From positions 548,541 to 612,540 of the forward strand of contig KN834773.1 in NCBI GenBank assembly GCA_000827265.1: 64,000 nucleotides of DNA, read 5' to 3'. Numbering within the stretch: position 1 is the stretch's first letter; each line of letters begins with the position of its first letter. The translations under genes and the position numbers were made by a program. This document shows, in pieces, positions 1-64,000 of this stretch. The notes beneath the pieces were generated by a model. The model worked only from the letters and a program-made list of their open reading frames with translations, was not told where the DNA came from and did no database searches. Origin of the DNA: Collybiopsis luxurians FD-317 M1. Lineage: Eukaryota; Basidiomycota; Agaricomycetes; Agaricales; Omphalotaceae.

Positions 1-2
1 AC

Positions 3-367
3 ATCTTGAAGGTCAGTGAGATGGACAAGGTAGCTGCCGGTCAAGGCGCTGTCAATCAATATGTATCAGACGTTGCAGAAGCTGGTGGAATAGTCGCAAT
101 ACACAGCTTACAGCAACATGACAACCCGGAGATTTACAGCAAGGCTTTGAGCCTCATGGATGAATATTTTACTGACGATGAGGAACTTGAAATTCAGTTT
201 GCTATCGCAGTTCCCGGTGTTGATTCCTCAGGTCAATTTACTGTAAGTCTCTGGTCAAGCAATCCTAGTGATATTTCTGAATTGTTTCACAGCTACTTCT
301 GATAGAATGGCACGGTGAAGGAACAGAGTTTACTCCTTCGGTGACCACGAAGCTGGCTTCTGTTTAG
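3..367 (+). CDS. Importin alpha (karyopherin alpha), 3' end, partial
   Basis: The open frame entering from the left edge reads ILKVSEMDKVAAGQGAVNQY and continues with a GG-I-x-x-I-H-x-LQQHDN-x-E-IY-x-KA segment and an acidic DDEELE stretch. This is the C-terminal armadillo repeat and tail of importin alpha, the adaptor that binds classical nuclear localisation signals and hands cargo to importin beta. Only the last 80-100 residues are in the window. Read straight through, the frame stops at 302. A well-formed 50-nt intron (GTAAGT at 243, TTTCACAG ending at 292) would instead move the stop to 365-367, and I prefer that. The usual F-x-F-rich end of basidiomycete importin alpha is not obvious, so this could be a diverged paralog or an old copy; the start lies outside. 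Confidence 0.75.
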
Positions 368-453
368 TTCAGTACTGAGTTTTGTCAGCCTGTGCCCATT
401 GAAGAATCAGATAGATCGCATTTTGAGGGAGAATCTTCGTTGGCTAACAATAA

Positions 454-710
454 AATTTACGCATCCATTCCGCGGTTCACCAATCTAGAGGAGTCAGAAC
501 ATAGGAAAACTGTCAGTGACAAGAAAGAACGCTGTTCGGATATGATGCAGAAAGCTGTATGAAGTGACCAGATTGACATGCTTCAGCGAATTCTAATTCA
601 CTGGTCTGAACGTAATCCAGGTGACTGGACAGTGAGAGAGGACGCTTGGAAGTTCATCGTCGCTGTCTGTAGTTACGAACAGGCGTCTAACATTAGGCGC
701 CCTTCTTAGA
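454..710 (+). pseudogene. Unrecognised coding-like fragment with an in-frame TGA
   Basis: One frame from about 454 to the TAG at 708 reads like protein, including DQIDMLQRILIHWSERNPGD and DAWKFIVAVCSYEQAS, but has a TGA at about 561-563 before SDQID. I do not recognise the product. It lies in a stretch otherwise made of gene relics, so a decayed exon is the simplest reading. No convincing splice sites remove the stop. Confidence 0.3.
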
Positions 711-1379
711 GAAGGCTCCTCACGTATTCAAAAGAGACAAATGTAAGGTCTGTATTGGTCTGGAGTGCATTCAAAATCTACACCGAAAACAGTCGTTCTT
801 CAGTCTTGTCTTTCACCGTTCAAAAGAGCAAGATACAAATCATTATCGGACCCCGACAAAACGGACTAGCTAAGTTCGAATTATACACCGAGGACCGACT
901 CACAATCGATGCGCCTTTTGTGGGTACCCATTCTCTTCGAGATCTTGTTTGATCCCACTAACTGGAAAGATATCAGGCGGTCAGTTCAGATCCAGGAAGT
1001 GTAGGTGAGTGTGATATAATGAAACGATGGTATTCACCTGCTCTACTGATGCCCTTTTTTGACATCGTTTTGGCGGGAAACTTGCTGAAATTTTGATATG
1101 AATGACTTCGAAGTTTTAGGTCCACAGGACCCTTGTAAAAACTCCCTTTCAGCGCACTTGCATTCGGAAAAGAAAGAAAATCAAGCCGAAATACAGTAAA
1201 CAAAATTAACAACTTACACCTTCTCTTTTCATAGTCGATAGCATTTGTTCATCAGCTGTGTAAATTTCCATAAAATTGCCTTCAGATCTGCATTCATGAG
1301 ATATGGTCATCAGAGACTTTCTCTTCTCAGTTTGAATCGTGCCAGGCAAGACTTGATTGCTTTCATGCTATCTTTTAGA

Positions 1380-1890
1380 GCTCACCATCCTTATGATGCA
1401 GGTGGGACTACATTGTCAGCTTCATCAAGCAGTGCTGTGCTGACCGTCCTTGTGTACTCCCTGACCGGAAAGACTTCAGTCACCATGATGGCACTTTTCA
1501 TAGATGCGTATGTTCGGTTTCTCATCCAGACCTATCACCGGTAAGTCTAATCCTTGGAATATCGCTGTATCCCTTATGTTCTGTGCAGCTGTGAAGTAGC
1601 CGCCATGGGCGACATGGCTTTTCAGATCCCCATCAAAGATGACCCGAATTCCACGATGCTGTTATGGAAAATGCACGACAAGACAAACTTCGTAAAGTTC
1701 TCGCAGGACACGATGGTACTTGGATCGCTCATCCTCTCATCGATAAGATTGCTATGGATGTCTTCAACGTGCATATACTTGGTCTTAATCAGGTTCGTCG
1801 AGTTTTTCTTTCAGGATTTCGAGTCTGATGAGATGCTTTCAGTATCATGTCCGACGTAAAGTGGTTATCGCTGATTTTTGCAACCCAAGT
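1380..1890 (+). pseudogene. Malate synthase relic (frameshifted)
   Basis: Segments of malate synthase, the glyoxylate-cycle enzyme that makes malate from acetyl-CoA and glyoxylate, are spread over two frames. In order they are RWDYIVSFIKQCC followed by VLPDRKDF (about 1400-1480), then VTMMALFIDAYVRFLIQTYHR, an intron-like gap (GTAAGT at 1541 to CAG near 1588), AAMGDMAFQIPIKDDPNS, then in another frame RQDKLRKVLAGHDGTWIAHP, and finally AMDVFNVHILGLNQ and YHVRR. This is the conserved order of the family, including the MGGMAAQIPIK-type and GHDGTW-type signatures. At least two frameshifts and a TGA/TAG-containing start segment make it a pseudogene. No intact copy is in the window. Confidence 0.8.
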
Positions 1891-3297
1891 TCACTTCGAG
1901 ACTCTTAGTCGAACATGAAGGCTTCGGCCTTTTTGAGCGAGCGACGGCCCAATCCACTAGAACTTCACATTAAGAGCGTTCGTACGTACACAGTTGGTAC
2001 TTTTGTAGCCGATTCTTTGGCTCCGCGCCATATTTTCAAGCTTATTCTATGCAATCAATTGATCTTTCATCTTTTTCTGCTTCTCTGCTTCTTTTCACGT
2101 GTCATGTCCCAGGCCGAAACGTTCCTCAATGTATACATACTGGTGTCGATAAGGGAAATTTTTTGTTGGACATGTTCTGTCGAGAAGCCTGACCTGTCAA
2201 TCAGACATCAGGAAAAGAGCACCGAATCGGTGAACCATTCTAAGACGTTCCCTCTGATACTTGTATTCTGTGGCTTGAATTGGAGTGGCGTTTTTGCCTG
2301 ACCTGCACAATAACCCAGCCTCTGCTGATATTTTTCGAGTAGTTTCTCGATCCAGAGAGCCCTTCCTAGATGGACAGTTTCGGTTCAAGTCATATTTGAG
2401 CATCTCTCTTGTGGTATCTTTCTGGTAAGCGGCAGTTCCATCAATAAAAGAAGACGTATTCATTACTTACCAGGATCATACATCCTAATGCTTGCTATGC
2501 TCTGTAAACGACAGTTTAAGCTTTCTTTTCTGTCCATTCCTGAATGCTCTTTTTAGATATGTATTGCTTTATTCTTCCTCCGACAACTAATGAATGAGGT
2601 CCGCGGAAATAATCGTCTGAGATCGAGCACACAAGGGTGTCCTGGATTATCAGGGTAGCATTCACGCGTGTATCGAACAGCAAAATAGACTTCTTCCAAA
2701 TGCAGACCATTTGGAGTGCCGGTCTCATTCCTGGATAGGGTGATTAGGGGAGTTTTTTCTGTCCAGGGGAATCGGCTAAGGTAGCACAACTAGCACCACG
2801 AAGCCGCCGTCGTTGTATTCCCACCACTTAGAAAGAGAGGAAAAGGGGAGGCTGCACAGACTGGCAACGTTGAGGGGCTATCTCTTGGAAGTTCTTTCGA
2901 CCTTGTCAACATTAACCTCCTGATCTTGGACGACGAACAGATCACTCCATGGCCACTACGTATTGTCGGTGCATATCAGAATATGCAGCGCTGATGGTTA
3001 AGAGATGCGGGTGAAGGAGTATGGAAACTATAGTGGACAATCATACAAACCGTGTGTTCCGTCTGTTTTTTCGATGTAATTTACACTAGGATGAGCATTT
3101 AGGCATTTTATTAATATTTTGTACATAGTACGAATAAGGATTATGATGTAGCACTTCCGTGATTCTTCGAGGGAAAAAAGGTACAAAATACATAAATGTG
3201 TACACGGTCTCTTTCAAATACCATTTGAAGCACTTGTTTCGTAGTTCCATTTTTTCTTCCGTGTTCGTTCTTGGCCATTCCTCTCCATCCCAGAATC
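1891..3297. other. Stretch with no supported gene
   Basis: No gene can be built here. A minus-strand frame at 2553-2789 (TPLITLSRNETGTPNG, then EVYFAVRYTRECYPDN) and another at 2197-2463 look mildly protein-like and may be exon relics, but I recognise neither. The 3050-3240 part is AT-rich and probably holds the promoter of the hydrolase gene that starts at 3298. Confidence 0.3.
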
Positions 3298-4677
3298 ATG
3301 CTGCACGCTCATATCACTACCAGCACCGGTAAAGTTAGGTTCAAGTACACGATTTGTACGCCAGCTTCCTCAGAAGCCAAATCGATAAATCCAGACCTCC
3401 CCACATTGTTGTTCATACATCCCGTTTCTATTGCTGAACATATATTCCATTGTAAGAAGTTGTATCTCGCCCTAGCGTACGCTGAACTGACTACCTTTTC
3501 ATTGAAGCGCAATTTTGTGATCCCCAGCTGCGACGTTTTAACCTTGTCTCCTTCGACCTGAGAGGAGGGCATGGCGATACCACTGGAGACAAAGTTCCCT
3601 CAAATTATGGCCAGATCGATGCTGCAGAGGATATGATAAATCTTATGGTATTTGCTGTTGCCCTGCGCATGGTTCTACCAACCTATGCTAATATGTACTT
3701 AGGACGCTCTTGGCCTTCCTGCTTGCCACTTAGTCGGAATGTCCACAAGTACACTTATTGCCACTCAACTAGCAGTATCTCATCCTGATCGAGTACTCTC
3801 TCTTTTTCTAATGTCCCAGTTGTGCCTCGAAATTGTGAGTAACTGGCATCTCAATGGTACTCCTGTTCGACATTTACAAGTTCTCTAGCCTCCTGAAGTA
3901 GCCGAAGGCCACCAAGAAGTCTACGATCATTGGGCTTCCGCTTTTCCAAATGCCTGGACCGTTCTGACCGATAGGATTTACGAGGCAGGCTTTGGTAATG
4001 CTCAGTACATGTTCAGTAATCCTCGACTGTCTCCTCTTGTTTCCGCGTATGTGAACCTGGAGGAAATCCTTTCGCTCCTGTCTCTTGAGCTGATTGAGTG
4101 GGCTTTACAGCATGACCCGTATAACGTACCCTGTAGCTCTCAAGAGATGGGGTTACAAGCATTTGGATGAATTCCGGACCATGAATCTAGACATTTACCT
4201 CAACCGTCAGTCTTATTCGAAGGCCTCTTTGGCTCAAATTGTTGGTCCCGTTAAGTTAGTATATGGCTCTGAAGATGTCGCATATCCGGAGTCATACTCT
4301 GAATCGTTTCTTCGGCAATTGAGACGTGCCGGCGTCGATGCTTCTCTATATGTAATCCCAGGCGCACCGCACTACATGGCCCCAGATTTCGGGAATCAGT
4401 AAGCTCATATGTTCTCCTTTGCTGTTTTTTACCTGATACTGTTCTTGACTTTAGATTAAACTCTGTTCTTCACGATTTCATTACCAAAACTGTCTCGCTT
4501 GATTCCTTGTCTGCCCCAATTCCAACCCATGTTCTGTCACCTTGGGAAGACACATTGAGACAAGTGGGGTGGAATCCGGAAGAGGACTTTTCTGATGATG
4601 ATCTTATCATCCATCCTCACCGAAATCCCATGATTCACAGTGCTAGGAATTCTCTTGATTGCTCGAGCTGCTTGTAG
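3298..4677 (+). CDS. Alpha/beta-hydrolase fold protein
   Basis: Six exons can be joined in frame with GT-AG introns of about 50-60 nt, from ATG 3298 to TAG 4675-4677, giving roughly 350 residues. The N-terminus MLHAHITTSTGKVRFKYTIC leads to LLFIHPVSIAEHIFH, then RRFNLVSFDLRGGHGDT (strand beta5 region), the nucleophile elbow HLVGMSTST, the acid loop LVYGSEDVAYP and the histidine loop PGAPHYMAPD. Ser, Asp and His of a hydrolase triad are therefore all present. The elbow is unusual: the family normally has G-x-S-x-G, but here the last glycine is serine (G-M-S-T-S). The substrate is unknown. The exon chain has no internal stops, so the gene appears intact and stands alone between relics. Confidence 0.85.
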
Positions 4678-5560
4678 TACTCAGTTCTTTTTGATCATGC
4701 TTTCTTGAATAAATGTGGTGTATACTAGCTCTTCAAATTGCTATGATATCTTATATTTGTCTATATTCTATCTTATACTGGCCAATCGAGACTCTAGTTG
4801 CTTTTTCAGTCTATTTTAATGATCGAAAGTAAGAAGAAATGGTCTGGAATTTATGGAGAGAATGGTGAATGTGGAACTAGATACATAATATATTAGATCA
4901 GGATCTGTGGCCACATAATTGAGATAGAAAGAAAGACGTATACCAGGCTTGTATAAGATTGAGGAAACAATGGAGATCGTGCTTAAGGCAAAAGGTGCAA
5001 CTTCATTTGACCAGCTTTGGCCGCGCCTTATTAGGAAACATGAATGACGTGACAAGCCCTGTTTGTCTGTAGATTGCAACCAGTTATCTACTGGTTATCT
5101 ATGGCCCCAGCGCTTCTGCCAGTCAACAATGGTCGAGTTGGGATTTATCTTCGAGCAGTGTTCTTTGCCTACATCACTCCTATTTGCAAGCACCCTCCTT
5201 CCAAGGAACCTCGACAGTTTTCAGAGGGAATTGACGAGCCTCAAGTGGGAGTCCCCGACCCTGAACAAGAATTGGAAGGAAAGCTATAGAATTAGAGGCT
5301 TATGCATGGACTGTACACATTCTAGAATGGATTCAGTTAACTATATGAGTATCTACTTGTACTGTCCTCCACCTTGTTTCGTACTCAACCTTGGTTGTTT
5401 GGAAGAGGCGCTACGTTTGCGCAATCTCGCCCTAATGAGAGGCAGCATATCGTCGTCGTTGTCGTCGATCACTGTAGATTTTAGTATGTGAGCGTGCTAC
5501 TTTTTTTTCACAAGAGGAAGCCTATCATTCTCACATGCACCATCTTCATCTGAGCAGAAC
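4678..5560. other. Intergenic stretch
   Basis: This holds the 3' region of the hydrolase gene followed by AT-rich sequence. Overlapping plus-strand frames at 5063-5491 and 5074-5289 have no recognisable domain and no splice context that I trust, so they are not called as genes. Confidence 0.3.
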
Positions 5561-5561
5561 T

Positions 5562-6155
5562 TCAGAATATACAGCTTGCGTCTCTGCAACAGTTGATAAA
5601 TTCGGGTAAGAAATCTAGATGAGGGATGCTGACTTTGTGTCTGGATTGACCATTTTCGGTCTTGTGGATAGACATACTGCTATCGAAGCTGAGCCTGAAT
5701 TCGTCTAGGTCCACTCGGTACTGTTCCTCATCCAAATGCGTTGCACGGTCATTGCAGTGTTTCAGCCATGCAGCACCAACCACTCTCAGTCGGAATTCTT
5801 CATTCAAGGCACTTAGAATGCATGTGAGTAACGGAAAAGAGCAGTTACTGCTGACGAGAGCTACTTACAAGTATTGCTCAACTGTTTTCTGTTGACCCAA
5901 AGTGTACACGATATGCGTACATGATGGCCCGACACTCCTCATGGTCTTGGAAATATATTAAACTTCATGTTCCTGTCGGATCCTTGAGAACACGCATTCT
6001 AGCACCCAAATCGCGCGCGAGTTCTGCATAAAGAGACGATGTATTCTGCCCGTCACTCAACCATACATCAATGTACAAAGTGCATCCTGCGAGAACGCTC
6101 GATTCTGAAGATGGTGTCGATACAGCTTTGTTTGAGGATTGAGATCTTGATACGA
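5562..6155 (-). pseudogene. BRCT-domain protein, broken
   Basis: On the minus strand, SSESSVLAGCTLYIDVW (from about 6120) continues as SDGQNTSSLYAELARDLGAR and MRVLKDPTGT, then meets TGA (5965-5967). Further down the same strand come FRLRVVGAAWLKHCNDR and THLDEEQYRVDLDE (5700-5820). The order LxGxxxYxDVxxxDG, LxxLGAR, VVGxxWxxxC and DExxxxVDLDE is the core of a single BRCT module of the kind common in basidiomycetes. The middle segment that should read as the T-H-V-I strand is displaced by the stop and a frame change. BRCT modules bind phosphopeptides in DNA-damage proteins. The break and lack of a clear start make it a pseudogene, though an unseen intron cannot be fully excluded. Confidence 0.65.
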
Positions 6156-6605
6156 CTTTGTTTAAGGCGAGAACAACGACATAGCAGCTGTGGCCTCGAA
6201 AAACATACGCAAAGGTTTCGCGTTGAACATCATCATGGTAATCATAGAAGCCTGTCGCTCAGATTCAAAGAATTTCAAGGGGAAGAAAAGACAGACGCAC
6301 CTGATTAGGACTGAGTACTTGTTCAACACAGGCCCTAGGCCTGAGCGTATATCGGAAAAGTGTCACGCATTTGGACGCGACTTGTCACGGGCGCTAAAAC
6401 CTGAGGCCCGTAACTACATTGATCATGAGAGTATTTTGTGTCAAATACCCCTCCGGAGTCAATAGCTTCTAAACAAATTCGTGCGCGTGAACATTAAGTG
6501 ATAATGTCAGTTGATCTCATTGTTTTTGCTTTCGAGAAGACACCTAGTTAGTATGCGACAATCATGATCAGAGCCGTACATGAGATGCAATCAATAATAG
6601 TAACT

Positions 6606-8105
6606 CTAATCCTGGTGCAGGAGTCCTTCGAGCATGTCCCGCATATCTTTCACAGCCAACAACCAATCAAGTTCGAGCTCCTGTTTGCTTGTCTGATCGA
6701 GGTTCTCCAAACCCCTCTTCCACCAAAAAAGGCAAATCAGAAGTCCTAACCATCCGCTCTTCCCGTGCTTGTCGAGGGTTGTCCAAGTCTTCCTGTAAGT
6801 GACATTTTCGGCGGGTCTACCATTAGAAGCGACACCTCGCCAGACTGGCTGCAGACTGCGCCACCAAACCCATACAGTTTCTGAGAATGACTTGAGCGAC
6901 CTCACATCACTAAATTGGGGTGGGACGCCCTTGCGCGAATTCTGGATCCAGGTTCTCAGCTCGGAGGGCCATTCCTTAGTGGAGAGTCCATGTTTAGGAG
7001 AATTAAATCCATGCCTCTGTTCGAACTTGATCCAGGCTAGTAGTAGAGAGGCGTACTCCGGCCCAAAGTCCACATTTAGGAGATCGAAAGCAGAGTTAAA
7101 CCACTCGGTCACATTTGAATCATAGTTGGCAAGAGCAGAGCGGTACGTCTCGGTAAGCTCTAGCATGTAATCAGAAGAGTCGGAAGAGGATGGTGCGGGG
7201 ATGGGTGGCGCGGGTTGAAAAGACTTCTTAGTATCGCTTAAACGATTTCTGTCCTGCATAAAGTGAGTTCAGCCCAAACTTTCCGAACAAGGACCAAAAA
7301 AATGTTCACCGTGAGCTGAGTCTCTTCAGCTTGAGCGAAATGACCGTTTTCGCCGAGTGTTGAGTTACCTGTCTGCTCTTTCGGGGCTTCCTTGGGGACC
7401 TCATTTTCCTGTTTCTTGCCGGCAGCATTCTGAAAGCCCAAAATAGTTGGTGTAATTAATTATATCCCACTCATGAACGGGAATTAGCACAAACCTGAGG
7501 GACCTTGCTTAGATGCGACATATCATCTGGGTCTGGTAAGATTATACTGCTCTCTCCTAAAAGACGTCGAGCGAGAGAGGTATTGAGCTGTGTATGATTA
7601 TTAGAGCAAATCAACTACTACAAGAAAAAAAATTCACGTACGCGCTTGTCATTGTCCGCTTCGCGCCTCTGTGAAGCCACTTGTTCTTGGAGACTAGCCA
7701 CATCGGCCACATATTGGCATTCTTTTTGCTTAAGGATAGCAATTTCATCTTGAAATTGTTTCGCTTGTGCCTCAACTTGTCGGAGTTGGCATTCAGTAGT
7801 ACACGAATCTGAATTCTAGAGATAAGAGCTTGAAGGCCAAAGCATAGACACAATCGGGAGACCTCGCACCATCAGCTTGTCCATTTCCTCCGAGAGAGCT
7901 GCGATTTCCTTCTCGAGCTCATCAACTTTGGAACGAAGAAGTGAATTTTCGGCTGCAAGCTCTGCATTCGTTTTCGATTCTCTTCGTCGTTTACTCTGGA
8001 AAACGAGACCAATCGAAAATGTGAGCAATCTGATACAAAAGATGGCCGTCTGAAAGAGCTACTCGCTGTTTGATCATCGGGTCCAACCGATGTATCGTTA
8101 TTCAC
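6606..8105 (-). CDS. bZIP-like coiled-coil protein, function unknown
   Basis: Minus-strand exons join in frame: a start exon near 8105 (MNNDTSVGPDDQTA, or alternatively MIKQR from 8077), a basic-zipper exon SKRRRESKTNAELAAEN then LLRSKVDELEKEIAALSEEM (ends about 7868), a second coiled-coil exon beginning NSDSCTTECQLRQVEAQAK (7661-7814), LNTSLARRLLGESS, NAAGKKQENEVPKEAPK, and a 215-residue last exon (7256 to TAG 6606). The last exon has EWFNSAFDLLNVDFGPEYAS, many tryptophans (VWVWWRSLQPVWRG) and a W-rich end. The basic stretch plus leucine heptads suggests a DNA-binding or dimerising protein; the C-terminal half resembles a family I have seen repeatedly in Agaricomycete genomes but cannot name. 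The first exon boundary is uncertain. Confidence 0.7.
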
Positions 8106-9296
8106 TCTCTGCAGGAGTTTTCATTTCATGAGAATGAAGTAGTAGGACTTTCAAAAAGTAGATGGTGGCGGTTGGTAGAAAGGCGAATCCACCACAAAGA
8201 AGTTAAGCACGTTTTGAGCACGCATGATGAAAAACAAAGGGCAATTGTACAAAGAGACCAACTTCACAAAACTCCTGGTTTTAAGCGCTTTCGAACATCT
8301 TTCCATTCCGCCAACATGGGTATGCATCAGCAACAGATACCAGCTAGCACAGTGGTAAGCACAGAATATGGATTAACGTGACATCAATGGGTATTCACCT
8401 CGGTTTTTAGACCTGTGTCAAAGGTATCAAAGCTCGACTATATCAAGCAGATCGCATGTCACCCAGGCAAATCATGGTCCACTATCGCGCAAACTCGCGC
8501 CTCTCAATGCAGAGAGAAGTGTTGGCGGCGTCGACGTTGAGATTCCAGCGAACACAGCCGTATGTTCACGATATCATTGTGACTGTCTTTCATCAAAGCA
8601 AGTTATACAAATTCCATACTTTCTTTCGAAGACACGTTCATCTTCCTCGCAATCGTTGTGTTGTCGGTGTAAATGATTCATTGATAGGAGGAGATCTTCT
8701 AATCGTCGCGTGTGGAAAGGAGTTCGACGTCCGAAACATGAAAGGATCGATGGAAATGCAGGCGGCAGACTTTGCAGTAAGAAGGTATGTGTGTGCGGTA
8801 TCCGAACTTGATTTAACATTCATTGCTATCATTGTTATGCCGTAGGTTGGCGGATTACCTGGAAACAAGGTCCGGAAAAAGAATTCCAGCTGAGATTGCC
8901 CTCTAGAGGAGAATATATTTCTCACCATTTAAATGCAAGATAGGTAGTGAATTTAGCATACAAGATTGTCATCCCAAAGTCATCCAGCATGGATGCCTGT
9001 CGAGAGCTATTTCCAGTACGTAGAGTAGATAATTCGATTTCGATATTAATTTAACTTAGAGATATTATCGAGCTGAGATAGTAGCTTGGTGTGTGTCCAT
9101 GCTATTTGTATTCAACATCTTTTTCCCGGGCTCTGATCACTTCAACATCGATTAGTCTCGCTTCCTGATGATATCAAGTTGTGCATACCTTTCGATAACG
9201 TTTATTCTGACTAGTGGGAGCCTCAGTTGACTCATTGACATTGCTGCCCGCTGACCCGCTGATCTGCTCACCGCCCCGACCTAGTAGTAGACGGAG
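8106..9296. other. Intergenic, with a possible small gene at 8456-8908
   Basis: A plus-strand frame from 8456 runs through CVVGVNDSLIGGDLLIVACG and AADFAVRR, can splice with GTATGT at 8786 to an acceptor at 8846, and ends as LADYLETRSGKRIPAEIAL with a TAG at about 8906. The splice fits well, but the protein is not recognised, so it is recorded here at low confidence. The rest shows nothing clear. Confidence 0.35.
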
Positions 9297-9505
9297 GTTC
9301 GAGATGAAGAGGGCAGAAAGTGTTCACGTGTGGGATGCTGGGTCATATCGGCTCGGGGGCTGGATTCTACACTCAAAAAGGAAATTTGAAGCGCCTTTGA
9401 AGCGCCTAGTAGGCCCATTTCCTTTTTGAGTGTAGAATCCAGCCCCCGAGCTGATATGATCCAGCATCCCGCACGTGAACACCTTCTGATCTCTTCATCT
9501 CGAAC
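9297..9505. repeat. Large near-perfect hairpin, 89-bp arms
   Basis: The arm 9297-9385 is the reverse complement of 9417-9505 with only 6 differences in 89 bases, and 4 of the 6 would still pair as G-U in RNA. The loop of about 31 bases contains a short direct repeat (GAAGCGCCT twice). Each arm contains a CACGTG palindrome. The hairpin lies between two divergent units, the bZIP-like gene on the minus strand and the KOW gene on the plus strand. It could be a fold-back element, a precursor of small RNA, or a recent palindromic duplication. Confidence 0.9.
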
Positions 9506-9707
9506 ATTCATCAGCTAGGTCGATGGACCAGCCTGCCAGCCTGCTGTCTCTACTATAGAATATCTGTAGCATTTTCGGAATACATACAAGTAAGATGAGT
9601 TAATAAGGTCAATAATAATAAAGGCATCTGACTTCTGCTATGCTCGGTAGGCCACACTAGGTTGAAAGATGAAGAATCAGGTATTTCTTCGGGATGGGGC
9701 CCGGTAA

Positions 9708-12700
9708 ATGACGAAGCAAGACATCTTACGAGGGCCCCGCCGACAGTTTATAGATCTCGAAGCCCAAGCCAACAGCAAGGAGGAGCTCAGCGATGATGAG
9801 GATGGAGAACGGCTCAACAACGGTATGTAGAGCCATAGTTTCTGTTCCGAGCCATATACTCAATATCAGTTCAGCTAGTTTTATTCATGACGACCCCGAA
9901 GATATCTCTGTCTCTGCTTCAGGCTCTTCCTCGACCTCCGGCCCATCTTTTGCGACCTCCGGTCCCACTACGCACTTGGATACTGTCGTGGAACGATTAG
10001 AGAACAGGTACTTGAATGCCCCACATTATCAAGTAATCGAGGAGCCAACCGATGGACCTCCGCGTCGCGAATGGCTTTGGCTTCGTGGACAGGACTGGCC
10101 TCTTTGGCAGGTGAAATGCACTGTATGGCTTTTTTTGCTTTCATCGAGTAAAACTTCATTATCTCATCTGTGTACGCTTTGCTTAGCCTAAGCAAGAGTA
10201 TTTCCTTGTATACGAGTTAATGTCGAAACACGAAACATTGTCTGACGAACTACGATCCATTTTTTATAATCCTCGCGATGTCGGATATCTCTATTTGGAG
10301 GCCAGATTCTGCAAGTCGGGAATCGGCTCTCTGAGAGAGGTCCTTAGGAGTTTCAGTGATATCTGGATGTCCTCCTTGGCAGTTGTCCCTGAATCGGATT
10401 TGAGGTCTTGTTTGCAAATTCCAAGCAGTGATGACTGAGTGTTCGTTGCCGGTCAGTGGGTTCAGATCAAACGGGGTCTGTATCGAGGTGATATTGGTCT
10501 TGTTGTTGATTCATATCGTGAGGAAGATTCAACGAAGGGAGTCAAGGTTATGGTCATCCCTCGACTCGGCTTAACTGACGAGGACTCTCCTTCTCAATCA
10601 TCTTTGAAGCGCAAGCTTACTACACGGCCACCTCCGCAGCTTTTTGATCCATCTAAATGTACACGGCAAATTCTCGTCCGTCACGGCGAAAAACACGTCT
10701 ATACATTCAAATCTTGGAAATTCCGGCACGGCCTCCAGGTCAAATTCTATAATCCTCACTCTCTCACTGTGGCTCACGAAATCCATTCGTCTTTCTTTCA
10801 CTTATTCATGAAAGCGAAGGAATTGGCTGGAGAGGGGGTTGAAGTGTTCGAGACATCGTCGATGCCCTGGCCTTCATTCTGGCAATTTGTCCCTGGCGAT
10901 TGTGTCATCATTCATTCGGAAGACGGTCAAAAACTTGGGACAGTACTCACTTCTCCTCAAAGGATTAATCAGTATCTTGGTTGTGAAGTTAGTATAGACA
11001 ATGAAGGCGATCATTGTATTCTGGTACAACACTTGGAAAAAAATATCATTCTGGGTGAATTTATTGAAGTTCTGGCTGGAGTGCATGCGGGGAAGAAGGG
11101 TTTTGTGGCGGCCAAGGCCGAAGTTCTCCTTGGAATTTGTATTGGGCAACGTACCAATGGAGTGGTAAGTGAGCACTTGTCTATTCTGACGATCTTGCCC
11201 ATTCTGCATAATAGGATTTTCAAGTTCACGTCAATTCAGTGAAGCTCACCACACCTGATTATCTCCATACAGAAACCCCCTGGTTGAATGTTCAAGTACA
11301 ACTTCAATCCGGGCCTTATGCCGGCTGGATGGGCGTTGTGAAGGATGTTGCGGTGAACTCCGCTCGATCTCTGTCTATCACCGTCGGACTTCCCCACAGT
11401 CAAGAGTGTATTGTCGGCTACCATTCAGTCAGAGAGCGATGGTGAGTTTTCCGTGCGTCAGTGTTCTAATCTAACTCGTGCCTAGGACACAGAGATTATT
11501 GCTAGATCATCAGCCACTTGAACGCCATCAGCAACACTTCAACGTTGAGGTACCTTGGAAAGAAGTCGAAGTTCTCGTGCAGTCAGGTCATTTCGTTGGG
11601 CGAAGGGGCATTGTCAAGAATGTTCGAGTCAATTTCAGAGGCTCGCTTTGTCTGTCGTTGTGGGTTCCTGACTACAATTGCTCAGTTGATATCGATCATT
11701 CAGCTGTCGTTGAACGCCAGTGGGTATAGAATAAGGCTGATCGACTCTGTACTGACATTTTCTGTAGGACCAAAAAATCACTATTGGATTACCGTCCGCT
11801 CGAGGGGAACGAACTCACTGAATTCAGCGTCAGTTCCTCAATCAAGTCAATGCAAACGGGGCCCGTACCCTGGCTCGGACTGGTGGTGGACATTGTTAAG
11901 AGGCCGTACAAGGGGCAATATGGTCCTGTAAAGGATGTCAACCGCTATAAAGTCGATCCGACCCTACCTAGCAAAAGAAGCGGACTCGTACTGACTGTAG
12001 AACGCCGTGTCTTCTCAATGGAGCTGTCGAGCATACTGGTCAAGGTGGACTACGACGCGATCAGGTTTCACAAGTATGTGTTTGGTTGTCCACTGATAGC
12101 TTGTGCTTATGGGGTTTTAGGACCAATTATCGTCTTTGTGATGTTTTCATGCCGACGGCCAGACAGGCATTCTACATGCCCGAACATGACTACGAAAGGG
12201 ATCTTCCCACTTCTTTCGACCTCTCGCTTCGCACTGGCCTTGATGCTGGAACCGGCTCGTCGATGCCGTTACCCAGTGACCTTGAAAAAGAGACAATTTT
12301 TACTGGAGTCTGGTCCCCAGGGTGCCCTACGCCCAGACCTTCACCATCACCTGTACAAGAGACCGCTCCTAGTGCGCCAGGCTTTCAATCACCGCCGCTA
12401 TCACCAGGCTATCAAACGCCAGTCTTTAGACCCCAGTCCTCCCCGGTACCCTGGACTCCCGCATCCCCCTCTCCTACAGCTCCTTCTTGTGCTCCTTCAC
12501 CTGTATCTCTATCACTGGATCACTGGATCCTGCATCTGAATCTTGTTGGTATCCCGATACAAGTCGATATCAACGGTGGTGAGCTCAACACGTCACAGAA
12601 GAAAGGAGGTATATTTGTCGAGACAACTAATGGCGAAGATGGTATCAAAGTCATATGCCGACGTTCGTCCAATAAAATTATAACTGTTCCGCCTGAGACT

Positions 12701-13042
12701 GTGATCCCTTTCAGGGAACAACCGAAGCCTGCAACAGAGAAGGGTTTGATGGTCGTGGCTTGAAACTATCCTGAGCACATTGGAAAGTTGGTCCGCCGAA
12801 TTCATCATTCTTACCGTGGAGAAAAAACCGAGGAAAATCATATGTTGATGTTACTTAGGGTTGATCGCTCAGGAACCAAAGAGGAAAAGCTCACAGAGTT
12901 CTTAGATACGCATCCCAATGATCTTGAATTTGTGAAAGAGACCCTGGCGGAGCGGAATTATGCCACAAAGCTTTTGCAAGATATTAGACTAGAGTTTTTG
13001 CATTGTCCGCCAGATGTAAAACCTACCATGTTACTTTTCTAA
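9708..13042 (+). pseudogene. Spt5-like KOW-domain protein with two in-frame TGA codons
   Basis: Exons join from ATG 9708: MTKQDILRGPRRQFIDLEAQ with an acidic tail, then ASFIHDDPED, an NGN-like exon containing EWLWLRGQDWPLWQVKC, then KQEYFLVYELMSKHETLSDE. Next come KOW segments: VFVAGQWVQIKRGLYRGDIG (10439 on), LNVQVQLQSGPYAGWMGVVK, EVLVQSGHFVGRRGIVKNVR, and a Pro/Ser-rich stretch (12300-12500). The last segment is HIGKLVRRIHHSYRGEKTEE, ending at TAA 13042. This matches the Spt5-like KOW proteins multiplied in Agaricomycetes; true Spt5 is a transcription elongation factor. TGA at 10436-10438 stands where a tryptophan before the first KOW is expected, and TGA at 12761-12763 precedes the last domain. 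All splice sites and the rest of the frame are otherwise kept, so decay is recent or the stops are bypassed. Confidence 0.8.
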
Positions 13043-14340
13043 ACGTGTCTGCCACTCGACTTATTGGACAGTTGTAATGTAGCAATACTTTGAGATAATT
13101 TTTTCGTGTATCTTGTACGATCCAACAAAACAGCAATCTACGTTTGAGTACAATATTTGCTTGAGAACTACTTGAGTCCAAAGACGGTCCGCAACAACCT
13201 TAAACTACGAAGAGACGCGTTAGGCAATGATGAAGGCAACAGTTGCGATGCTGTCATCCTCCGAATCGATAACGTACCTTGGGCCATTCTCCTTCCTCAA
13301 ATCTTAGCAAGGTTTTTCTTGATGATGATGAACCAGCATCACCTTGAACACTATTGTAAAATGTCTTTTCCTATGTTCCCTAACAATTCTTTCTTAGGAT
13401 ATCCTAAATTTTCCTTATAAGGATTCATTTCTTTTTTAGGATATTCTAAATCTTCCTTATAAGGATACTGTTCCTGTTTCGGACGTTAAAGATGTATGTA
13501 TGGACGCGCCTGAACCCGAATGGGTGAAATGGAAGGTAGAGAATAGTACGCGGTAATTGATACTGTTAAGGAGGGAAAAGTCACCAAACGTGGACTATTG
13601 GTACGTGTATCGATTTGGATATGGCCGAGTAGGGATTGATTGCAGAGGCACAGCGCTGCTCAGGATAGAAATATAGTCAGGGCATGCTGGAAGTTTGGCT
13701 GCTAATCATTAGGAGACTGCGGAGGTCAATATGGATGCTGTTCAAAGTTTAACTTTCAGCATATTTTCTGACTCGAGCCATTCATCAGTTTCGAGATTCG
13801 GAAGCTGCTATAACTGCAGACAATTCCCACAGCTCCCTACTCCCAATTTGCGGTATAGAGCTCTGGCTCATTCATTCCCGATTCCTCCCTTTCGGTCCGC
13901 TCCTCCCACATCATTCCCTTCCACTTCCTTGCTTTCCCGCCCCTGCTGTTTTCTCCTGTCCGCTCCGTTCGCACCCCTTTCTTCCATTCATCCCCTCCTC
14001 TTTCCGCTCTCTTCCTCTCCTTCCTTTCCTCGCTTCCGCCTCCTCTGCTCTCTTCCTTTCGTCCCCTTCCTTCTTAATCCTTTCCACTGCATGAACAATC
14101 TTTTCGCTTGAAGAGCCTTTTTTCTTTCTCTTTCTAGTCTATTAATTTCTGGATATAACTTGTTAAGTTTCTGCCATGCGCAACATTGCTTAATGAGTTA
14201 CGGAGCCTTTCATGGAGGTCGGTGTTAATTCAATGTACGGGTAATCTTTCTACAAAATGGACTTCACAAATCTTGACAGTGCACGGGACCAGTGAAATGG
14301 ATACGTTAAGGTCAGAAACAAGATATGTAATTCTTCTCAT
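13043..14340. other. Intergenic, low-complexity
   Basis: After the KOW gene the sequence has a tandem pair of palindromic units (13394-13465, listed separately) and a strongly pyrimidine-rich strand at about 13860-14090. That tract produces a Ser/Pro/Phe-rich open frame (13731-14111) which I regard as a by-product of base composition. The short frame DVKDVCMDAPEPEWVKWKVE at 13486-13556 looks protein-like but is unattached. Confidence 0.4.
13394..13465. repeat. Tandem pair of 30-bp units, each with two palindromes
   Basis: Unit 13394-13423 contains TTAGGATATCCTAA and TCCTTATAAGGA, both perfect palindromes. Unit 13436-13465 repeats them with the first palindrome carrying one change. The units start 42 bases apart. 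Function unknown. Confidence 0.85.
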
Positions 14341-15602
14341 TCATTTAAGCTTATACCGAGCCCTGTCCCAAAAGAAATCGACCTTCGGTGGCACCTGCTT
14401 TCTGTCGGCAGCTGCGATTGCGTGAGTTTGTTTCTTCATGGCAGAGTATGGGGTTGGTGGTCCGTATAAGAATCTAAAGCACAAACAGCAAACAGGGGGC
14501 TTATTTTGCTTCACAGATTTTTCCTGCATCTCCATGAGACATTTGGAGCAAAAAGTGTGCCCACAGATTGCCCTAGAACAGAATTAGTCAAGAAACAAGA
14601 AGAAACAAGCCGAGGAGACATACACATAGGGCTCAAATGCCAGTTTAAAGCAAACTGGACAAGCAAGTTGACTCTCAAGAGTTCCTACCAGTTTGGTCAG
14701 GTGTTCAAGTTCCCGTTCAATGTCGTAATGCTGTCGAGGAGAGGGAGGGCCGTTCGAAGTATCAGCAAAGGAAGATGGGGCATGATTGGCAGTAGCAAAA
14801 GTCGATGGGGTAAAATTTGAAGTGGTTTTGTTGCTAGAGCCACCAACGTCGTTCCCGGCCGCAGCTGAACTTCCGGGTGAAGCATTTGCGCACCCGCGAC
14901 GACCATAAACTTGCAGTTGAGGGGTGCAATGCTTAAAGGATCCTGTAAGTAAATACTAGTAAACTCAACAGAACTGACGCTCACCGTGCTAGAAGTATTA
15001 GGGAAGACTTTCCCGTCCCTGGACCCACTAAGATCGATGAGGGGAGCAGCAGAATCGCGATGGGTGTGGTTCTAAGAGTTGCATTATTAGCATAAATGAG
15101 CAAAGGGTATGAAAATGGAACTAAGGTGAGCTGGACGAATGAGTGCCGTGTCGATTTCGCTGCTAGTATCACCAACGTCACTCCCGGCCGCAGCTGAATG
15201 TCCGGGCAAGGCATTTGCGCATCCGCGACGGCCATAAACTTGAAGTCGAGGGGTGCGATGCTTAAAGAATACTGTAAGAAGAAAATAGCAAACTCGGTGG
15301 AACTGACACTGACCGTACTAGAAGTATTAGGGGGAACTTCCTCGTCGCTGGATACGCTAAGATCGATAGGGAGAGTAGCAGAACTGCAACGGGCGTGATC
15401 CTACGAGTGGCATTATTAGTATAAATGAGCAAAGGGTTTCAAAATGAATGGAACGACTGCCTACCATATCAGGAGAGACTGTCTGAGATGAACTCAGATC
15501 AACTGGAAGAGTGGCTGCATCGCCAGGCAAAGGTTGTCGGTGGCCAGAGGGGCGTTTGTAGGGAGATTGCGATATTGTTCTACGCGAAGATGATCGGGGC
15601 AT
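14341..15602 (-). CDS. RING-finger protein (probable E3 ubiquitin ligase) with duplicated exon pair
   Basis: From a likely start at 15602 (MPRSSSRRTISQSPYKRPSG) eight or so exons join in frame on the minus strand. The 3' part carries IERELEHLTKLVGTLESQL, a coiled coil, then a C3HC4-type RING: LACPVCFKLAFEPY, intron, VAICGHTFCSKCLMEM and PVCCLCF. The tail is basic and ends at 14341. The linker between start and coiled coil consists of two copies of the same exon pair: SSATLPIDLSVSSDEEVPPN + HRTPRLQVYGRRGCANALPG (15170-15410) and SAAPLIDLSGSRDGKVFPN + HCTPQLQVYGRRGCANASPG (14870-15070), with the introns duplicated too. RING domains recruit E2 enzymes. The linker is Ser/Thr-rich and probably disordered. 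Confidence 0.75.
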
Positions 15603-15905
15603 TGAATAAAGCAAATCTGCAAGAGAGCAGTCAGAAATGAAATAGAGTACTCATGAACTGCACTCACTGAAAGGAAAACCTGAATGACGCGATGAAATAA
15701 AATGAGTGTTAGGGAGCCGATAGCCAGCTAACGGTGAGACGATGGAGAAGGCAATGGAAGGATTGAGGTCAAAGTTTCCTGAGTATATATAGTTCGACAA
15801 ACAAAGAAACATTGTTTGAAGTGAACTTACTGCGAACTTGCCATGTACAGGAAGCGCCTTGCAAGCGCCGCCTCCAAAAATGGTAGTCCAACCCGATAAA
15901 CGGAA

Positions 15906-16307
15906 CATTATTGGGACGTTAAGTCCCGATAACGTCCCATTTCGTTTTTCAGGCGTAAAAGATAATCTTTTACCTGCGTGAAAGAGCTGCTATTGAATTG
16001 CCCTTTCACGCGCGTAAAATAACGTCATTTACTGGCGGGATTTGAGCCGCAAAAGGAGGTAAATTTCGGCTCCTTTGTCGAGCGAAATTGAATCAAGTTT
16101 TCATATGAAATTTTTATTCTTTGTCTGGCAAAAATGGGACTGAAATTTCTATGATATTTCAGGCGAAATTTACTAAAAATGTCTGATTCTCTTTCAAGTG
16201 AAAAATACCTTAATTTTCGGATGAAAAATATGTGGAAAAAATAATTCTATTTCATGGCCCTTTTACCCTTCCTATTTCTCACGTAATTTTTTGGGCGTTG
16301 CGTAGTG
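15906..16307 (-). mobile_element. Mobile element, copy A of a three-copy family
   Basis: This stretch aligns with the two arms at 20522-20796 and 21138-21414: same internal palindrome TCGGGACTTxAxGTCCCGA-like block at one end, same GGGATTT, TTGTCGAGxGAAATT and ACGTAATTTTTTGGG...GCGTAGTG blocks in the same order. It is more diverged and about 120 bp longer, with extra AT-rich sequence. It carries no protein. It sits directly against the truncated family fragment at 16314-16663, so its insertion may have cut that gene. Confidence 0.8.
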
Positions 16308-16313
16308 ATGAGC

Positions 16314-16663
16314 AATTATGCTCATTGAGCGAACGGATGTTACATTCTGCATCAACGACAAATGGTTCACTAGCTGAAAACCGAAGAGGTTGTGAAAAAG
16401 CTTTTGGGAAGGGCAGTAGAACAAGCATACGATTGGCACGGATCCAAGCAATTATGTTCCATTCTTTTGAAGATCTGCGAGATGCTGCTCAATAGACGGG
16501 TTCGAATTGGAAGGAGTTGACACATACCTGGTCCAAAAGTTGGTTCAGCTTGTTGACCTCGAACGGCATAGGGGAATATAATAAGATGACACAACTTACA
16601 GTAGGATGGCTGAGCATACTGCCCTATATTGTCAACGTTTTGAGGAAAGGAGCAGTGAGACAT
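16314..16663 (-). pseudogene. Truncated relative of the GAFSAV-motif gene family
   Basis: The minus strand starts MSHCSFPQNVDNIGQYAQPS with a GTAAGT donor, then SSKEWNIIAWIRAN, an intron, and PSEPFVVDAECNIRSLNEHN, where it is cut by the element ending at 16307. The last two segments match TSKELDIIIWMRAH / PSEPFVVDAERNIFTLNEQN of the gene at 19415-20438 and TLREWDIISWMRAN / PASKPFYVDAESKISPLDGH of the gene at 31462-32600. One exon junction no longer keeps frame, so this is a dead fragment holding only the N-terminal domain. Confidence 0.75.
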
Positions 16664-18840
16664 GATTTCGCGAGCAATCAGGTAAGGACCACAGCAGGAG
16701 GGAAGTGTTACGAATCCAGGAGACTTGAAGCGTATCTGTTTTATCTTCCATACTTGCGAGTCTAACAATTATCTCATCCTTCCGGTATATTTCGGCTTGT
16801 CAAATTGAACGTATAGTAAATGCATGCATACGAACGTCGAACATCCGAACAGAACTTAGTCGATTCAATTGCTACTCAAGATCTCACTCAATTATTGGCT
16901 TAAGTATGTACTTTCATCAACATCTTTCATGAAGGATGCGCAGCTGAATCCCCAGGCTGCCAATAGAATGCAATAATATTTACTATCAGACAGCGTCGCA
17001 GAGGTCGCAGGGTGGTAGTAGTAGGGAAGCAGGGATGAGACGAGACGAGAAAAGTAGGACTTGGATATGATTATAGATCAAAAGGTGCCGATTTAATCTG
17101 ATGCGCACGGAGTTTGAAGATCTCAGCAACTTCACTCAGCAGCTTGCGGGCATTAGATCTGATTAGCCACGCGTTACAGTAAAAAACTGACTCAAAATTT
17201 GACTTGTTCTGAGATAATAAATGAACAAAAAATGGACCTCCACTTCAGCTCCGTTTGTTGCCGGATTATCTCTTCCCTCTACGGGGACGCGGCCTATCCC
17301 TCGAGAATCTCTACTTAAGGGTCAGAACTTGCTACCAGCGTAGTTTTTAAATATTTCTCTGAAGAAGACATCCCAGCTAGCCTTTTCAGTTGATGTCCTA
17401 CAGTTGAGAAGTCGACTAGCTTTGTTCAATGGCTTCCCAGAATATCGAAAGAGATGGAGCTCCAATTTTTGACTCAAATTTTAGCTGAAAAACCTAATGC
17501 CTTGAAATTTAAAAAAATTATTTTGTAATGCGTGGCTAATAGGGTCTATTGGGGCCAGGAAATGACACAGTTGGAGCTGGGCTATGACAGATATTGTTAT
17601 AAATTCATGGACAGCTTTTAAAAATCAATGTATCGCAAGGATTGTAGCGGTGAATTTACATGTATCTGCTGAGATGTCGATAAGCCGATAGAGGTCTTGC
17701 CGGTGTCACTGCAGGGTCCTGATAAATCTTTTTACGTTTGAATCCCCAGTTCAGGTTAATCTAAAGGATCAGGGTCACAGATAGCCTTCATTCTCGTCTA
17801 TGTACGAAGTCATTGATTCACTGATGCCCTTTCCTGTGCCAACACTACGAGTCCCTGATTCAGATTATCGATAACTCCCTGTTTCCCTTCCTTCCCGCAG
17901 CCAACTAACCCTATGCTGAAGCAAAAAGGTATTTTTTAGCTAAGCGCCATGCATCACACTTGTGCTTTGCTTTTTATTCAGCCGACTTCTTCTGATATCG
18001 CGGCATGTAAGTATGTAGATGCGAAATTACAATGCTTAACTGCCCAGTGTCAGGCAACTTAAATGCCCTTCCTGCCTGGGTGTCAAGATTAACAATGGCG
18101 CTGGAATGGAGGGACCAGCATTCCTGTTTGAGTAAACATACAAAGAACTCGAGTACAACACCTGATTTTATCCAGAGGACTAACTGTGAAACTAGGAAAG
18201 TTGGGTGCGTAGCATCACAATGAATGCATAGAGAGCAACTCCGTTCATCCAGGCTCATCTTTGACGCCAAGCAGAGCTAATCCTGGAACCAAGGCCAGCT
18301 CTGCCCGGGAAGAAAAGAAGAAGTGGCAGAGGGATCCATGCCGTTGGTACAAAAAAGAGCATCAGTGACTCTCAGTGACTTCACAGATCCATAGACAGGA
18401 GCAAAGGCCAGTCGTGACCCTGTTCCTCCAGATTGGCTTGAATCGTAACACATCTTTGCTACATGCAGGGTTAGCTCTGCCTGGGAAGAGAGAACGAAGG
18501 AACTTCAAGGAAGGTTTGGCCAGGGACAGATTCTGAGTGAACGCTGGCTGCGACCCTGTTGCTTTGGTATTTTTGGTCGAGTGCAGGGTTAGCTTTGCCT
18601 GGAAGGGAAGGAAGCATGCTCGACCAAACAAGCTCCAATCATTTTTAGATTTTATTCAGATCTTCCTTTTTTGGTCCTTAATGCTGTTGTAATGAGTCGT
18701 CACCTGATAGTAGCAGCAAGTTCCTACCAGATTTTATACTGCAAGTCTCTTATGTAGATACGAGAAAGGTCTGGGAAAGCAAGCCAATGGGAAAGTGAAA
18801 GTAGATTTTTTGAGAAGGATATACTTGGGTAATGGAAGAG
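16664..18840. other. Repeat-rich non-coding stretch
   Basis: No gene found. It contains the inverted-repeat element at 17162-17540 and, at 18271-18606, three imperfect copies of a block around CAGGGTTAGCTxTGCCTGG with GAAG-rich flanks. The rest is AT-rich without open frames of interest. Confidence 0.4.
17162..17540. mobile_element. MITE-like element with 17-bp inverted ends
   Basis: The left end ATTAGCCACGCGTTACA is the reverse complement of the right end TGTAATGCGTGGCTAAT apart from one base. Weaker inverted similarity extends inward (GACTCAAAATTTGA against TTGACTCAAATTTTAG). The 379-bp element has no coding potential. No clear target-site duplication was seen beyond the palindromic ends. 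Confidence 0.7.
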
Positions 18841-18844
18841 TCTC

Positions 18845-19258
18845 CTATGAGATCGGCGGATAATTTGCGCCCGCGGTGCGGTTCTTAAAGCAGGACATGT
18901 GCAACGTTGTACTTGTCAGTTCATAGCACCGGAAGGAAACTTTTTTGGACCTCTCCCAGATGAGCTTGCCAGTGAAATTGACAGGGCTGCTCGAAATCCT
19001 CCCGCCCTGATGATACCCAGAATGTTTATAACATTCCTTTATGGCTCCCGCGTCACTGTCTCCCTTACAGCTTTTTGTCACACACCTGGGCCTGTCATGC
19101 CTTCGGCGCGACCCAAACCTATTTCTTTGAGGCTTTGTCAGTGCTCGAGATTCTATACCATTCACTTGAAAGGCACATATAGAACACAAGAAATTAGAAT
19201 TCCGGTCATTACATGCAGACAGATGCCGATACAAGTCTTCGCACAACTGGGCCTTTAA
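18845..19258. other. Overlapping open frames on both strands, unassigned
   Basis: Frames of 133 codons (minus, 18845-19246) and 119 codons (plus, 18899-19258) overlap almost completely. At most one could be real. Neither shows a known domain or convincing splice sites. Recorded only because the stretch is unusually open on both strands. Confidence 0.25.
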
Positions 19259-19414
19259 ACATATTCAAGTAAATAACTACATTGTACATAGATTTGATCA
19301 ATTACATTTAACCATGGGAACACGCGGAGAGACTCTTGATTATTTAACTTGAAAAAAAGAAAAAAAATACCTGTCAGTCCTGAACGTTTGACTCTGCATG
19401 AAGCGCACGACTGA

Positions 19415-20438
19415 CTATATTTCCTGATCTCCTGTGACAGCACTGAAGGCACCTGATGCAATATGCGACCCATTGATAATGATGTTTGAACCACCCTGAA
19501 GAACACTGGTACTTCCCTCCAATGTCCTTTGCTGATTTGAAGATCTAGGAGAGACTCGAAAACCTATAGGAGTCGCAAGATTGGTACCTTAAGCGTGTTG
19601 GTTTACAGAAAATTGCGGTAGCGACAAACCTGAGCTCCTGCGGCTATGCCGGGACCCTGGACTGACACTGGTTCATATGATTGGTCCATCGCCCTCTGAA
19701 TAAGCAATGAGATTGCATCAATTTCTGATGTCTAGCGAATACTCTGAAAGACAGCCTGACCGCGGCTGATGGTACTGCGTTGACTTCCTCTGATGGCATC
19801 GAGCCTACTCGGTATGATACCTCTGCGGTATCTGATCCTAGCATCACCCCTCCGGGATACTTCTACACAAAAGTGAATATAAGTCAAGAGGCGAAGAGTC
19901 CGCTTTTATAACGAGGACAAGTTATACCATGTTCGGCAAGTGGAGGATCATTGGTCAAACAAAAATCAAGTCCTTCATACTCGGCCAAGTCCGAACTGAG
20001 TTCATTTTGAACCTGAAATCCTATCGGAATACTGGAGGTCCGATCTGTCCTTGAAACTGGATGATGATTCTGCTCATTGAGCGTAAAAATATTACGTTCT
20101 GCATCAACCACGAAAGGTTCGCTCGCTAAAAAAAAAAACAATTAGAAATGAATTTTTGGACAAGCAAGCAGACTCTTCATACGATGAGCACGCATCCAGA
20201 TAATTATATCTAGCTCTTTTGAAGTAAGATCTATGGGACATTATTCAGGTGATGAACTCGGTCGGGCCAGATCAGAGATTCCAGTCATATCAACCTGGTC
20301 TGGAGGTTGGGCTCAGGCCAAAATACCACGGCGTTTGGACTGGCGAGGAATCCAAAGCAACATACGAGAATAAAACAACTTACAAGGCTGGGTATATTGA
20401 CTCTGAGAGTGGGAGAGAAGTAAATTAACATGAGACAT
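19415..20438 (-). pseudogene. GAFSAV-motif family member, near-intact, one in-frame TGA
   Basis: Six exons join in frame on the minus strand: MSHVNLLLSHSQSQYTQP (20384-20438), TSKELDIIIWMRAH (20183-20232), PSEPFVVDAERNIFTLNEQN with an acidic tail ending in LAEH (19928-20125), YRRGIIPSRLDAIRGSQR (19761-19862), EGDGPII-stop-TSVSPG (19630-19695) and GGSNIIINGSHIASGAFSAV then TGDQEI (19415-19587). Exon order and junctions match the intact gene 31462-32600. The first motif (IIPSRLDAIRGSQ) is degenerate against ISPGAFSSVAGSQ there. TGA at 19673-19675 interrupts exon 5, and a G-to-A change puts TAG at the last donor. Likely a recently dead paralog; function unknown. Confidence 0.75.
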
Positions 20439-20521
20439 AATTTTTAGTGAAGGATAGGTAGTGAGGTTTGGGGGCCTCACTTAGCGGTTTGAGAGCCTTA
20501 TATATAATTAATTACTCTTGA

Positions 20522-20796
20522 CACTACGCAGAACCCAAAAAATTACGTGCGAAAAATGATGCGTAAAATATGTAGGAAAAAGTATGACTTTTTCGACATA
20601 TTTTTCGGACCCAATTTCGCTCGACAAAGGAAAGGAAATTGAATTCCTATTGCGGTGTAAATCCCGCCTGAAAACAATGTGCTTTTACGCACATGAAAGA
20701 AGCCCTTTTATGCGCATAAAAGCATATCTTTTACAGCTGAAAAAGAAATTGGGACCTTATCGGGACTTCAGGTCCCGATAAGTGGGTCATTGTTGG
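20522..20796 (+). mobile_element. Mobile element, copy B (left arm of inverted pair)
   Basis: Begins CACTACGCAGAACCCAAAAA and ends in a TATCGGGAC...GTCCCGATA palindrome followed by AACAATG-like sequence. It is the inverted near-identical copy of 21138-21414; both contain the same 65-codon open frame (20584-20781), which I take as shared sequence rather than a gene. Confidence 0.85.
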
Positions 20797-21137
20797 GGCC
20801 AACTTCCATTCTTGTTGGGCCCATTATGCAGTAAGTTTCTGGTAAGTTTAAAGAAAAGATAATGCCATGGTGGTGGCGGGAGGTGCGGGAAAGTAGTTAC
20901 ACAATGCATACATATGTAATCAAAGGATAACGCAAAAAAAAATAATGCCATTCAATCATATACCAAGTATTATCGAGGTAGAGCCAGCTGGCTATTCAGA
21001 ACCACTCATCTCAAAAGTAGGCTTTTGTCATTTGGTGTTCATTTCATTTCCGACTGATTTTTTGTTGATTTGTCCCATCCGATAGCCTGATCATTTTCTG
21101 GTATCCTAAGTACGCCTTGATGAAAATGGCAATTGGA

Positions 21138-21414
21138 CCCAACAATGACCCACTTATCGGGACCTGAAGTCCCGATAAGGTCCCAATTTCTTTTTCAGCC
21201 GTAAAAGATATGCTTTTACACGCATAAAAGGGCTTCTTTCACGTGCATAAAAGCACATTGTTTTCAGGTGGGATTTACACCGCAATAGGAATTCAATTTC
21301 CTTTCCTTTGTCGAGTGAAATTGGGTCCGAAAAATATGTCGAAAAAGTCATACTTTTTCCTACATATTTTACGCATCATTTTTCGCACGTAATTTTTTGG
21401 GTTCTGCGTAGTGT
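21138..21414 (-). mobile_element. Mobile element, copy C (right arm of inverted pair)
   Basis: Reverse complement of copy B with only a handful of differences over about 275 bp. The spacer of about 340 bp between arms has no gene. Arms plus spacer (20522-21414) could be one foldback transposon, or two insertions in opposite directions. Confidence 0.85.
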
Positions 21415-21494
21415 GAGTGCGTTGAGGTTGAGGATGAGCGTGGGAGCTTCGCAGAGCGTATGATAGACCGGGCAGATGCGGCTAAGATTCAGAC

Positions 21495-22388
21495 CGCTGC
21501 GGCGAATCTTCGCCTCAAGGACCCGCAAATTTGGCAGATCACATGATTAGTTATGTGGGCATTGCTGCGGCTCGTTGCGCGCCAACTGACTTCACATTTG
21601 TTCCATTGCACAACTTTAATACTGTACATAGGAAACTAGCATTGTAAAGTAGATTTAGTTGTACTTTGTAGAATTAACAACTAGAATACACCAAAAGTGC
21701 ATTGAAGGAACTCCCTATGACCAAAAACAATAAGCTCGGCACTAGAAGAAAAAATTCCCAGCTAACTATTGGGACATTCTCCTTATCGTTTCATGCGTCG
21801 CCGTCTTTTCTTTGCATCTGCCTTGTCGTGTGTATGATATGTATGTCATTTTTGAGGTAAGTCAAATTCTTTTTCTACAGAGATGTCGCCATTTTTCTGG
21901 TGTATCCGCAATCTTGAGTTTACCATACCTTCCATTGTCGATACACCACAGCAATACCCGTAGCTACAACTCTCACAGGTGGCACCCACCCAGAGATAAC
22001 CCCCAGAGGAACAGAGCCCAACTAATTGTTGTGGCGGTTCCCCGCTCCTTAGTACATAGCGTTACTTACTTGCGGTAATGAAGAGTCAAAAAAACCTTCC
22101 ATTGTTGAGAATGTGGGAGCTGTAGCTAGGGATTTCTTCTAGCGCCGGCTTCATTGTTTTTGGTCATAGAGAGTTCCTTCAATGCACTTTTGGCGCATTC
22201 CGGTTATTAGTTCTATAAAGCACAACTAAATCTACTTTACAATGCTAGTTTCCTATGTACAGTATTCGAGTTGTGCAACGCGACAAATGCAAAGTCAGTT
22301 GGCGCGCAACAGGCCACAGAAATGCCATCATATCTAGTCACATGATCCGCCAAATTTGTGGGTCCTTGAGGTGAAGATGCCGCGGCGC
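21495..22388. repeat. Inverted duplication carrying the 3' end of a coding sequence
   Basis: Arm 21495-21766 is the reverse complement of 22115-22388 at roughly 85 percent. Each arm encodes the same protein end in its own direction: SSPQGPANLADHMISYVGIA then FTFVPLHNFNTVHRKLAL (plus, stop 21645-21647) and SSPQGPTNLADHVTRYDGIS then FAFVALHNSNTVHRKLAL (minus, stop 22237-22239). Many of the differences are silent, which suggests both derive from a real gene. The product is not recognised and neither copy has a visible 5' part. The arms also share about 120 bp of 3' flank ending in GACCAAAAACAAT. Confidence 0.8.
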
Positions 22389-23200
22389 ATGTAAGTCTTG
22401 TACCCCCTTCCAAATACGGTTGACCACGTCCCAACAAAGATGTGTTCCGCTCACTCTTTTTTGAATATTATACTGACTATGCTGCCAATGGACTCAGCAG
22501 ACTCCCTGTAAAGATTGTTAGGGCCTTCAACTTTGTATCACTCATTTACACTCCAGTAGCTCAGCACATAAACCTGCCTAAACCTTAGTCAGCATAGCAC
22601 GCGAACCCATATTGTATCCCCAATCTGGATTTACTATCGATGCACCAGAGTTGATAACGTACCCAGAGTTGATACTTTCGTCGAAAATCATTTCGTTTGA
22701 GCTTATTTCTCAACCATTTGTCTTCAAACTTTTAAGGTATACTTTTAGCATAGTAAAGAAAAGATCTGTTAACTTTGACAAAGAAATACTGAGTGAAAAA
22801 TATTTAGGATTTTTGACAACACTGAAAACTGCTGGATTTGCAAGTATCAACTCTATTCCTGGATTTTTAGAGAGACAAATACTTAACCGACTGCCACTGG
22901 ATCTTGGAGAAATCATGGATAGCATGTATAAATTGTGTTTATCTACTTTGACGAGGTGCAGGGCTGCTGTACGTTGCATAAAACACCCAGTTTGAGAGAG
23001 CTGTTAAATCAGTGTGACAATTTTCAAACTCCGCTCACTGGCAATTCGGCGTGATTTGCTACAAACGTGACTTGGCTTTTCGCGGTCATCATCGCCTCTG
23101 CAGTTGGGTGCTTTGGGTGCTGGGGTTGCGCCGCCAGCTTACTCTCCTTTAATAACTTATTTTCTCTAATCTTACATTCCTTTCCTCTCTAATTCGGGTG
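22389..23200. other. Upstream part of the transposon region
   Basis: A plus-strand frame of 127 codons at 22612-22995 (SEKYLGFLTTLKTAGFASIN, then LERQILNRLPLDLGEIMDS) is unrecognised. The stretch 23000-23200 probably holds the 5' leader of the transposase gene; I could not find its terminal inverted repeat. Confidence 0.3.
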
Positions 23201-25822
23201 ATGGCCAAGCGCAGAAACCAGACTGAAAAGTCAAGAAAGGCGGAGGCTCAGATTCAAACAGCGGTAAAGGGTTTACGCGACGGCACATACAAGGATCCTC
23301 ACGACACAGCCCAGAAACTCAATCTCTGGTCCCGACGCCAGACTATTCGCTGTCGATATGATGGCATGTCACGACATCCTTGCATTGCTCATGTAGAACA
23401 GCAGCTACTTACTCCAACTCAAGAAGCTGTTCTTGTGGAATGGGCAAAGTTCTTGGCTGCTACAGCTCACCCACTTTCGAAGCATAGTATTGCACCCAAA
23501 GTGAAGGATCTCTGTGGCAAAAACCCGTCATGTAAATGGGTGAAAAGTTTCCTTGAATGCCATCCTGATCTCCTTGCGGCTCATCCTAATGGTCTCGATC
23601 CAAAGCGTGCCAAATGCTTCAATTATCCAACTATCAAGGCTCACTTTGAGCTATTGCAGAAGCAGTTCGATACCACCGGTATTCCACTTTGTAACATGCA
23701 CAATACGGACAAAATTGGGATCCAAATGGGAGGTGGTCGAAATGGGCAGGCTCAGGAAATGTTTTTCTTTGATGTGCGGGATAGAGCTCGGCACAAGATG
23801 AAGAGAGACGACAGGGAGTTGATAACTGTTCTTGAGACTGTTTGTGCTGACGGCACTGCACCGGTCCTGCCGACTTTTGTCTTTCAAGGGAAGCTCTTCT
23901 GTGAGGAGTGGGCCAAGGAACACCCTGAAATTATGTATGTGTTCACATATATCTCTTGTGCTTCTGCTTACATCAATTTCAGGCTTGCGACTACTGATTC
24001 TGGTTGGACCAATGAAGAGATTTTTTGTGCATGGATGGAAGATGTGTTCGTTCCCCAAGCTAAAGAACATTCCGACCCAGACTACCCTATCCTTCTCATT
24101 CTTGATGGGCACAACTCTCACCTTACCCCAGAAACACTCGAGTTTGCCAAGGATCACAATGTCATTGTATTTTGCTTACCTCCACACACTACTCACCGTG
24201 TCCAGCCTTGCAATGTCAGCGCGTTTGCTCCCCTTAAGCACCACTGGCAAGCCCTGCTGAGGGATTACTACAATACACATGGGTACTTCCTTCCTGCTAG
24301 TGATGTTGTTCATGTGTACATGGAGGCTAGGAAATTAGGATTTAAACCTGAGACAATCAAGAAGGCATGTTGTAAATCTGGTATCGACATGATGGACCCC
24401 TCTGGGAAACCACAAATGAACCTTGCAATCTTCACAGCTGAGGATTTTGCTCCCAGTAAATCATCATCCATCCAGTCATATCTTCCTGACAGCTTTCCAT
24501 TTTCTGACTCCCTTCCTGCTTCCCTCTCTGACGCTGATGGTGGATCAGATGATGATGATTTTACCCCCCCTCCTACATCCTGCCTTTTTCAGCCTGATGA
24601 TGACACCGATGATGACGACAGTGATGAATACGACTCTAGTGACCGCGACAATGTTGAGCATGGCTCTGGTATCGATGATCATTTCAATCCTTCTCTCTTC
24701 TCTTCCTCAGCTCCTCAACGCCGGTCTTCGCGTCTTCTTTCACATGCTGTGGCTGATGGTCTTGATACCAATTCCTGTGTTGATGATGCTAATGATGATT
24801 GTGGACATGACAGCGACCAGGGCCTGTTTTCTTCAACTTCTACTTCAGGCTCTAGTGATGACAATTTCGACCTTCTGAGCAATGAAATGCTCAAGCTGAA
24901 ACTCCACAAGGCACGGCGGCGTAATCTCAAGTATCATACAAAGTATCTTCATCAAAAAGATATTTCAGCAAGCCTCAAAGTTGCTGTTGAATCTGCTCAG
25001 GCTCATGCAGCGCTTGCTGCCAGTCAGAACCGTGACCTTCAAATCAAACTGAATGCCAAGAACAGTCGGAAGGACAACGGTTGTGCAGTTATGATTGGCT
25101 CTCGTATTGTCACATCATCAGCTCTACTCGAGGTAGCGAAGGAGCAAAGGGAAAAGACTGAGGCAAAGAAGGCGGGGCAGTTGGCGAGAAAGAAGGCCAA
25201 GGATGATACTGCTGCCATTGTTCATATTACTCGCTTGAATGTCAGCCAGGGGAACATGGTGTTTACAGAACCCCTTGTGAGTCTTCGTCTCCAAGATTTG
25301 CGGAACCTCTGTTAGAACCTGCAGTTGGATGAGACTGGAACAAAAGAGACTCTCAAGACACGAGTGGTGGAATATCTCGAGACACATCCCCACCTTTGAG
25401 AAACTCCTCAGTATGTTGGGCTTTTCACAGCTCACTCGAAGAGACTTCGTGCAGCATCCCCAATGTCTCAAGCTTCTCAAGCCTCCCCACCCTCTAGTCC
25501 AACCAACTGCCATCGGCTGAATATGTCACCTGCGCTTCATGATGTAACAAATGAGCATCGACCAAGACCGCAGCCTCGTGCCCTATTTACTCAAGCATCA
25601 CAGCCATCATCATCATCCAATGTCAATCCCACTGCTCCTCCTCCACCTATTCCACTCGCTCCTGCTCCTCAGCCCTTTTATCAGCAATATCCTCTGCCTC
25701 CTGGTCCTCCCCAGCCTCCCTATGCTCTATTTCAATTTGGAGGTCCATTCTATCCCACTCATGGTGTCTTTGCACCTCCTCCGAACCTGCATGCACCGCC
25801 CACTGAGCCAGAGAATTCATGA
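23201..25822 (+). pseudogene. Pogo/Tigger-type (CENP-B-like) DDE transposase, inactivated
   Basis: From ATG 23201 the frame shows an N-terminal helix-turn-helix pair (AVKGLRDGTYKDPHDTAQKL; SIAPKVKDLCGKNPSCKWVK), then the DDE core: NMHNTDKIGIQMGG, ILLILDGHNSHLTPETLEF and PPHTTHRVQPCNVSAFAPLK. A 48-nt in-frame intron (23936-23983) can be removed. After an acidic Ser/Asp-rich stretch (24500-24850) the frame reaches a SAP-like end, LRLQDLRNLC-stop-NLQLDETGTKETLK then RVVEYLETHPHL-stop, and a Pro-rich tail to 25822, all in one frame. Inactivating signs: the third acidic residue (usually QPLDVGVF) is Asn, the usual DE after N-x is DK, and TAG (25313) and TGA (25397) interrupt the tail. Most changes fit G-to-A or C-to-T. 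Confidence 0.85.
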
Positions 25823-26310
25823 TCATAATGCTTTTGTTAATCAGCTTTCATAGCTTTTGTATTCCTCATTTTGTACAGCTTTCATATCACTTGTTTTTGT
25901 ACAGCTCTCGCTTCCCTCTGTCGCTCTCTGATTGTAATATGCTTGCTCCTGGTGATCATTAGAAACTGTATACATAGTATGTGTATTTCTACTGTAGATA
26001 GAAAGGTCAATCAACCTGCTTTAGATGACTCAGACCTCCATTCGCAAAAGTCTTGGCTGAAACGGCATGTCAGCATCAGCGCTGTCAAGAGCTGTCACAG
26101 TTCTGTCACATTATCAAGTCCTGCCATTTTCACAACCTCACTCGGCTGCTTTCTGGCACAACATCCAGCTTCTTTAAAATTCGCAAAAGTTGATAGAATC
26201 AAAGCTTAAGGTATATACTAGCTTATCCTGCAGGCTGAACAGAATTCGTTATGAATTGCGAAAGTTTTCCTATACCGACATTTTCGTTATCAACTCTGGT
26301 ACATCGATAG
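25823..26310. other. 3' flank of the transposon
   Basis: AT-rich sequence after the transposase tail. No gene. The right end of the pogo element should be here, but no inverted match to the left flank was found by eye. Confidence 0.3.
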
Positions 26311-26521
26311 TACAGCTCATCAGAAAAACCTAGGCCAAATTTTTTAAAATGACATAGTTTTGCCGGTCGCATGGCTCGCTCCAAGTCTATAGGAATTACG
26401 AGAGGATTGGGGCCCGGCTGACAACCGGCTCAAATTTTGAATGGCGGCCACTGTCAGCCGCGAAGTTAGCTAATATGTCATCTTTGTTTTAAATTGGCCT
26501 AGGTTTTTCTGACGAGCTGTA
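26311..26521. mobile_element. MITE, 27-bp inverted ends, TA target
   Basis: The left end TACAGCTCATCAGAAAAACC continues with TAGGCCAA; the right end is its reverse complement with one mismatch. The outer TA on both sides is typical of Tc1/mariner/pogo-type target duplications. At 211 bp it has no coding content. It may have been moved by a pogo-type enzyme like the neighbour at 23201-25822, but no matching ends were seen there. Confidence 0.85.
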
Positions 26522-26851
26522 ATCTTGCGCATCCTCATTCACCTCCTGTCATCTATCTGTCCACTTAATTTAATAATGTAAAATCCCACGTGATGCGACC
26601 GTTTTCCGGTGATTCCTTTTGCCTGGCTAGCCTGTCTTGTCGTTCACGAAGAATAGGTATGATTCCTTACTTCAACCCGTAGGGAATCGCTAAATCATTT
26701 CTCTGAGGAAACTTTATCAACATCGCGCGCGACCTGAGAGTACGGAAATGCTGCCATTGGTCATCTGCCTTCCCTCTTGAAGCTTGAACCACTATGTCAA
26801 ATTTGACCACAGGCTTCAGGATACTAACTAACTGATGGATGGTGAACTCAA

Positions 26852-27332
26852 GTGGATTGTAGGTACTTCACCTTAGATAAAATTTTGATGGGTCCCTACC
26901 GCCTGTTCTCTGATTTCGTCAATGAAATGGCGAAGACAAAGTCCCCCGTCTATCCTTGCGTACATGCTCTTCGACTATCAATCTCAACTCCTTGGTATAC
27001 AACTGTCAATTGCCAGGATGAGATCCCGCATTCGACCTACTTTTAATGACAGTCTCGGTTGCTATGCCTTTCTGGCTCCCGCAGTTGTTTCAACATCGAC
27101 GCGTCGGCTTGTATAGACAGGTGGTTCTGTTGATAAGAGGAAGAGCGATGGAGCAGATCCTGATGACAGCGATGACGGTGATGAAATGAATGCAGAGGGC
27201 ACCCCTCATCAGGTAGGTTCTGAGTCGGACAAATCATCCAATTCAGAGGACTCAGAATCTGATGATGAAAATTATCAATATGAAGTTAATGAGGATGGCT
27301 GGCAGTGGGATGACGGATACGGATCTATGTAG
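26852..27332 (+). other. Possible gene remnant with acidic C-terminal tail
   Basis: A frame YFTLDKILMGPYRLFSDFVN (26858 on) is followed, in another frame, by SLGCYAFLAPAVV up to TAG 27114-27116, after which the same frame runs on as SVDKRKSDGADPDDSDDGDE, SSNSEDSESDDENYQYEVNE and DGWQWDDGYGSM to TAG 27330-27332. The TATAG before it could be a splice acceptor. The very acidic tail ending in W-x-W looks real, but no start or domain is recognised. Confidence 0.35.
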
Positions 27333-27756
27333 TGGTACCAAGCCTTGCCTCAGTACGCCGTAATCTAAAGTCAACAGTTGGGCATGATACACCTGCATAC
27401 GTTTATTCTACGATATTCTGACCCCGTATAAGCTGTCATAGCTTTACGTGAGCTTATAGACCAATGTAATTCTTTGCGTTGACTGTATACGGATCATAAG
27501 GGGTTGCGGCGGTACGACAATATTGCGAGGTGGTGATGAATTATGAGAGGATACATATTTCGGTAATATCGGTTATCGGTTATGCTTGATCCGACGGCAT
27601 AATGATACAATTTTTCGGCCAATTTAGCGATGTGGATGGGCATATTGGGCGTTATGGGCGTAGCAAGTCCCAGCTAACCTCGTTATGGCACGGAATCGCT
27701 GAAGACTGAAGCTTTCCTTGGGTCGTCTTGCCACTACATATGAATGACATATGCTA

Positions 27757-27833
27757 GAGACGCCTACTTATCATCGAAGAGTTGCTCGATGCCACAATTT
27801 TATGTGCTGACAAGACTGGTACTCTTGCCAAAC
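27757..27833 (+). pseudogene. P-type (plasma-membrane H+) ATPase fragment
   Basis: One frame reads IIEELLDATILCADKTGTLA, which is the phosphorylation-site block of proton-pumping P-type ATPases (family form IEELAGVxILCSDKTGTLT), including the aspartate that is phosphorylated. Sequence on both sides has no further recognisable ATPase, so this is an isolated relic of one exon. Confidence 0.65.
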
Positions 27834-28236
27834 GGTTTCGAACATTTCTACCCTTGTCGATACATTAAAACCTCCTCCATCAGGTCCAATCTCTGACATA
27901 AGTTATCTTACCAAGCTCACAATTTCACCTTTCCTACCGCTTGTCAAACATCCATCTTCGTCTCCGAGCAAAGATACTGCTGTCTATGAGCCCGAACCGA
28001 TCCTTCAGCCGAAAGCGGAGAGTTTAGAGTGTCGACCTCTCTGAGATGTACGTTTCGACAGTATTCAAGGGGGAACTGGGGCCGTAGCTGTATTTTACGA
28101 GATAGCACCTTCTGGAATTGCTGTAGTGAAGCTGTACTTTAACTGAGGGCTTGGGCTTGAGCTTGAGCCTTGGCGCCTTGCGTGTCAATGGCTCATGTAA
28201 CGCCACATGACACGTTTCCTTCTTGGTTCTGAACCC

Positions 28237-28479
28237 TCATCTTCGCCTCTCCTCCTCCATTTTTCCTCGAGTAAGGTAGCTGAAAATGCCTAAAAGGATT
28301 CCGACGCCCCCAACCGACAATAATACGATATATTTTACCGCTGTTTCTCCGTACCCATTGAACGCGAACTGGGAGGTCAAGGTGAATTCATACTTCCAGT
28401 TCGGCCTGTGTCCGTGAAATTGATTCTTCTTCCAATAGGCTGACCAGATCACTTTCTCAAGATGGATCGCCAGCTTCAT
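28237..28479 (-). CDS. Small single-pass membrane protein, unknown
   Basis: The minus-strand frame starts MKLAIHLEKVIWSAYWKKNQ, contains one clear membrane segment VKYIVLLSVGGVGILLGIFS near the C-terminus and ends with a charged RGKMEEERRR tail (80 residues). A TTAG acceptor just upstream (VAFG-MKLAIHL in frame) hints that the true start is in an earlier exon near 28500-28540. The size and layout recall small subunits of mitochondrial complexes, but I cannot assign one. It is convergent with nothing close and divergent from the RGG gene at 28700. Confidence 0.45.
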   Translation of the reverse strand: MKLAIHLEKVIWSAYWKKNQFHGHRPNWKYEFTLTSQFAFNGYGETAVKYIVLLSVGGVGILLGIFSYLTRGKMEEERRR

Positions 28480-28699
28480 ACCGAAAGCAACTCTAATCGC
28501 AATAATGTATAAGCCTACCGTAAGCTGTTTAATGTAGCATACCCATTTAGACTTAATTTCTCGTCAATGTGTAGGCTCGAGGAATGGTATTGATCGAAGT
28601 GGATCGCGCGTTTACGGAGCACCACATACTATTAGGGATGCATGAATGGTATGGCCTCTTGAATTTCGGCGTCTCGTCCTTACTGTCTGCTTGTAAAGG

Positions 28700-30306
28700 T
28701 CCAAGTTCCTAAAGCGACCAACCGCCGAAGAGGCTCATCGCACCACACAGATCTATTATTCGACTTACAATAACCATCGAGCAGCCCAGAAGGATGGCAC
28801 GTACACTCCCTGTCAGATTTAAGAAATTTTTTGCTTAATGTTGTAGTAGGATGGAAAACTATTCACGTAGTGGATTCCTGGTTTGATGGTTGGCCACCGC
28901 GTAACAGGTACGTGTCTCTGCTTGTCGAACCATCAATTGCGGCAATATTTGTCATAGTCCCATTCGAAACCCATACCCGAAGACGGCTTGGTGTGACCTC
29001 CCTCCGGAGGACAAGACCAACAAGAACATGTGCCGGCCTCTCCCCGTTGCTTATTTCCCTCCCCCGGAGAAGGCTGCTAAACCCGGTATGTGCAATTTCT
29101 ATTGTGTTTGCTTTCCTTCTCAACTAATGCACCCGGTTTCACAGTCGTTGGATCTGGTGCCTGGGTCGATAGTCTCAACACACCCAGTCCCTACTCCCCT
29201 GAAGTCCAACGCACAGTATGGAACCGAGGCCCACCATCTTTGCCTGTCAGGAAGAGTGCCAGTACCACAACTCGTATGCTATCATTCTGAAACGTTCTGT
29301 TTCCCAAGTCTTGAATGTTATATTCCTTAGCGATCGTACCTGTTCGTGCTAATCCTGCATCGGCAACTAGAGCTCCGACGAACGTCTGGGGCTCGCAGAA
29401 GCCCGCCACGCTTTCTCCTTCGTCGTCGGCGCCTGCACCTACTCCCGTCAAGGCTCCTCAAGGAGTATGGGCTGCTCGGTCATCTGCTGTTGCGAGCTCT
29501 TCTAAAATTTCAAATCCTTCAACAGCTCCTCAACGTCCACCTGGCCTTACTGCCTCTCGCTCAAGTGCCCCTTCTGCCCCCCCAGGTCTCACGCGTGGCG
29601 GAAAAGGTAGGTCTGGCAGTATTGTCTCAAGCTCATCATCGAGTGAGCTGGACTGGGCCTCCGAAGTAGCGGCGGCGAGTGCGATTGATAGTAATTCCCG
29701 ATACGAGCAACTCGTTAGTGAAACTGAAGAGTTGATTGTCTCGGACAGCTTGGAGAAGGCACTCAACGGCGATGAAGACCAGGATCCGGAAGTATTCGAT
29801 GTTGGTCTGGAGATGTCTTCTACGTCGGTGCCTGTCTATCAGGCTCAACAGGAGGACATTAAGGAGAATCTTTGGTCCAATTATGTTCCTCCTGCCGAGA
29901 AGGAAGAAGAGTTATGTCCCGTGCATGGAGTTGTCTGTTCGAAGGGTATCTGTCAGGCTGCTTCGAAGAAGGAACGCGAGAAGAGAGATTCTGAGAGGCT
30001 TGGTAGGGGTGGGAGTAGGGGTAGGAGTAGGGGTCGTGGTCGTGGTGGCCGTGGTCGGTCTAGGGTTGCTGGAGGTCGCGCAAAAGGCAACGACGGTATG
30101 TTTCATCTCATCTCATATTCCAGATTTCATTTCGTTAAATGTTATGTCCATCAGATCGTCAAGCTGCGCCACGACCACGCGCAGATAGTACTGGTGGCTC
30201 AACCTCGAGTCCAGCCAGCAGTAATCCCGTTTCGAGAGCGAACAGCGTGATTGCTCCTGTGCCGACGTTCAACCACGATGATGATGAGGATCCTTGGGGG
30301 GATTAG
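28700..30306 (+). CDS. Conserved basidiomycete protein with RGG-rich tail
   Basis: Clear exons: KRPTAEEAHRTTQIYYSTYN then HRAAQKDG (about 28710-28797), one around RNRYVSLLVEPSIAAIFVIV (28890-28970), MCRPLPVAYFPPPEKAAKP, VVGSGAWVDSLNTPSPYSPE (29146-29269), a long exon from IVPVRANPASATRAPTNVWG (29333) through SELDWASEVAAAS and ENLWSNYVPPAEKEEELCPV with HGVVCSKGICQ, a block of GRGRG/GGRGRS repeats (30000-30070), an intron, and a last exon ending DDDEDPWGD at TAG 30304-30306. The Cys/His stretch CPVHGxxCxKGIC plus RGG repeats suggest an RNA-associated protein. The 5' exon junctions between 28800 and 29000 do not resolve cleanly, so the start is approximate. Confidence 0.65.
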
Positions 30307-31461
30307 TTGGGTTCTGGCGTGTACCCGCGCGCTATTTCGACAATTATTGGCGTCTCTTGAGGTTCGTGTGTCATTCCTGTTCCTGTCCTGGGGCGTCTGT
30401 TGGCTGACGGTTTCCTTGCAGGCGCCGCATGTCATGACTCATTCCATAATGTGTAACCGCAATGAACAATGTTGGTTGTTTCTGTATCACTGTATTCTGT
30501 TTCATTCATATGTCAATACTGTACTTGTATCATGTTGTATCAAGTGGTTGTTGCCCCTCCTATCCTCGGACGTCCAACAACCTTGTAATGGGTTTCTCTG
30601 CCTCTTGTGCGTCTATCTGGTTGTTAACCTCCTATCCTCACCTGTTCAACGACTTTGTAACGGTTTTTCGGGCTGGTTTTGTCTCGCAAATGTATTTTTC
30701 TGTCCCAGTACACGATATATGTACACAGCATAGGCATTTCAGTACATGTTCTCCTTGCTCCTTCGGTTCGTTCTCAATCTACTGTCTGTATCGCGATTTC
30801 ATCTTCCAGCTCGGTGTCCATGGACAGTCAAAGCTGTTAGCACGACTTGTCGTGCATACTAAATGTTGTTTCCGATGGTTCTTGAAGCTGTTACCTGTGA
30901 AAATTTATTGCAGAATTCGTGTCGACGTTTTTCTGGAAGGTCTAAGTAGTTCTTCGAGGATGAGATTGGTGGTCTGTTCTGGGGAATCTATTTCGAGGCG
31001 ATACATTGTATACAAAGCTGTAGAAACTGAGGTAAGCGCCTGTTGAGCGCTTATGTACCGCGCTGCTTCTTTTTCGGCTCATTGCTGTTGAGGCCTTACC
31101 GCCCTTCGTTCCGTCGTTCAATTCTCTTCTGAGAAACTCAGCGCTTTTGTTCCAAGGGTTTCCATCAGGAACCTTTGAGGACAGCAACGCTATGAATCAA
31201 TGTATCGTCACCTTAGTTGCATTGATAGCTTGAAGGCCCTCAAGTAGCAAGGTCTACAGGTGTTTGTGTGAATCCGGTGGAACAGGATTGTCATTGAATG
31301 AATTGGGGATCGTTATGGATTAGCTTTCACCCTCTCCGAGTGTGGTTTACGGGCGCCGAGTTGTCACTTAAAAACTGCATCAGTTTCTTTTCAAGTATTC
31401 AGATCCCTCCCTCGTCTTTCGTTCCTATCTCAATCGCACTAACTCTGCTTGTTCGCGCGCA
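30307..31461. other. Intergenic stretch
   Basis: 3' region of the RGG gene, then T-rich sequence without a convincing gene. Overlapping plus-strand frames at 30251-30733 and 30462-31046 are composition-driven. The last 150 bp is probably the promoter and leader of the gene starting at 31462. Confidence 0.35.
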
Positions 31462-32600
31462 ATGTCTTCTTCATGCTTTGACAACCACTACATAGGCCGT
31501 TACCGCCGATCCTCACCCTGTGAGCTTTATCCATTTGGCATTGCGTCGTTTTTCAGGTTTTCATGTTATTTGTATCATCCTAGATACACCTCCCTCATCG
31601 CCCGAGGTGGACGAAGTTTCCTCGACTGCAGAAGCAGGTACGTTACTTGTTACCCTCAGTTGAGATGGTCAAGTTCCGGTTTGACTGAATGGCTGTCCCG
31701 CAGGCCTTACCTTGAGAGAATGGGATATCATTTCTTGGATGCGCGCCAATCGTAAGTTTGGTTTCATGTATCACCAGCTAAGAATATGTATAACCAATCC
31801 AACTTGTTCGCTCAACAGCCAGCAAGCCGTTTTATGTCGATGCAGAAAGTAAAATCAGTCCACTTGATGGGCATGAACGATCAGTATCGAGAGTTCATAG
31901 GTCATCCTACTCTTCGCGGACGACAGATCATCGCCGCCGGAGCGGCAGCCGTTCTGGTTCTGATTCGGAAGAGTGCGAGAGGGTTGATTTGACCAATGAG
32001 GCACCGGTGCCCGAACATGGTAAAACTTGGCTTACAAGTGGACTTTTCAGCTGGTTTCTGACACTATGGTCCTATATAGACCAATGGAGCAGAAGTGACT
32101 CCAGGTCTAGATACCGCAGCGGTATATCGCCTGGAGCATTCAGCTCGGTTGCTGGGAGCCAACGAATCATTTACAAACGGGGTGAGTCTACCTCCTAGGA
32201 TATCCGCCAGGTTTTAGGGCAAAAACTAACCTCGTTGTAACCTCATTGCTCTGCTTAGACGGTGATCGACCCATCATACAAAACAGTACAGGTTCAAGGC
32301 ATGCACGCCGATCTTCAGGTGATTAAAAGCGATTATCGATACGGAAGACTTGAAAACTCACTTTATTCTGTAGGATACCGCTCTTCCAATAGATCTTCAG
32401 ATTCGCGGACAATGACAATGTCAGGCGCCAGTGTTCTTCACGGCGCGTCAAATTTTGTCATCAGTGGGTCGCGGATTGCTCCAGGCGCGTTCAGCGCTAT
32501 CGCTGGCGATCAGGAGATATGGTCAGTCATTCTCGTGTGTTGTGGAAAGTGAGCTTGTCAGGACTGATGATTGATATTCTGTTTACATAGGGTGGACTAA
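31462..32600 (+). CDS. GAFSAV-motif protein 1 (intact, two motifs)
   Basis: Eight exons join in frame from ATG 31462: MSSSCFDNHYIGRYRRSSP, TPPSSPEVDEVSSTAEAG, LTLREWDIISWMRAN, PASKPFYVDAESKISPLDGH with an Arg/Ser-rich stretch, SRYRSGISPGAFSSVAGSQR, DGDRPIIQNSTGSRHARRSS, GASVLHGASNFVISGSRIAP then GAFSAIAGDQEI, and a final WVD with TAA 32598-32600. All introns but the last are phase 1. About 245 residues, no signal peptide or membrane segment. The N-terminal domain (E-W-D-I-I-x-W-M-R-A ... P-F-x-V-D-A-E) is shared with the decayed copies at 16314-16663 and 19415-20438. The C-terminal motif is shared with the genes up to 52949. Function unknown. Confidence 0.8.
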
Positions 32601-32870
32601 ATGAATACCAATGATGAAATACGGTCCCAGAATTAATATGGCACTCTATGCTCTCGTGTTTAAAGTATACACGCTGGAAGATTAACAACGCAGATAGTAG
32701 ATCTTTGTCTATATATAATTCTCTACAGGTTTCAAGCAAATAATACATACAACAGTTTGCTTCCATGTGATATTCAGCTGGCACAGAGAGCATTCACTTT
32801 GGTGAAGCCTAAAAATTCATTAACTGAGGCCGACTATGAAGCCGACAGAGCGATGGAAGATTAAGGAGGG
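32601..32870. other. Spacer between motif gene 1 and a mobile element
   Basis: 3' flank of the preceding gene; nothing else seen. Confidence 0.4.
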
Positions 32871-34025
32871 TATACTATAGTGGTTAGGGAAAATGAAATT
32901 TTGACGAAAATGCTAATAACTTTTCAAGATGTTTGAATATTACAATTCTGAGTAGATAGTTCAATTACTAGTACTTCAATACTGTTGATTTGAATTTCTG
33001 AGATTTTTCTTGATTTTACTGACTTCGTCGGGCAGAGACCGAGGGGGATTAAGGAAAATGCACTTATTTGTCACAGTGTTGTCACGGAGACGGCGCAAGT
33101 CGGCACTGCGGCAAAATGACAGATTCAGGTCCGAGCGCATTCCGCAGCTGCGAGCTCGTTCAATGAGTTTAGAAACAGAGAATTTAGGAGAGCGTTCAGT
33201 CCATTGAACAAATGTACAGAAACAACTATGGTATATTAAAACTTTCATTCATTATAGTGTGTCACTGGGAGTATCACTACGAGCACGTCGAAGAAGGGGA
33301 ATAGGGACAGGACAAGGGCGAAGTGGTGTGTAAGGTAAAGCCTGCATTGTAGCTAGGGATGACGAAGGGTATTGAGAAGTAAAAGGATAACTAGTCTGAG
33401 GCTGGGGTGGATTTTCATGCCCAAATTGACGAATTGGGCTCTGAGTAGTTGGTGGAAGAGAAATGGGGGACTGAGAGCGACGACGATATGATGAAAGCCC
33501 AGCGAGACTTTACAGGCTTCATTTGGAGTGATTTAAGCAAGGTCATGGTGATAGTTCGCGTCGATGTTTACTGCAGTATAAACTTCAGTGGCGAGCGCAC
33601 TTGCCTTGCATGCCGAGGCTACGGCACTCCCTTCCCACAGGTCGCTGTCACGCTCGACTTCCCTTTTGCTTCGTTTTACTCCTCATTCTTTCAATATTGC
33701 ACATACTCTTTTGAAATTTGGGATTTAGACTATGCTAAATGTACTCTTGAGCCTCAGCTACTTTTGCGTACATATCCCATTCACTGTTGTAATGTTCCTG
33801 ACAGTTTGATCGAAGTATTCGGTTGAGGACAACCATTATTTCGTCAATAATTCTGTTTTCTCTCGCAAGATGCTCAATGCAAGTAGATAGAAGTATAGAT
33901 TAGGACCTAAATATGCTACAAAAAAATTGTCGTAGCCATCTAACGACCGGAAGGCCTTCATTTTGGCAAATTTTCGAAGATTTCATTTTCCCTAACCCTT
34001 CATTTTCCCTAACAACCATAGTATA
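32871..34025. mobile_element. DNA transposon remnant with GGTTAGGGAAAATGAA-type inverted ends
   Basis: The left end (TATACTATAGTGGTTAGGGA at 32871) is inverted at the right end, where the TTAGGGAAAATGAA block is present twice in tandem (33980-34016). Outer TATAC/GTATA fits a TA target. Inside, the minus strand has an open frame of about 80 codons without a start (33248-33490): RRRSQSPISLPPTTQSPIRQ, then YTPLRPCPVPIPLLRRARSD, Pro-rich, perhaps the end of a lost element-encoded protein. The element separates motif gene 1 from the rest of the array. Confidence 0.65.
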
Positions 34026-34672
34026 AAGATTCTGTTCAATCCCAACTTCAATCCTTTCTTGCGTCATGTAACGATTCGCATCTATCAGCGGCTGTGCGAC
34101 CCTAGACGACTAAATACCGCATCTCTCGGGGTCGATACTCTCCGCATGCGCAGATCCGAGATCCTCTGAGATATTCAATTCAGCAAACTCTCTAACGTAC
34201 TTCGATTCCTGAAGCTGGGACCTAAAATGATGAATTTGGAACAAGTGACCTTCTTGAAAGTCGGTAGTAGCCCTCGGGCGTCGACCTTGTATATATTCAA
34301 CCCATATGGTCCTCTTTTCAAAACCCCGACTTTCTATTTCAGTTCTCTGACGGCATATGAGTGATATCATTTGCAATTGAAGAATCCGAGTATTCTCTTC
34401 TTTTGAATCTGAATGTGGCAGCATTCCTCGGTCAAAGAGATCTATGTATGTAGCTGAATGATGCATGATTCGTCTACTCGGCCTCATGCTTTGGTGAGCT
34501 ATTGTTCCAGAAGCAGGTAGTCAGGGACTACTACAAAATTACTTTTTGGGAACGTCGGTGCCACTCGAATGACTCGGAGGTAGTCAAGCCACAAGCGCCG
34601 GAAGGGGTATAACTTGAACTTGTAACGAATTAACTCTCAATACCGCATAATATTCTACAGATTCACTCTCGA
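34026..34672. other. Spacer before motif gene 2
   Basis: A minus-strand frame at 34110-34487 has no recognisable domain. The last 150 bp is probably the promoter of the gene at 34673. Nothing else seen. Confidence 0.3.
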
Positions 34673-35614
34673 ATGGCCTCCTCTGATCATCAACATTCCT
34701 CCTCTGATCATCGAACTCATGAGAGGAGAAACTCTCACAGCGAAAGGCGGAATACTAACCCACGTATGTAAATCCGCTTTTATGATGAGTTCTTGTGACA
34801 TATTCATGACTCATTCCTTCAGATGCGTCCTCTCATGGCGTGCCCCATGCCTCCAGTCCTCGCGCAGACCCTACCGTGCTGCACGGTTCGCAGGACTGGC
34901 AATATATCGGAGGGACGATGCTACCTGGGTCATTCAGCGCCGTAACCGGCAACCAAGTGATTCAAAAGCGTTCGCCCCATTCTGCCTCGTCATCTGTTCG
35001 TCCCTCCTCTCATCGACAAAGTAACTTTTTTTTCTTGATCTTCTGTTCTTCGTTCACTAACTCAAATCCCCCAGCCCACCACACTCCTAAAACCGACCTC
35101 AGCGTTCTGCGTGAATATCACCGTCATGATAATAGAGATCCGTACGCTGCTCCTTCAGGGACTACCTTTGGAAAAGCATCCTTTAGTGCCGTGGCCGGGC
35201 ACCAGGACTTTATATACGACCGATACTATACTACAACTGAACGCAGTACGTCCAACATGCAGTAGCCCCAAGTCTAGTGAATCGAATATTTTTACAGCAC
35301 CTCATCGTGTCCTTGACCGTCAGGACCAACTACCGCGCTTTAATGCTTACACAAGTCGAAATTACCCTCTCTTCAAGCCCGGAAGCCACAGCGCCGTTCA
35401 TGGACATTCCGGAACTGGTGGTCCACACTCACCCAGCGTTCTGATGGATGCCCGAGGCTTCCGTGCACATGGGGGAACGTTCGAGGAGGGGTGTTTCAGT
35501 GCCGTGGGTGGAAATCAAGAAGTGTGGTTCGACGAGCCGCAGCATCACAGACAGTATGACCATCGAGACTATCGTGGATCGGATTCGCACCACAGCCGCA
35601 GCAGCAGGCACTGA
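34673..35614 (+). CDS. GAFSAV-motif protein 2 (four motif copies)
   Basis: Four exons join with phase-1 introns from ATG 34673 to TGA 35612-35614. Exon 1 encodes a Ser/His/Arg-rich start (MASSDHQHSSSDHRTHERRN). Exon 2 has motif 1, VLHGSQDWQYIGGTMLPGSF then SAVTGNQVI. Exon 3 has motif 2, TTFGKASFSAVAGHQDFIYD. Exon 4 has a shortened motif 3, FKPGSHSAVHGHSGTGG, and motif 4, VLMDARGFRAHGGTFEEGCF then SAVGGNQEVWF, followed by a His/Ser/Arg-rich tail. About 250 residues, no membrane segment. Exon order and motif order are the same as in the next two genes. No enzyme motif is visible; repeats with alternating hydrophobic and Gly/Asn/Gln positions suggest a stacked beta structure. Confidence 0.8.
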
Positions 35615-36656
35615 GGGACCGTCACGCCAGTCCTGATGTGGATTTGCTGTGAAACTGCTGTGAAAATGCTGTAAGCATTTCAATGTTGGTGCTATATTCT
35701 TTTAGTTTTTTGGTTTTTTTTTTCGTAATTGAGCTATCCCATATCGAGCTTAAACAGTCGGCTAGTCTTTTATCGTAGTATTATTTTAAAAGCTGTTAGT
35801 ATCCACCAAGTGAATGAATCAATTTATACCATTGATTATCGAGGTCTTCGGTCGAGTTGGACCTTCGTACTGATGATACGCGAAAATTACGAGGTCGATC
35901 ATCGGCCTAAATTTGCAAGAAAAAGAAAATAAGCGCCCTCCGGTAAGATACATCCCGTGTGGTCCGCCACGGACCGTATTACGACATTCAAAATATTACA
36001 TAATTTCACTGGTTTCAATACACTCTTGCCCTAGTTCTAGAGTTTTGCTCTCAAGTTAGGTTCCTTCGCATAGGATACCCTCTAGCGCTTATCCTACCCA
36101 CGCTGCGTTCGGTCGGATTATCTGCACAATCAACGACGTTCCTTCCCCAGCGCTTGAGAATTATATGTCATGTAACCAAATCAGTACGCAAAAGCTTTCA
36201 ATCTCGGCAAAATCTCACTTCAGATGCTTCCACTGAGGAACCGTCACAGTCGGGGGTAGATATAATCCGCTAAACAGCATCCAGACGTCCATTCATCTGG
36301 TTTAGTGCAAGCTGTCGAAGTGCTGTTGTACTGCTGTGAAGTTGCTGTTGCTTGCTGTTGAATGCGCTGTGGGGCCGAAATTGATCTTATGGTATATCTT
36401 CCTGTGTCTGCTTATCACGGGCCACTCTACTTCCTTCGTTTAAACGCCTTAAACCTGATTCAAATTAACGCTTCAAGGCGCTTGAACTATGTTTAGTGCG
36501 AACTCTAAAGGCAAGCACGTAACGGTCTCTCGATGAGTGACTGCTTTGGCACAGAATATAGATTGCATGAACGAGGCTAGAGTATACTTATACAAGGCTG
36601 TGAGCCTACCTTCCGGATAGCCATCCCTCCTTCATTGTACCTTGACGAACATCAGA
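35615..36656. other. Spacer with a relic of a motif-gene 3' end
   Basis: At 36235-36370 the sequence CACTGAGGAACCGTCAC followed by repeated GCTGT words matches the 3' end of the gene just upstream (CACTGAGGGACCGTCAC at 35608, then GCTGTGAAACTGCTGTGAA). This indicates an old tandem duplication whose coding part has been lost. The rest is non-coding. Confidence 0.5.
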
Positions 36657-37575
36657 ATGAGCAGCAATCCGACCGATATTTTCATCGAAGACTCGGACGG
36701 AGACTATTCGGTAAATTTGTTGGAGGGTATTGGACAAGTCGATGGTGAGTCCGCTCTTCTGGATCATACCATGTTCAATAACTGTCAAAAAAGCACACGG
36801 AGTCCGTTATATTGACAGCCAGACGTTCTCAAGGCCATCAGGTCTTGGATTCAATGGCAATGGCGCTAACGTACTCAATGGCACATCGTCATTCACATTG
36901 TCCCAAGCCACCATCCAAGCCGGAGCGCTGAGTGCAGTTGGAGGGCAACAAAGAATTTATGTCAAAGGACGGAAGCCTTCGCGGAACAACAGCCAAAGTG
37001 AGTTTAATCCTCAAGATTACGAAGCGCATCTGGCGTTCGAAATTGTAGGCGACTCGATGAAGCTGATTCAGGTAATAGTAAAGCCAGGACATTATACTAG
37101 CGGAAGCGGCGCAGATGTTTTAGCGGATTTCGGAGGAGGAATGCTCCCAGCAGCTACCTATGGGGTTGGATCGTTCAGTGCAGTGGGAGGATTCCAGGAT
37201 ATGCGACTCCACAGTGCAGGGCGACGTCCAGAGAGTCTTTCCTCGGCTGCAGTTTATAGTGAGTCCTTGCATTCTCAGGTAGAAGAGCTTATTTGACGTT
37301 TTCCACAAGCACCTCGACCGAACGTTCTACCGAATGTAAACGGCAACTCCATTCCCGGGCCTGTGGATGGGTATTATGCTGATGGGCAGTACAGTGCTAT
37401 CTCAGGGTATGGAAGCGGGGCTGCTCCAAGCGTTCTGAGGGACTTTAATGACTTCAATGGTCATAACGTGACACTTCGGGCAGGAGCCTTTAGTGCTGTA
37501 ACTAGGGACCAGATTATCGAGTATGATGAGGGCGACGAAACGGAAACTCTTGACAGAGAACATCGTTACAGATAG
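36657..37575 (+). CDS. GAFSAV-motif protein 3 (four motif copies)
   Basis: Four exons with phase-1 introns from ATG 36657 to TAG 37573-37575. Exon 1 is acidic (MSSNPTDIFIEDSDGDYSVN). Exon 2 carries motif 1, ANVLNGTSSFTLSQATIQAG then ALSAVGGQQRIYV. Exon 3 carries motif 2, ADVLADFGGGMLPAATYGVG then SFSAVGGFQDM. Exon 4 carries the short motif 3, YYADGQYSAISGYGSG, and motif 4, VLRDFNDFNGHNVTLRAGAF then SAVTRDQIIEY, and an acidic end. The intron between exons 2 and 3 is bounded by GTGAGT and an acceptor at GGTAATAG; reading through it is also open, so retention is possible. About 230 residues. Same architecture as its neighbours on both sides. Confidence 0.8.
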
Positions 37576-38225
37576 CTACTAGGAGGTAACAAAATTTCCT
37601 TCTTTACCACAACCGTTTCGATCTGAAGATTCTCATATATACACTTGTTGTCGTCCCACAAAGATGTTCCATGCTGGAAAATCCTATGTTATTCTACCCT
37701 CGAGTCGAAGATGTTTCACTTGCAGTTTCCGAGTCGCATGCGGGAATGCTTTCATAACAAAAATATTATAAGGGCCAATTTAGTATAGTACAAGCCAAGT
37801 GAAACATGACCCGCTGAAAGGTGACTGCTCTGACGGTGGCCTGAATACCCGCAGTCACTTGTCACACTGCTAAACATTACTGGTCCCCAACTGGTCCCAG
37901 CTCTCAGGTCAAGTCCATTCCACGCTATATATGCCCCTTGGATTCTTCTTTCATCACTCGCGCCTTTTTCGGTTACAGCCAGGTTATAGCTTCTTGCCGC
38001 GAGCGCTTACAAGGTTGTCCAAAACTTAGAAGCTAATCATAGAAAAACCGGAGATCGACTTTTACCGTTCAGACGACGCACAAAGTTTTGATTCGTACTC
38101 TAGCAATAACAACCCGATGAACAGCTTGACTCCAAGTTGGACTTCGTCTCAATAGAGTTCCTTGGAACGCATAAAACCCTGAGCCCCAACTGGCCATAAC
38201 TCATGCGGATTCTGAATTCACTCAG
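37576..38225. other. Spacer and probable promoter of motif gene 4
   Basis: A TATATATG box near 37926-37934 is followed by CT-rich sequence. This may be the core promoter of the gene at 38226 with a longer leader or a non-coding first exon. No gene seen. Confidence 0.35.
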
Positions 38226-39174
38226 ATGAGCTTACACTCCCACAGGACCGTACGCTCTGCTTATGATAGGCCCTACGGAGGGCGCCAGTCTGACAGAGAC
38301 ATCCCGCCTAGAGAATCTCCGCGCAGTATGTTCTCTTTTTCTATAACAGGTGGGGGCTGACTTGATGTATTCGTCAGACCCTTTCAGGGAGCGACCTCGG
38401 CACTCCTCTGCAAGAGGCAGGTTATCTCATTCTGCTCCTACCATGGGGCTTGGTGCCCAAAATTGTAGCATAGAGGATGGCTACATCCATCCAGGTGCAT
38501 TCTGCGCCGTTTCCGGAAACTTTACTTCCCAGGGTGTTCCCGCTGATTTACAACCTTTCTCCTCACGACCTGAAAGTATGTAATGAATATCTGCCTCTTT
38601 CTGTCTGCTGCTAAATCCTGAAACGAAAGGCCGATGGACTGCCAATCTCAAGCCCAATCCGAGTGTCTTGCGTGATTTTAATGGCGGTGTTGGCCATTTT
38701 TACTCCCACCCCCAAGGGTTGACTTTTGCAGAAGGCTCCTTCGCTGCAGTCTCAAGAAATCAAGATATTATTATGGCTAATGGTGGAGTCTCGCGCTGCG
38801 TAGGCAGTACGTTCATGTTTGATTTCTGTTCTTGAATCCGACCCTCTGACCTTCGACGCTCCTCCACATATATAGCTAACTCTACCGATGTCCTTGCGAG
38901 CCAATCCCAGTTACCGCCGGCCGGGAGCCACTCTCTCACAACGTCTTCGTTCGCTCCTGGGAGCTATAGCGCCGTTTCGGGCTATCAAGACCCAGGGCCA
39001 CTTGCACCCAATGTCCTCATGGCGGCTCGAGATTTTCACAGCCGAGGAGGCGTCTTTAAGGAAGGATCATTCTGCGCCGTAGCAGGAAAGCAAACATTAC
39101 TTTTGCACAGAAGAGAATCTAGGCTTTTTGACGAAGATGGCCCATTCTTGTACCACCGCCCGGGGCAATCATGA
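38226..39174 (+). CDS. GAFSAV-motif protein 4 (four motif copies)
   Basis: Four exons with phase-1 introns from ATG 38226 to TGA 39172-39174. Exon 1 is Arg/Ser-rich (MSLHSHRTVRSAYDRPYGGR). Exon 2 carries motif 1, MGLGAQNCSIEDGYIHPGAF then CAVSGNF. Exon 3 carries motif 2, VLRDFNGGVGHFYSHPQGLT then FAEGSFAAVSRNQDII. Exon 4 carries motif 3, SFAPGSYSAVSGYQDPGP, and motif 4, VLMAARDFHSRGGVFKEGSF then CAVAGKQTLLL. About 240 residues. In this copy the Ser before A-V is Cys twice (F-C-A-V). The 3' half of the gene and the downstream flank are duplicated, in decayed form, at 44405-45500. Confidence 0.8.
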
Positions 39175-39981
39175 GCCAGCCTGGTTCATTGGTCGGAAAT
39201 TACTTGTTCTCTCCCGTGGCATTCCTTTCGTATTTGGTACGCTTCTGGAAATATCAGACTTTATTTCTTCTTTGACAACACCGCCTTCGCTAAGTGATTT
39301 CTTTCCATCTATAAAAGGAAAGAAGCAAACGTTGAATGTCACTATCTAAGAACTCAATGTCGGCTTTCTACCTCGATGCGACCGAATAGAGGAACACTAT
39401 TAGGCTCTTGTCGTCGCAGAGTTTAGATCACTTTCGTCCTTATGGATATAAAGATCCCGTCGTGGAGATGTTTTAATAGGCTGCGTTCGGTTTAACTCAG
39501 ACAGGACATTTGTTTCGTTCGTTCGAGAATAATTGGTAGAAGAATTCGTCTCCGACTTCCCCGACCAATGTATGTAGATCGGTTCAATTTGAGCGCTTGA
39601 GAAACTGCGTATGTAGGATGGAGCATTTACGAATCGTGTACTTTCTGACGACGAATTTCCGCGATCTGAGGAATTTTACGATTGGTCAGGCCGATCTTAT
39701 TATTTAGAAATACAGGGTTGCCTTCGATTTGGGTACCTACAACAACGCGACAAGCACGGGAGGAGTAGATGTCATATTAAATGTGGTATGTACGTGCAGA
39801 TTATTTGCGCCGGATGCTCAGTCCATCCAAAATGGCCATCGGGCGCGGTTGGCATTTGGCAACCTAATGGAACGGATCTAGCTAAACGGCAGGGCGTAAG
39901 AGCTTCTTCGTATCTTATAGACTCATCCCAGAATAGATAAATAGAAAGTATATAAACTATCAACATATCAAAGTCTCCATC
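39175..39981. other. Spacer inside the duplicated block
   Basis: Non-coding. Much of it is recognisable again at 44934-45845 (for example GCTAAGT next to CCGCCTTCG, and ACATTATTAGGCTC-type blocks), so it belongs to the segmental duplication. Promoter of the gene at 39982 expected at the right end. Confidence 0.5.
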
Positions 39982-40951
39982 ATGTCTTCTTTCTCATACA
40001 TCCTCTTCGGGCTGGCCACCCTGATACTCGCGGTATCCGTAGGCTACGTGCTTGGACAAAGGAATGGCGAGCCCAAGAATACCGGTGAGGGCGGAAAGTC
40101 AGTATCTTGAATCTTTGTCTTCGAGCACGTTGCTCAATAACCTCTTAGACTAGAGACAAATTCTGAACCGGCTCAGAAACGTCACCCAACTTCAGCGTCT
40201 TCCTATGAAGCTCAAACTCCACCGGTGGTGACTATGCAGCCTGCAAGCTCGGGCAAGTTCTTCTCCTGTTGAGCATCATAATGCTAATGCTAACCTCTCT
40301 TATAGACGACCACAAGATTAGCAAAAATGATTCAGATGCGGTTGTCAAGGTTAGTGGATAGTTTACCGAGCTCCGACGCAAGCTGAACAAGCTTTGGATC
40401 CTCACAGCAGAAAGCAGTTGCAATCGGTAAGTAGCTTGTCGGATTTGACTATAATGATTGGGGATCAACGATCAAAAACCTTTGCCTTTCAGATGCTGTC
40501 AATATGATTGTAGATCATTTACAAACGCCGGCGAAGATTCCAACACAATCTATCTCAGAGCCGAGCGTACTCGAAGGGGCCTCAGGGGTCAGGTTCATTG
40601 GCACCCGTGTTGGCCAGGGTGCCTTCACTGCCGTGGCAGGTGATATGGTCATTGGATACGATAGTGATACATCACTAGGTAAGTGCGGCATCTATGGTAG
40701 ATTCAACGAGCTGACGAGACACCTTTTATATCTGTGTAGAACCATCGGATACTTCTGAAATCGCGGATAACACAGTCGCAGCACCTAGGGCCCTCAGAGG
40801 CGTTCGAGACATGGTGGTTGCAAATTCAGAGGTACAAGGAGGGGCGTTCACTGCGGTAGCCGGAGACGCGCGCATCAGTTTGCGCGAGCAACGTAGGGAA
40901 GCGCCCCCACTTTATTCAGAGGCCAATCAAGGGCAAAGATTAGTGGCTTAA
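39982..40951 (+). CDS. GAFSAV-motif protein 5 with N-terminal membrane helix
   Basis: Six exons join from ATG 39982 to TAA 40949-40951. Residues 4-26 (FSYILFGLATLILAVSVGYV) form a membrane helix or signal anchor, followed by a charged linker (GQRNGEPKNTGEGG, KRHPTSASSYEAQTPP). The fifth exon carries motif 1, VLEGASGVRFIGTRVGQGAF then TAVAGDMVIGY, and the last exon motif 2, LRGVRDMVVANSEVQGGAFT then AVAGDARI. About 225 residues. One intron (40253-40306) appears to use a GC donor (GCAAGT) where the paralog at 45846 has GTAAGC. The motif carries Thr for Ser (G-A-F-T-A-V-A-G-D). A protein that displays the motif from a membrane is a different layout from its neighbours. Confidence 0.8.
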
Positions 40952-42433
40952 AAGTCGAAGCGCTTGGCCCTTGGCTCGCAGTGAACGGTGCCAAAACTCA
41001 CAATGAACGGTGTCAAAAATAGAACATTTTTTATGATTTTTTATCGATAAGTTTTGTTGTTGTACTTTTAGACTGTCGTCCAAATAGAAAAGAATAGTGG
41101 TTGGCAGATTTGCCCAAACGATGTATATGTTGGAAGAGTTCGAACAAAGCTCGGCGGGCGCTCGGAAGGCGCCATGCCCACGGATTGCACGTCACCGTTT
41201 GTTTTCATCTTCCTGGACTTCATGAGCGCGAACTCTTTAAAAGATGGTCAACTCTTCAAACGAGGCCCTACTAGATACACCTCTAAAGGCAACCTGAACT
41301 TGTCTTTTTTCATGCTTTCGTTCTCTCTTTTCGGTTGTAATTTTGGTTGCTGTGCTTGCCACCTGAAGACACGACGAGGACACCTCTGTGGGTCCGTACC
41401 GACGCTTTCTTATTGGCTAAAGGCGTTGTTTATCGCGGTATACATGTCAGGGTATAAGAAATGACTCGCCCATCGTGTTTCCCTAGCTAACTTTCCCTCC
41501 CAACCTTCCCGCCCGTCCAAAAATGCTCGGCGGGCGCTTGGAAGGCGCCATTCCCACGGATTGCACGTCACTGTTTGCTTTCCAGCTACACTGGCGCTCA
41601 AAACTAATTGACCCCCCCCCCCAAATTGAGTAGCATTTTCACACGGGGCTCAGAACCTTCACCTCGGGGGGAACTTAATATTGTAGCAGTAGAAATTATA
41701 TGAAAGGTCTTTATGAAAGAAAGAAGTAAGCAGGAGGCTGAGTTTGCTGCTTGAGAACTGCTGGCTCAGCGAACATCGAGGAAGAGAAGGGTTTGAGCCC
41801 CCGTGGGAAACCACCTACCCAATTTGGGGGGACGCACCTTACTGATCGTGTTTACTGCCAAACAAACATCCTATTCATTGCTCCACCGATGCCGGGACAA
41901 GGCTGTTTTCGGTCACGACACTGTGTGAAGGCCTAAAAAACTGGGTCGGTCGCACCAATCGAGAAAAATTACCAAGAAAGGCAAACACTGATTTTTGCAT
42001 TGACGATGAACTCCTCCAAGTATTACCAGGCTCACTTCTCGAGAACCATCTCCGTTCAAGGCCTCTGCTTCTACACTTCTTATACAAAGATTCTACATAT
42101 CCTCCAGTCCGAAAGAGCTTTCTGTAGCCTGAGGGCAATCACCGTTATAGGTGGCACTCGACGGTCTCAATCTTCCCGCCTTCGTGTCGGCGGGGTTACT
42201 TGCCAGTTATGGGGGAACGATAGATGACCATTGATGACCCGGCATTAGTGGATGAAGGCGTATTCGAGCTCTTGCTGGTTATAGGCATCTCTCATTGTGT
42301 TGGTGGTATGTGACTGCAATTTTCCGGGCATTTTAATATACAAAAAGGATTTCATGACGCTCGCTCTTCAGCTACTCAAACCCCCATGTTTACCTTCTTT
42401 TGGCCGTTGAATCCCTCTGGATATCTATGACAG
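40952..42433. other. Spacer with duplicated promoter-like sequence
   Basis: Up to about 41225 this matches 46826-47105. At 41399-41527 lies a close copy of 47808-47936, which is the region just upstream of the DUF6699 gene, and after it GCTCGGCGGGCGCTxGGAAG recurs (41145 and 41526). A C-run of 13 bases is at about 41609. From 41640 to 42430 no gene is seen; the plus-strand string DELLQVLPGSLLENHLRS near 42006 looks protein-like but is isolated. Confidence 0.5.
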
Positions 42434-43349
42434 TCAAAAATCCGCCGTTCGAGTAGTAAACGCACCGCAGCTATGGAAATAGTTGTGGTTGTGTATGACA
42501 ATATTCCGCGAATCGTTTACACACACCGTACTGTGTTAAAATCTCCGCCTCCGATAGTAGCCTCCGCATCGGCAAGGGTGGTTGTGGGACTCATGGCAGA
42601 TGTAATATTGGTACGTGGTGCCCTGGGGGTATTGGATGAAGGTTCATTTGAGTTCCCATTGCTTGGCCGTTGTTCCTGATGGTCTTCCAGTATTTCGTCT
42701 CTTAGCTTCGTAGATCGCTCTTCTTCCTGTCGGGGAATCTTCAGCCGAGTTAGCCCTTACTGTGCAAAATCGGTTACTCGTTCGTTGCACTAGCTATGCT
42801 CAGTCTTACCTCAAGATCTACCCGCCTCTTCTTTACTTCCTCCTGAAGCTTCTTGACTCTCCTCAAGTCCCGCACTCGCATCAACCATGCCGTGAAGCTG
42901 TTTCGCCGACACAACACATCTATCAGCTGTTTACAATCTTCTACTGTCCTGCGTTCGACACAATTTGTTCAAAGTTATTCAAACCGAATATGTAGCATCG
43001 TAGGCTGACCTAAAGAACTCCTGGAATCTGTTCTCAAGCTGGCTCAAGATCTCCTCTCTCTGCTGCTCATCTGCTCTACCGTGCTCATATAGCACCATGT
43101 TCAAGACGTTTTTGACCTCGTTCGATAACTCTCTAATTAGCTTTGCGTGCCTTAACAAGATGTCCGGTGATTCGGTCTGTTCGTGAGCTCTGCTCAATCT
43201 GCCGTACCATCCAGACAAAAGCTTAATTGACTTGCCTTGGTTTCGATATCCCTAACCATTGCCTTCGATTTTTCAAGCTTTTCCAGAGTCAGCAAGTACT
43301 TTTCTTCATCGGCACCACCAGCTGTTGTTGTACTTGATACATTCGACAT
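42434..43349 (-). CDS. Coiled-coil protein ending in a GGGDF-type motif
   Basis: Minus-strand exons from ATG 43349 (MSNVSSTTTAGGADEEKYLL) contain TLEKLEKSKAMVRDIETK, then SPDILLRHAKLIRELSNEV and VLYEHGRADEQQREEILSQL with ENRFQEFF, then TVEDCKQLIDVLCRR, RVKKLQEEVKKRRVDLE, and IPRQEEERSTKLRDEILEDH. It ends SPTTTLADAEATIGGGDFNT followed by V-R and, after a possible intron, CGAF to TGA 42434-42436. The protein is mostly helical. The end matches the family motif (A-x-x-T-I-x-G-G-x-F-x-x-V). The junction between the first two exons does not keep frame with a standard GT-AG intron (a GC donor leaves a phase problem), so the model is incomplete or the gene is damaged. It is transcribed against all its neighbours. 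Confidence 0.5.
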
Positions 43350-44092
43350 ACTGCTATGCAACGGGATGGGATTGAGAGATAGCAAATGTTGCGGTTCCTG
43401 TTGTGGGGGATCCCAGGAAGACGGAGTTGTCGTTCTGATAGATGGTTTTAGGCGGGTTTGTGGCCCCCAGGTGCAAGGACAGTTGGCTCTGGGTCGTCCT
43501 CGCTGTATTGGACGACGCTGGAATGGAAAATGGACTCTCGGCGCCTATTAAGGTGCATGTGATCATGATGATGTCTACCGAAAATCAAAACGGCTCTCGT
43601 TCTTCAGCTTGCGATTTACGATTCCTCGATACGAGGTTCTTACATCGGACTGTTTGGTACTACTCATTCCACTGCATGATGCATGAATCATTCTCAGTGT
43701 CAACTTGTTGTCTTTCCTCTTTCTAGTTCCTCCCGCTATCAGCGTTAGTTCTGTCTTTGTCTATTGAAACTTCATGAAGCTGCACTTTTGAAACCATGGC
43801 TTTGAGACGGAAGCGGCGCGATGCACGATGTGATTCTATCTAATAGATTCACGTATACCTACAGGAGATTAGAATACCACGATTCTGTGTTTTACTCATT
43901 GGTTGAACAGTTTGGATCTTAATTCGATAGCCTGCCTAAGTGACAGCTCATGGGCAAGTCATCTATAGTACTGTTCTTCGGGTACGTATAATCAATTTGT
44001 ACAAGCTATGTACCAATATAAAAAAGGTCTGTCTGTAATTAGCTGATCTTTGCACTGTTTTCGCTCAGGTCAAGGACATCTCTACGTTTTCA
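43350..44092. other. Spacer, possible upstream exons of the minus-strand gene
   Basis: On the minus strand 43354-43566 an open frame (SSNTARTTQSQLSLHLGATN, then NDNSVFLGSPTTGTATFAI) may be an upstream exon of the coiled-coil gene, but no clean junction was found. The rest is non-coding. Confidence 0.3.
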
Positions 44093-44933
44093 ATGCCTCG
44101 GGGAAGACCGAGACATGAAAGAGAGCGAATGGTTGAACAGAGCTCTTACGCATCATCGCACAGTTCAGATATGATCAGCGACGATACTTGGTCAGATAAA
44201 GATGGCTGCTCGAGTGATTTGGAGAAAAAATCCTGCTCTGGAATACGTCCGAGTTACCACTCGCCGTCTATCAGATCCGTCACTGGGCTCCGAAAGTGCT
44301 CCGGAGAACTTATTGCAGGAATCGGGGCCGTGGGCAGGGACGGATCGGATGGTCGGATGGTCGGATGGCGAGGATGATTGAAGAAACTGATGACAACTGA
44401 AGGAAAGCCTGAGCATTTGATCAGGAATATTCATTTTGATGGCGTTATTTACAATCCTTACGCCCATCCTTGAGGGTTGACTTTTGCAGAAGGCTCCTTC
44501 GCTACTGTCTAAAGATATTATGGCTGATGGCGGAAGTCTTACGCTGCGTAGGCAGTACGTTCATGTTTGATTTTTTTTTCTTGAATCCGGCAATCTGACT
44601 TTCGATGGTCCTCCATATATAGCTAACTGTACCAACGTCCTTCCGAACCAATCCCAGCTACCGCCGACCGGGAGTCACTCTCTCACACGGACGTTTTCGT
44701 TCCTTCCTGGGAGCTATTAGCGCTGGTTCTGGCTATTAAAACCCAAGGCCACTTGCACCCACTGCCCTAATGACGGCTCGACATTTTCACAGTCGAGGTG
44801 TCTTTAAGGAATGATCGTTTTGCGCCGTAGCAGGAAAGCAAAGATGACTTTCGGACAGAAGGGAATCTAGACCTCTCGACGAAGATGGCCCGTTCATGTA
44901 CCATCGCCCCGGACGTTCATGAGCCAGGCTGGT
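44093..44933 (+). pseudogene. GAFSAV-motif gene 4 duplicate, decayed
   Basis: From about 44405 the sequence follows the 3' half of the gene at 38226-39174: GGGTTGACTTTTGCAGAAGG is shared exactly, then the next exon's intron, the exon CTAACTxTACCxAxGTCCTT, and the end up to CATGAGCCAG. Stops and small deletions interrupt every exon (for example GAGCTATTAGCGC for GAGCTATAGCGCC, and TGAxG for the A-E-G-S-F block). The open frame 44093-44377 (MPRGRPRHERERMVEQSSYA ... GELIAGIGAVGRD) may be the remnant of its 5' part, since G-I-G-A-V-G-R-D resembles the motif core, but it does not match exon 1 or 2 of the source gene. Confidence 0.75.
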
Positions 44934-45845
44934 TTAATAGTCAGAAATTGATTTTTTCTCTTCCGTGGATCTCGTGGTGCATTCTTTTGCAGTTTGTGCG
45001 CTTCTGGAAATATCAGACTTTATTTCTTTCCGCGTTCCCGTTCGAAGACACCACCCTTCGTAGTGAATTCCTTCTTGTAGTTTGTGCGCTCTTGGAAATT
45101 ATTTCTTTTTCGCTTTGGCCTTCGGACACACCGCCTTCGCTAAGTAATTCCTTTCCACATATTAAAGGAAAGGAGAAAATTCGTTGACTGACACAGTTCG
45201 AGACTCGGCTTTCTAACCAGATGCGACCGAACACAGGAACATTATTAGGCTCTTTCGGTTGCAGAGCCCGTTCACTTTCATGGATAAAAAAAGTCTTGTC
45301 TGAAGAAGTTCTATGCCATGTTCGGTTTAGCTCAGACAGGACATTTATTTCGTTCATTCAAGAATAATGGCGGGAAGAATTCCTCTCCGTCCTCTCCGAC
45401 CGACGTATGTGAGTAGATCGGTCAATCTCAGTGCTTGAGAAACTGCGTATGCAGGAGACTTTACAAACGAAGCTCCGCGAATCAAGGAAGGTCGTGGCGA
45501 TTTTGATGGTCGGAAAGGCAGGGCTGCGTAGGGTTCTGGCAAGTACGAACGCACGACAAGCACGGGAAGATTAGATGCTCTCCTTTGCTCTTCCCACTCC
45601 TGATGTGAAGTACAATTGTTCGAGGATTGAATTTCCCCGGTGCAGATCAGGAGCGGAAACCCAGTCGTACCGAAGTGGCTGTCATCGCGTTGGATTGGCA
45701 ACCGACATATACTAAAAAGTCGTTCGAGGAACGGATCTCGATTAGAGGCTTCATCTTTTGTCAGAATATTACATAGTCAGCGTAACTGTATATAAACGTA
45801 TCAATGATTCACACTCATAAGCCCTCGACAAGAAGAATCTCCACT
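44934..45845. other. Spacer of the duplicated block
   Basis: Counterpart of 39175-39981. It also contains a local tandem duplication at 44990-45110 (AGTTTGTGCGCTxxTGGAAAT twice). No gene seen. Confidence 0.5.
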
Positions 45846-46825
45846 ATGTTTTCCTTTCCATCTAACATCGAAGTGCCCTCCTGGCTCGCTGCTCTGGTAA
45901 TCACGGCAATAGTAGGTTACTACGCGCTTGGACAATGGATTCGCAGACCCAAGAATACCAGCGAGGCCGCTGAGTTAGTATCTCGAATATCTATCTCTCC
46001 AAACTCGCTGCTCATAAAGCTCATAAACAGGTCTCGCAGACCGGAGAAAACAGCTGAGGAACACCAGGCAATTCCGACGCCTTCCTCTGAAACTCGAAAC
46101 TTATCGGTACTGACTCAGCAACCTGCAAACGCAGGTAAGCTCTTCCAGTCTCTGTGCGTTACGATGCTGATCCTATGTATCTTGTAGGCGAAGGCAAGAT
46201 TAGAAAAAATGATTCTGATGCGGTTGTCAAAGTTAGTGAATAGTGTTTTACATTTGATGAGAGCTGAACAAGGTATACCTTATCCTTATAGCAAAAAGCA
46301 GTCGGTGAGTAACTCGTTAGATTCGAGTAGAATGGCTGGTGATTCGAAACCCTCGCCCTCTAGATACTGTCAATATGATTGTGGATCGTTTGCAAGCACC
46401 GGCAAAAGTTCCAACGCAATCTATCTCAGAACCGAGCGTACTCGAAGGGGCCTCAGGGGTCAGGTTCATCGGTGCCCGTGTGGGTCAGGGTGCCTTCACT
46501 GCCGTGGCAGGTGATATGGTCATTGGATACGATGGTGATACATCGCTAGGTAAGTGCGGCATCTGTGGTAGATGATTCAACGAGCTGACGAGACACCTTT
46601 TATATCTGTGTAGAACCATCGGATACTTCTGAAATCGCGGATTACACAGTCGCAGCACCTAGGGCCCTCAGAGGCGTTCGCGACATGGTGGTTGCGAATT
46701 CAGAGGTACAAGGAGGGGCGTTCACTGCGGTAGCCGGAGACGCGCGCATCAGTTTGCGCGAACAACGTAGGGAAGCGCCCCCACTTTATTCAGAGGTCAG
46801 TCAAGGGCAAAAATTAGTGGCTTAA
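45846..46825 (+). CDS. GAFSAV-motif protein 5 duplicate with membrane helix
   Basis: Six exons join from ATG 45846 (45804 is an in-frame alternative) to TAA 46823-46825, matching the gene at 39982 exon by exon. The N-terminus MFSFPSNIEVPSWLAALVIT continues AIVGYYALGQWIRRPKNTSE, again a membrane helix followed by basic residues. Motifs: VLEGASGVRFIGARVGQGAF then TAVAGDMVIGY, and LRGVRDMVVANSEVQGGAFT then AVAGDARI. The last two exons are almost identical in DNA to those at 40500-40951, while exons 1-3 differ widely. That unevenness suggests gene conversion or selection on the motif part. The frame is open, unlike the neighbouring pseudogene that came with the same duplication. Confidence 0.8.
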
Positions 46826-47960
46826 TAGTCGAAGCGCTTGCCGTCATCGGGCCTTGACTCACAGGGAACGATGCCAAAACCCACAGTGAAGCAATAGAAC
46901 ATTTGCATGATTTTTTATCGATAATTTTTGTTGTTGTACTTTTAGATTGTCGTCGCAAATAGAAAGGAATACTGGTTGGCAGATTTGCCCAAACGATGTA
47001 CATATTGGAAGAGTTCGAACAAAGCTCGGCGGCCCGTCGGGCGGGCGCTTGGAAGGCGCTATTCCCACGGATTACACGTCACTGTTTGTTTTCATCTTCC
47101 TGGACTTCGCTGTCGATTTCTACATTACCAGAATTGCACGGAACCGAAAACGCTGTGATATCTAGGGTCCTCATTCTGACTCTAACGGTCCCGACGTGGT
47201 CGTCGGGCATCTGCAGCCCATCGATGCAGTAATGTTGATGCAGTGATTGCGATGAAACTGTTTTGTTCGATACCAAGCCTGCAAGCCTCGGCAAAGATCT
47301 TCATACGGCGGTGGGAGGAGAAGGGATCAATTGCTGCAAGGCAGTCGAGTTGTGTGCGCACTTAGAACGTCTGAACTCCCAGATCCCGTAAGTCAGCTCT
47401 TCAAAATTAGCGGATACCTCAGTTGCAAATAGCCTACTACAATGCATCTCCAATGTTTTCTCCGCTCTTCCGCCGACCTATTTTCGTGAATCTCACCCTA
47501 ACAGCATGCATGCGGGCTTTTGTCCATAGACAGCAAAAATCCCGCTCAAGAAAGCGCCTAGGCGCCCTCAGATTTGGGCGCTTAAAGTCATATCAATGAC
47601 ACATAGATGACACATGTCGGGACCGACACTCGGTCCCGTCCTGCGTTTCCCTAAAATAGTATAGCAGCATATGAAGGGCGGCTTCTGGTCCTTTTTTATC
47701 TGATCTTGCGTAAATTTTACTGATGGATTGACCCACAAACTACCCAACTTGGATAAATTTGCGCGACACGAGGCGCATCGTTTGACAGCCCGCCTCCCAC
47801 CGCCCTACCGACGCTTTCTCATTGGCTAAAGGCGTCGTTTATGGCGGTAAACATGTCAGGGTATAAGAAATGACTCGCTCATCGTGTTTCCCTAGCTAAC
47901 TTTCCCTCCCAACCTTCCCGCCCGTCCACGTTTTGGACCAAAATTCTACAATTTTTGACA
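46826..47960. other. Spacer and promoter of the DUF6699 gene
   Basis: Matches 40952-41225 at first (ACGATGTAxATxTTGGAAGA, CACGGATTxCACGTCAC), then unique sequence. 47808-47936, immediately before the start at 47961, is the block copied at 41399-41527; it has TATAAGAAATG-like and CT-rich leader sequence. Confidence 0.5.
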
Positions 47961-48795
47961 ATGTCGTCTTCTCACTACTCTAAATCCGCCCATTCCGCCC
48001 GCTCTCACGGAGATTCCGAAGTCGAGTCCTGGGGTACCGTCTACTCTGGATCACGTACCCCGACACCGACCCACTCTGCCGTGCCGCCAAATGCATACGC
48101 CCATCGATCCAATGCGTCATACCCCTCCCCACATTACGGGCCGTCCTCATCGTTCGGCGGATTCTCGCCCTCATACTCTCAGACACCTGGAACACCGTAT
48201 CTGGGCTCAGTTTCACTACCCCAGCAATATTGCGTTTCGCCTGTAACTCCTTCAGGACCCCATTTACTTTCTGTTCCTCTCCCGGCTGGTGAGTACAAGT
48301 CCGTGCTGCTTACGTTACTTCTTCATTCTTACCAGCTGGGTTTTAGAATCTGCCATTAATCCTCTCTTAAAATATCCCCCAAAAGCGGTTTTCAACGTCA
48401 CTTATTCATGCAGCTCAATTGCTTTTCGCGATGGCCTTACTTCTAATGATGTCGCCGTGTTTCCCCCAGTGCATTCGATGGTCATTGTCCTATCTATCTG
48501 TCATGCCAAAAAATTTACCGTGACCTCTTCCTCCCCTAACGGTGTAACTGTACATGATATATTGATCGCTATTTCCAAGTGTATGTTCTCTGCTCCTCAG
48601 CCTTATGAACTTTCTTCATTGCATCCCAATATTGTTGCTCGCGGCAAGGCATCTCAGATGGCGAGAAGAAGAATGAACGATACCACCGGTCTAAGGTGGC
48701 TAGACTTTCTCGGAGACTGTGTCTACTTTGGAGGTCTGGTCAAAACTCCCAGCGGCTCGTACGAGGTCGGTTTCGTCCCTACCCCTCTGGCATAA
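47961..48795 (+). CDS. DUF6699-type protein
   Basis: Two exons from ATG 47961 to TAA 48793-48795, joined by an intron with GTGAGT at 48291 and acceptor at 48347. The N-terminal half is Ser/Pro/Tyr-rich and probably disordered (MSSSHYSKSAHSARSHGDSE, TPGTPYLGSVSLPQQY). The C-terminal half fits the mushroom DUF6699 layout: INPLLKYPPKAVFNVTY, a VFPPVHSMVIVLSICHAKKF strand pair, VTVHDILIAISKCM, and a tail RRMNDTTGLRWLDFLGDCVY with FGGLVKT. About 255 residues. The biochemical role of this family is unknown. It lies inside the motif-gene array and has its own promoter block duplicated 6.4 kb upstream. Confidence 0.75.
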
Positions 48796-49778
48796 GCGTC
48801 CGCGCAAGCCGATGGACGTTACGCATTTTTGGTTTCTATCTTCCTTATCATCTTCTTATCACACGGCTGTTCTGTCTTCTGATCCTGTGACTTCTCCCGC
48901 GACTACTTTACGTCTTTCCTTTTTTTCAGAACCTTACAACCCTGTTTCACAATTGCTGTATCTCATTTTTTTCGGACTCTGTAGCTATCCCTCTTCATTG
49001 TAGCATACCGTAACCTGTCATGTATTGAAACATTTGTTGCTTTGCGGTCTCTTGCACTAAATTCGAGTAATTTCCTTGGTTGTCATAAATATCTCTCTGG
49101 ACCTTTTGTTTTTTATTTTCTTCGCAGAAATCTTGATACCTCTGAATTTATTATGCAAATCGTGATTGAGAAGAGATAGGCACTCATGTCGCCGTTGGCT
49201 ACAGGTATACACGAACTTGCGTTATCCCGTCTTCTCCTTGTGCGTTGTACTTACCCGAATTTCGGCCCCCCTTAAACTCCTCTACTTACTAGGAGCCGAT
49301 TCTGAGTAGCGACTTTCATGAGATATCAAGCTTCGAAGGGCGTCTCGAAAATGTTCCAAGGGCGATCGGGTTTCCCACCGGAAGCTATCGGTGGACTTTG
49401 CAGCGCGCGAATGATTGATGATTACTAGGTAGTACCATCGGTGAAGCATGTCTGCGAGGCTACGACTCGGAAACTGTCCCGACGAACAGATTCAGATCTT
49501 GATATTCTTGTCGGCTAGCTTTTCAGACCCTCGGGGTGTCACGATGAAGCCCCTTTTTTTATACATACAAACTACAGTTTGTTGCGGTGCGTGGGCGCGA
49601 GTGGGAAGACGGAACTAACCTTTCGAAGCCCAGTTCAGAAGATGAACTGGGGGAAATAGTTTACGTTTGTAGCTATGTAAGCAATGAATATTGAATAGTA
49701 TTTGGATGATTGAACATCAGTGACAGTTGAGTACATTGTCTACCATCTGTTCTACTCGGCTCATCTCTTTGACGAACA
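48796..49778. other. Intergenic stretch
   Basis: T-rich 3' flank of the DUF6699 gene followed by unique non-coding sequence and, near 49700, the leader of the next gene. No gene seen. Confidence 0.4.
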
Positions 49779-51098
49779 ATGCCTAAAGACTACACAGAGA
49801 GAGAGAAGGTACATCTTTCGTCCACACGTCAACGCACGTACGCTCCATACGTACCCGAAGATTCGAGCCATAGCAGCTTGCGCCATGGACTCTTGTCTCC
49901 CGAAAGCCCATGGGAAAGGGGGGACACGGCACTTGCAATAGCCTTGCGACAGGCAAGCGTACCTCTTCGAGGTTGGTTTATTCCCTATGGCATCAACGCT
50001 CGGATTGTAGTAACCTTCCAATAAGCTGCACGGTACCTACAGTCCGAGGTCAGCAGGAACAAGCGCAGACGAATAGTAGAAGATGAAGACTCGGACGCGT
50101 ATGAAGAAGATGGCCGGAGTTTGAACGACAGAAACGATGACTCTGACGAAGATGGTACGTATGGACTCATACCGTTTGAAATGAAATTGAGATTAACTCT
50201 ACGTCCCTCACTGCTAGAGTACGTGACAATGAAGGTGACCAGGAGGGAGCGGCAAGAAATTCTTCAGCGCAGAGAAGAGCGAGGTGTGTGCTCCTCGTAA
50301 CGAATGATACTATTGTGGTCTTTACCAAGTTATATGCGGGTAGCACCTCGTCAAAGCGACGACTTCTTCGATGAACGAAGCTACAAAAGGAGCGAACGGG
50401 ATGGTATGTCCCAGTAATCTTGTCCCTCACACGTACCCACAGCTCATCTTGAGTGTTTAGAAGCGCGTCGGTATCGAGACCAAAGGCGAGAACGTGCTGC
50501 TAACAGCGGTGTTAGTATGCTTAGCAATGCTCGTGGTGTCACTATCAACGGGGGAAGTATGTCGGTCGTCGGTCGTGATCAAACAATCAGTATGCTAGAT
50601 GCTGTCTGCTCGCAGAGACGTTGCTCTCACACTTGCTTAATCAGTTGAAACCATCGACGAAGGGAATCCTCGCCAACCGGAAGCCAGGGCAACGAGATTT
50701 CAAAGTCCTATAATGTCGGACAGAAACGAACGAAAAGGTTATTTGGTGTTACTGAATTGCCGCTGAATCTACCTCTCATCTTTGAAACGTATCCTTCCTA
50801 GCCAAGGGCTTCCCGAAATTAAATGGAACTGGCAGAACAGGACTTCGAGACGACTCACCTGAATGTCTCACATCGCCTATGGGTACGGAGATCTCTGCAT
50901 GCGTCACAGAGGACGTTCGAATTAGTGGAGGAAGGACTTCAGCGGTGCATAGAAATCAAACTACGAGTGAGTTGATTTACGATGGTATCAGGCCACAGTC
51001 CTCATTATGATTTTTTATTAGGGATTACCCGACCAATGCTCAATCGATGGGGCACAGGCAACCTTCCGACTCCCCCTTCAGAGGGCTACTACTATTAG
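49779..51098 (+). CDS. GAFSAV-motif protein 6 (two diverged motifs)
   Basis: Exons join from ATG 49779 (MPKDYTEREKVHLSSTRQRT) to TAG 51096-51098. The first junction seems to use a GC donor (CAG|GCAAGC at 49950) with acceptor before 50041, giving SEVSRNKRRRIVEDEDSDAY, a nuclear-localisation-like basic patch next to acidic residues. All later introns are phase 1. Charged exons follow (VTRRERQEILQRREER, PRQSDDFFDERSYKRSE, ARRYRDQRRERAANSG). Motif 1 is VSMLSNARGVTINGGSMSVV then GRDQTI, motif 2 is EISACVTEDVRISGGRTSAV then HRNQTT. The end is Pro/Tyr-rich (PTPPSEGYYY). The motifs here are the G-G-x-x-S-x-V-x-R-x-Q form. About 280 residues. Confidence 0.75.
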
Positions 51099-51735
51099 TG
51101 GTACTGCCGTTTCCAGACTCTCTTCGCGTCGGTCTGGAATGCTTACAGATAAATTCCAAAGTTTAAGTGTAGAACAACCTCAACCCAACTTGTTCTTTAT
51201 TTTAGGCCACCCGGTGCTCAAACGAAAGACTATCAAAAGAATTGTCGTCCGTTTTGTTGACCCTGGTCTCCAGCACCTGCTCTTCTTTACGAAAGATGAG
51301 TAGCTCTACGAGCTAGCTCAACTATGCTCTTAATAGGAGCCAATTAATCACTTCCATTGACGGACTTTCCGAAGGCTGAGGATCTGAAGAGTCTACTTCT
51401 TCCGCTTTTCAATAGTCGATGGCTATACTTAATGAATTCCTCCGTCTAGACCGCTTTGTTCATGTACTTTGTTATGTGTACAGTAATGTACCTGAAGCCT
51501 TTCATTTCGCTGCAACGGACAATGGCGAACCCGAACATTGCCTTGCTGGTTTCGGTCTTACATATGATATTCATTTCAGCGTAAGCGTTCACACAGAAGC
51601 TAAGCTGTTGTACACGTGTTGGCGGTGGTTAGGACGGATTAAGGGAAAAATCAGCACCGCTTGGTCCTGTAGAGCTTTGTATTAAAATAAGGCGGCTGCT
51701 CGTCTTGTGATATTTTCAACTTTTCCCTTCTCACA
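51099..51735. other. Spacer
   Basis: 3' flank of one motif gene and promoter of the next. A short plus-strand frame at 51419-51685 is not convincing. Confidence 0.35.
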
Positions 51736-52949
51736 ATGGACTCGAGGCAAAGATGGTCGGCAGACGATGAAGAATTTTCTTTCGATGGTCCTCCAGGTCG
51801 ACCAGATCACAGAATGATGGTCCCAGCTCAAAAGTGGGTCGCATGAAATGCATTTTCGCCTGTCAATAATTGATCAAACATATCAATAGCTCTCAGCGAT
51901 CGCTTGCACCGGGAGGTGGACGAGGACGAGGATGGAGGGGCAATGACGCTTTTGAATACGGTCAGTAGCCACTAAAAAAACTGAGAGTGCCTGTCTCTGA
52001 TTTTCCAAAATGTGTAGATGTTGTAGATGTGTCCATTTCGTATGAGGAGTTGGAAATGCTCAGGCTGCTTAAAAGATACAGAAGCAAGTTCTCTGCTCGT
52101 TCAAATTGTATTCGTTACACTAAAATTTTTTATTTTAGTCAACCGTGTCGCACAGCTGCAACAACTGATAGAGTCTGGCTACGAAGATAAACCGCAAGTC
52201 GCTGTTTCTGGAGCGAACGCATTTGCCCTCGCGAGTGGATTTTCGATTAGTGGAGGGAATTTCTCGGTATCAGGGAGAGATCAGCATGTAATCAGTACGT
52301 CCCCTCCGCTCAGATTCGTGCTTGTGCTAACTGGGCTTATTATCCTATCTAGCAACTCGCACAGGGAATGCTGGTATGATGGAATCGCGGGAAGAAAACG
52401 CCATGTTTCTCGAAAACTCTGGTGCTGCTAATGCACCGCGCATTGAGGGTAGCCGCTCTTCGCAACGTCAGTCCGAGATCACCTACTTGCCTCGCTTTAT
52501 TGCTCGTCCTTAGCCAAATTTTTCCTCGACATAGATCTTATCGCAAACCAGCCTGAAAACGCATATCCCACTACACGGCAACTGGAATACTCCTCTTCAG
52601 AAGCTGGACCAATTTCGCACTACAATGCTCCAGGTTAGTACAAGTCAGTTCCTTCCAAAACAAACGCTATATCCACTCACCTTGCACCGGCTGCATTTAA
52701 GCCTCTCGGAATCCGTTCGCTAACTACGTACGTGCCCCTCAATCTCTTGAGAATGAAAGATATTCTTCCGACATTGCTCCGTTTCAAAGAACTTTGCCTC
52801 GTAGACCGGTGACCATCGAGGGGCCTAGTGTCTTGGCCAACGCGAACCAATTTGTTTTTGACAAGGGGGTGGACATTCACCCTGGGGCTTTATCCGCTGT
52901 TGGCCGCAATCAAATCATATACGAGCAAGAGCCGGAAGAGGGAATATGA
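51736..52949 (+). CDS. GAFSAV-motif protein 7 (two motifs, RG-rich and helical N-terminus)
   Basis: Seven exons join from ATG 51736 (MDSRQRWSADDEEFSFDGPP) to TGA 52947-52949. Exon 2 has a GGGRGRGWRG patch. Exons 3-4 form a leucine-rich helix (YEELEMLRLLKRYRSKFSAL, NRVAQLQQLIESGYEDKPQV) followed by motif 1, ANAFALASGFSISGGNFSVS then GRDQHVI. After two linker exons (RTGNAGMMESREENAMFLEN; LIANQPENAYPTTRQLEYSS), the last exon gives VTIEGPSVLANANQFVFDKG then VDIHPGALSAVGRNQIIYEQ, motif 2, and an acidic end. The motif-1 exon has a 40-nt upstream intron, shorter than usual. Nearly all introns are phase 1. About 280 residues. This is the right edge of the array. Confidence 0.75.
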
Positions 52950-53474
52950 AGGGACGTCAAAACTTGCAAGCTTGGAGTGCTTTACTCGATAATTATGTTT
53001 GTTGTCAGTCGAACTAGTCGTCCGGACAGTTTTAATACCAGTATCTTGGCCTTTCACATGTTGCGCGTCAAAGTAAGCACCTCGACTGAGCTGTACAAAT
53101 ATGGGTATTTACCTAAACGGGAAAGGATCCCGGATCTAATATATTTCTTTGACAAGGTGAACGGCGTCGAATTCCTATTTCTGTCCACAACGAGCGCTCA
53201 CACTACGCAGGCCAGTGACCCGCAGGCTGGACCGAAATATTAACCCTGAATTGCCGGCGACGTCTCGGTGCACGTAAAGCTGCTGAACTTAGATGCTCCA
53301 GATGCTCAGCGAATCTAAAATCTTCGCATTTGAGCGCGTCGGTTTTAATTTCAGACTCCGACGCGTCGCGACACGCCATTGTCACGTGACTTTACCTCGG
53401 CGTGTCTCGGCGACTACTGTGACCTGAGGCCTGAGTAATCATTTTATTTCTCAACCACCACTGCCGCTTCGAAA
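52950..53474. other. Spacer and promoter of the DUF2461 gene
   Basis: No gene seen. A TGTCACGTGACT palindrome-like site at about 53380 lies 90 bp before the start codon at 53475 and may be an E-box type regulatory site. Confidence 0.4.
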
Positions 53475-55365
53475 ATGGCCGCAGGTGCTGCATCCCAAAA
53501 TGCTCGTCGTTCTTCAAGACATTTCACTGAGCCAAGCTCCAGCGCGCCCACCAAAACTAGGTCAAAACGTGCTTCCGGTGGCCGCAGTCGAAGAACTGCT
53601 GCTGAAACTGACGATGAAGACGCTGAAGATCACGATGAAGGCGACTTAGAAGACTCCGAGGAAGAACAGGTGGCTTCTAGACCGGTAAAAAGGCGGGGGA
53701 AGGCCAAAACTCGAGACCGAGACTACGATAGCGACGCGTTGGATGAAGACTCGGATTTTGATGCGAGCGAAGAGGAAGACAAAAAGTCCAAAACCGCCAA
53801 GAGGAAACGAGAAAACGGGCCAGGAAAGGCGAGAAAGACATCTTCACCGCGTAAAAGGCGACGAAAGCTGGACGAAGAAGAAGACGACGATGACGTCGAG
53901 CTAAAAGAGGGGCAGGAGGTGGTCGGGGTGGTCGTGCAGGCTCCTAAATCTGGGAGAGGTTTGTGTTAATCTAATGTATCATGTTTCTGTGCCGCTGACT
54001 TGTTACCAGTCCCTCCCGGCCAAGTATCCCAGAACACGTTGGACTTTTTGCAAAAACTTGCTGACCCAAAATGTAATGATCGAGAATGGTACGCGACAGC
54101 TGTATCGATTTGTTTATTTGACCAATCTGGACGCTTTACAGGTTCAAGCTACACGGTAATATCACTTCTGACTTTGTGAATTGCATGAGTTCAGACATTA
54201 CATGATAGAACCTGTATACCGACTTGCTGAGAAGGAGTTCAAGGACTTTATTGAAGAGTTCACGGAAACCCTCTCTGAAGTGGATCCACACGTGCCAATT
54301 CTTCCTCCAAAAGGTACTTCTTTCTCGAGATTCTCTACGTTCCCCCACTAATCGCCCACAGACGTGATCCATCGTATTTATCGTGACGTGAGTTCTGTTC
54401 GCCGTTTTTGCCTATTTCTGCATAATAAATCAAGTTTAGATTCGGTTCAGCAACGATAAGACACCTTATAAGAGGAACTTTTGCGCTAGCTTGTCCCGGA
54501 GTGGTAGGAAGGGCATTTTTGCGTGTTGTAAGTCTTTTTCATTCTGGAAAGTTACCCTTTGACTAAGATAGCTTCCGACAGACCATGTGTAAGCTCCATA
54601 TTCTATCGTGCAGTGACTGGTCTGGCTTTCTAACATTCGACTCCTGTGCACCATCCAGCTCTAGTAAGCACTACACCTGTGTGGTTTGCCAAACTACGCT
54701 AATCTGGATATTCATTCTCAGTTCAACCAGGCGGTCAAAGCCTTCTTGCTGCGGGTACGTGGTGTCCGGGTAAGAATGAACTAGCCACTATTCGGTGCGT
54801 AAATCATTATTTTGGGTTACCCTGTCCTCAGTTTGAGGATATAGATCCAACATTGCCCGCTCCTCGGATCGACTGCGGCAGATCATCTCCGACCCAGAGT
54901 TTGTCAATGCTTTTGGTGAACCCAAGCCAATGAAAAATGGAGGCCGAAGCAGTATTTTCGGTCGAGACGACGAGTTGAAAGTCGCACCCAAAGGTTTTGA
55001 CAAGGATCACAAGTAAGAGACTTGCATATTCTCCCTATTGCCTCCTGTGTTCATACGTTGCAGGGACATCGATCTCCTCAAGCTCCGTACATTTGCGGTC
55101 ATTCATTAGTGAGATTCTTGGCGCTGCTTGGACTCTTTCAGCACCATAGCCTGACTCCGACTCGTTCGTTCTAGTTTCAAAGACTCTGACGTGCTGGATC
55201 CCAATTTCAAAACTAAACTAGGCGAGATCGCCGCTGTAGCACGACCATTTGTTCGATGGTGAGTAACAGTCGAGCCTTTTCCCATCAACCTATTCAACGA
55301 AAGTGTACAGCATGAACGACCTGATGACTCTCCAAGACCAGGGCGACGATGGGAATGAAGAGTAG
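53475..55365 (+). CDS. DUF2461-domain protein with acidic/basic N-terminus
   Basis: Exons join from ATG 53475 to TAG 55363-55365. Exon 1 (about 160 residues) is highly charged, with acidic clusters (ETDDEDAEDHDEGDLEDSEE) and several basic nuclear-localisation-like patches (KRRGKAKTRDRD, SPRKRRRKLDEEE). Later exons carry the conserved domain: VPPGQVSQNTLDFLQKLADP then CNDREW, YRLAEKEFKDFIEEFTETL, IPILPPKDVIHRIYRD-type block, IRFSNDKTPYKRNFCASLSR, PGGQSLLAAGTWCPGKNELA-type block, NILRSSDRLRQIISDPEFVN and FKTKLGEIAAVARPFVRCMN. The L-x-x-L-x-x-N-x-R-x-W and R-F-S-x-D-K-x-P-Y-K signatures are those of the TIGR02453/DUF2461 family, whose biochemical role is unknown. Likely nuclear. Intact. Confidence 0.85.
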
Positions 55366-55842
55366 GGAACACGATTGTTAGGCTAGTACTGCTGTGGATT
55401 TATTTTTGTATATATATATAGCTTTTGTCTCAATCGATTCTGTACCAAGGATCTCGGCGCACTGCCATTTTTTCTTGTGTGTACTGCGGAAACTGCAGTT
55501 CCTTCCTTCTATTCATTCATCGCACAGCTTCTAAGAGTAACAATTGGGCGAGGTACGATCTGCAAATAAGCTTCTACTGCCGGTCTTATTAACAAGTTGA
55601 GCTGTAATAGTCAATCTCGGTCAAAGCTGAGTATACGATAGTCAAAAGAACTGTCTAATTGATAGTAATACATAATACAACCCGGGTAGACTGAAAACGT
55701 GCAAGTGGGTATTGATTATTCTACAGTGTTACGCAGGGTATATATACGAAGAGATTGGAAGACATGCAAGGAAAAGGCATACTTGTAGTATTAAATGATT
55801 TGAAGTAATTGTAGGTCCGACATACGGAAATTACAAGACATC
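55366..55842. other. Convergent 3' region
   Basis: AT-rich 3' flanks of the DUF2461 gene and of the minus-strand gene that ends at 55843. A short TATATATATA run is at about 55409. Nothing else seen. Confidence 0.5.
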
Positions 55843-56443
55843 TTAAGACCTGTTGAACCAAGAGCGTCGCTTGGAAGATCCCGAACTCCTCGTACTTCCA
55901 CTCGGCGATTTATGTCTTCCCGATGCCCCCGAATGACTTGAAGGCGGAATCGATCGGGACTTTCTATGCGATGCAGGTTGTCCCGAGAGGTCCGGAACTT
56001 CAAGGTATTGTGGTGGCGGAAGCTCCGCTTCGTTCGTCGTCGTCGATGAGTTGGTGTTGGAAGGGGGAAGAACGACAATATTGACTACATCTCCTCTCAG
56101 CATCCTCGACACACAGGGTTTCCAAGCGCTTTTCGATATGCATACACTATGCCTGGTCCCCTGCGACATCGTAGTCACGGTGTAGAATGCTATCCGATCC
56201 CGCGACTCGCCCTTTTCGGTATAAGCTTTGAGGGAGGGGAATTCTTGGATTGCGAGATCTATGGCTTCCTAAAAGATAGGAAAAACGCATTCCGGTCATT
56301 TTCTGACTTTCTCAAGAGTGGCGGTCTACACTCACTTCGTAATCCAGGGGAGGAGTCACGTATACTAGTTTGTCTCCTAGACGGTAAGTAATAATTTCTG
56401 GAGGTGGTGGAAGGCCGGGAGAACTGCGAGGATATGAAGCCAT
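55843..56443 (-). CDS. Small conserved basidiomycete protein, unknown
   Basis: Two exons on the minus strand: ATG 56443 (MASYPRSSPGLPPPPEIITY then RLGDKLVYVTPPLDYE), a phase-0 intron (GTGAGT to TTTTAG, 56268-56334), and EAIDLAIQEFPSLKAYTEKG continuing RDRIAFYTVTTM, VCISKSAWKPCVSRMLRGDV and VNIVVLPP, then a Ser-rich tail ending RRSWFNRS at TAA 55843. About 180 residues. The folded part is the first 95 residues; the tail is Ser/Arg-rich and disordered. I have the impression this family is common in mushrooms but know no function. Confidence 0.75.
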
Positions 56444-57856
56444 CGATTAAGGCTGTAGTGATCGCGGGCAAGTTGATTGGTATACGTGAAGGTGCGGAAA
56501 ACGCGAAGCAAGCCTGCCTCTGAAAAGTAGAGAACTAGCACTCTGGGGACCACTCGGGTTCAACTTCCGGGTTTTATATCTTTTGGTCTTCCAAGGCGGA
56601 GTCAAGCTTTATGGGAGGCACCGTCATTGGAATGCTGTTGAGTCCGTTGAATTTGGGAATCAATTGATGCGGTGCAGCGCAGGAAAAGACGCCCGATTTT
56701 GCCCCTTGTTCTAACCGGCACAGCCTAGCCGATGATAAATGGATACACAGTGCCGGGAAGCCTTTACACGATGTCAGTAGTGTTGGGGCGGTCCTGTTCT
56801 GGTCCTGTTCGAGTCAATGGAAGGCAGTAAAAAGGAGTGGGGGTAGTAGCTGTTGCACCTTCATTCGGAGGAGAATCAGAGAAATCTGCTCCAGCTGCCT
56901 TTCATTTATCAAATCCGACTATTTTCAGGTCATCTCTGGCATCGCTAGGGATGTCAACTCGAATCCGGACTTAGCGGTAAGTTCTTTTTTTTTTTGGCGG
57001 TGGTTATGGCTCAGTTGACAAGCCCCAAAGACCCCATTATTTTGAGACTGAGAAGGAATCGCAGATGCAAGGTGCTGTTTTGCTACTACCAACACGCGTA
57101 CTGCACCGCTGTCAACGTGTTTCCCGCATGTAGCTACGCACTGATGCAGTATCACCAGATGCTTACCAAAAATACCTCTTGGAAAGAAGAGATCATCGCA
57201 ACATAGGTGTGAAGGACGCACGATGTACTTACATTAGTACGTACACCTGCCAGGCAAAAATGTTGTGACTCAAAAATCCTGCATTTGCTGTACCCAGAGG
57301 AAGACTGTAGACACCTTTATTCGAAAGTCCGAAGCCAGGATTCAAGTACTCGCTGCGTGGATTGGCTGAATTTCTGCATCTTCTATGCGTGGACTTGGTA
57401 AGACAGTGGAGATTTTGGTTTTCTGAATTATCCCCTCATTTGACCAGCCACTAGTTGCCCTCCAGAGAGTTGAAACTTGGCGGTATGTAAGCCGAACACG
57501 GGGAGAGAATATGTCACATCAAGCCAAATCAAGTTGGTCAAGTCGAGCGGAGATCAAAGTAGACCCTTCGGAGCACTATACCGCTAGGCATTGTGAGCAT
57601 GGGACACGCTACGGGTCAAGCCTTTGGAGCACAGAGAATGAAGTCCCTTACTTTACTCAGTACTCGAGACAGTGGGCTGGCTTTCGATTCGTGTATAGTA
57701 GCAAGTACAAGCCTGAAAGGGATCACAGTGGTATTTACCATCGCAGCTTGACAAATAAATGCTCATATCATGGTTTTAGCCTGGACATGCTGTATTGTTC
57801 ATATAACATGTTTCGGTCCAACAATAGCTTATGCTCGAGATCAGATTTATACTAAG
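56444..57856. other. Intergenic stretch
   Basis: No gene supported. A plus-strand frame of 114 codons at 57511-57855 (HYTARHCEHGTRYGSSLWST) lacks any known domain or splice context. Confidence 0.35.
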
Positions 57857-58089
57857 AAAGAGTTGACCCGCAACCTGGTACATCATGTGATGCCACTCAA
57901 AATGAAGAAAAAGCTATCTACAACTCGACACTTTCGAAAATCAAAAATCAGGCTCAGAGGATCTTTGCGGAGGGGCTTTCCCAAGAGTTCTTCAGAGCCA
58001 TATTTTTACTTTTTGGATTTTTCAAAGCAGAGATAGGTTTTCTTTATTTCAGTGGCATCATGTGATGCACCGGGTTGCGGGTCAACTCT
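57857..58089. mobile_element. MITE with about 45-bp inverted ends
   Basis: AGAGTTGACCCGCAAC at the left is inverted at the right end (GTTGCGGGTCAACTCT), and the match continues inward through CATCATGTGATGCCAC with a few mismatches. The element is 233 bp and non-coding. Confidence 0.8.
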
Positions 58090-58813
58090 ATCTTACATAT
58101 ACCGTGAAACTAGAGGCTATACAAGGCAGATATGACCATCACTTGCCGACATAATCCAGGTTACTATGCTTACCAGTGAATGAAATATTGATGTCTGTCT
58201 TTGATATATTGCCAGGTAATTCATCAGTCCAGAATATGATGGTCCTTATCTATTCTGGCGAGTTTTGTTACTGATTATGCCATCGTAGGTCATCATTTTC
58301 CAAGTCTGAATTTATACAGAGGTTTGTGAAGGTATCAATAATCCCCCTGTCTACGCGCTGGGAGACTGAATAAAGTCAACCATGCTGTAAATATTTAGTT
58401 TGAAGTTTTATTTGCACTACACTAAGTTCTTGGTACAACCATGCTATAGTAGTGAAGAGCAACGTGTAATTTGAATCATCTCAAGCCAGAGAAATCACTT
58501 TTTGGAGCTCAAATGCACTACAAGTTTGTTTCACGCTTCCATCATGTATGTTGATTTGTTTACAATCTTTCAGACTTGTCCCTATCATGTGCTACGCACA
58601 ATGCCTCACTCGCACATGAGGTACCCAGCGACTTATCAGATGCAGGAACGGGTGAGGTGAGCGGTTGTTCGCCCTTAATTAACAAGCGCATCCTAGCCGT
58701 TTTCAATTAAATAACTTCTTGCTAATGTCTTAAATATAGCCATGGAGCAGTTAATATCCTATATAAAAGACATGAATGTTAGAGCCGAATAATCCGTAAT
58801 TCACTTTTTAATC
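58090..58813. other. Intergenic stretch
   Basis: AT-rich. Promoter of the gene at 58814 expected at the right end; a TATAAA-like word (TATATAAAAG) is near 58760. Nothing else seen. Confidence 0.35.
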
Positions 58814-60914
58814 ATGAGTGCGACTCAAATTGGTCCTATCTTGCAGTCGATCCGTTCTGGTCAAGCTGAATATGCTAGTAACGGTTGGGAATATGTTCCT
58901 TTGTGATTTTTCCCTTCGATTAATGGTTTTATTCAGTGGCAGCCTTTGCTATTCTGTTTTATGACTGCCTCTTGACAATCGACAAAGAGGTAATGTTACT
59001 GGTATTTGCAATATCCAGACAAAATTTAAGACTCGCCTGATTTCTAGATTACCTACATTTGGAAGTAAGTACTGCCATGCCTTTGTGACCAGCTCGCTAC
59101 ATTCCATTGAGTTTGGCACTTGAAGATCAACCTGGACCATACCAAAATTTCTTTATATATTTGCAAAGTATTATGGTCTTGCTCAAGTGAGGTAATGGAT
59201 TCCGTTGTTTGCAAAGGTCTCTGAATACTCATTTCAATTATTAGCTTCACCCTCATCAGTGCGTTCATGTCTATCTACGGGAAGATCATGAAATTAAATG
59301 AAAATATTCAGTGTTAAATGGGTCAAACTACTCTACGGAGGTGAGCACAACTTCTATTTGGTTTATGCAGCATTCAATAAAGATTCATCGCAGACGTAAG
59401 TCACTGAAAGATGCAGTTCCATTTCAATTTTTATGTACAAGCTGACGCAAAAATTGAAGCTGCCAAGCTTACCTTGGATGGACAGTGATGTAAGTAATGT
59501 TCTATCTTGGTGGCATTTTTCTAATGAGCAATGGCCCACTAAAAGGGGAGGACCCGTTATTTTTACCACAGTAATAAATATTATTTTAGGCCTTCGACTT
59601 TATGCATTGTATCAGTCCAGTAAAATAGGTTTGTTCCCGCTGCCTTAGATGTTTTGAAGACAATGTTGGGCTGATGCCGAATACTCAAATTTTTAGTTCT
59701 CGCTCTTCTTGCATCCCTCATGATAGGTGTGCAATTGCTCACAAACTTGATGAACTTGTGGTCACTCACTCTGGTATCTAACGCATACCAGGGGAATTTG
59801 TTGTAAGTATCCACCATTATAAGAATATCCTGCCTTTCTCAAACATTTGAAAATCAGATAGAATTTTGGGGGAGCTATAAAATTTTGATGTTAGAGACCG
59901 GGGTACCGTTTCTTGATCTGGATGCTCTGATGCCCTTCATCCCCGATATCAAGCGCATATTTCCCGGTTGTGCATTTGGAAGGCTGCCGCCATCAAATTT
60001 CATAATGATGGTATAGTGAGGATGCTCAGGACTTTCTTGGCAGGGTTAAAAACTGACTGGTTGTGAAGCATCCCTACACTTTCTGTTTCAGGTGATACAT
60101 TGGGTGGTTTTTGAGTTATTTCTCATGAATTCTTATATTCTATATTAGCTATCTTTTTTATTCTCATGGCATACAAGTGCTTTCAGTACGCTCCATGGAG
60201 ATTAACATTTGAAAGGCAGATCCATAATGCAGATCAAAATACTAGCATTCGCCTAAAAGGTGTGGCTCCTGGGAATATCATCATCTTCTTCATTAGAGAT
60301 GGTACTATTTTCTTCTTTTTGTGAGTGTAACCCTCAAGCAGTAGCCTATAGACTTTTTCATTGCGCAGAGATCCAAAAATACTAATGATAGGACTTTCCA
60401 GGGTTTTTTGTAAGTTCTAGGCATGCCTATACCCCCAGCCTTTCCAATTTCAATGTATCAATGATATTTTCAGCAACTGTGCTTGTCACATTTATAATGG
60501 TCACATTTCAACCAGTCACTATTGGATATGGCGCTATCCTGTAAGATCCTGGAATTAAGGTTTTTCTGCTTCTACTTTCTAACAGTTGAACTGCATTTTT
60601 TTCTGCTGTCAGATGGGTCGTTGGAGCCTATTCTTTTGCTGTAGGTGTATTCATATCCATCCTTCACTCGTTCTTGGCAATCTTGACATTTGTACTATTA
60701 CTTCCAGGGGGCCAAGCTCATTCTCAATCTGCGTGAAGCGGCGGACAATAATCCAGCCAACTCAGAGGCTGTAGAAAACCATTATCAGAAGTCAAGGCAT
60801 ACAGCTCTGAGTTTGAGTCAATCCACTCCATCTGCATCAACAAGTTCCACAATCAATGAGCAGTATGATGCCATCACCAATTGTGCCCAATCCCACTGCG
60901 ATGCTGCCAGGTAA
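58814..60914 (+). CDS. DUF6533-type multi-pass membrane protein
   Basis: From ATG 58814: MSATQIGPILQSIRSGQAEY, then VAAFAILFYDCLLTIDKE and ITYIW, the signature of the mushroom DUF6533 membrane family (A-x-x-x-x-x-Y-D-x-x-L-T-x-x-x-E-x-x-x-x-W). After an unusually long intron (59064-59312) comes VKWVKLLYG. Further membrane segments are VIFTTVINIILGLRLYALYQ (59554-59633), LALLASLMIGVQLLTNLMNL (59700-59760), MAYKCFQYAPWRLTFERQIH (after 60168) with GNIIIFFIRDGTIFFFL, and ILMIGLSRVF / VLVTFIMVTFQPVTIGYG (60380-60540). The end WVVGAYSFAGAKLILNLREA then a Ser/Thr/Gln tail to 60914 is typical. Many small exons; not all junctions could be fixed, so partial decay is possible. Confidence 0.65.
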
Positions 60915-61830
60915 GTATAATGGTCCGAGGGATGGTGCAAATAGCTAGACCAAAGAAATGTGATATTTTTTTCTCAATTTATATACAGGCTATTGGAGCT
61001 CCTATTATTGGGTCTACCTTCATATCTGTTAAATCTAACTGATAGCTAACTCATATATTTATTCAAGTATACTACCAACTCTACTGTACCATTAGCTCAC
61101 TTGTGAAAGTGGGCTGCCGCAATGAATTGCACAGCAATTATGAGTCCGGGATCAATTATGAAGTTTGCATTCATGCAAGGGTAGTTGGTATGGCATTCTC
61201 TGATGTCAAAGCGAAGGTTGATAGGTAAGTGATTTTGTACTGAGTGAATTTCGGGGGTGTCAAACAGTTGTTCTATTCAGCTCTATGTACCATGTATATA
61301 TAGAGACAGATATCAAATAGATAGGAAGAACGTTTGAGCAGTACTTTAAGGATATAGCGCGGGGTATAGTAAACGAGGTGCCGAGACCGAAACAACCGGC
61401 ATTGGCTCATACATTTGACATTCAAGACCGAGGTTGAAAAAAGAGACAACGGTCATCCTCTCACCATCAACCTCAACCCAATGAGGGCCCCCCTTGTCCC
61501 AATCTCCAATGTAAACATCTTACTATGAGTTCATGGTGAACCCTACAAGGTGAGCATAAGGCAAAAAGTAGGGCCAGTAGACCAGTTATGCACATGGCCA
61601 GTGTAAAAGTAGTAAAAGTTCCACAGTGATATTTGTATATGAAGAAAAAGAAAGCAGGGTACCTCGGAATTAAGCCATGTCATGAGCATTGCGACAATAA
61701 CACTCAGGCTGTTCCCTGGATACTTGATTACAAGATTGAAGGAGTAATGAAAAAGTAGACTTCTTTCCCAGTACACCATTGGGCCATTGAGAAAGCAGAA
61801 AAAATTCACAAAGAGAAGAGAATAAGAGCC
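60915..61830. other. Intergenic stretch
   Basis: AT-rich non-coding sequence. A minus-strand frame at 61543-61809 (RSLLFHYSFNLVIKYPGNSL) is hydrophobic but unrecognised. Confidence 0.35.
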
Positions 61831-62151
61831 TAGTGTTAGGGAGGGTCAGATTGGGTCAGGTTGGGCCATGCCAGCCTGGGTTGGGCTGGGTCATGGTCAA
61901 AGCCCTGGGTCAGCCCATCTTACAAAACTGAAAGGAGAGGGTAAGACACTTAAAATCACCAGATATACCATGTACATCTCTTATAGAATACATATCTAAT
62001 AAGTATATGTAGCCAAACTTTATTTAATTCCGACCCAAGAAATTGGGTCAGCAAAATCCTGGCCCAGACCCTTGACCAAACCCAACCCAACCATGACCCA
62101 AGCTGGGTTGGGTTGAGTCATGGGTCAGTGACCCGACCCTCCCCAACACTA
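61831..62151. mobile_element. MITE-like element, G-rich, TA target
   Basis: TAGTGTTAGGGAGGGTC at the left end is matched in inverse by GACCCTCCCCAACACTA at the right end (one mismatch). The interior of the plus strand is full of GGGTTGGG/GGGTCA words on the left and CCCAACCC words on the right, so long arms can pair. The left arm also has four GGG runs close together (61867-61908) that could form a G-quadruplex. 321 bp, non-coding. Confidence 0.8.
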
Positions 62152-62950
62152 TCCGTCATTTTGCTTCACCCTGGCATCATAGTAAATGAGTTCCTTCAAC
62201 ACCCTTTCTATTACAAGGACGGAACGAAGTGAAGGAGTCGTCCTTGTCGGGGAGTTGTTGTCACGCCATGATGTATTTCTTCCCTGATTGGGCCGAATAT
62301 GATGTAGTTTTTCCTTATATGATTGTGACCATTGTGTGACAGGGAAAGAAGAGAAGAAGAAAAGAACCTGCCTTCTCTGCGGTGATACAATGCCCCTCAT
62401 GTTTCATGCTTTGCCAGTATTTAAAGGAGGGGAAATTCGATGTCAAAGTGACGACAGCTTCTGAGAATCAACCGAAGTCCGATATCTTCGCTAACCCTCA
62501 CCGCCTCCCTTCTGTATCCTAATATATGTTCTTCAGAGAGCTAGCTCTGCTATCGCAAGAAAGACAGTACCCCAGGCATATGATTTGGACTGGTGAGCGT
62601 TGTGAGCTATGCCTTTACTTGACAGTTGCTGGACACCTTTGTTGCGACAATACCTCTCGTTGCATCGGCATTTTTGCCTGGATGCATGCCTGGGCTGCTC
62701 TGATCTTGCTGAGTTACTGTTGTGAATCTTTGCATATTGTTTCTCAACTGCTGAAGATATCGATACTGCTCCTGTATGATATCTGAGTCTCACTGGCAAA
62801 CTTTCACCAGTTGTGTATTAGATGTTGGCCTATTTGCATAAAGGATGTACAGCAATCATTCTGTCCTCATATTTGCTGTGCAATTTGTTGCGGCGGCCTA
62901 CTCTCACAAGTAAACTAAATGAATGTTTAGCATTCCTAATCTCTTTGTTT
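62152..62950. other. Intergenic stretch
   Basis: A plus-strand frame at 62526-62786 is hydrophobic (HAWAALILLSYCCESLHIVS) and could be a remnant of the DUF6533 copy that follows, but alignment to the copy at 58814 was not convincing. Confidence 0.3.
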
Positions 62951-63079
62951 CAGGTAATATACCAACATACACAAGACTTTTTGAAGGTTAACTTCAGTTT
63001 TCTCCTTCCAGGAGCCTTATTGCATATAGATACTTCAAATCTGCTCCCTAGAAATCCTTGTTTAGTGGACATGATTATC

Positions 63080-63529
63080 AAGCATCTAGCAATAGAAGCT
63101 CTACTGCAGGAAATATTGTTGCTTACTTCATTAGAGATAGTACCATTTTCTTCTTGCTGTAAGTTTTAACTCTCAAAGTGCCTGACTTTGAAATCCATTT
63201 ACTACACTACAGTTTCTTCCTAGCTGCCAAATTGATTGCAATGATGACGACGGTCCTACTACCTGAACAGAGTGGTCTCTTTGTACCGTGAGTTTCTACA
63301 TTCTGCTGTCTCCTCAGGCTCAAAGTCTGATGCTTTTTGGGGATAGATGGATTATTGTAGCCTATTCCTTGGCAGTAAGTGCATGCATATATAGATATTT
63401 AATCTCAGAACCCTATACAAGCACACTTCTAGGGAGCCAAGCTCATTCTCAATCTTCGTGAAGTAGCTCACACTACTTCAAACAAACCAGCAGTGACCGA
63501 GGAATGGGAAGGGGCCGCACAGACATAAC
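63080..63529 (+). pseudogene. DUF6533-type gene, second copy, 3' end only
   Basis: The segment SNRSSTAGNIVAYFIRDSTI matches SIRLKGVAPGNIIIFFIRDG of the gene at 58814-60914, and after two short introns WIIVAYSLA then GAKLILNLREVAHTTSNKPA matches WVVGAYSFA / GAKLILNLREAADNN. It ends at TAA 63527-63529. No 5' domain was found upstream, so this is a truncated tandem duplicate. Confidence 0.65.
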
Positions 63530-64000
63530 AGTAACTACTAACACACTCTCATACTTGATGGGCTTTTCGCATCCGAATGAAAAGAGAAAGGGGAAAGATG
63601 CCTAGCATAGTCAGCAAATAGTGTTTTATCTTTAATGAAAATCTGGTCCATGTAGTGTCTGCAGGAAAAAGGAGAACGGGATGATACGAACTGTAGCGGT
63701 ATTCTGTGCAGTAAACTTGCTAATCGATGTAATGCCGAATGAGAACATTCCAGATAACTGGGGGACATATGCTGAGCGGCCTTACGGGGAAGAACTCACA
63801 ATATTCACTGGATACCTCGCCGCGTTATCCCAATTGTGCTAAAAAAGAAATCGAGCGAGCCAACACCAACCAGAATAACCGCAGGAACTGAACTTATAAC
63901 CTACGACCTTGAGGTCCTTGAAACATCAGAAGCTTCGTCTGCGGGTGAACAGTACGGTCTTCATACTCGCGGGAGACTAAGGGAAAACGTGGATCTGGAG
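63530..64000. other. Right edge, no gene seen
   Basis: 3' flank of the preceding fragment and unassigned sequence up to the window end. Confidence 0.4.

Follow-up and report, generated by a model that had tools for sequence, protein, structure and literature searches.

The window analysed here, a stretch of 64,000 nucleotides from contig KN834773.1 of Collybiopsis luxurians, contains neighbouring genes built around a short repeated motif with the core GAFSAVxGxQ, and it raises the question of what proteins that share this motif on different carriers might do. A regular expression for the core gave 18 six-frame matches in the window, 13 within the genes originally predicted, one in a relative of gene 31462 outside their interval (Table 1) and four elsewhere, compared with 1.64 on average, and never more than 5, in 50 dinucleotide shuffles. 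Because the expression was derived from the copies themselves, the count indicated an excess and not an independent discovery. The motif was judged to be real, and the gene models were backed by paralogues elsewhere in the genome. Spliced models recovered the predicted copy numbers of 31462 (two, the first degenerate), 34673, 36657 and 38226 (four each), and 39982, 45846 and 51736 (two each), as well as the single copy of the minus-strand gene, which belonged to an NLR-like subtype (its match to the NLR profile described below was not significant alone). For gene 49779, one of the two predicted copies was strong, and the second was weak and recognised by eye only. The motif spanned 25–35 residues, and its window form was mostly multi-copy.

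Table 1. Features of the motif cluster (positions within the window; iE, value of the NLR-profile match).
Feature	Position	Strand	Description	Basis
Relative of gene 31462	about 20438-19415	-	VLQGGSNIIINGSHIASGAFSAVTGDQ; outside the interval originally predicted	Missed by the original prediction; model incomplete
Gene 31462	31462..32552	+	Arg/Ser-rich, two copies, first degenerate; second VLHGASNFVISGSRIAPGAFSAIAGDQ from about 32436	Exon model; iE 0.0081
Gene 34673	34673..35614	+	Four exons; four copies, of which exons 2 and 3 hold one each and exon 4 two	Spliced model
Gene 36657	36657..37575	+	Four exons; four copies, of which exons 2 and 3 hold one each and exon 4 two	Spliced model
Gene 38226	38226..39174	+	Four exons, four copies, layout as 34673/36657	Spliced models
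Segmental duplication unit	38675-41519	+	Second copy 44433-47928	blastn
Gene 39982	39982..40951	+	N-terminal membrane helix, linker, two copies towards C-terminus	Model; maximum 19-residue hydropathy 2.26
Helical-domain protein	42376..43349	-	NLR-type motif TLADAEATIGGGDFNTV towards C-terminus; NLR-profile match at 42558, iE 0.23	Gene model
Decayed copy of gene 38226 3' part	44433..45028	+		blastn, 80.6% to 38675-39269
Gene 45846	45846..46825	+	Duplicate of 39982: membrane helix, two copies	Model; hydropathy 1.75
Gene 49779	49779..51303	+	MLSNARGVTINGGSMSVVGRDQTIS within 50502-50591, a strong NLR-like copy; second copy, weak and recognised by eye, near 50910-50966	iE 6e-6; exon model and ends provisional
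Gene 51736	51736..52949	+	Has RG-rich and helical segments, an NLR-like motif starting at 52231 and, at the C-terminus, a window-type core at 52884	iE 2.2e-4

Homology was found between the window motif and a motif at the N-termini of NACHT receptors (NLRs) of the same genome. When a profile built solely from these N-termini was searched against the six-frame window, its first four matches all lay in motif genes, with iE values of 6e-6, 2.2e-4, 0.0081 and 0.23, the first three being significant; the best reversed-peptide match in the window was 0.51. The profile placed the motif no more than 900 nt ahead of the P-loop in 29 of 40 NACHT loci, the same loci on which it had been trained, with no other match at iE 0.05 and none in reversed sequence. 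A search of 64 Mb with the 30-residue motif of gene 49779 found an NLR N-terminus at C21:366107 (E 0.0015, 68% across 25 residues) that lies 276 nt upstream of a NACHT match. Comparison of the window motif with the NLR motif by hhalign gave 92.5% and a score of 25.9, and scores in 200 column shuffles did not exceed 14.5. With the NLR profile, most GAFSAV-type copies did not reach significance; the connection to the NLRs rests on the copies of genes 49779, 51736 and 31462 and on the profile-profile comparison. A spacer of about 5 residues in the window-type copies was absent from the NLR copies, and one gene model at C3:755k contained one copy of each type. These comparisons give good support to the view that the window motif is a divergent form of the NLR N-terminal motif. 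The original prediction had seen a recognition-like module of no named family. A new unnamed recognition family was ruled out by the match to NLR N-termini: the NLR-side motif type has already been described (PMC9815663), and its position in NLRs corresponds to the signalling end. The suggested relation to self/non-self loci gained support through the same homology. The motif homology covers three kinds of carrier: NLRs, at the N-terminus; a family of helical-domain proteins, in the last exon known; and linker-rich or membrane-anchored proteins, with two to four copies each. Since the motif appears to be a divergent form of the receptors' N-terminal tag, the cluster genes are candidate signalling partners of NLRs.

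The window copies were not located at the N-terminus of a NACHT or NB-ARC protein. There was no P-loop frame of at least 120 aa in the window or in any of 14 motif loci outside it, whereas such a frame was present in all 40 NACHT loci; the Pfam NACHT domain was absent from the gene models and 20 ORFs scanned, and neither NACHT nor NPHP3_N was among the matches listed for the window. Beyond the window, the motif occurred in at least 14 further places, none with an NLR frame in the surrounding stretch. The expectation of one locally expanded module on different carriers held, as did that of no catalytic domain in a Pfam scan covering seven early models (those of 34673, 39982 and 45846 were later refined), the minus-strand gene and the corrected 31462, with 49779 outside the scan. 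No known pore-forming or enzymatic domain and no HeLo domain (PF14479) was detected by Pfam in the motif proteins scanned. HeLo proteins were rejected as effectors for the window motif, because the two HeLo matches in the whole genome both lacked it in the stretches fetched; one of these genes, on C33, presumably has a HET-s-like double tail.

Relatives of gene 31462 were found on C24, C25, C43, C14 and C3 with an early model, the first exons of which were in the wrong frame, as the query. Gene 34673 had a full-length four-exon paralogue at C25:153k (dN/dS 0.42), and gene 36657 had paralogues at C25:152k (0.45) and on C134 (0.53). As modelled, genes 39982 and 45846 have the motif copies on the C-terminal side of a membrane helix, the order looked for in a HET-S-type effector. 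The first and last exons of gene 51736 were modelled separately, with no single run joining both. Proteins with two to four copies and no P-loop frame, including two proteins in which the copies follow a membrane helix, are new here.

The minus-strand gene belonged to a helical-domain family with 17 further loci. The motif was in the last known exon of this family and was profile-supported in four of the five tails fetched; its C-terminal position is only inferred, because the stop codons of members outside the window were not seen. The motif end of the window gene itself may have decayed. Comparison of the family tails with the NLR motif by hhalign gave a score of 22.4, the maximum for shuffles being 12.8. 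The last helices of the family had seemed reminiscent of an MLKL/HeLo bundle, but neither Pfam nor PDB searches backed this likeness, and it was set aside: Pfam detected the domain as neither MLKL- nor HeLo-like and gave nothing above its cut-off (best E 0.0094, ATG17_like, in one of five members), and the best PDB matches had E values of 0.14 with one sequence and 0.91 with a profile. A helical-domain family with an NLR-type motif in its last known exon is a second new element.

We consider it somewhat probable that the cluster encodes non-receptor partners of an NLR signalling system acting by templated assembly, and the best reading, by analogy, is that they are scaffolds or effectors in the style of NWD2/HET-S. 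An activated NLR would oligomerise, its N-terminal motifs would form an amyloid-like nucleus, and this nucleus would template the same motif in partner proteins. The helical-domain and membrane-helix members would then be output proteins and the four-copy members scaffolds or amplifiers, with a cell-death or non-self response as the likely outcome. Amyloid assembly, the pairing of NLRs with partners, and cell death are all predictions here.

The pseudogene expected at 44093 was confirmed as a decayed copy within a larger duplication (Table 1). Between 39982 and 45846, 63 of 64 motif residues were identical, compared with 100 of 156 outside the motif, and dS was 0.172 in the motif half and 0.557 in the N-terminal half; the low value in the motif half suggests homogenisation besides constraint. 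In three of four paralogue pairs the motif was significantly better conserved than the rest of the protein. Rapid evolution, as originally proposed, was not supported if it is read as positive selection: whole-protein dN/dS averaged 0.42–0.53. A reading in which the motif is homologous to that of NLRs but the multi-copy proteins are decoys or sinks damping NLR signalling, or by-products of exon duplication, is favoured by the pseudogene, the local duplication and the presence of several motif copies with no recognised output domain beside them. We think it unlikely: both these dN/dS values and the carrier domains argue against it, the latter being conserved from one paralogue to another in the membrane-helix pair and in the helical family. 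We give a similarly low probability to an ordinary, non-amyloid beta-strand interaction module through which carriers and NLRs would meet on a shared folded partner. The amyloid nature of the motif is a prediction, and AlphaFold produced no confident fold for a two-motif exon (mean pLDDT 42, pTM 0.13), an uninformative result that fits neither or both readings; however, the motif resembles the type picked by an amyloid grammar in Agaricomycete NLRs (PMC9815663). Convergent resemblance to NLRs, with an unrelated role such as nucleic-acid binding by the RG- and RS-rich carriers, is very improbable despite the shortness of the motif, several weak individual scores and RG- and RS-rich linkers, given that profile-profile scores exceeded all 200 column shuffles in both families tested, that the genome-wide search reached an NLR N-terminus and that both subtypes occurred in one C3 gene model.

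If the cluster does encode partners in templated NLR signalling, it and the helical family together could be the downstream half of NLR amyloid signalling in Agaricomycetes, a half that is largely missing so far. In this wider scheme, which we put forward tentatively, many receptors with a single N-terminal motif would be joined by a new class of helical effectors, by membrane-anchored effectors with two motifs and by scaffolds with four motifs that could amplify the signal. We know of no described NLR-amyloid pathway with an amplifying four-motif scaffold. The signalling partners downstream of mushroom NLRs are largely unknown, and candidates sharing a motif within one genome make the question directly testable.

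A 2022 survey found amyloid-like motifs at the N-terminus of hundreds of Agaricomycete NLRs (PMC9815663). Among them, the NLR05/08/22/29/44 meta-family shows hydrophobic positions in a core of about 25 residues, the end of which is led by glycine; a genome usually has dozens of these motifs, located at the N-termini of NLRs (PMC9815663). The NLR motifs of this genome fit that account, compared by description and with no motif number assigned, whereas the window copies are outside NLRs, occur in two to four copies and have a longer spacer. For motifs 05/08/22/29/44, Table 1 of the survey names neither neighbours nor effectors as carriers, and effector-side motifs were called seemingly less frequent; a few BaMLKL C-termini share motifs with NLRs in Moniliophthora roreri and Fibularhizoctonia (PMC9815663). 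BaMLKL provides an earlier example of a helical, effector-like protein with a motif that also occurs at NLR N-termini, but there are two such proteins per genome, compared with 17 further loci here for a helical domain that Pfam did not detect as MLKL or HeLo. Agaricomycete proteins with HeLo and a double HET-s motif also have a helical domain followed by a motif, whereas the helical family carries a GGxFNTVG-type motif instead. Unlike the clustered receptor/effector pairs of ascomycetes, the window had no NACHT or NPHP3_N among the matches listed. In the NWD2/HET-S scheme of Podospora anserina (PMC12881547), one N-terminal motif in the receptor corresponds to two C-terminal copies in the effector, and the window system is similar in that a receptor N-terminal motif recurs in a separate partner. 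It differs from that scheme in a motif that is not HET-s-like, no HeLo domain, no clustered receptor gene and up to four copies; four-copy scaffolds, if real, would be an extra component beyond the two-protein scheme of ascomycetes.

Motif and copy numbers of the original prediction, in which one short GAFSAVxGxQ-type module recurs through an array of genes, were borne out by a core regular expression and by spliced models. In six frames of the window, the expression gave 18 matches, 14 of which fell in motif genes (13 in the predicted genes and one outside them); 50 dinucleotide shuffles of the window gave a mean of 1.64 and a maximum of 5. Complete models of most motif genes, later refined, were built with a splice-aware script and hand work without RNA data, gene 49779 and the 19424 minus-strand gene being excepted. 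In the four-copy genes 34673, 36657, and 38226, exons 2 and 3 carried one motif each and exon 4 carried two. Genes 39982 and 51736 likely contain GC-AG introns (GCAAGT donors), from paralogue comparison and reading frame. The membrane-helix carriers 39982 and 45846 had hydropathy values of 2.26 and 1.75, respectively.

Features of the genome of Collybiopsis luxurians (64.26 Mb, 200 contigs)
Feature	Location	Positions	Strand
Window	C25	548541-612540	+
KOW and SPT5 KOW1 slightly below Pfam cut-offs; perhaps a piece of an SPT5 elongation factor gene	window	10439-11239	+
19424 minus-strand gene, relative of 31462	window	19415-20438	-
Open frame of 719 aa, DDE_1 transposase domain (E 4.4e-20); DNA transposon near cluster	window	23156-25312	+
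Duplicated block	window	38675-41519, recurring at 44433-47928	
Minus-strand helical-domain gene	window	42376-43349	-
Six helical-domain and motif loci inside 85 kb, several matched frames with stops	C9	627939-712355	
Non-NLR frame with NLR-type motif, LFSQSREFGINGGEFNAVGRDMH	C19	769900-771300	
Non-NLR frame with NLR-type motif, ILSGSDDIAISGGNWSSVGRDQTI	C33	147072	
HeLo-domain gene, C-terminal double repeat resembling HET-s motif	C33	78600-79900	

Paralogue alignments lend support to the predicted exon models. Gene 36657 shared 70% identity with C25:152k (233 residues; dN 0.218, dS 0.486) and 66% with C134 (221 residues; dN 0.276, dS 0.519), gene 34673 shared 73% with C25:153k (258 residues; dN 0.154, dS 0.370), and 39982 shared 74% with 45846 (220 residues; dN 0.151, dS 0.305). 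Pieces of the duplicated block were 76-95% identical, and the locus at 44093, predicted to be a pseudogene, is indeed one decayed copy of a 38226-type gene within it; the membrane-helix gene of the block retained its motifs. Identical residues in the motifs versus outside numbered 63/64 versus 100/156 in the 39982/45846 pair (Fisher p 4.5e-9), 100/129 versus 62/104 for 36657/C25:152k (p 0.004), and 93/120 versus 52/101 for 36657/C134 (p 6e-5); the contrast was not significant for 34673/C25:153k (106/141 versus 82/117, p 0.4). Because dN and dS were both low in the motif half of 39982/45846 (0.032 and 0.172; N-terminal half, 0.359 and 0.557), gene conversion may have acted there on top of constraint. 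The motif proteins are under constraint, their exons carry repeated motifs, and membrane-helix and helical proteins are among the carriers. The window cluster is a real, locally expanded gene family.

In the whole genome, PF05729 (NACHT) gave at least 85 scored matches from the best of 264 candidates and PF24883 (NPHP3_N) at least 151 from the best 150 of 505, numbers that are not exact NLR counts since both also matched control prokaryotes (14 of 14 genomes, 3 above cut-off, and 9 of 14, 5 above cut-off, respectively). The large NLR set, the short introns, and the type of motif are consistent with an Agaricomycete. Of the 85 NACHT loci, we read those in the first 40 rows of the match list. 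Motif exons lay upstream of the P-loop, for example MFNRSHNFTISGGNFNNAGRDLN and VLSGASNFTIEGSSIFTAGRN, the latter from an NLR at C25:731k on the same contig as the window. Starting from 11 NLR peptides, a profile was iterated on the 40 loci only, the window being excluded from training. It matched 29 of these training loci (not leave-one-out) at most 900 nt upstream of the P-loop; there was no match at the other 11, no further match at a profile-match E value (iE) of 0.05, and none in reversed peptides. In the window, its top four matches were genes 49779 (iE 6e-6), 51736 (2.2e-4), 31462 (0.0081), and the minus-strand gene (0.23), the last not significant by itself (best reversed-window match, 0.51); the majority of GAFSAV-type copies were under significance. 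In an independent search of the 64 Mb genome, the 30-residue motif of 49779 matched itself and three others: C21:366107 (E 0.0015), where MSSILSNAQGVTINDGSFNSVARDQYIF lies 276 nt upstream of a NACHT match; C3:755010, whose gene model has one window-type and one NLR-type copy; and a place on C33. Compared profile to profile, 13 copies from the window and 18 hand-picked copies from NLRs reached 92.5% (score 25.9), with a maximum score of 14.5 among 200 column-shuffled NLR alignments.

The typed motif consensus matched the genome at least 21 times, of which 10 matches fell in the window and 11 elsewhere, and all searches combined gave at least 14 non-NLR motif places outside the window (C3, C14, C19, C24, C25, C33, C43, C134, and C170), counts that are lower bounds because only the best candidates were scored. 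The C33 place was weak in the motif search (E 0.15) but reached iE 0.0036 with the NLR profile, and some of the 14 appeared truncated. A P-loop in a frame of at least 120 aa was present at 40 of 40 NACHT loci, at none of the 14 outside places (stretches of 1.4-3.2 kb), and nowhere in the window. As judged from sequence, the cluster's proteins are non-receptor carriers of the NLR signalling motif.

The minus-strand gene model encodes a helical domain of ~140 residues, a Ser/Pro-rich linker, and then TLADAEATIGGGDFNTV. Its relatives occupy at least 17 further loci (six on C9, four on C7, three on C5, and one each at C25:105k, C13, C16, and C135; weak C24 and C30 matches excluded), and at 13 of the 17 the match runs into the motif, reaching at least residue 199 of 207. 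Several matched frames contain stops, some presumably introns. Exons 2 and 3 were 167 and 139 nt in the window model and in the near-complete C9:634k, C5:153k, and C9:711k models; the C7 model is without the first exon. Of five tails examined, four matched the NLR profile in small databases (C9:711k, iE 4.8e-4; C135, 6.4e-4; C9:634k, 0.0073; C5:153k, 0.05), and the fifth, C7:520k (ATVGGGCISTVANDMY), resembled the motif by eye only. With hhalign, these tails gave 82.6% against the NLR motif (score 22.4; maximum of 200 shuffles, 12.8) and 91.4%, a figure without shuffle comparison, against the window motif. Last-exon frames at eight loci were 102-119 aa; at loci outside the window, where the sequence read stops short of the stop codon, the motif is presumably C-terminal. 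Among the matches listed, none to PF05729 or PF24883 lay 10 kb or less from any of the 17 loci, and the helical domain had no Pfam family above cut-off and no good PDB chain match. By sequence comparison, the motif homology spans three protein contexts in one genome, and the helical family is a candidate for the effector side of NLR signalling.

NLRs and motif proteins would assemble together with the motif as template, the helical and membrane-anchored members serving as outputs and the four-copy members as scaffolds; an AlphaFold model of a two-motif exon gave no useful information. The downstream half of NLR signalling in mushrooms is largely missing, and the window cluster and the helical family are candidates for it. 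The NWD2/HET-S scheme is described in PMC12881547. In PMC9815663, motifs NLR05/08/22/29/44 sit at Agaricomycete NLR N-termini, with a 25-residue core, three hydrophobic positions, and a C-terminal G[DN] pair, and its Table 1 gives 0 neighbour carriers and 0 effector carriers for them. The same text terms effector-side motifs seemingly less frequent. In each of two species it reports two BaMLKL C-termini that have a motif in common with NLRs, which means that the effector side was already known in part (PMC9815663). Multi-motif non-NLR proteins with this motif were not found in titles and abstract openings, subscription papers and preprints apart.

HeLo matches in this genome numbered two. The tail of the C33 HeLo gene looks like a double HET-s motif. 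Proteins combining HeLo with double HET-s are reported from two Agaricomycetes in PMC9815663, and the C33 gene is in line with them.
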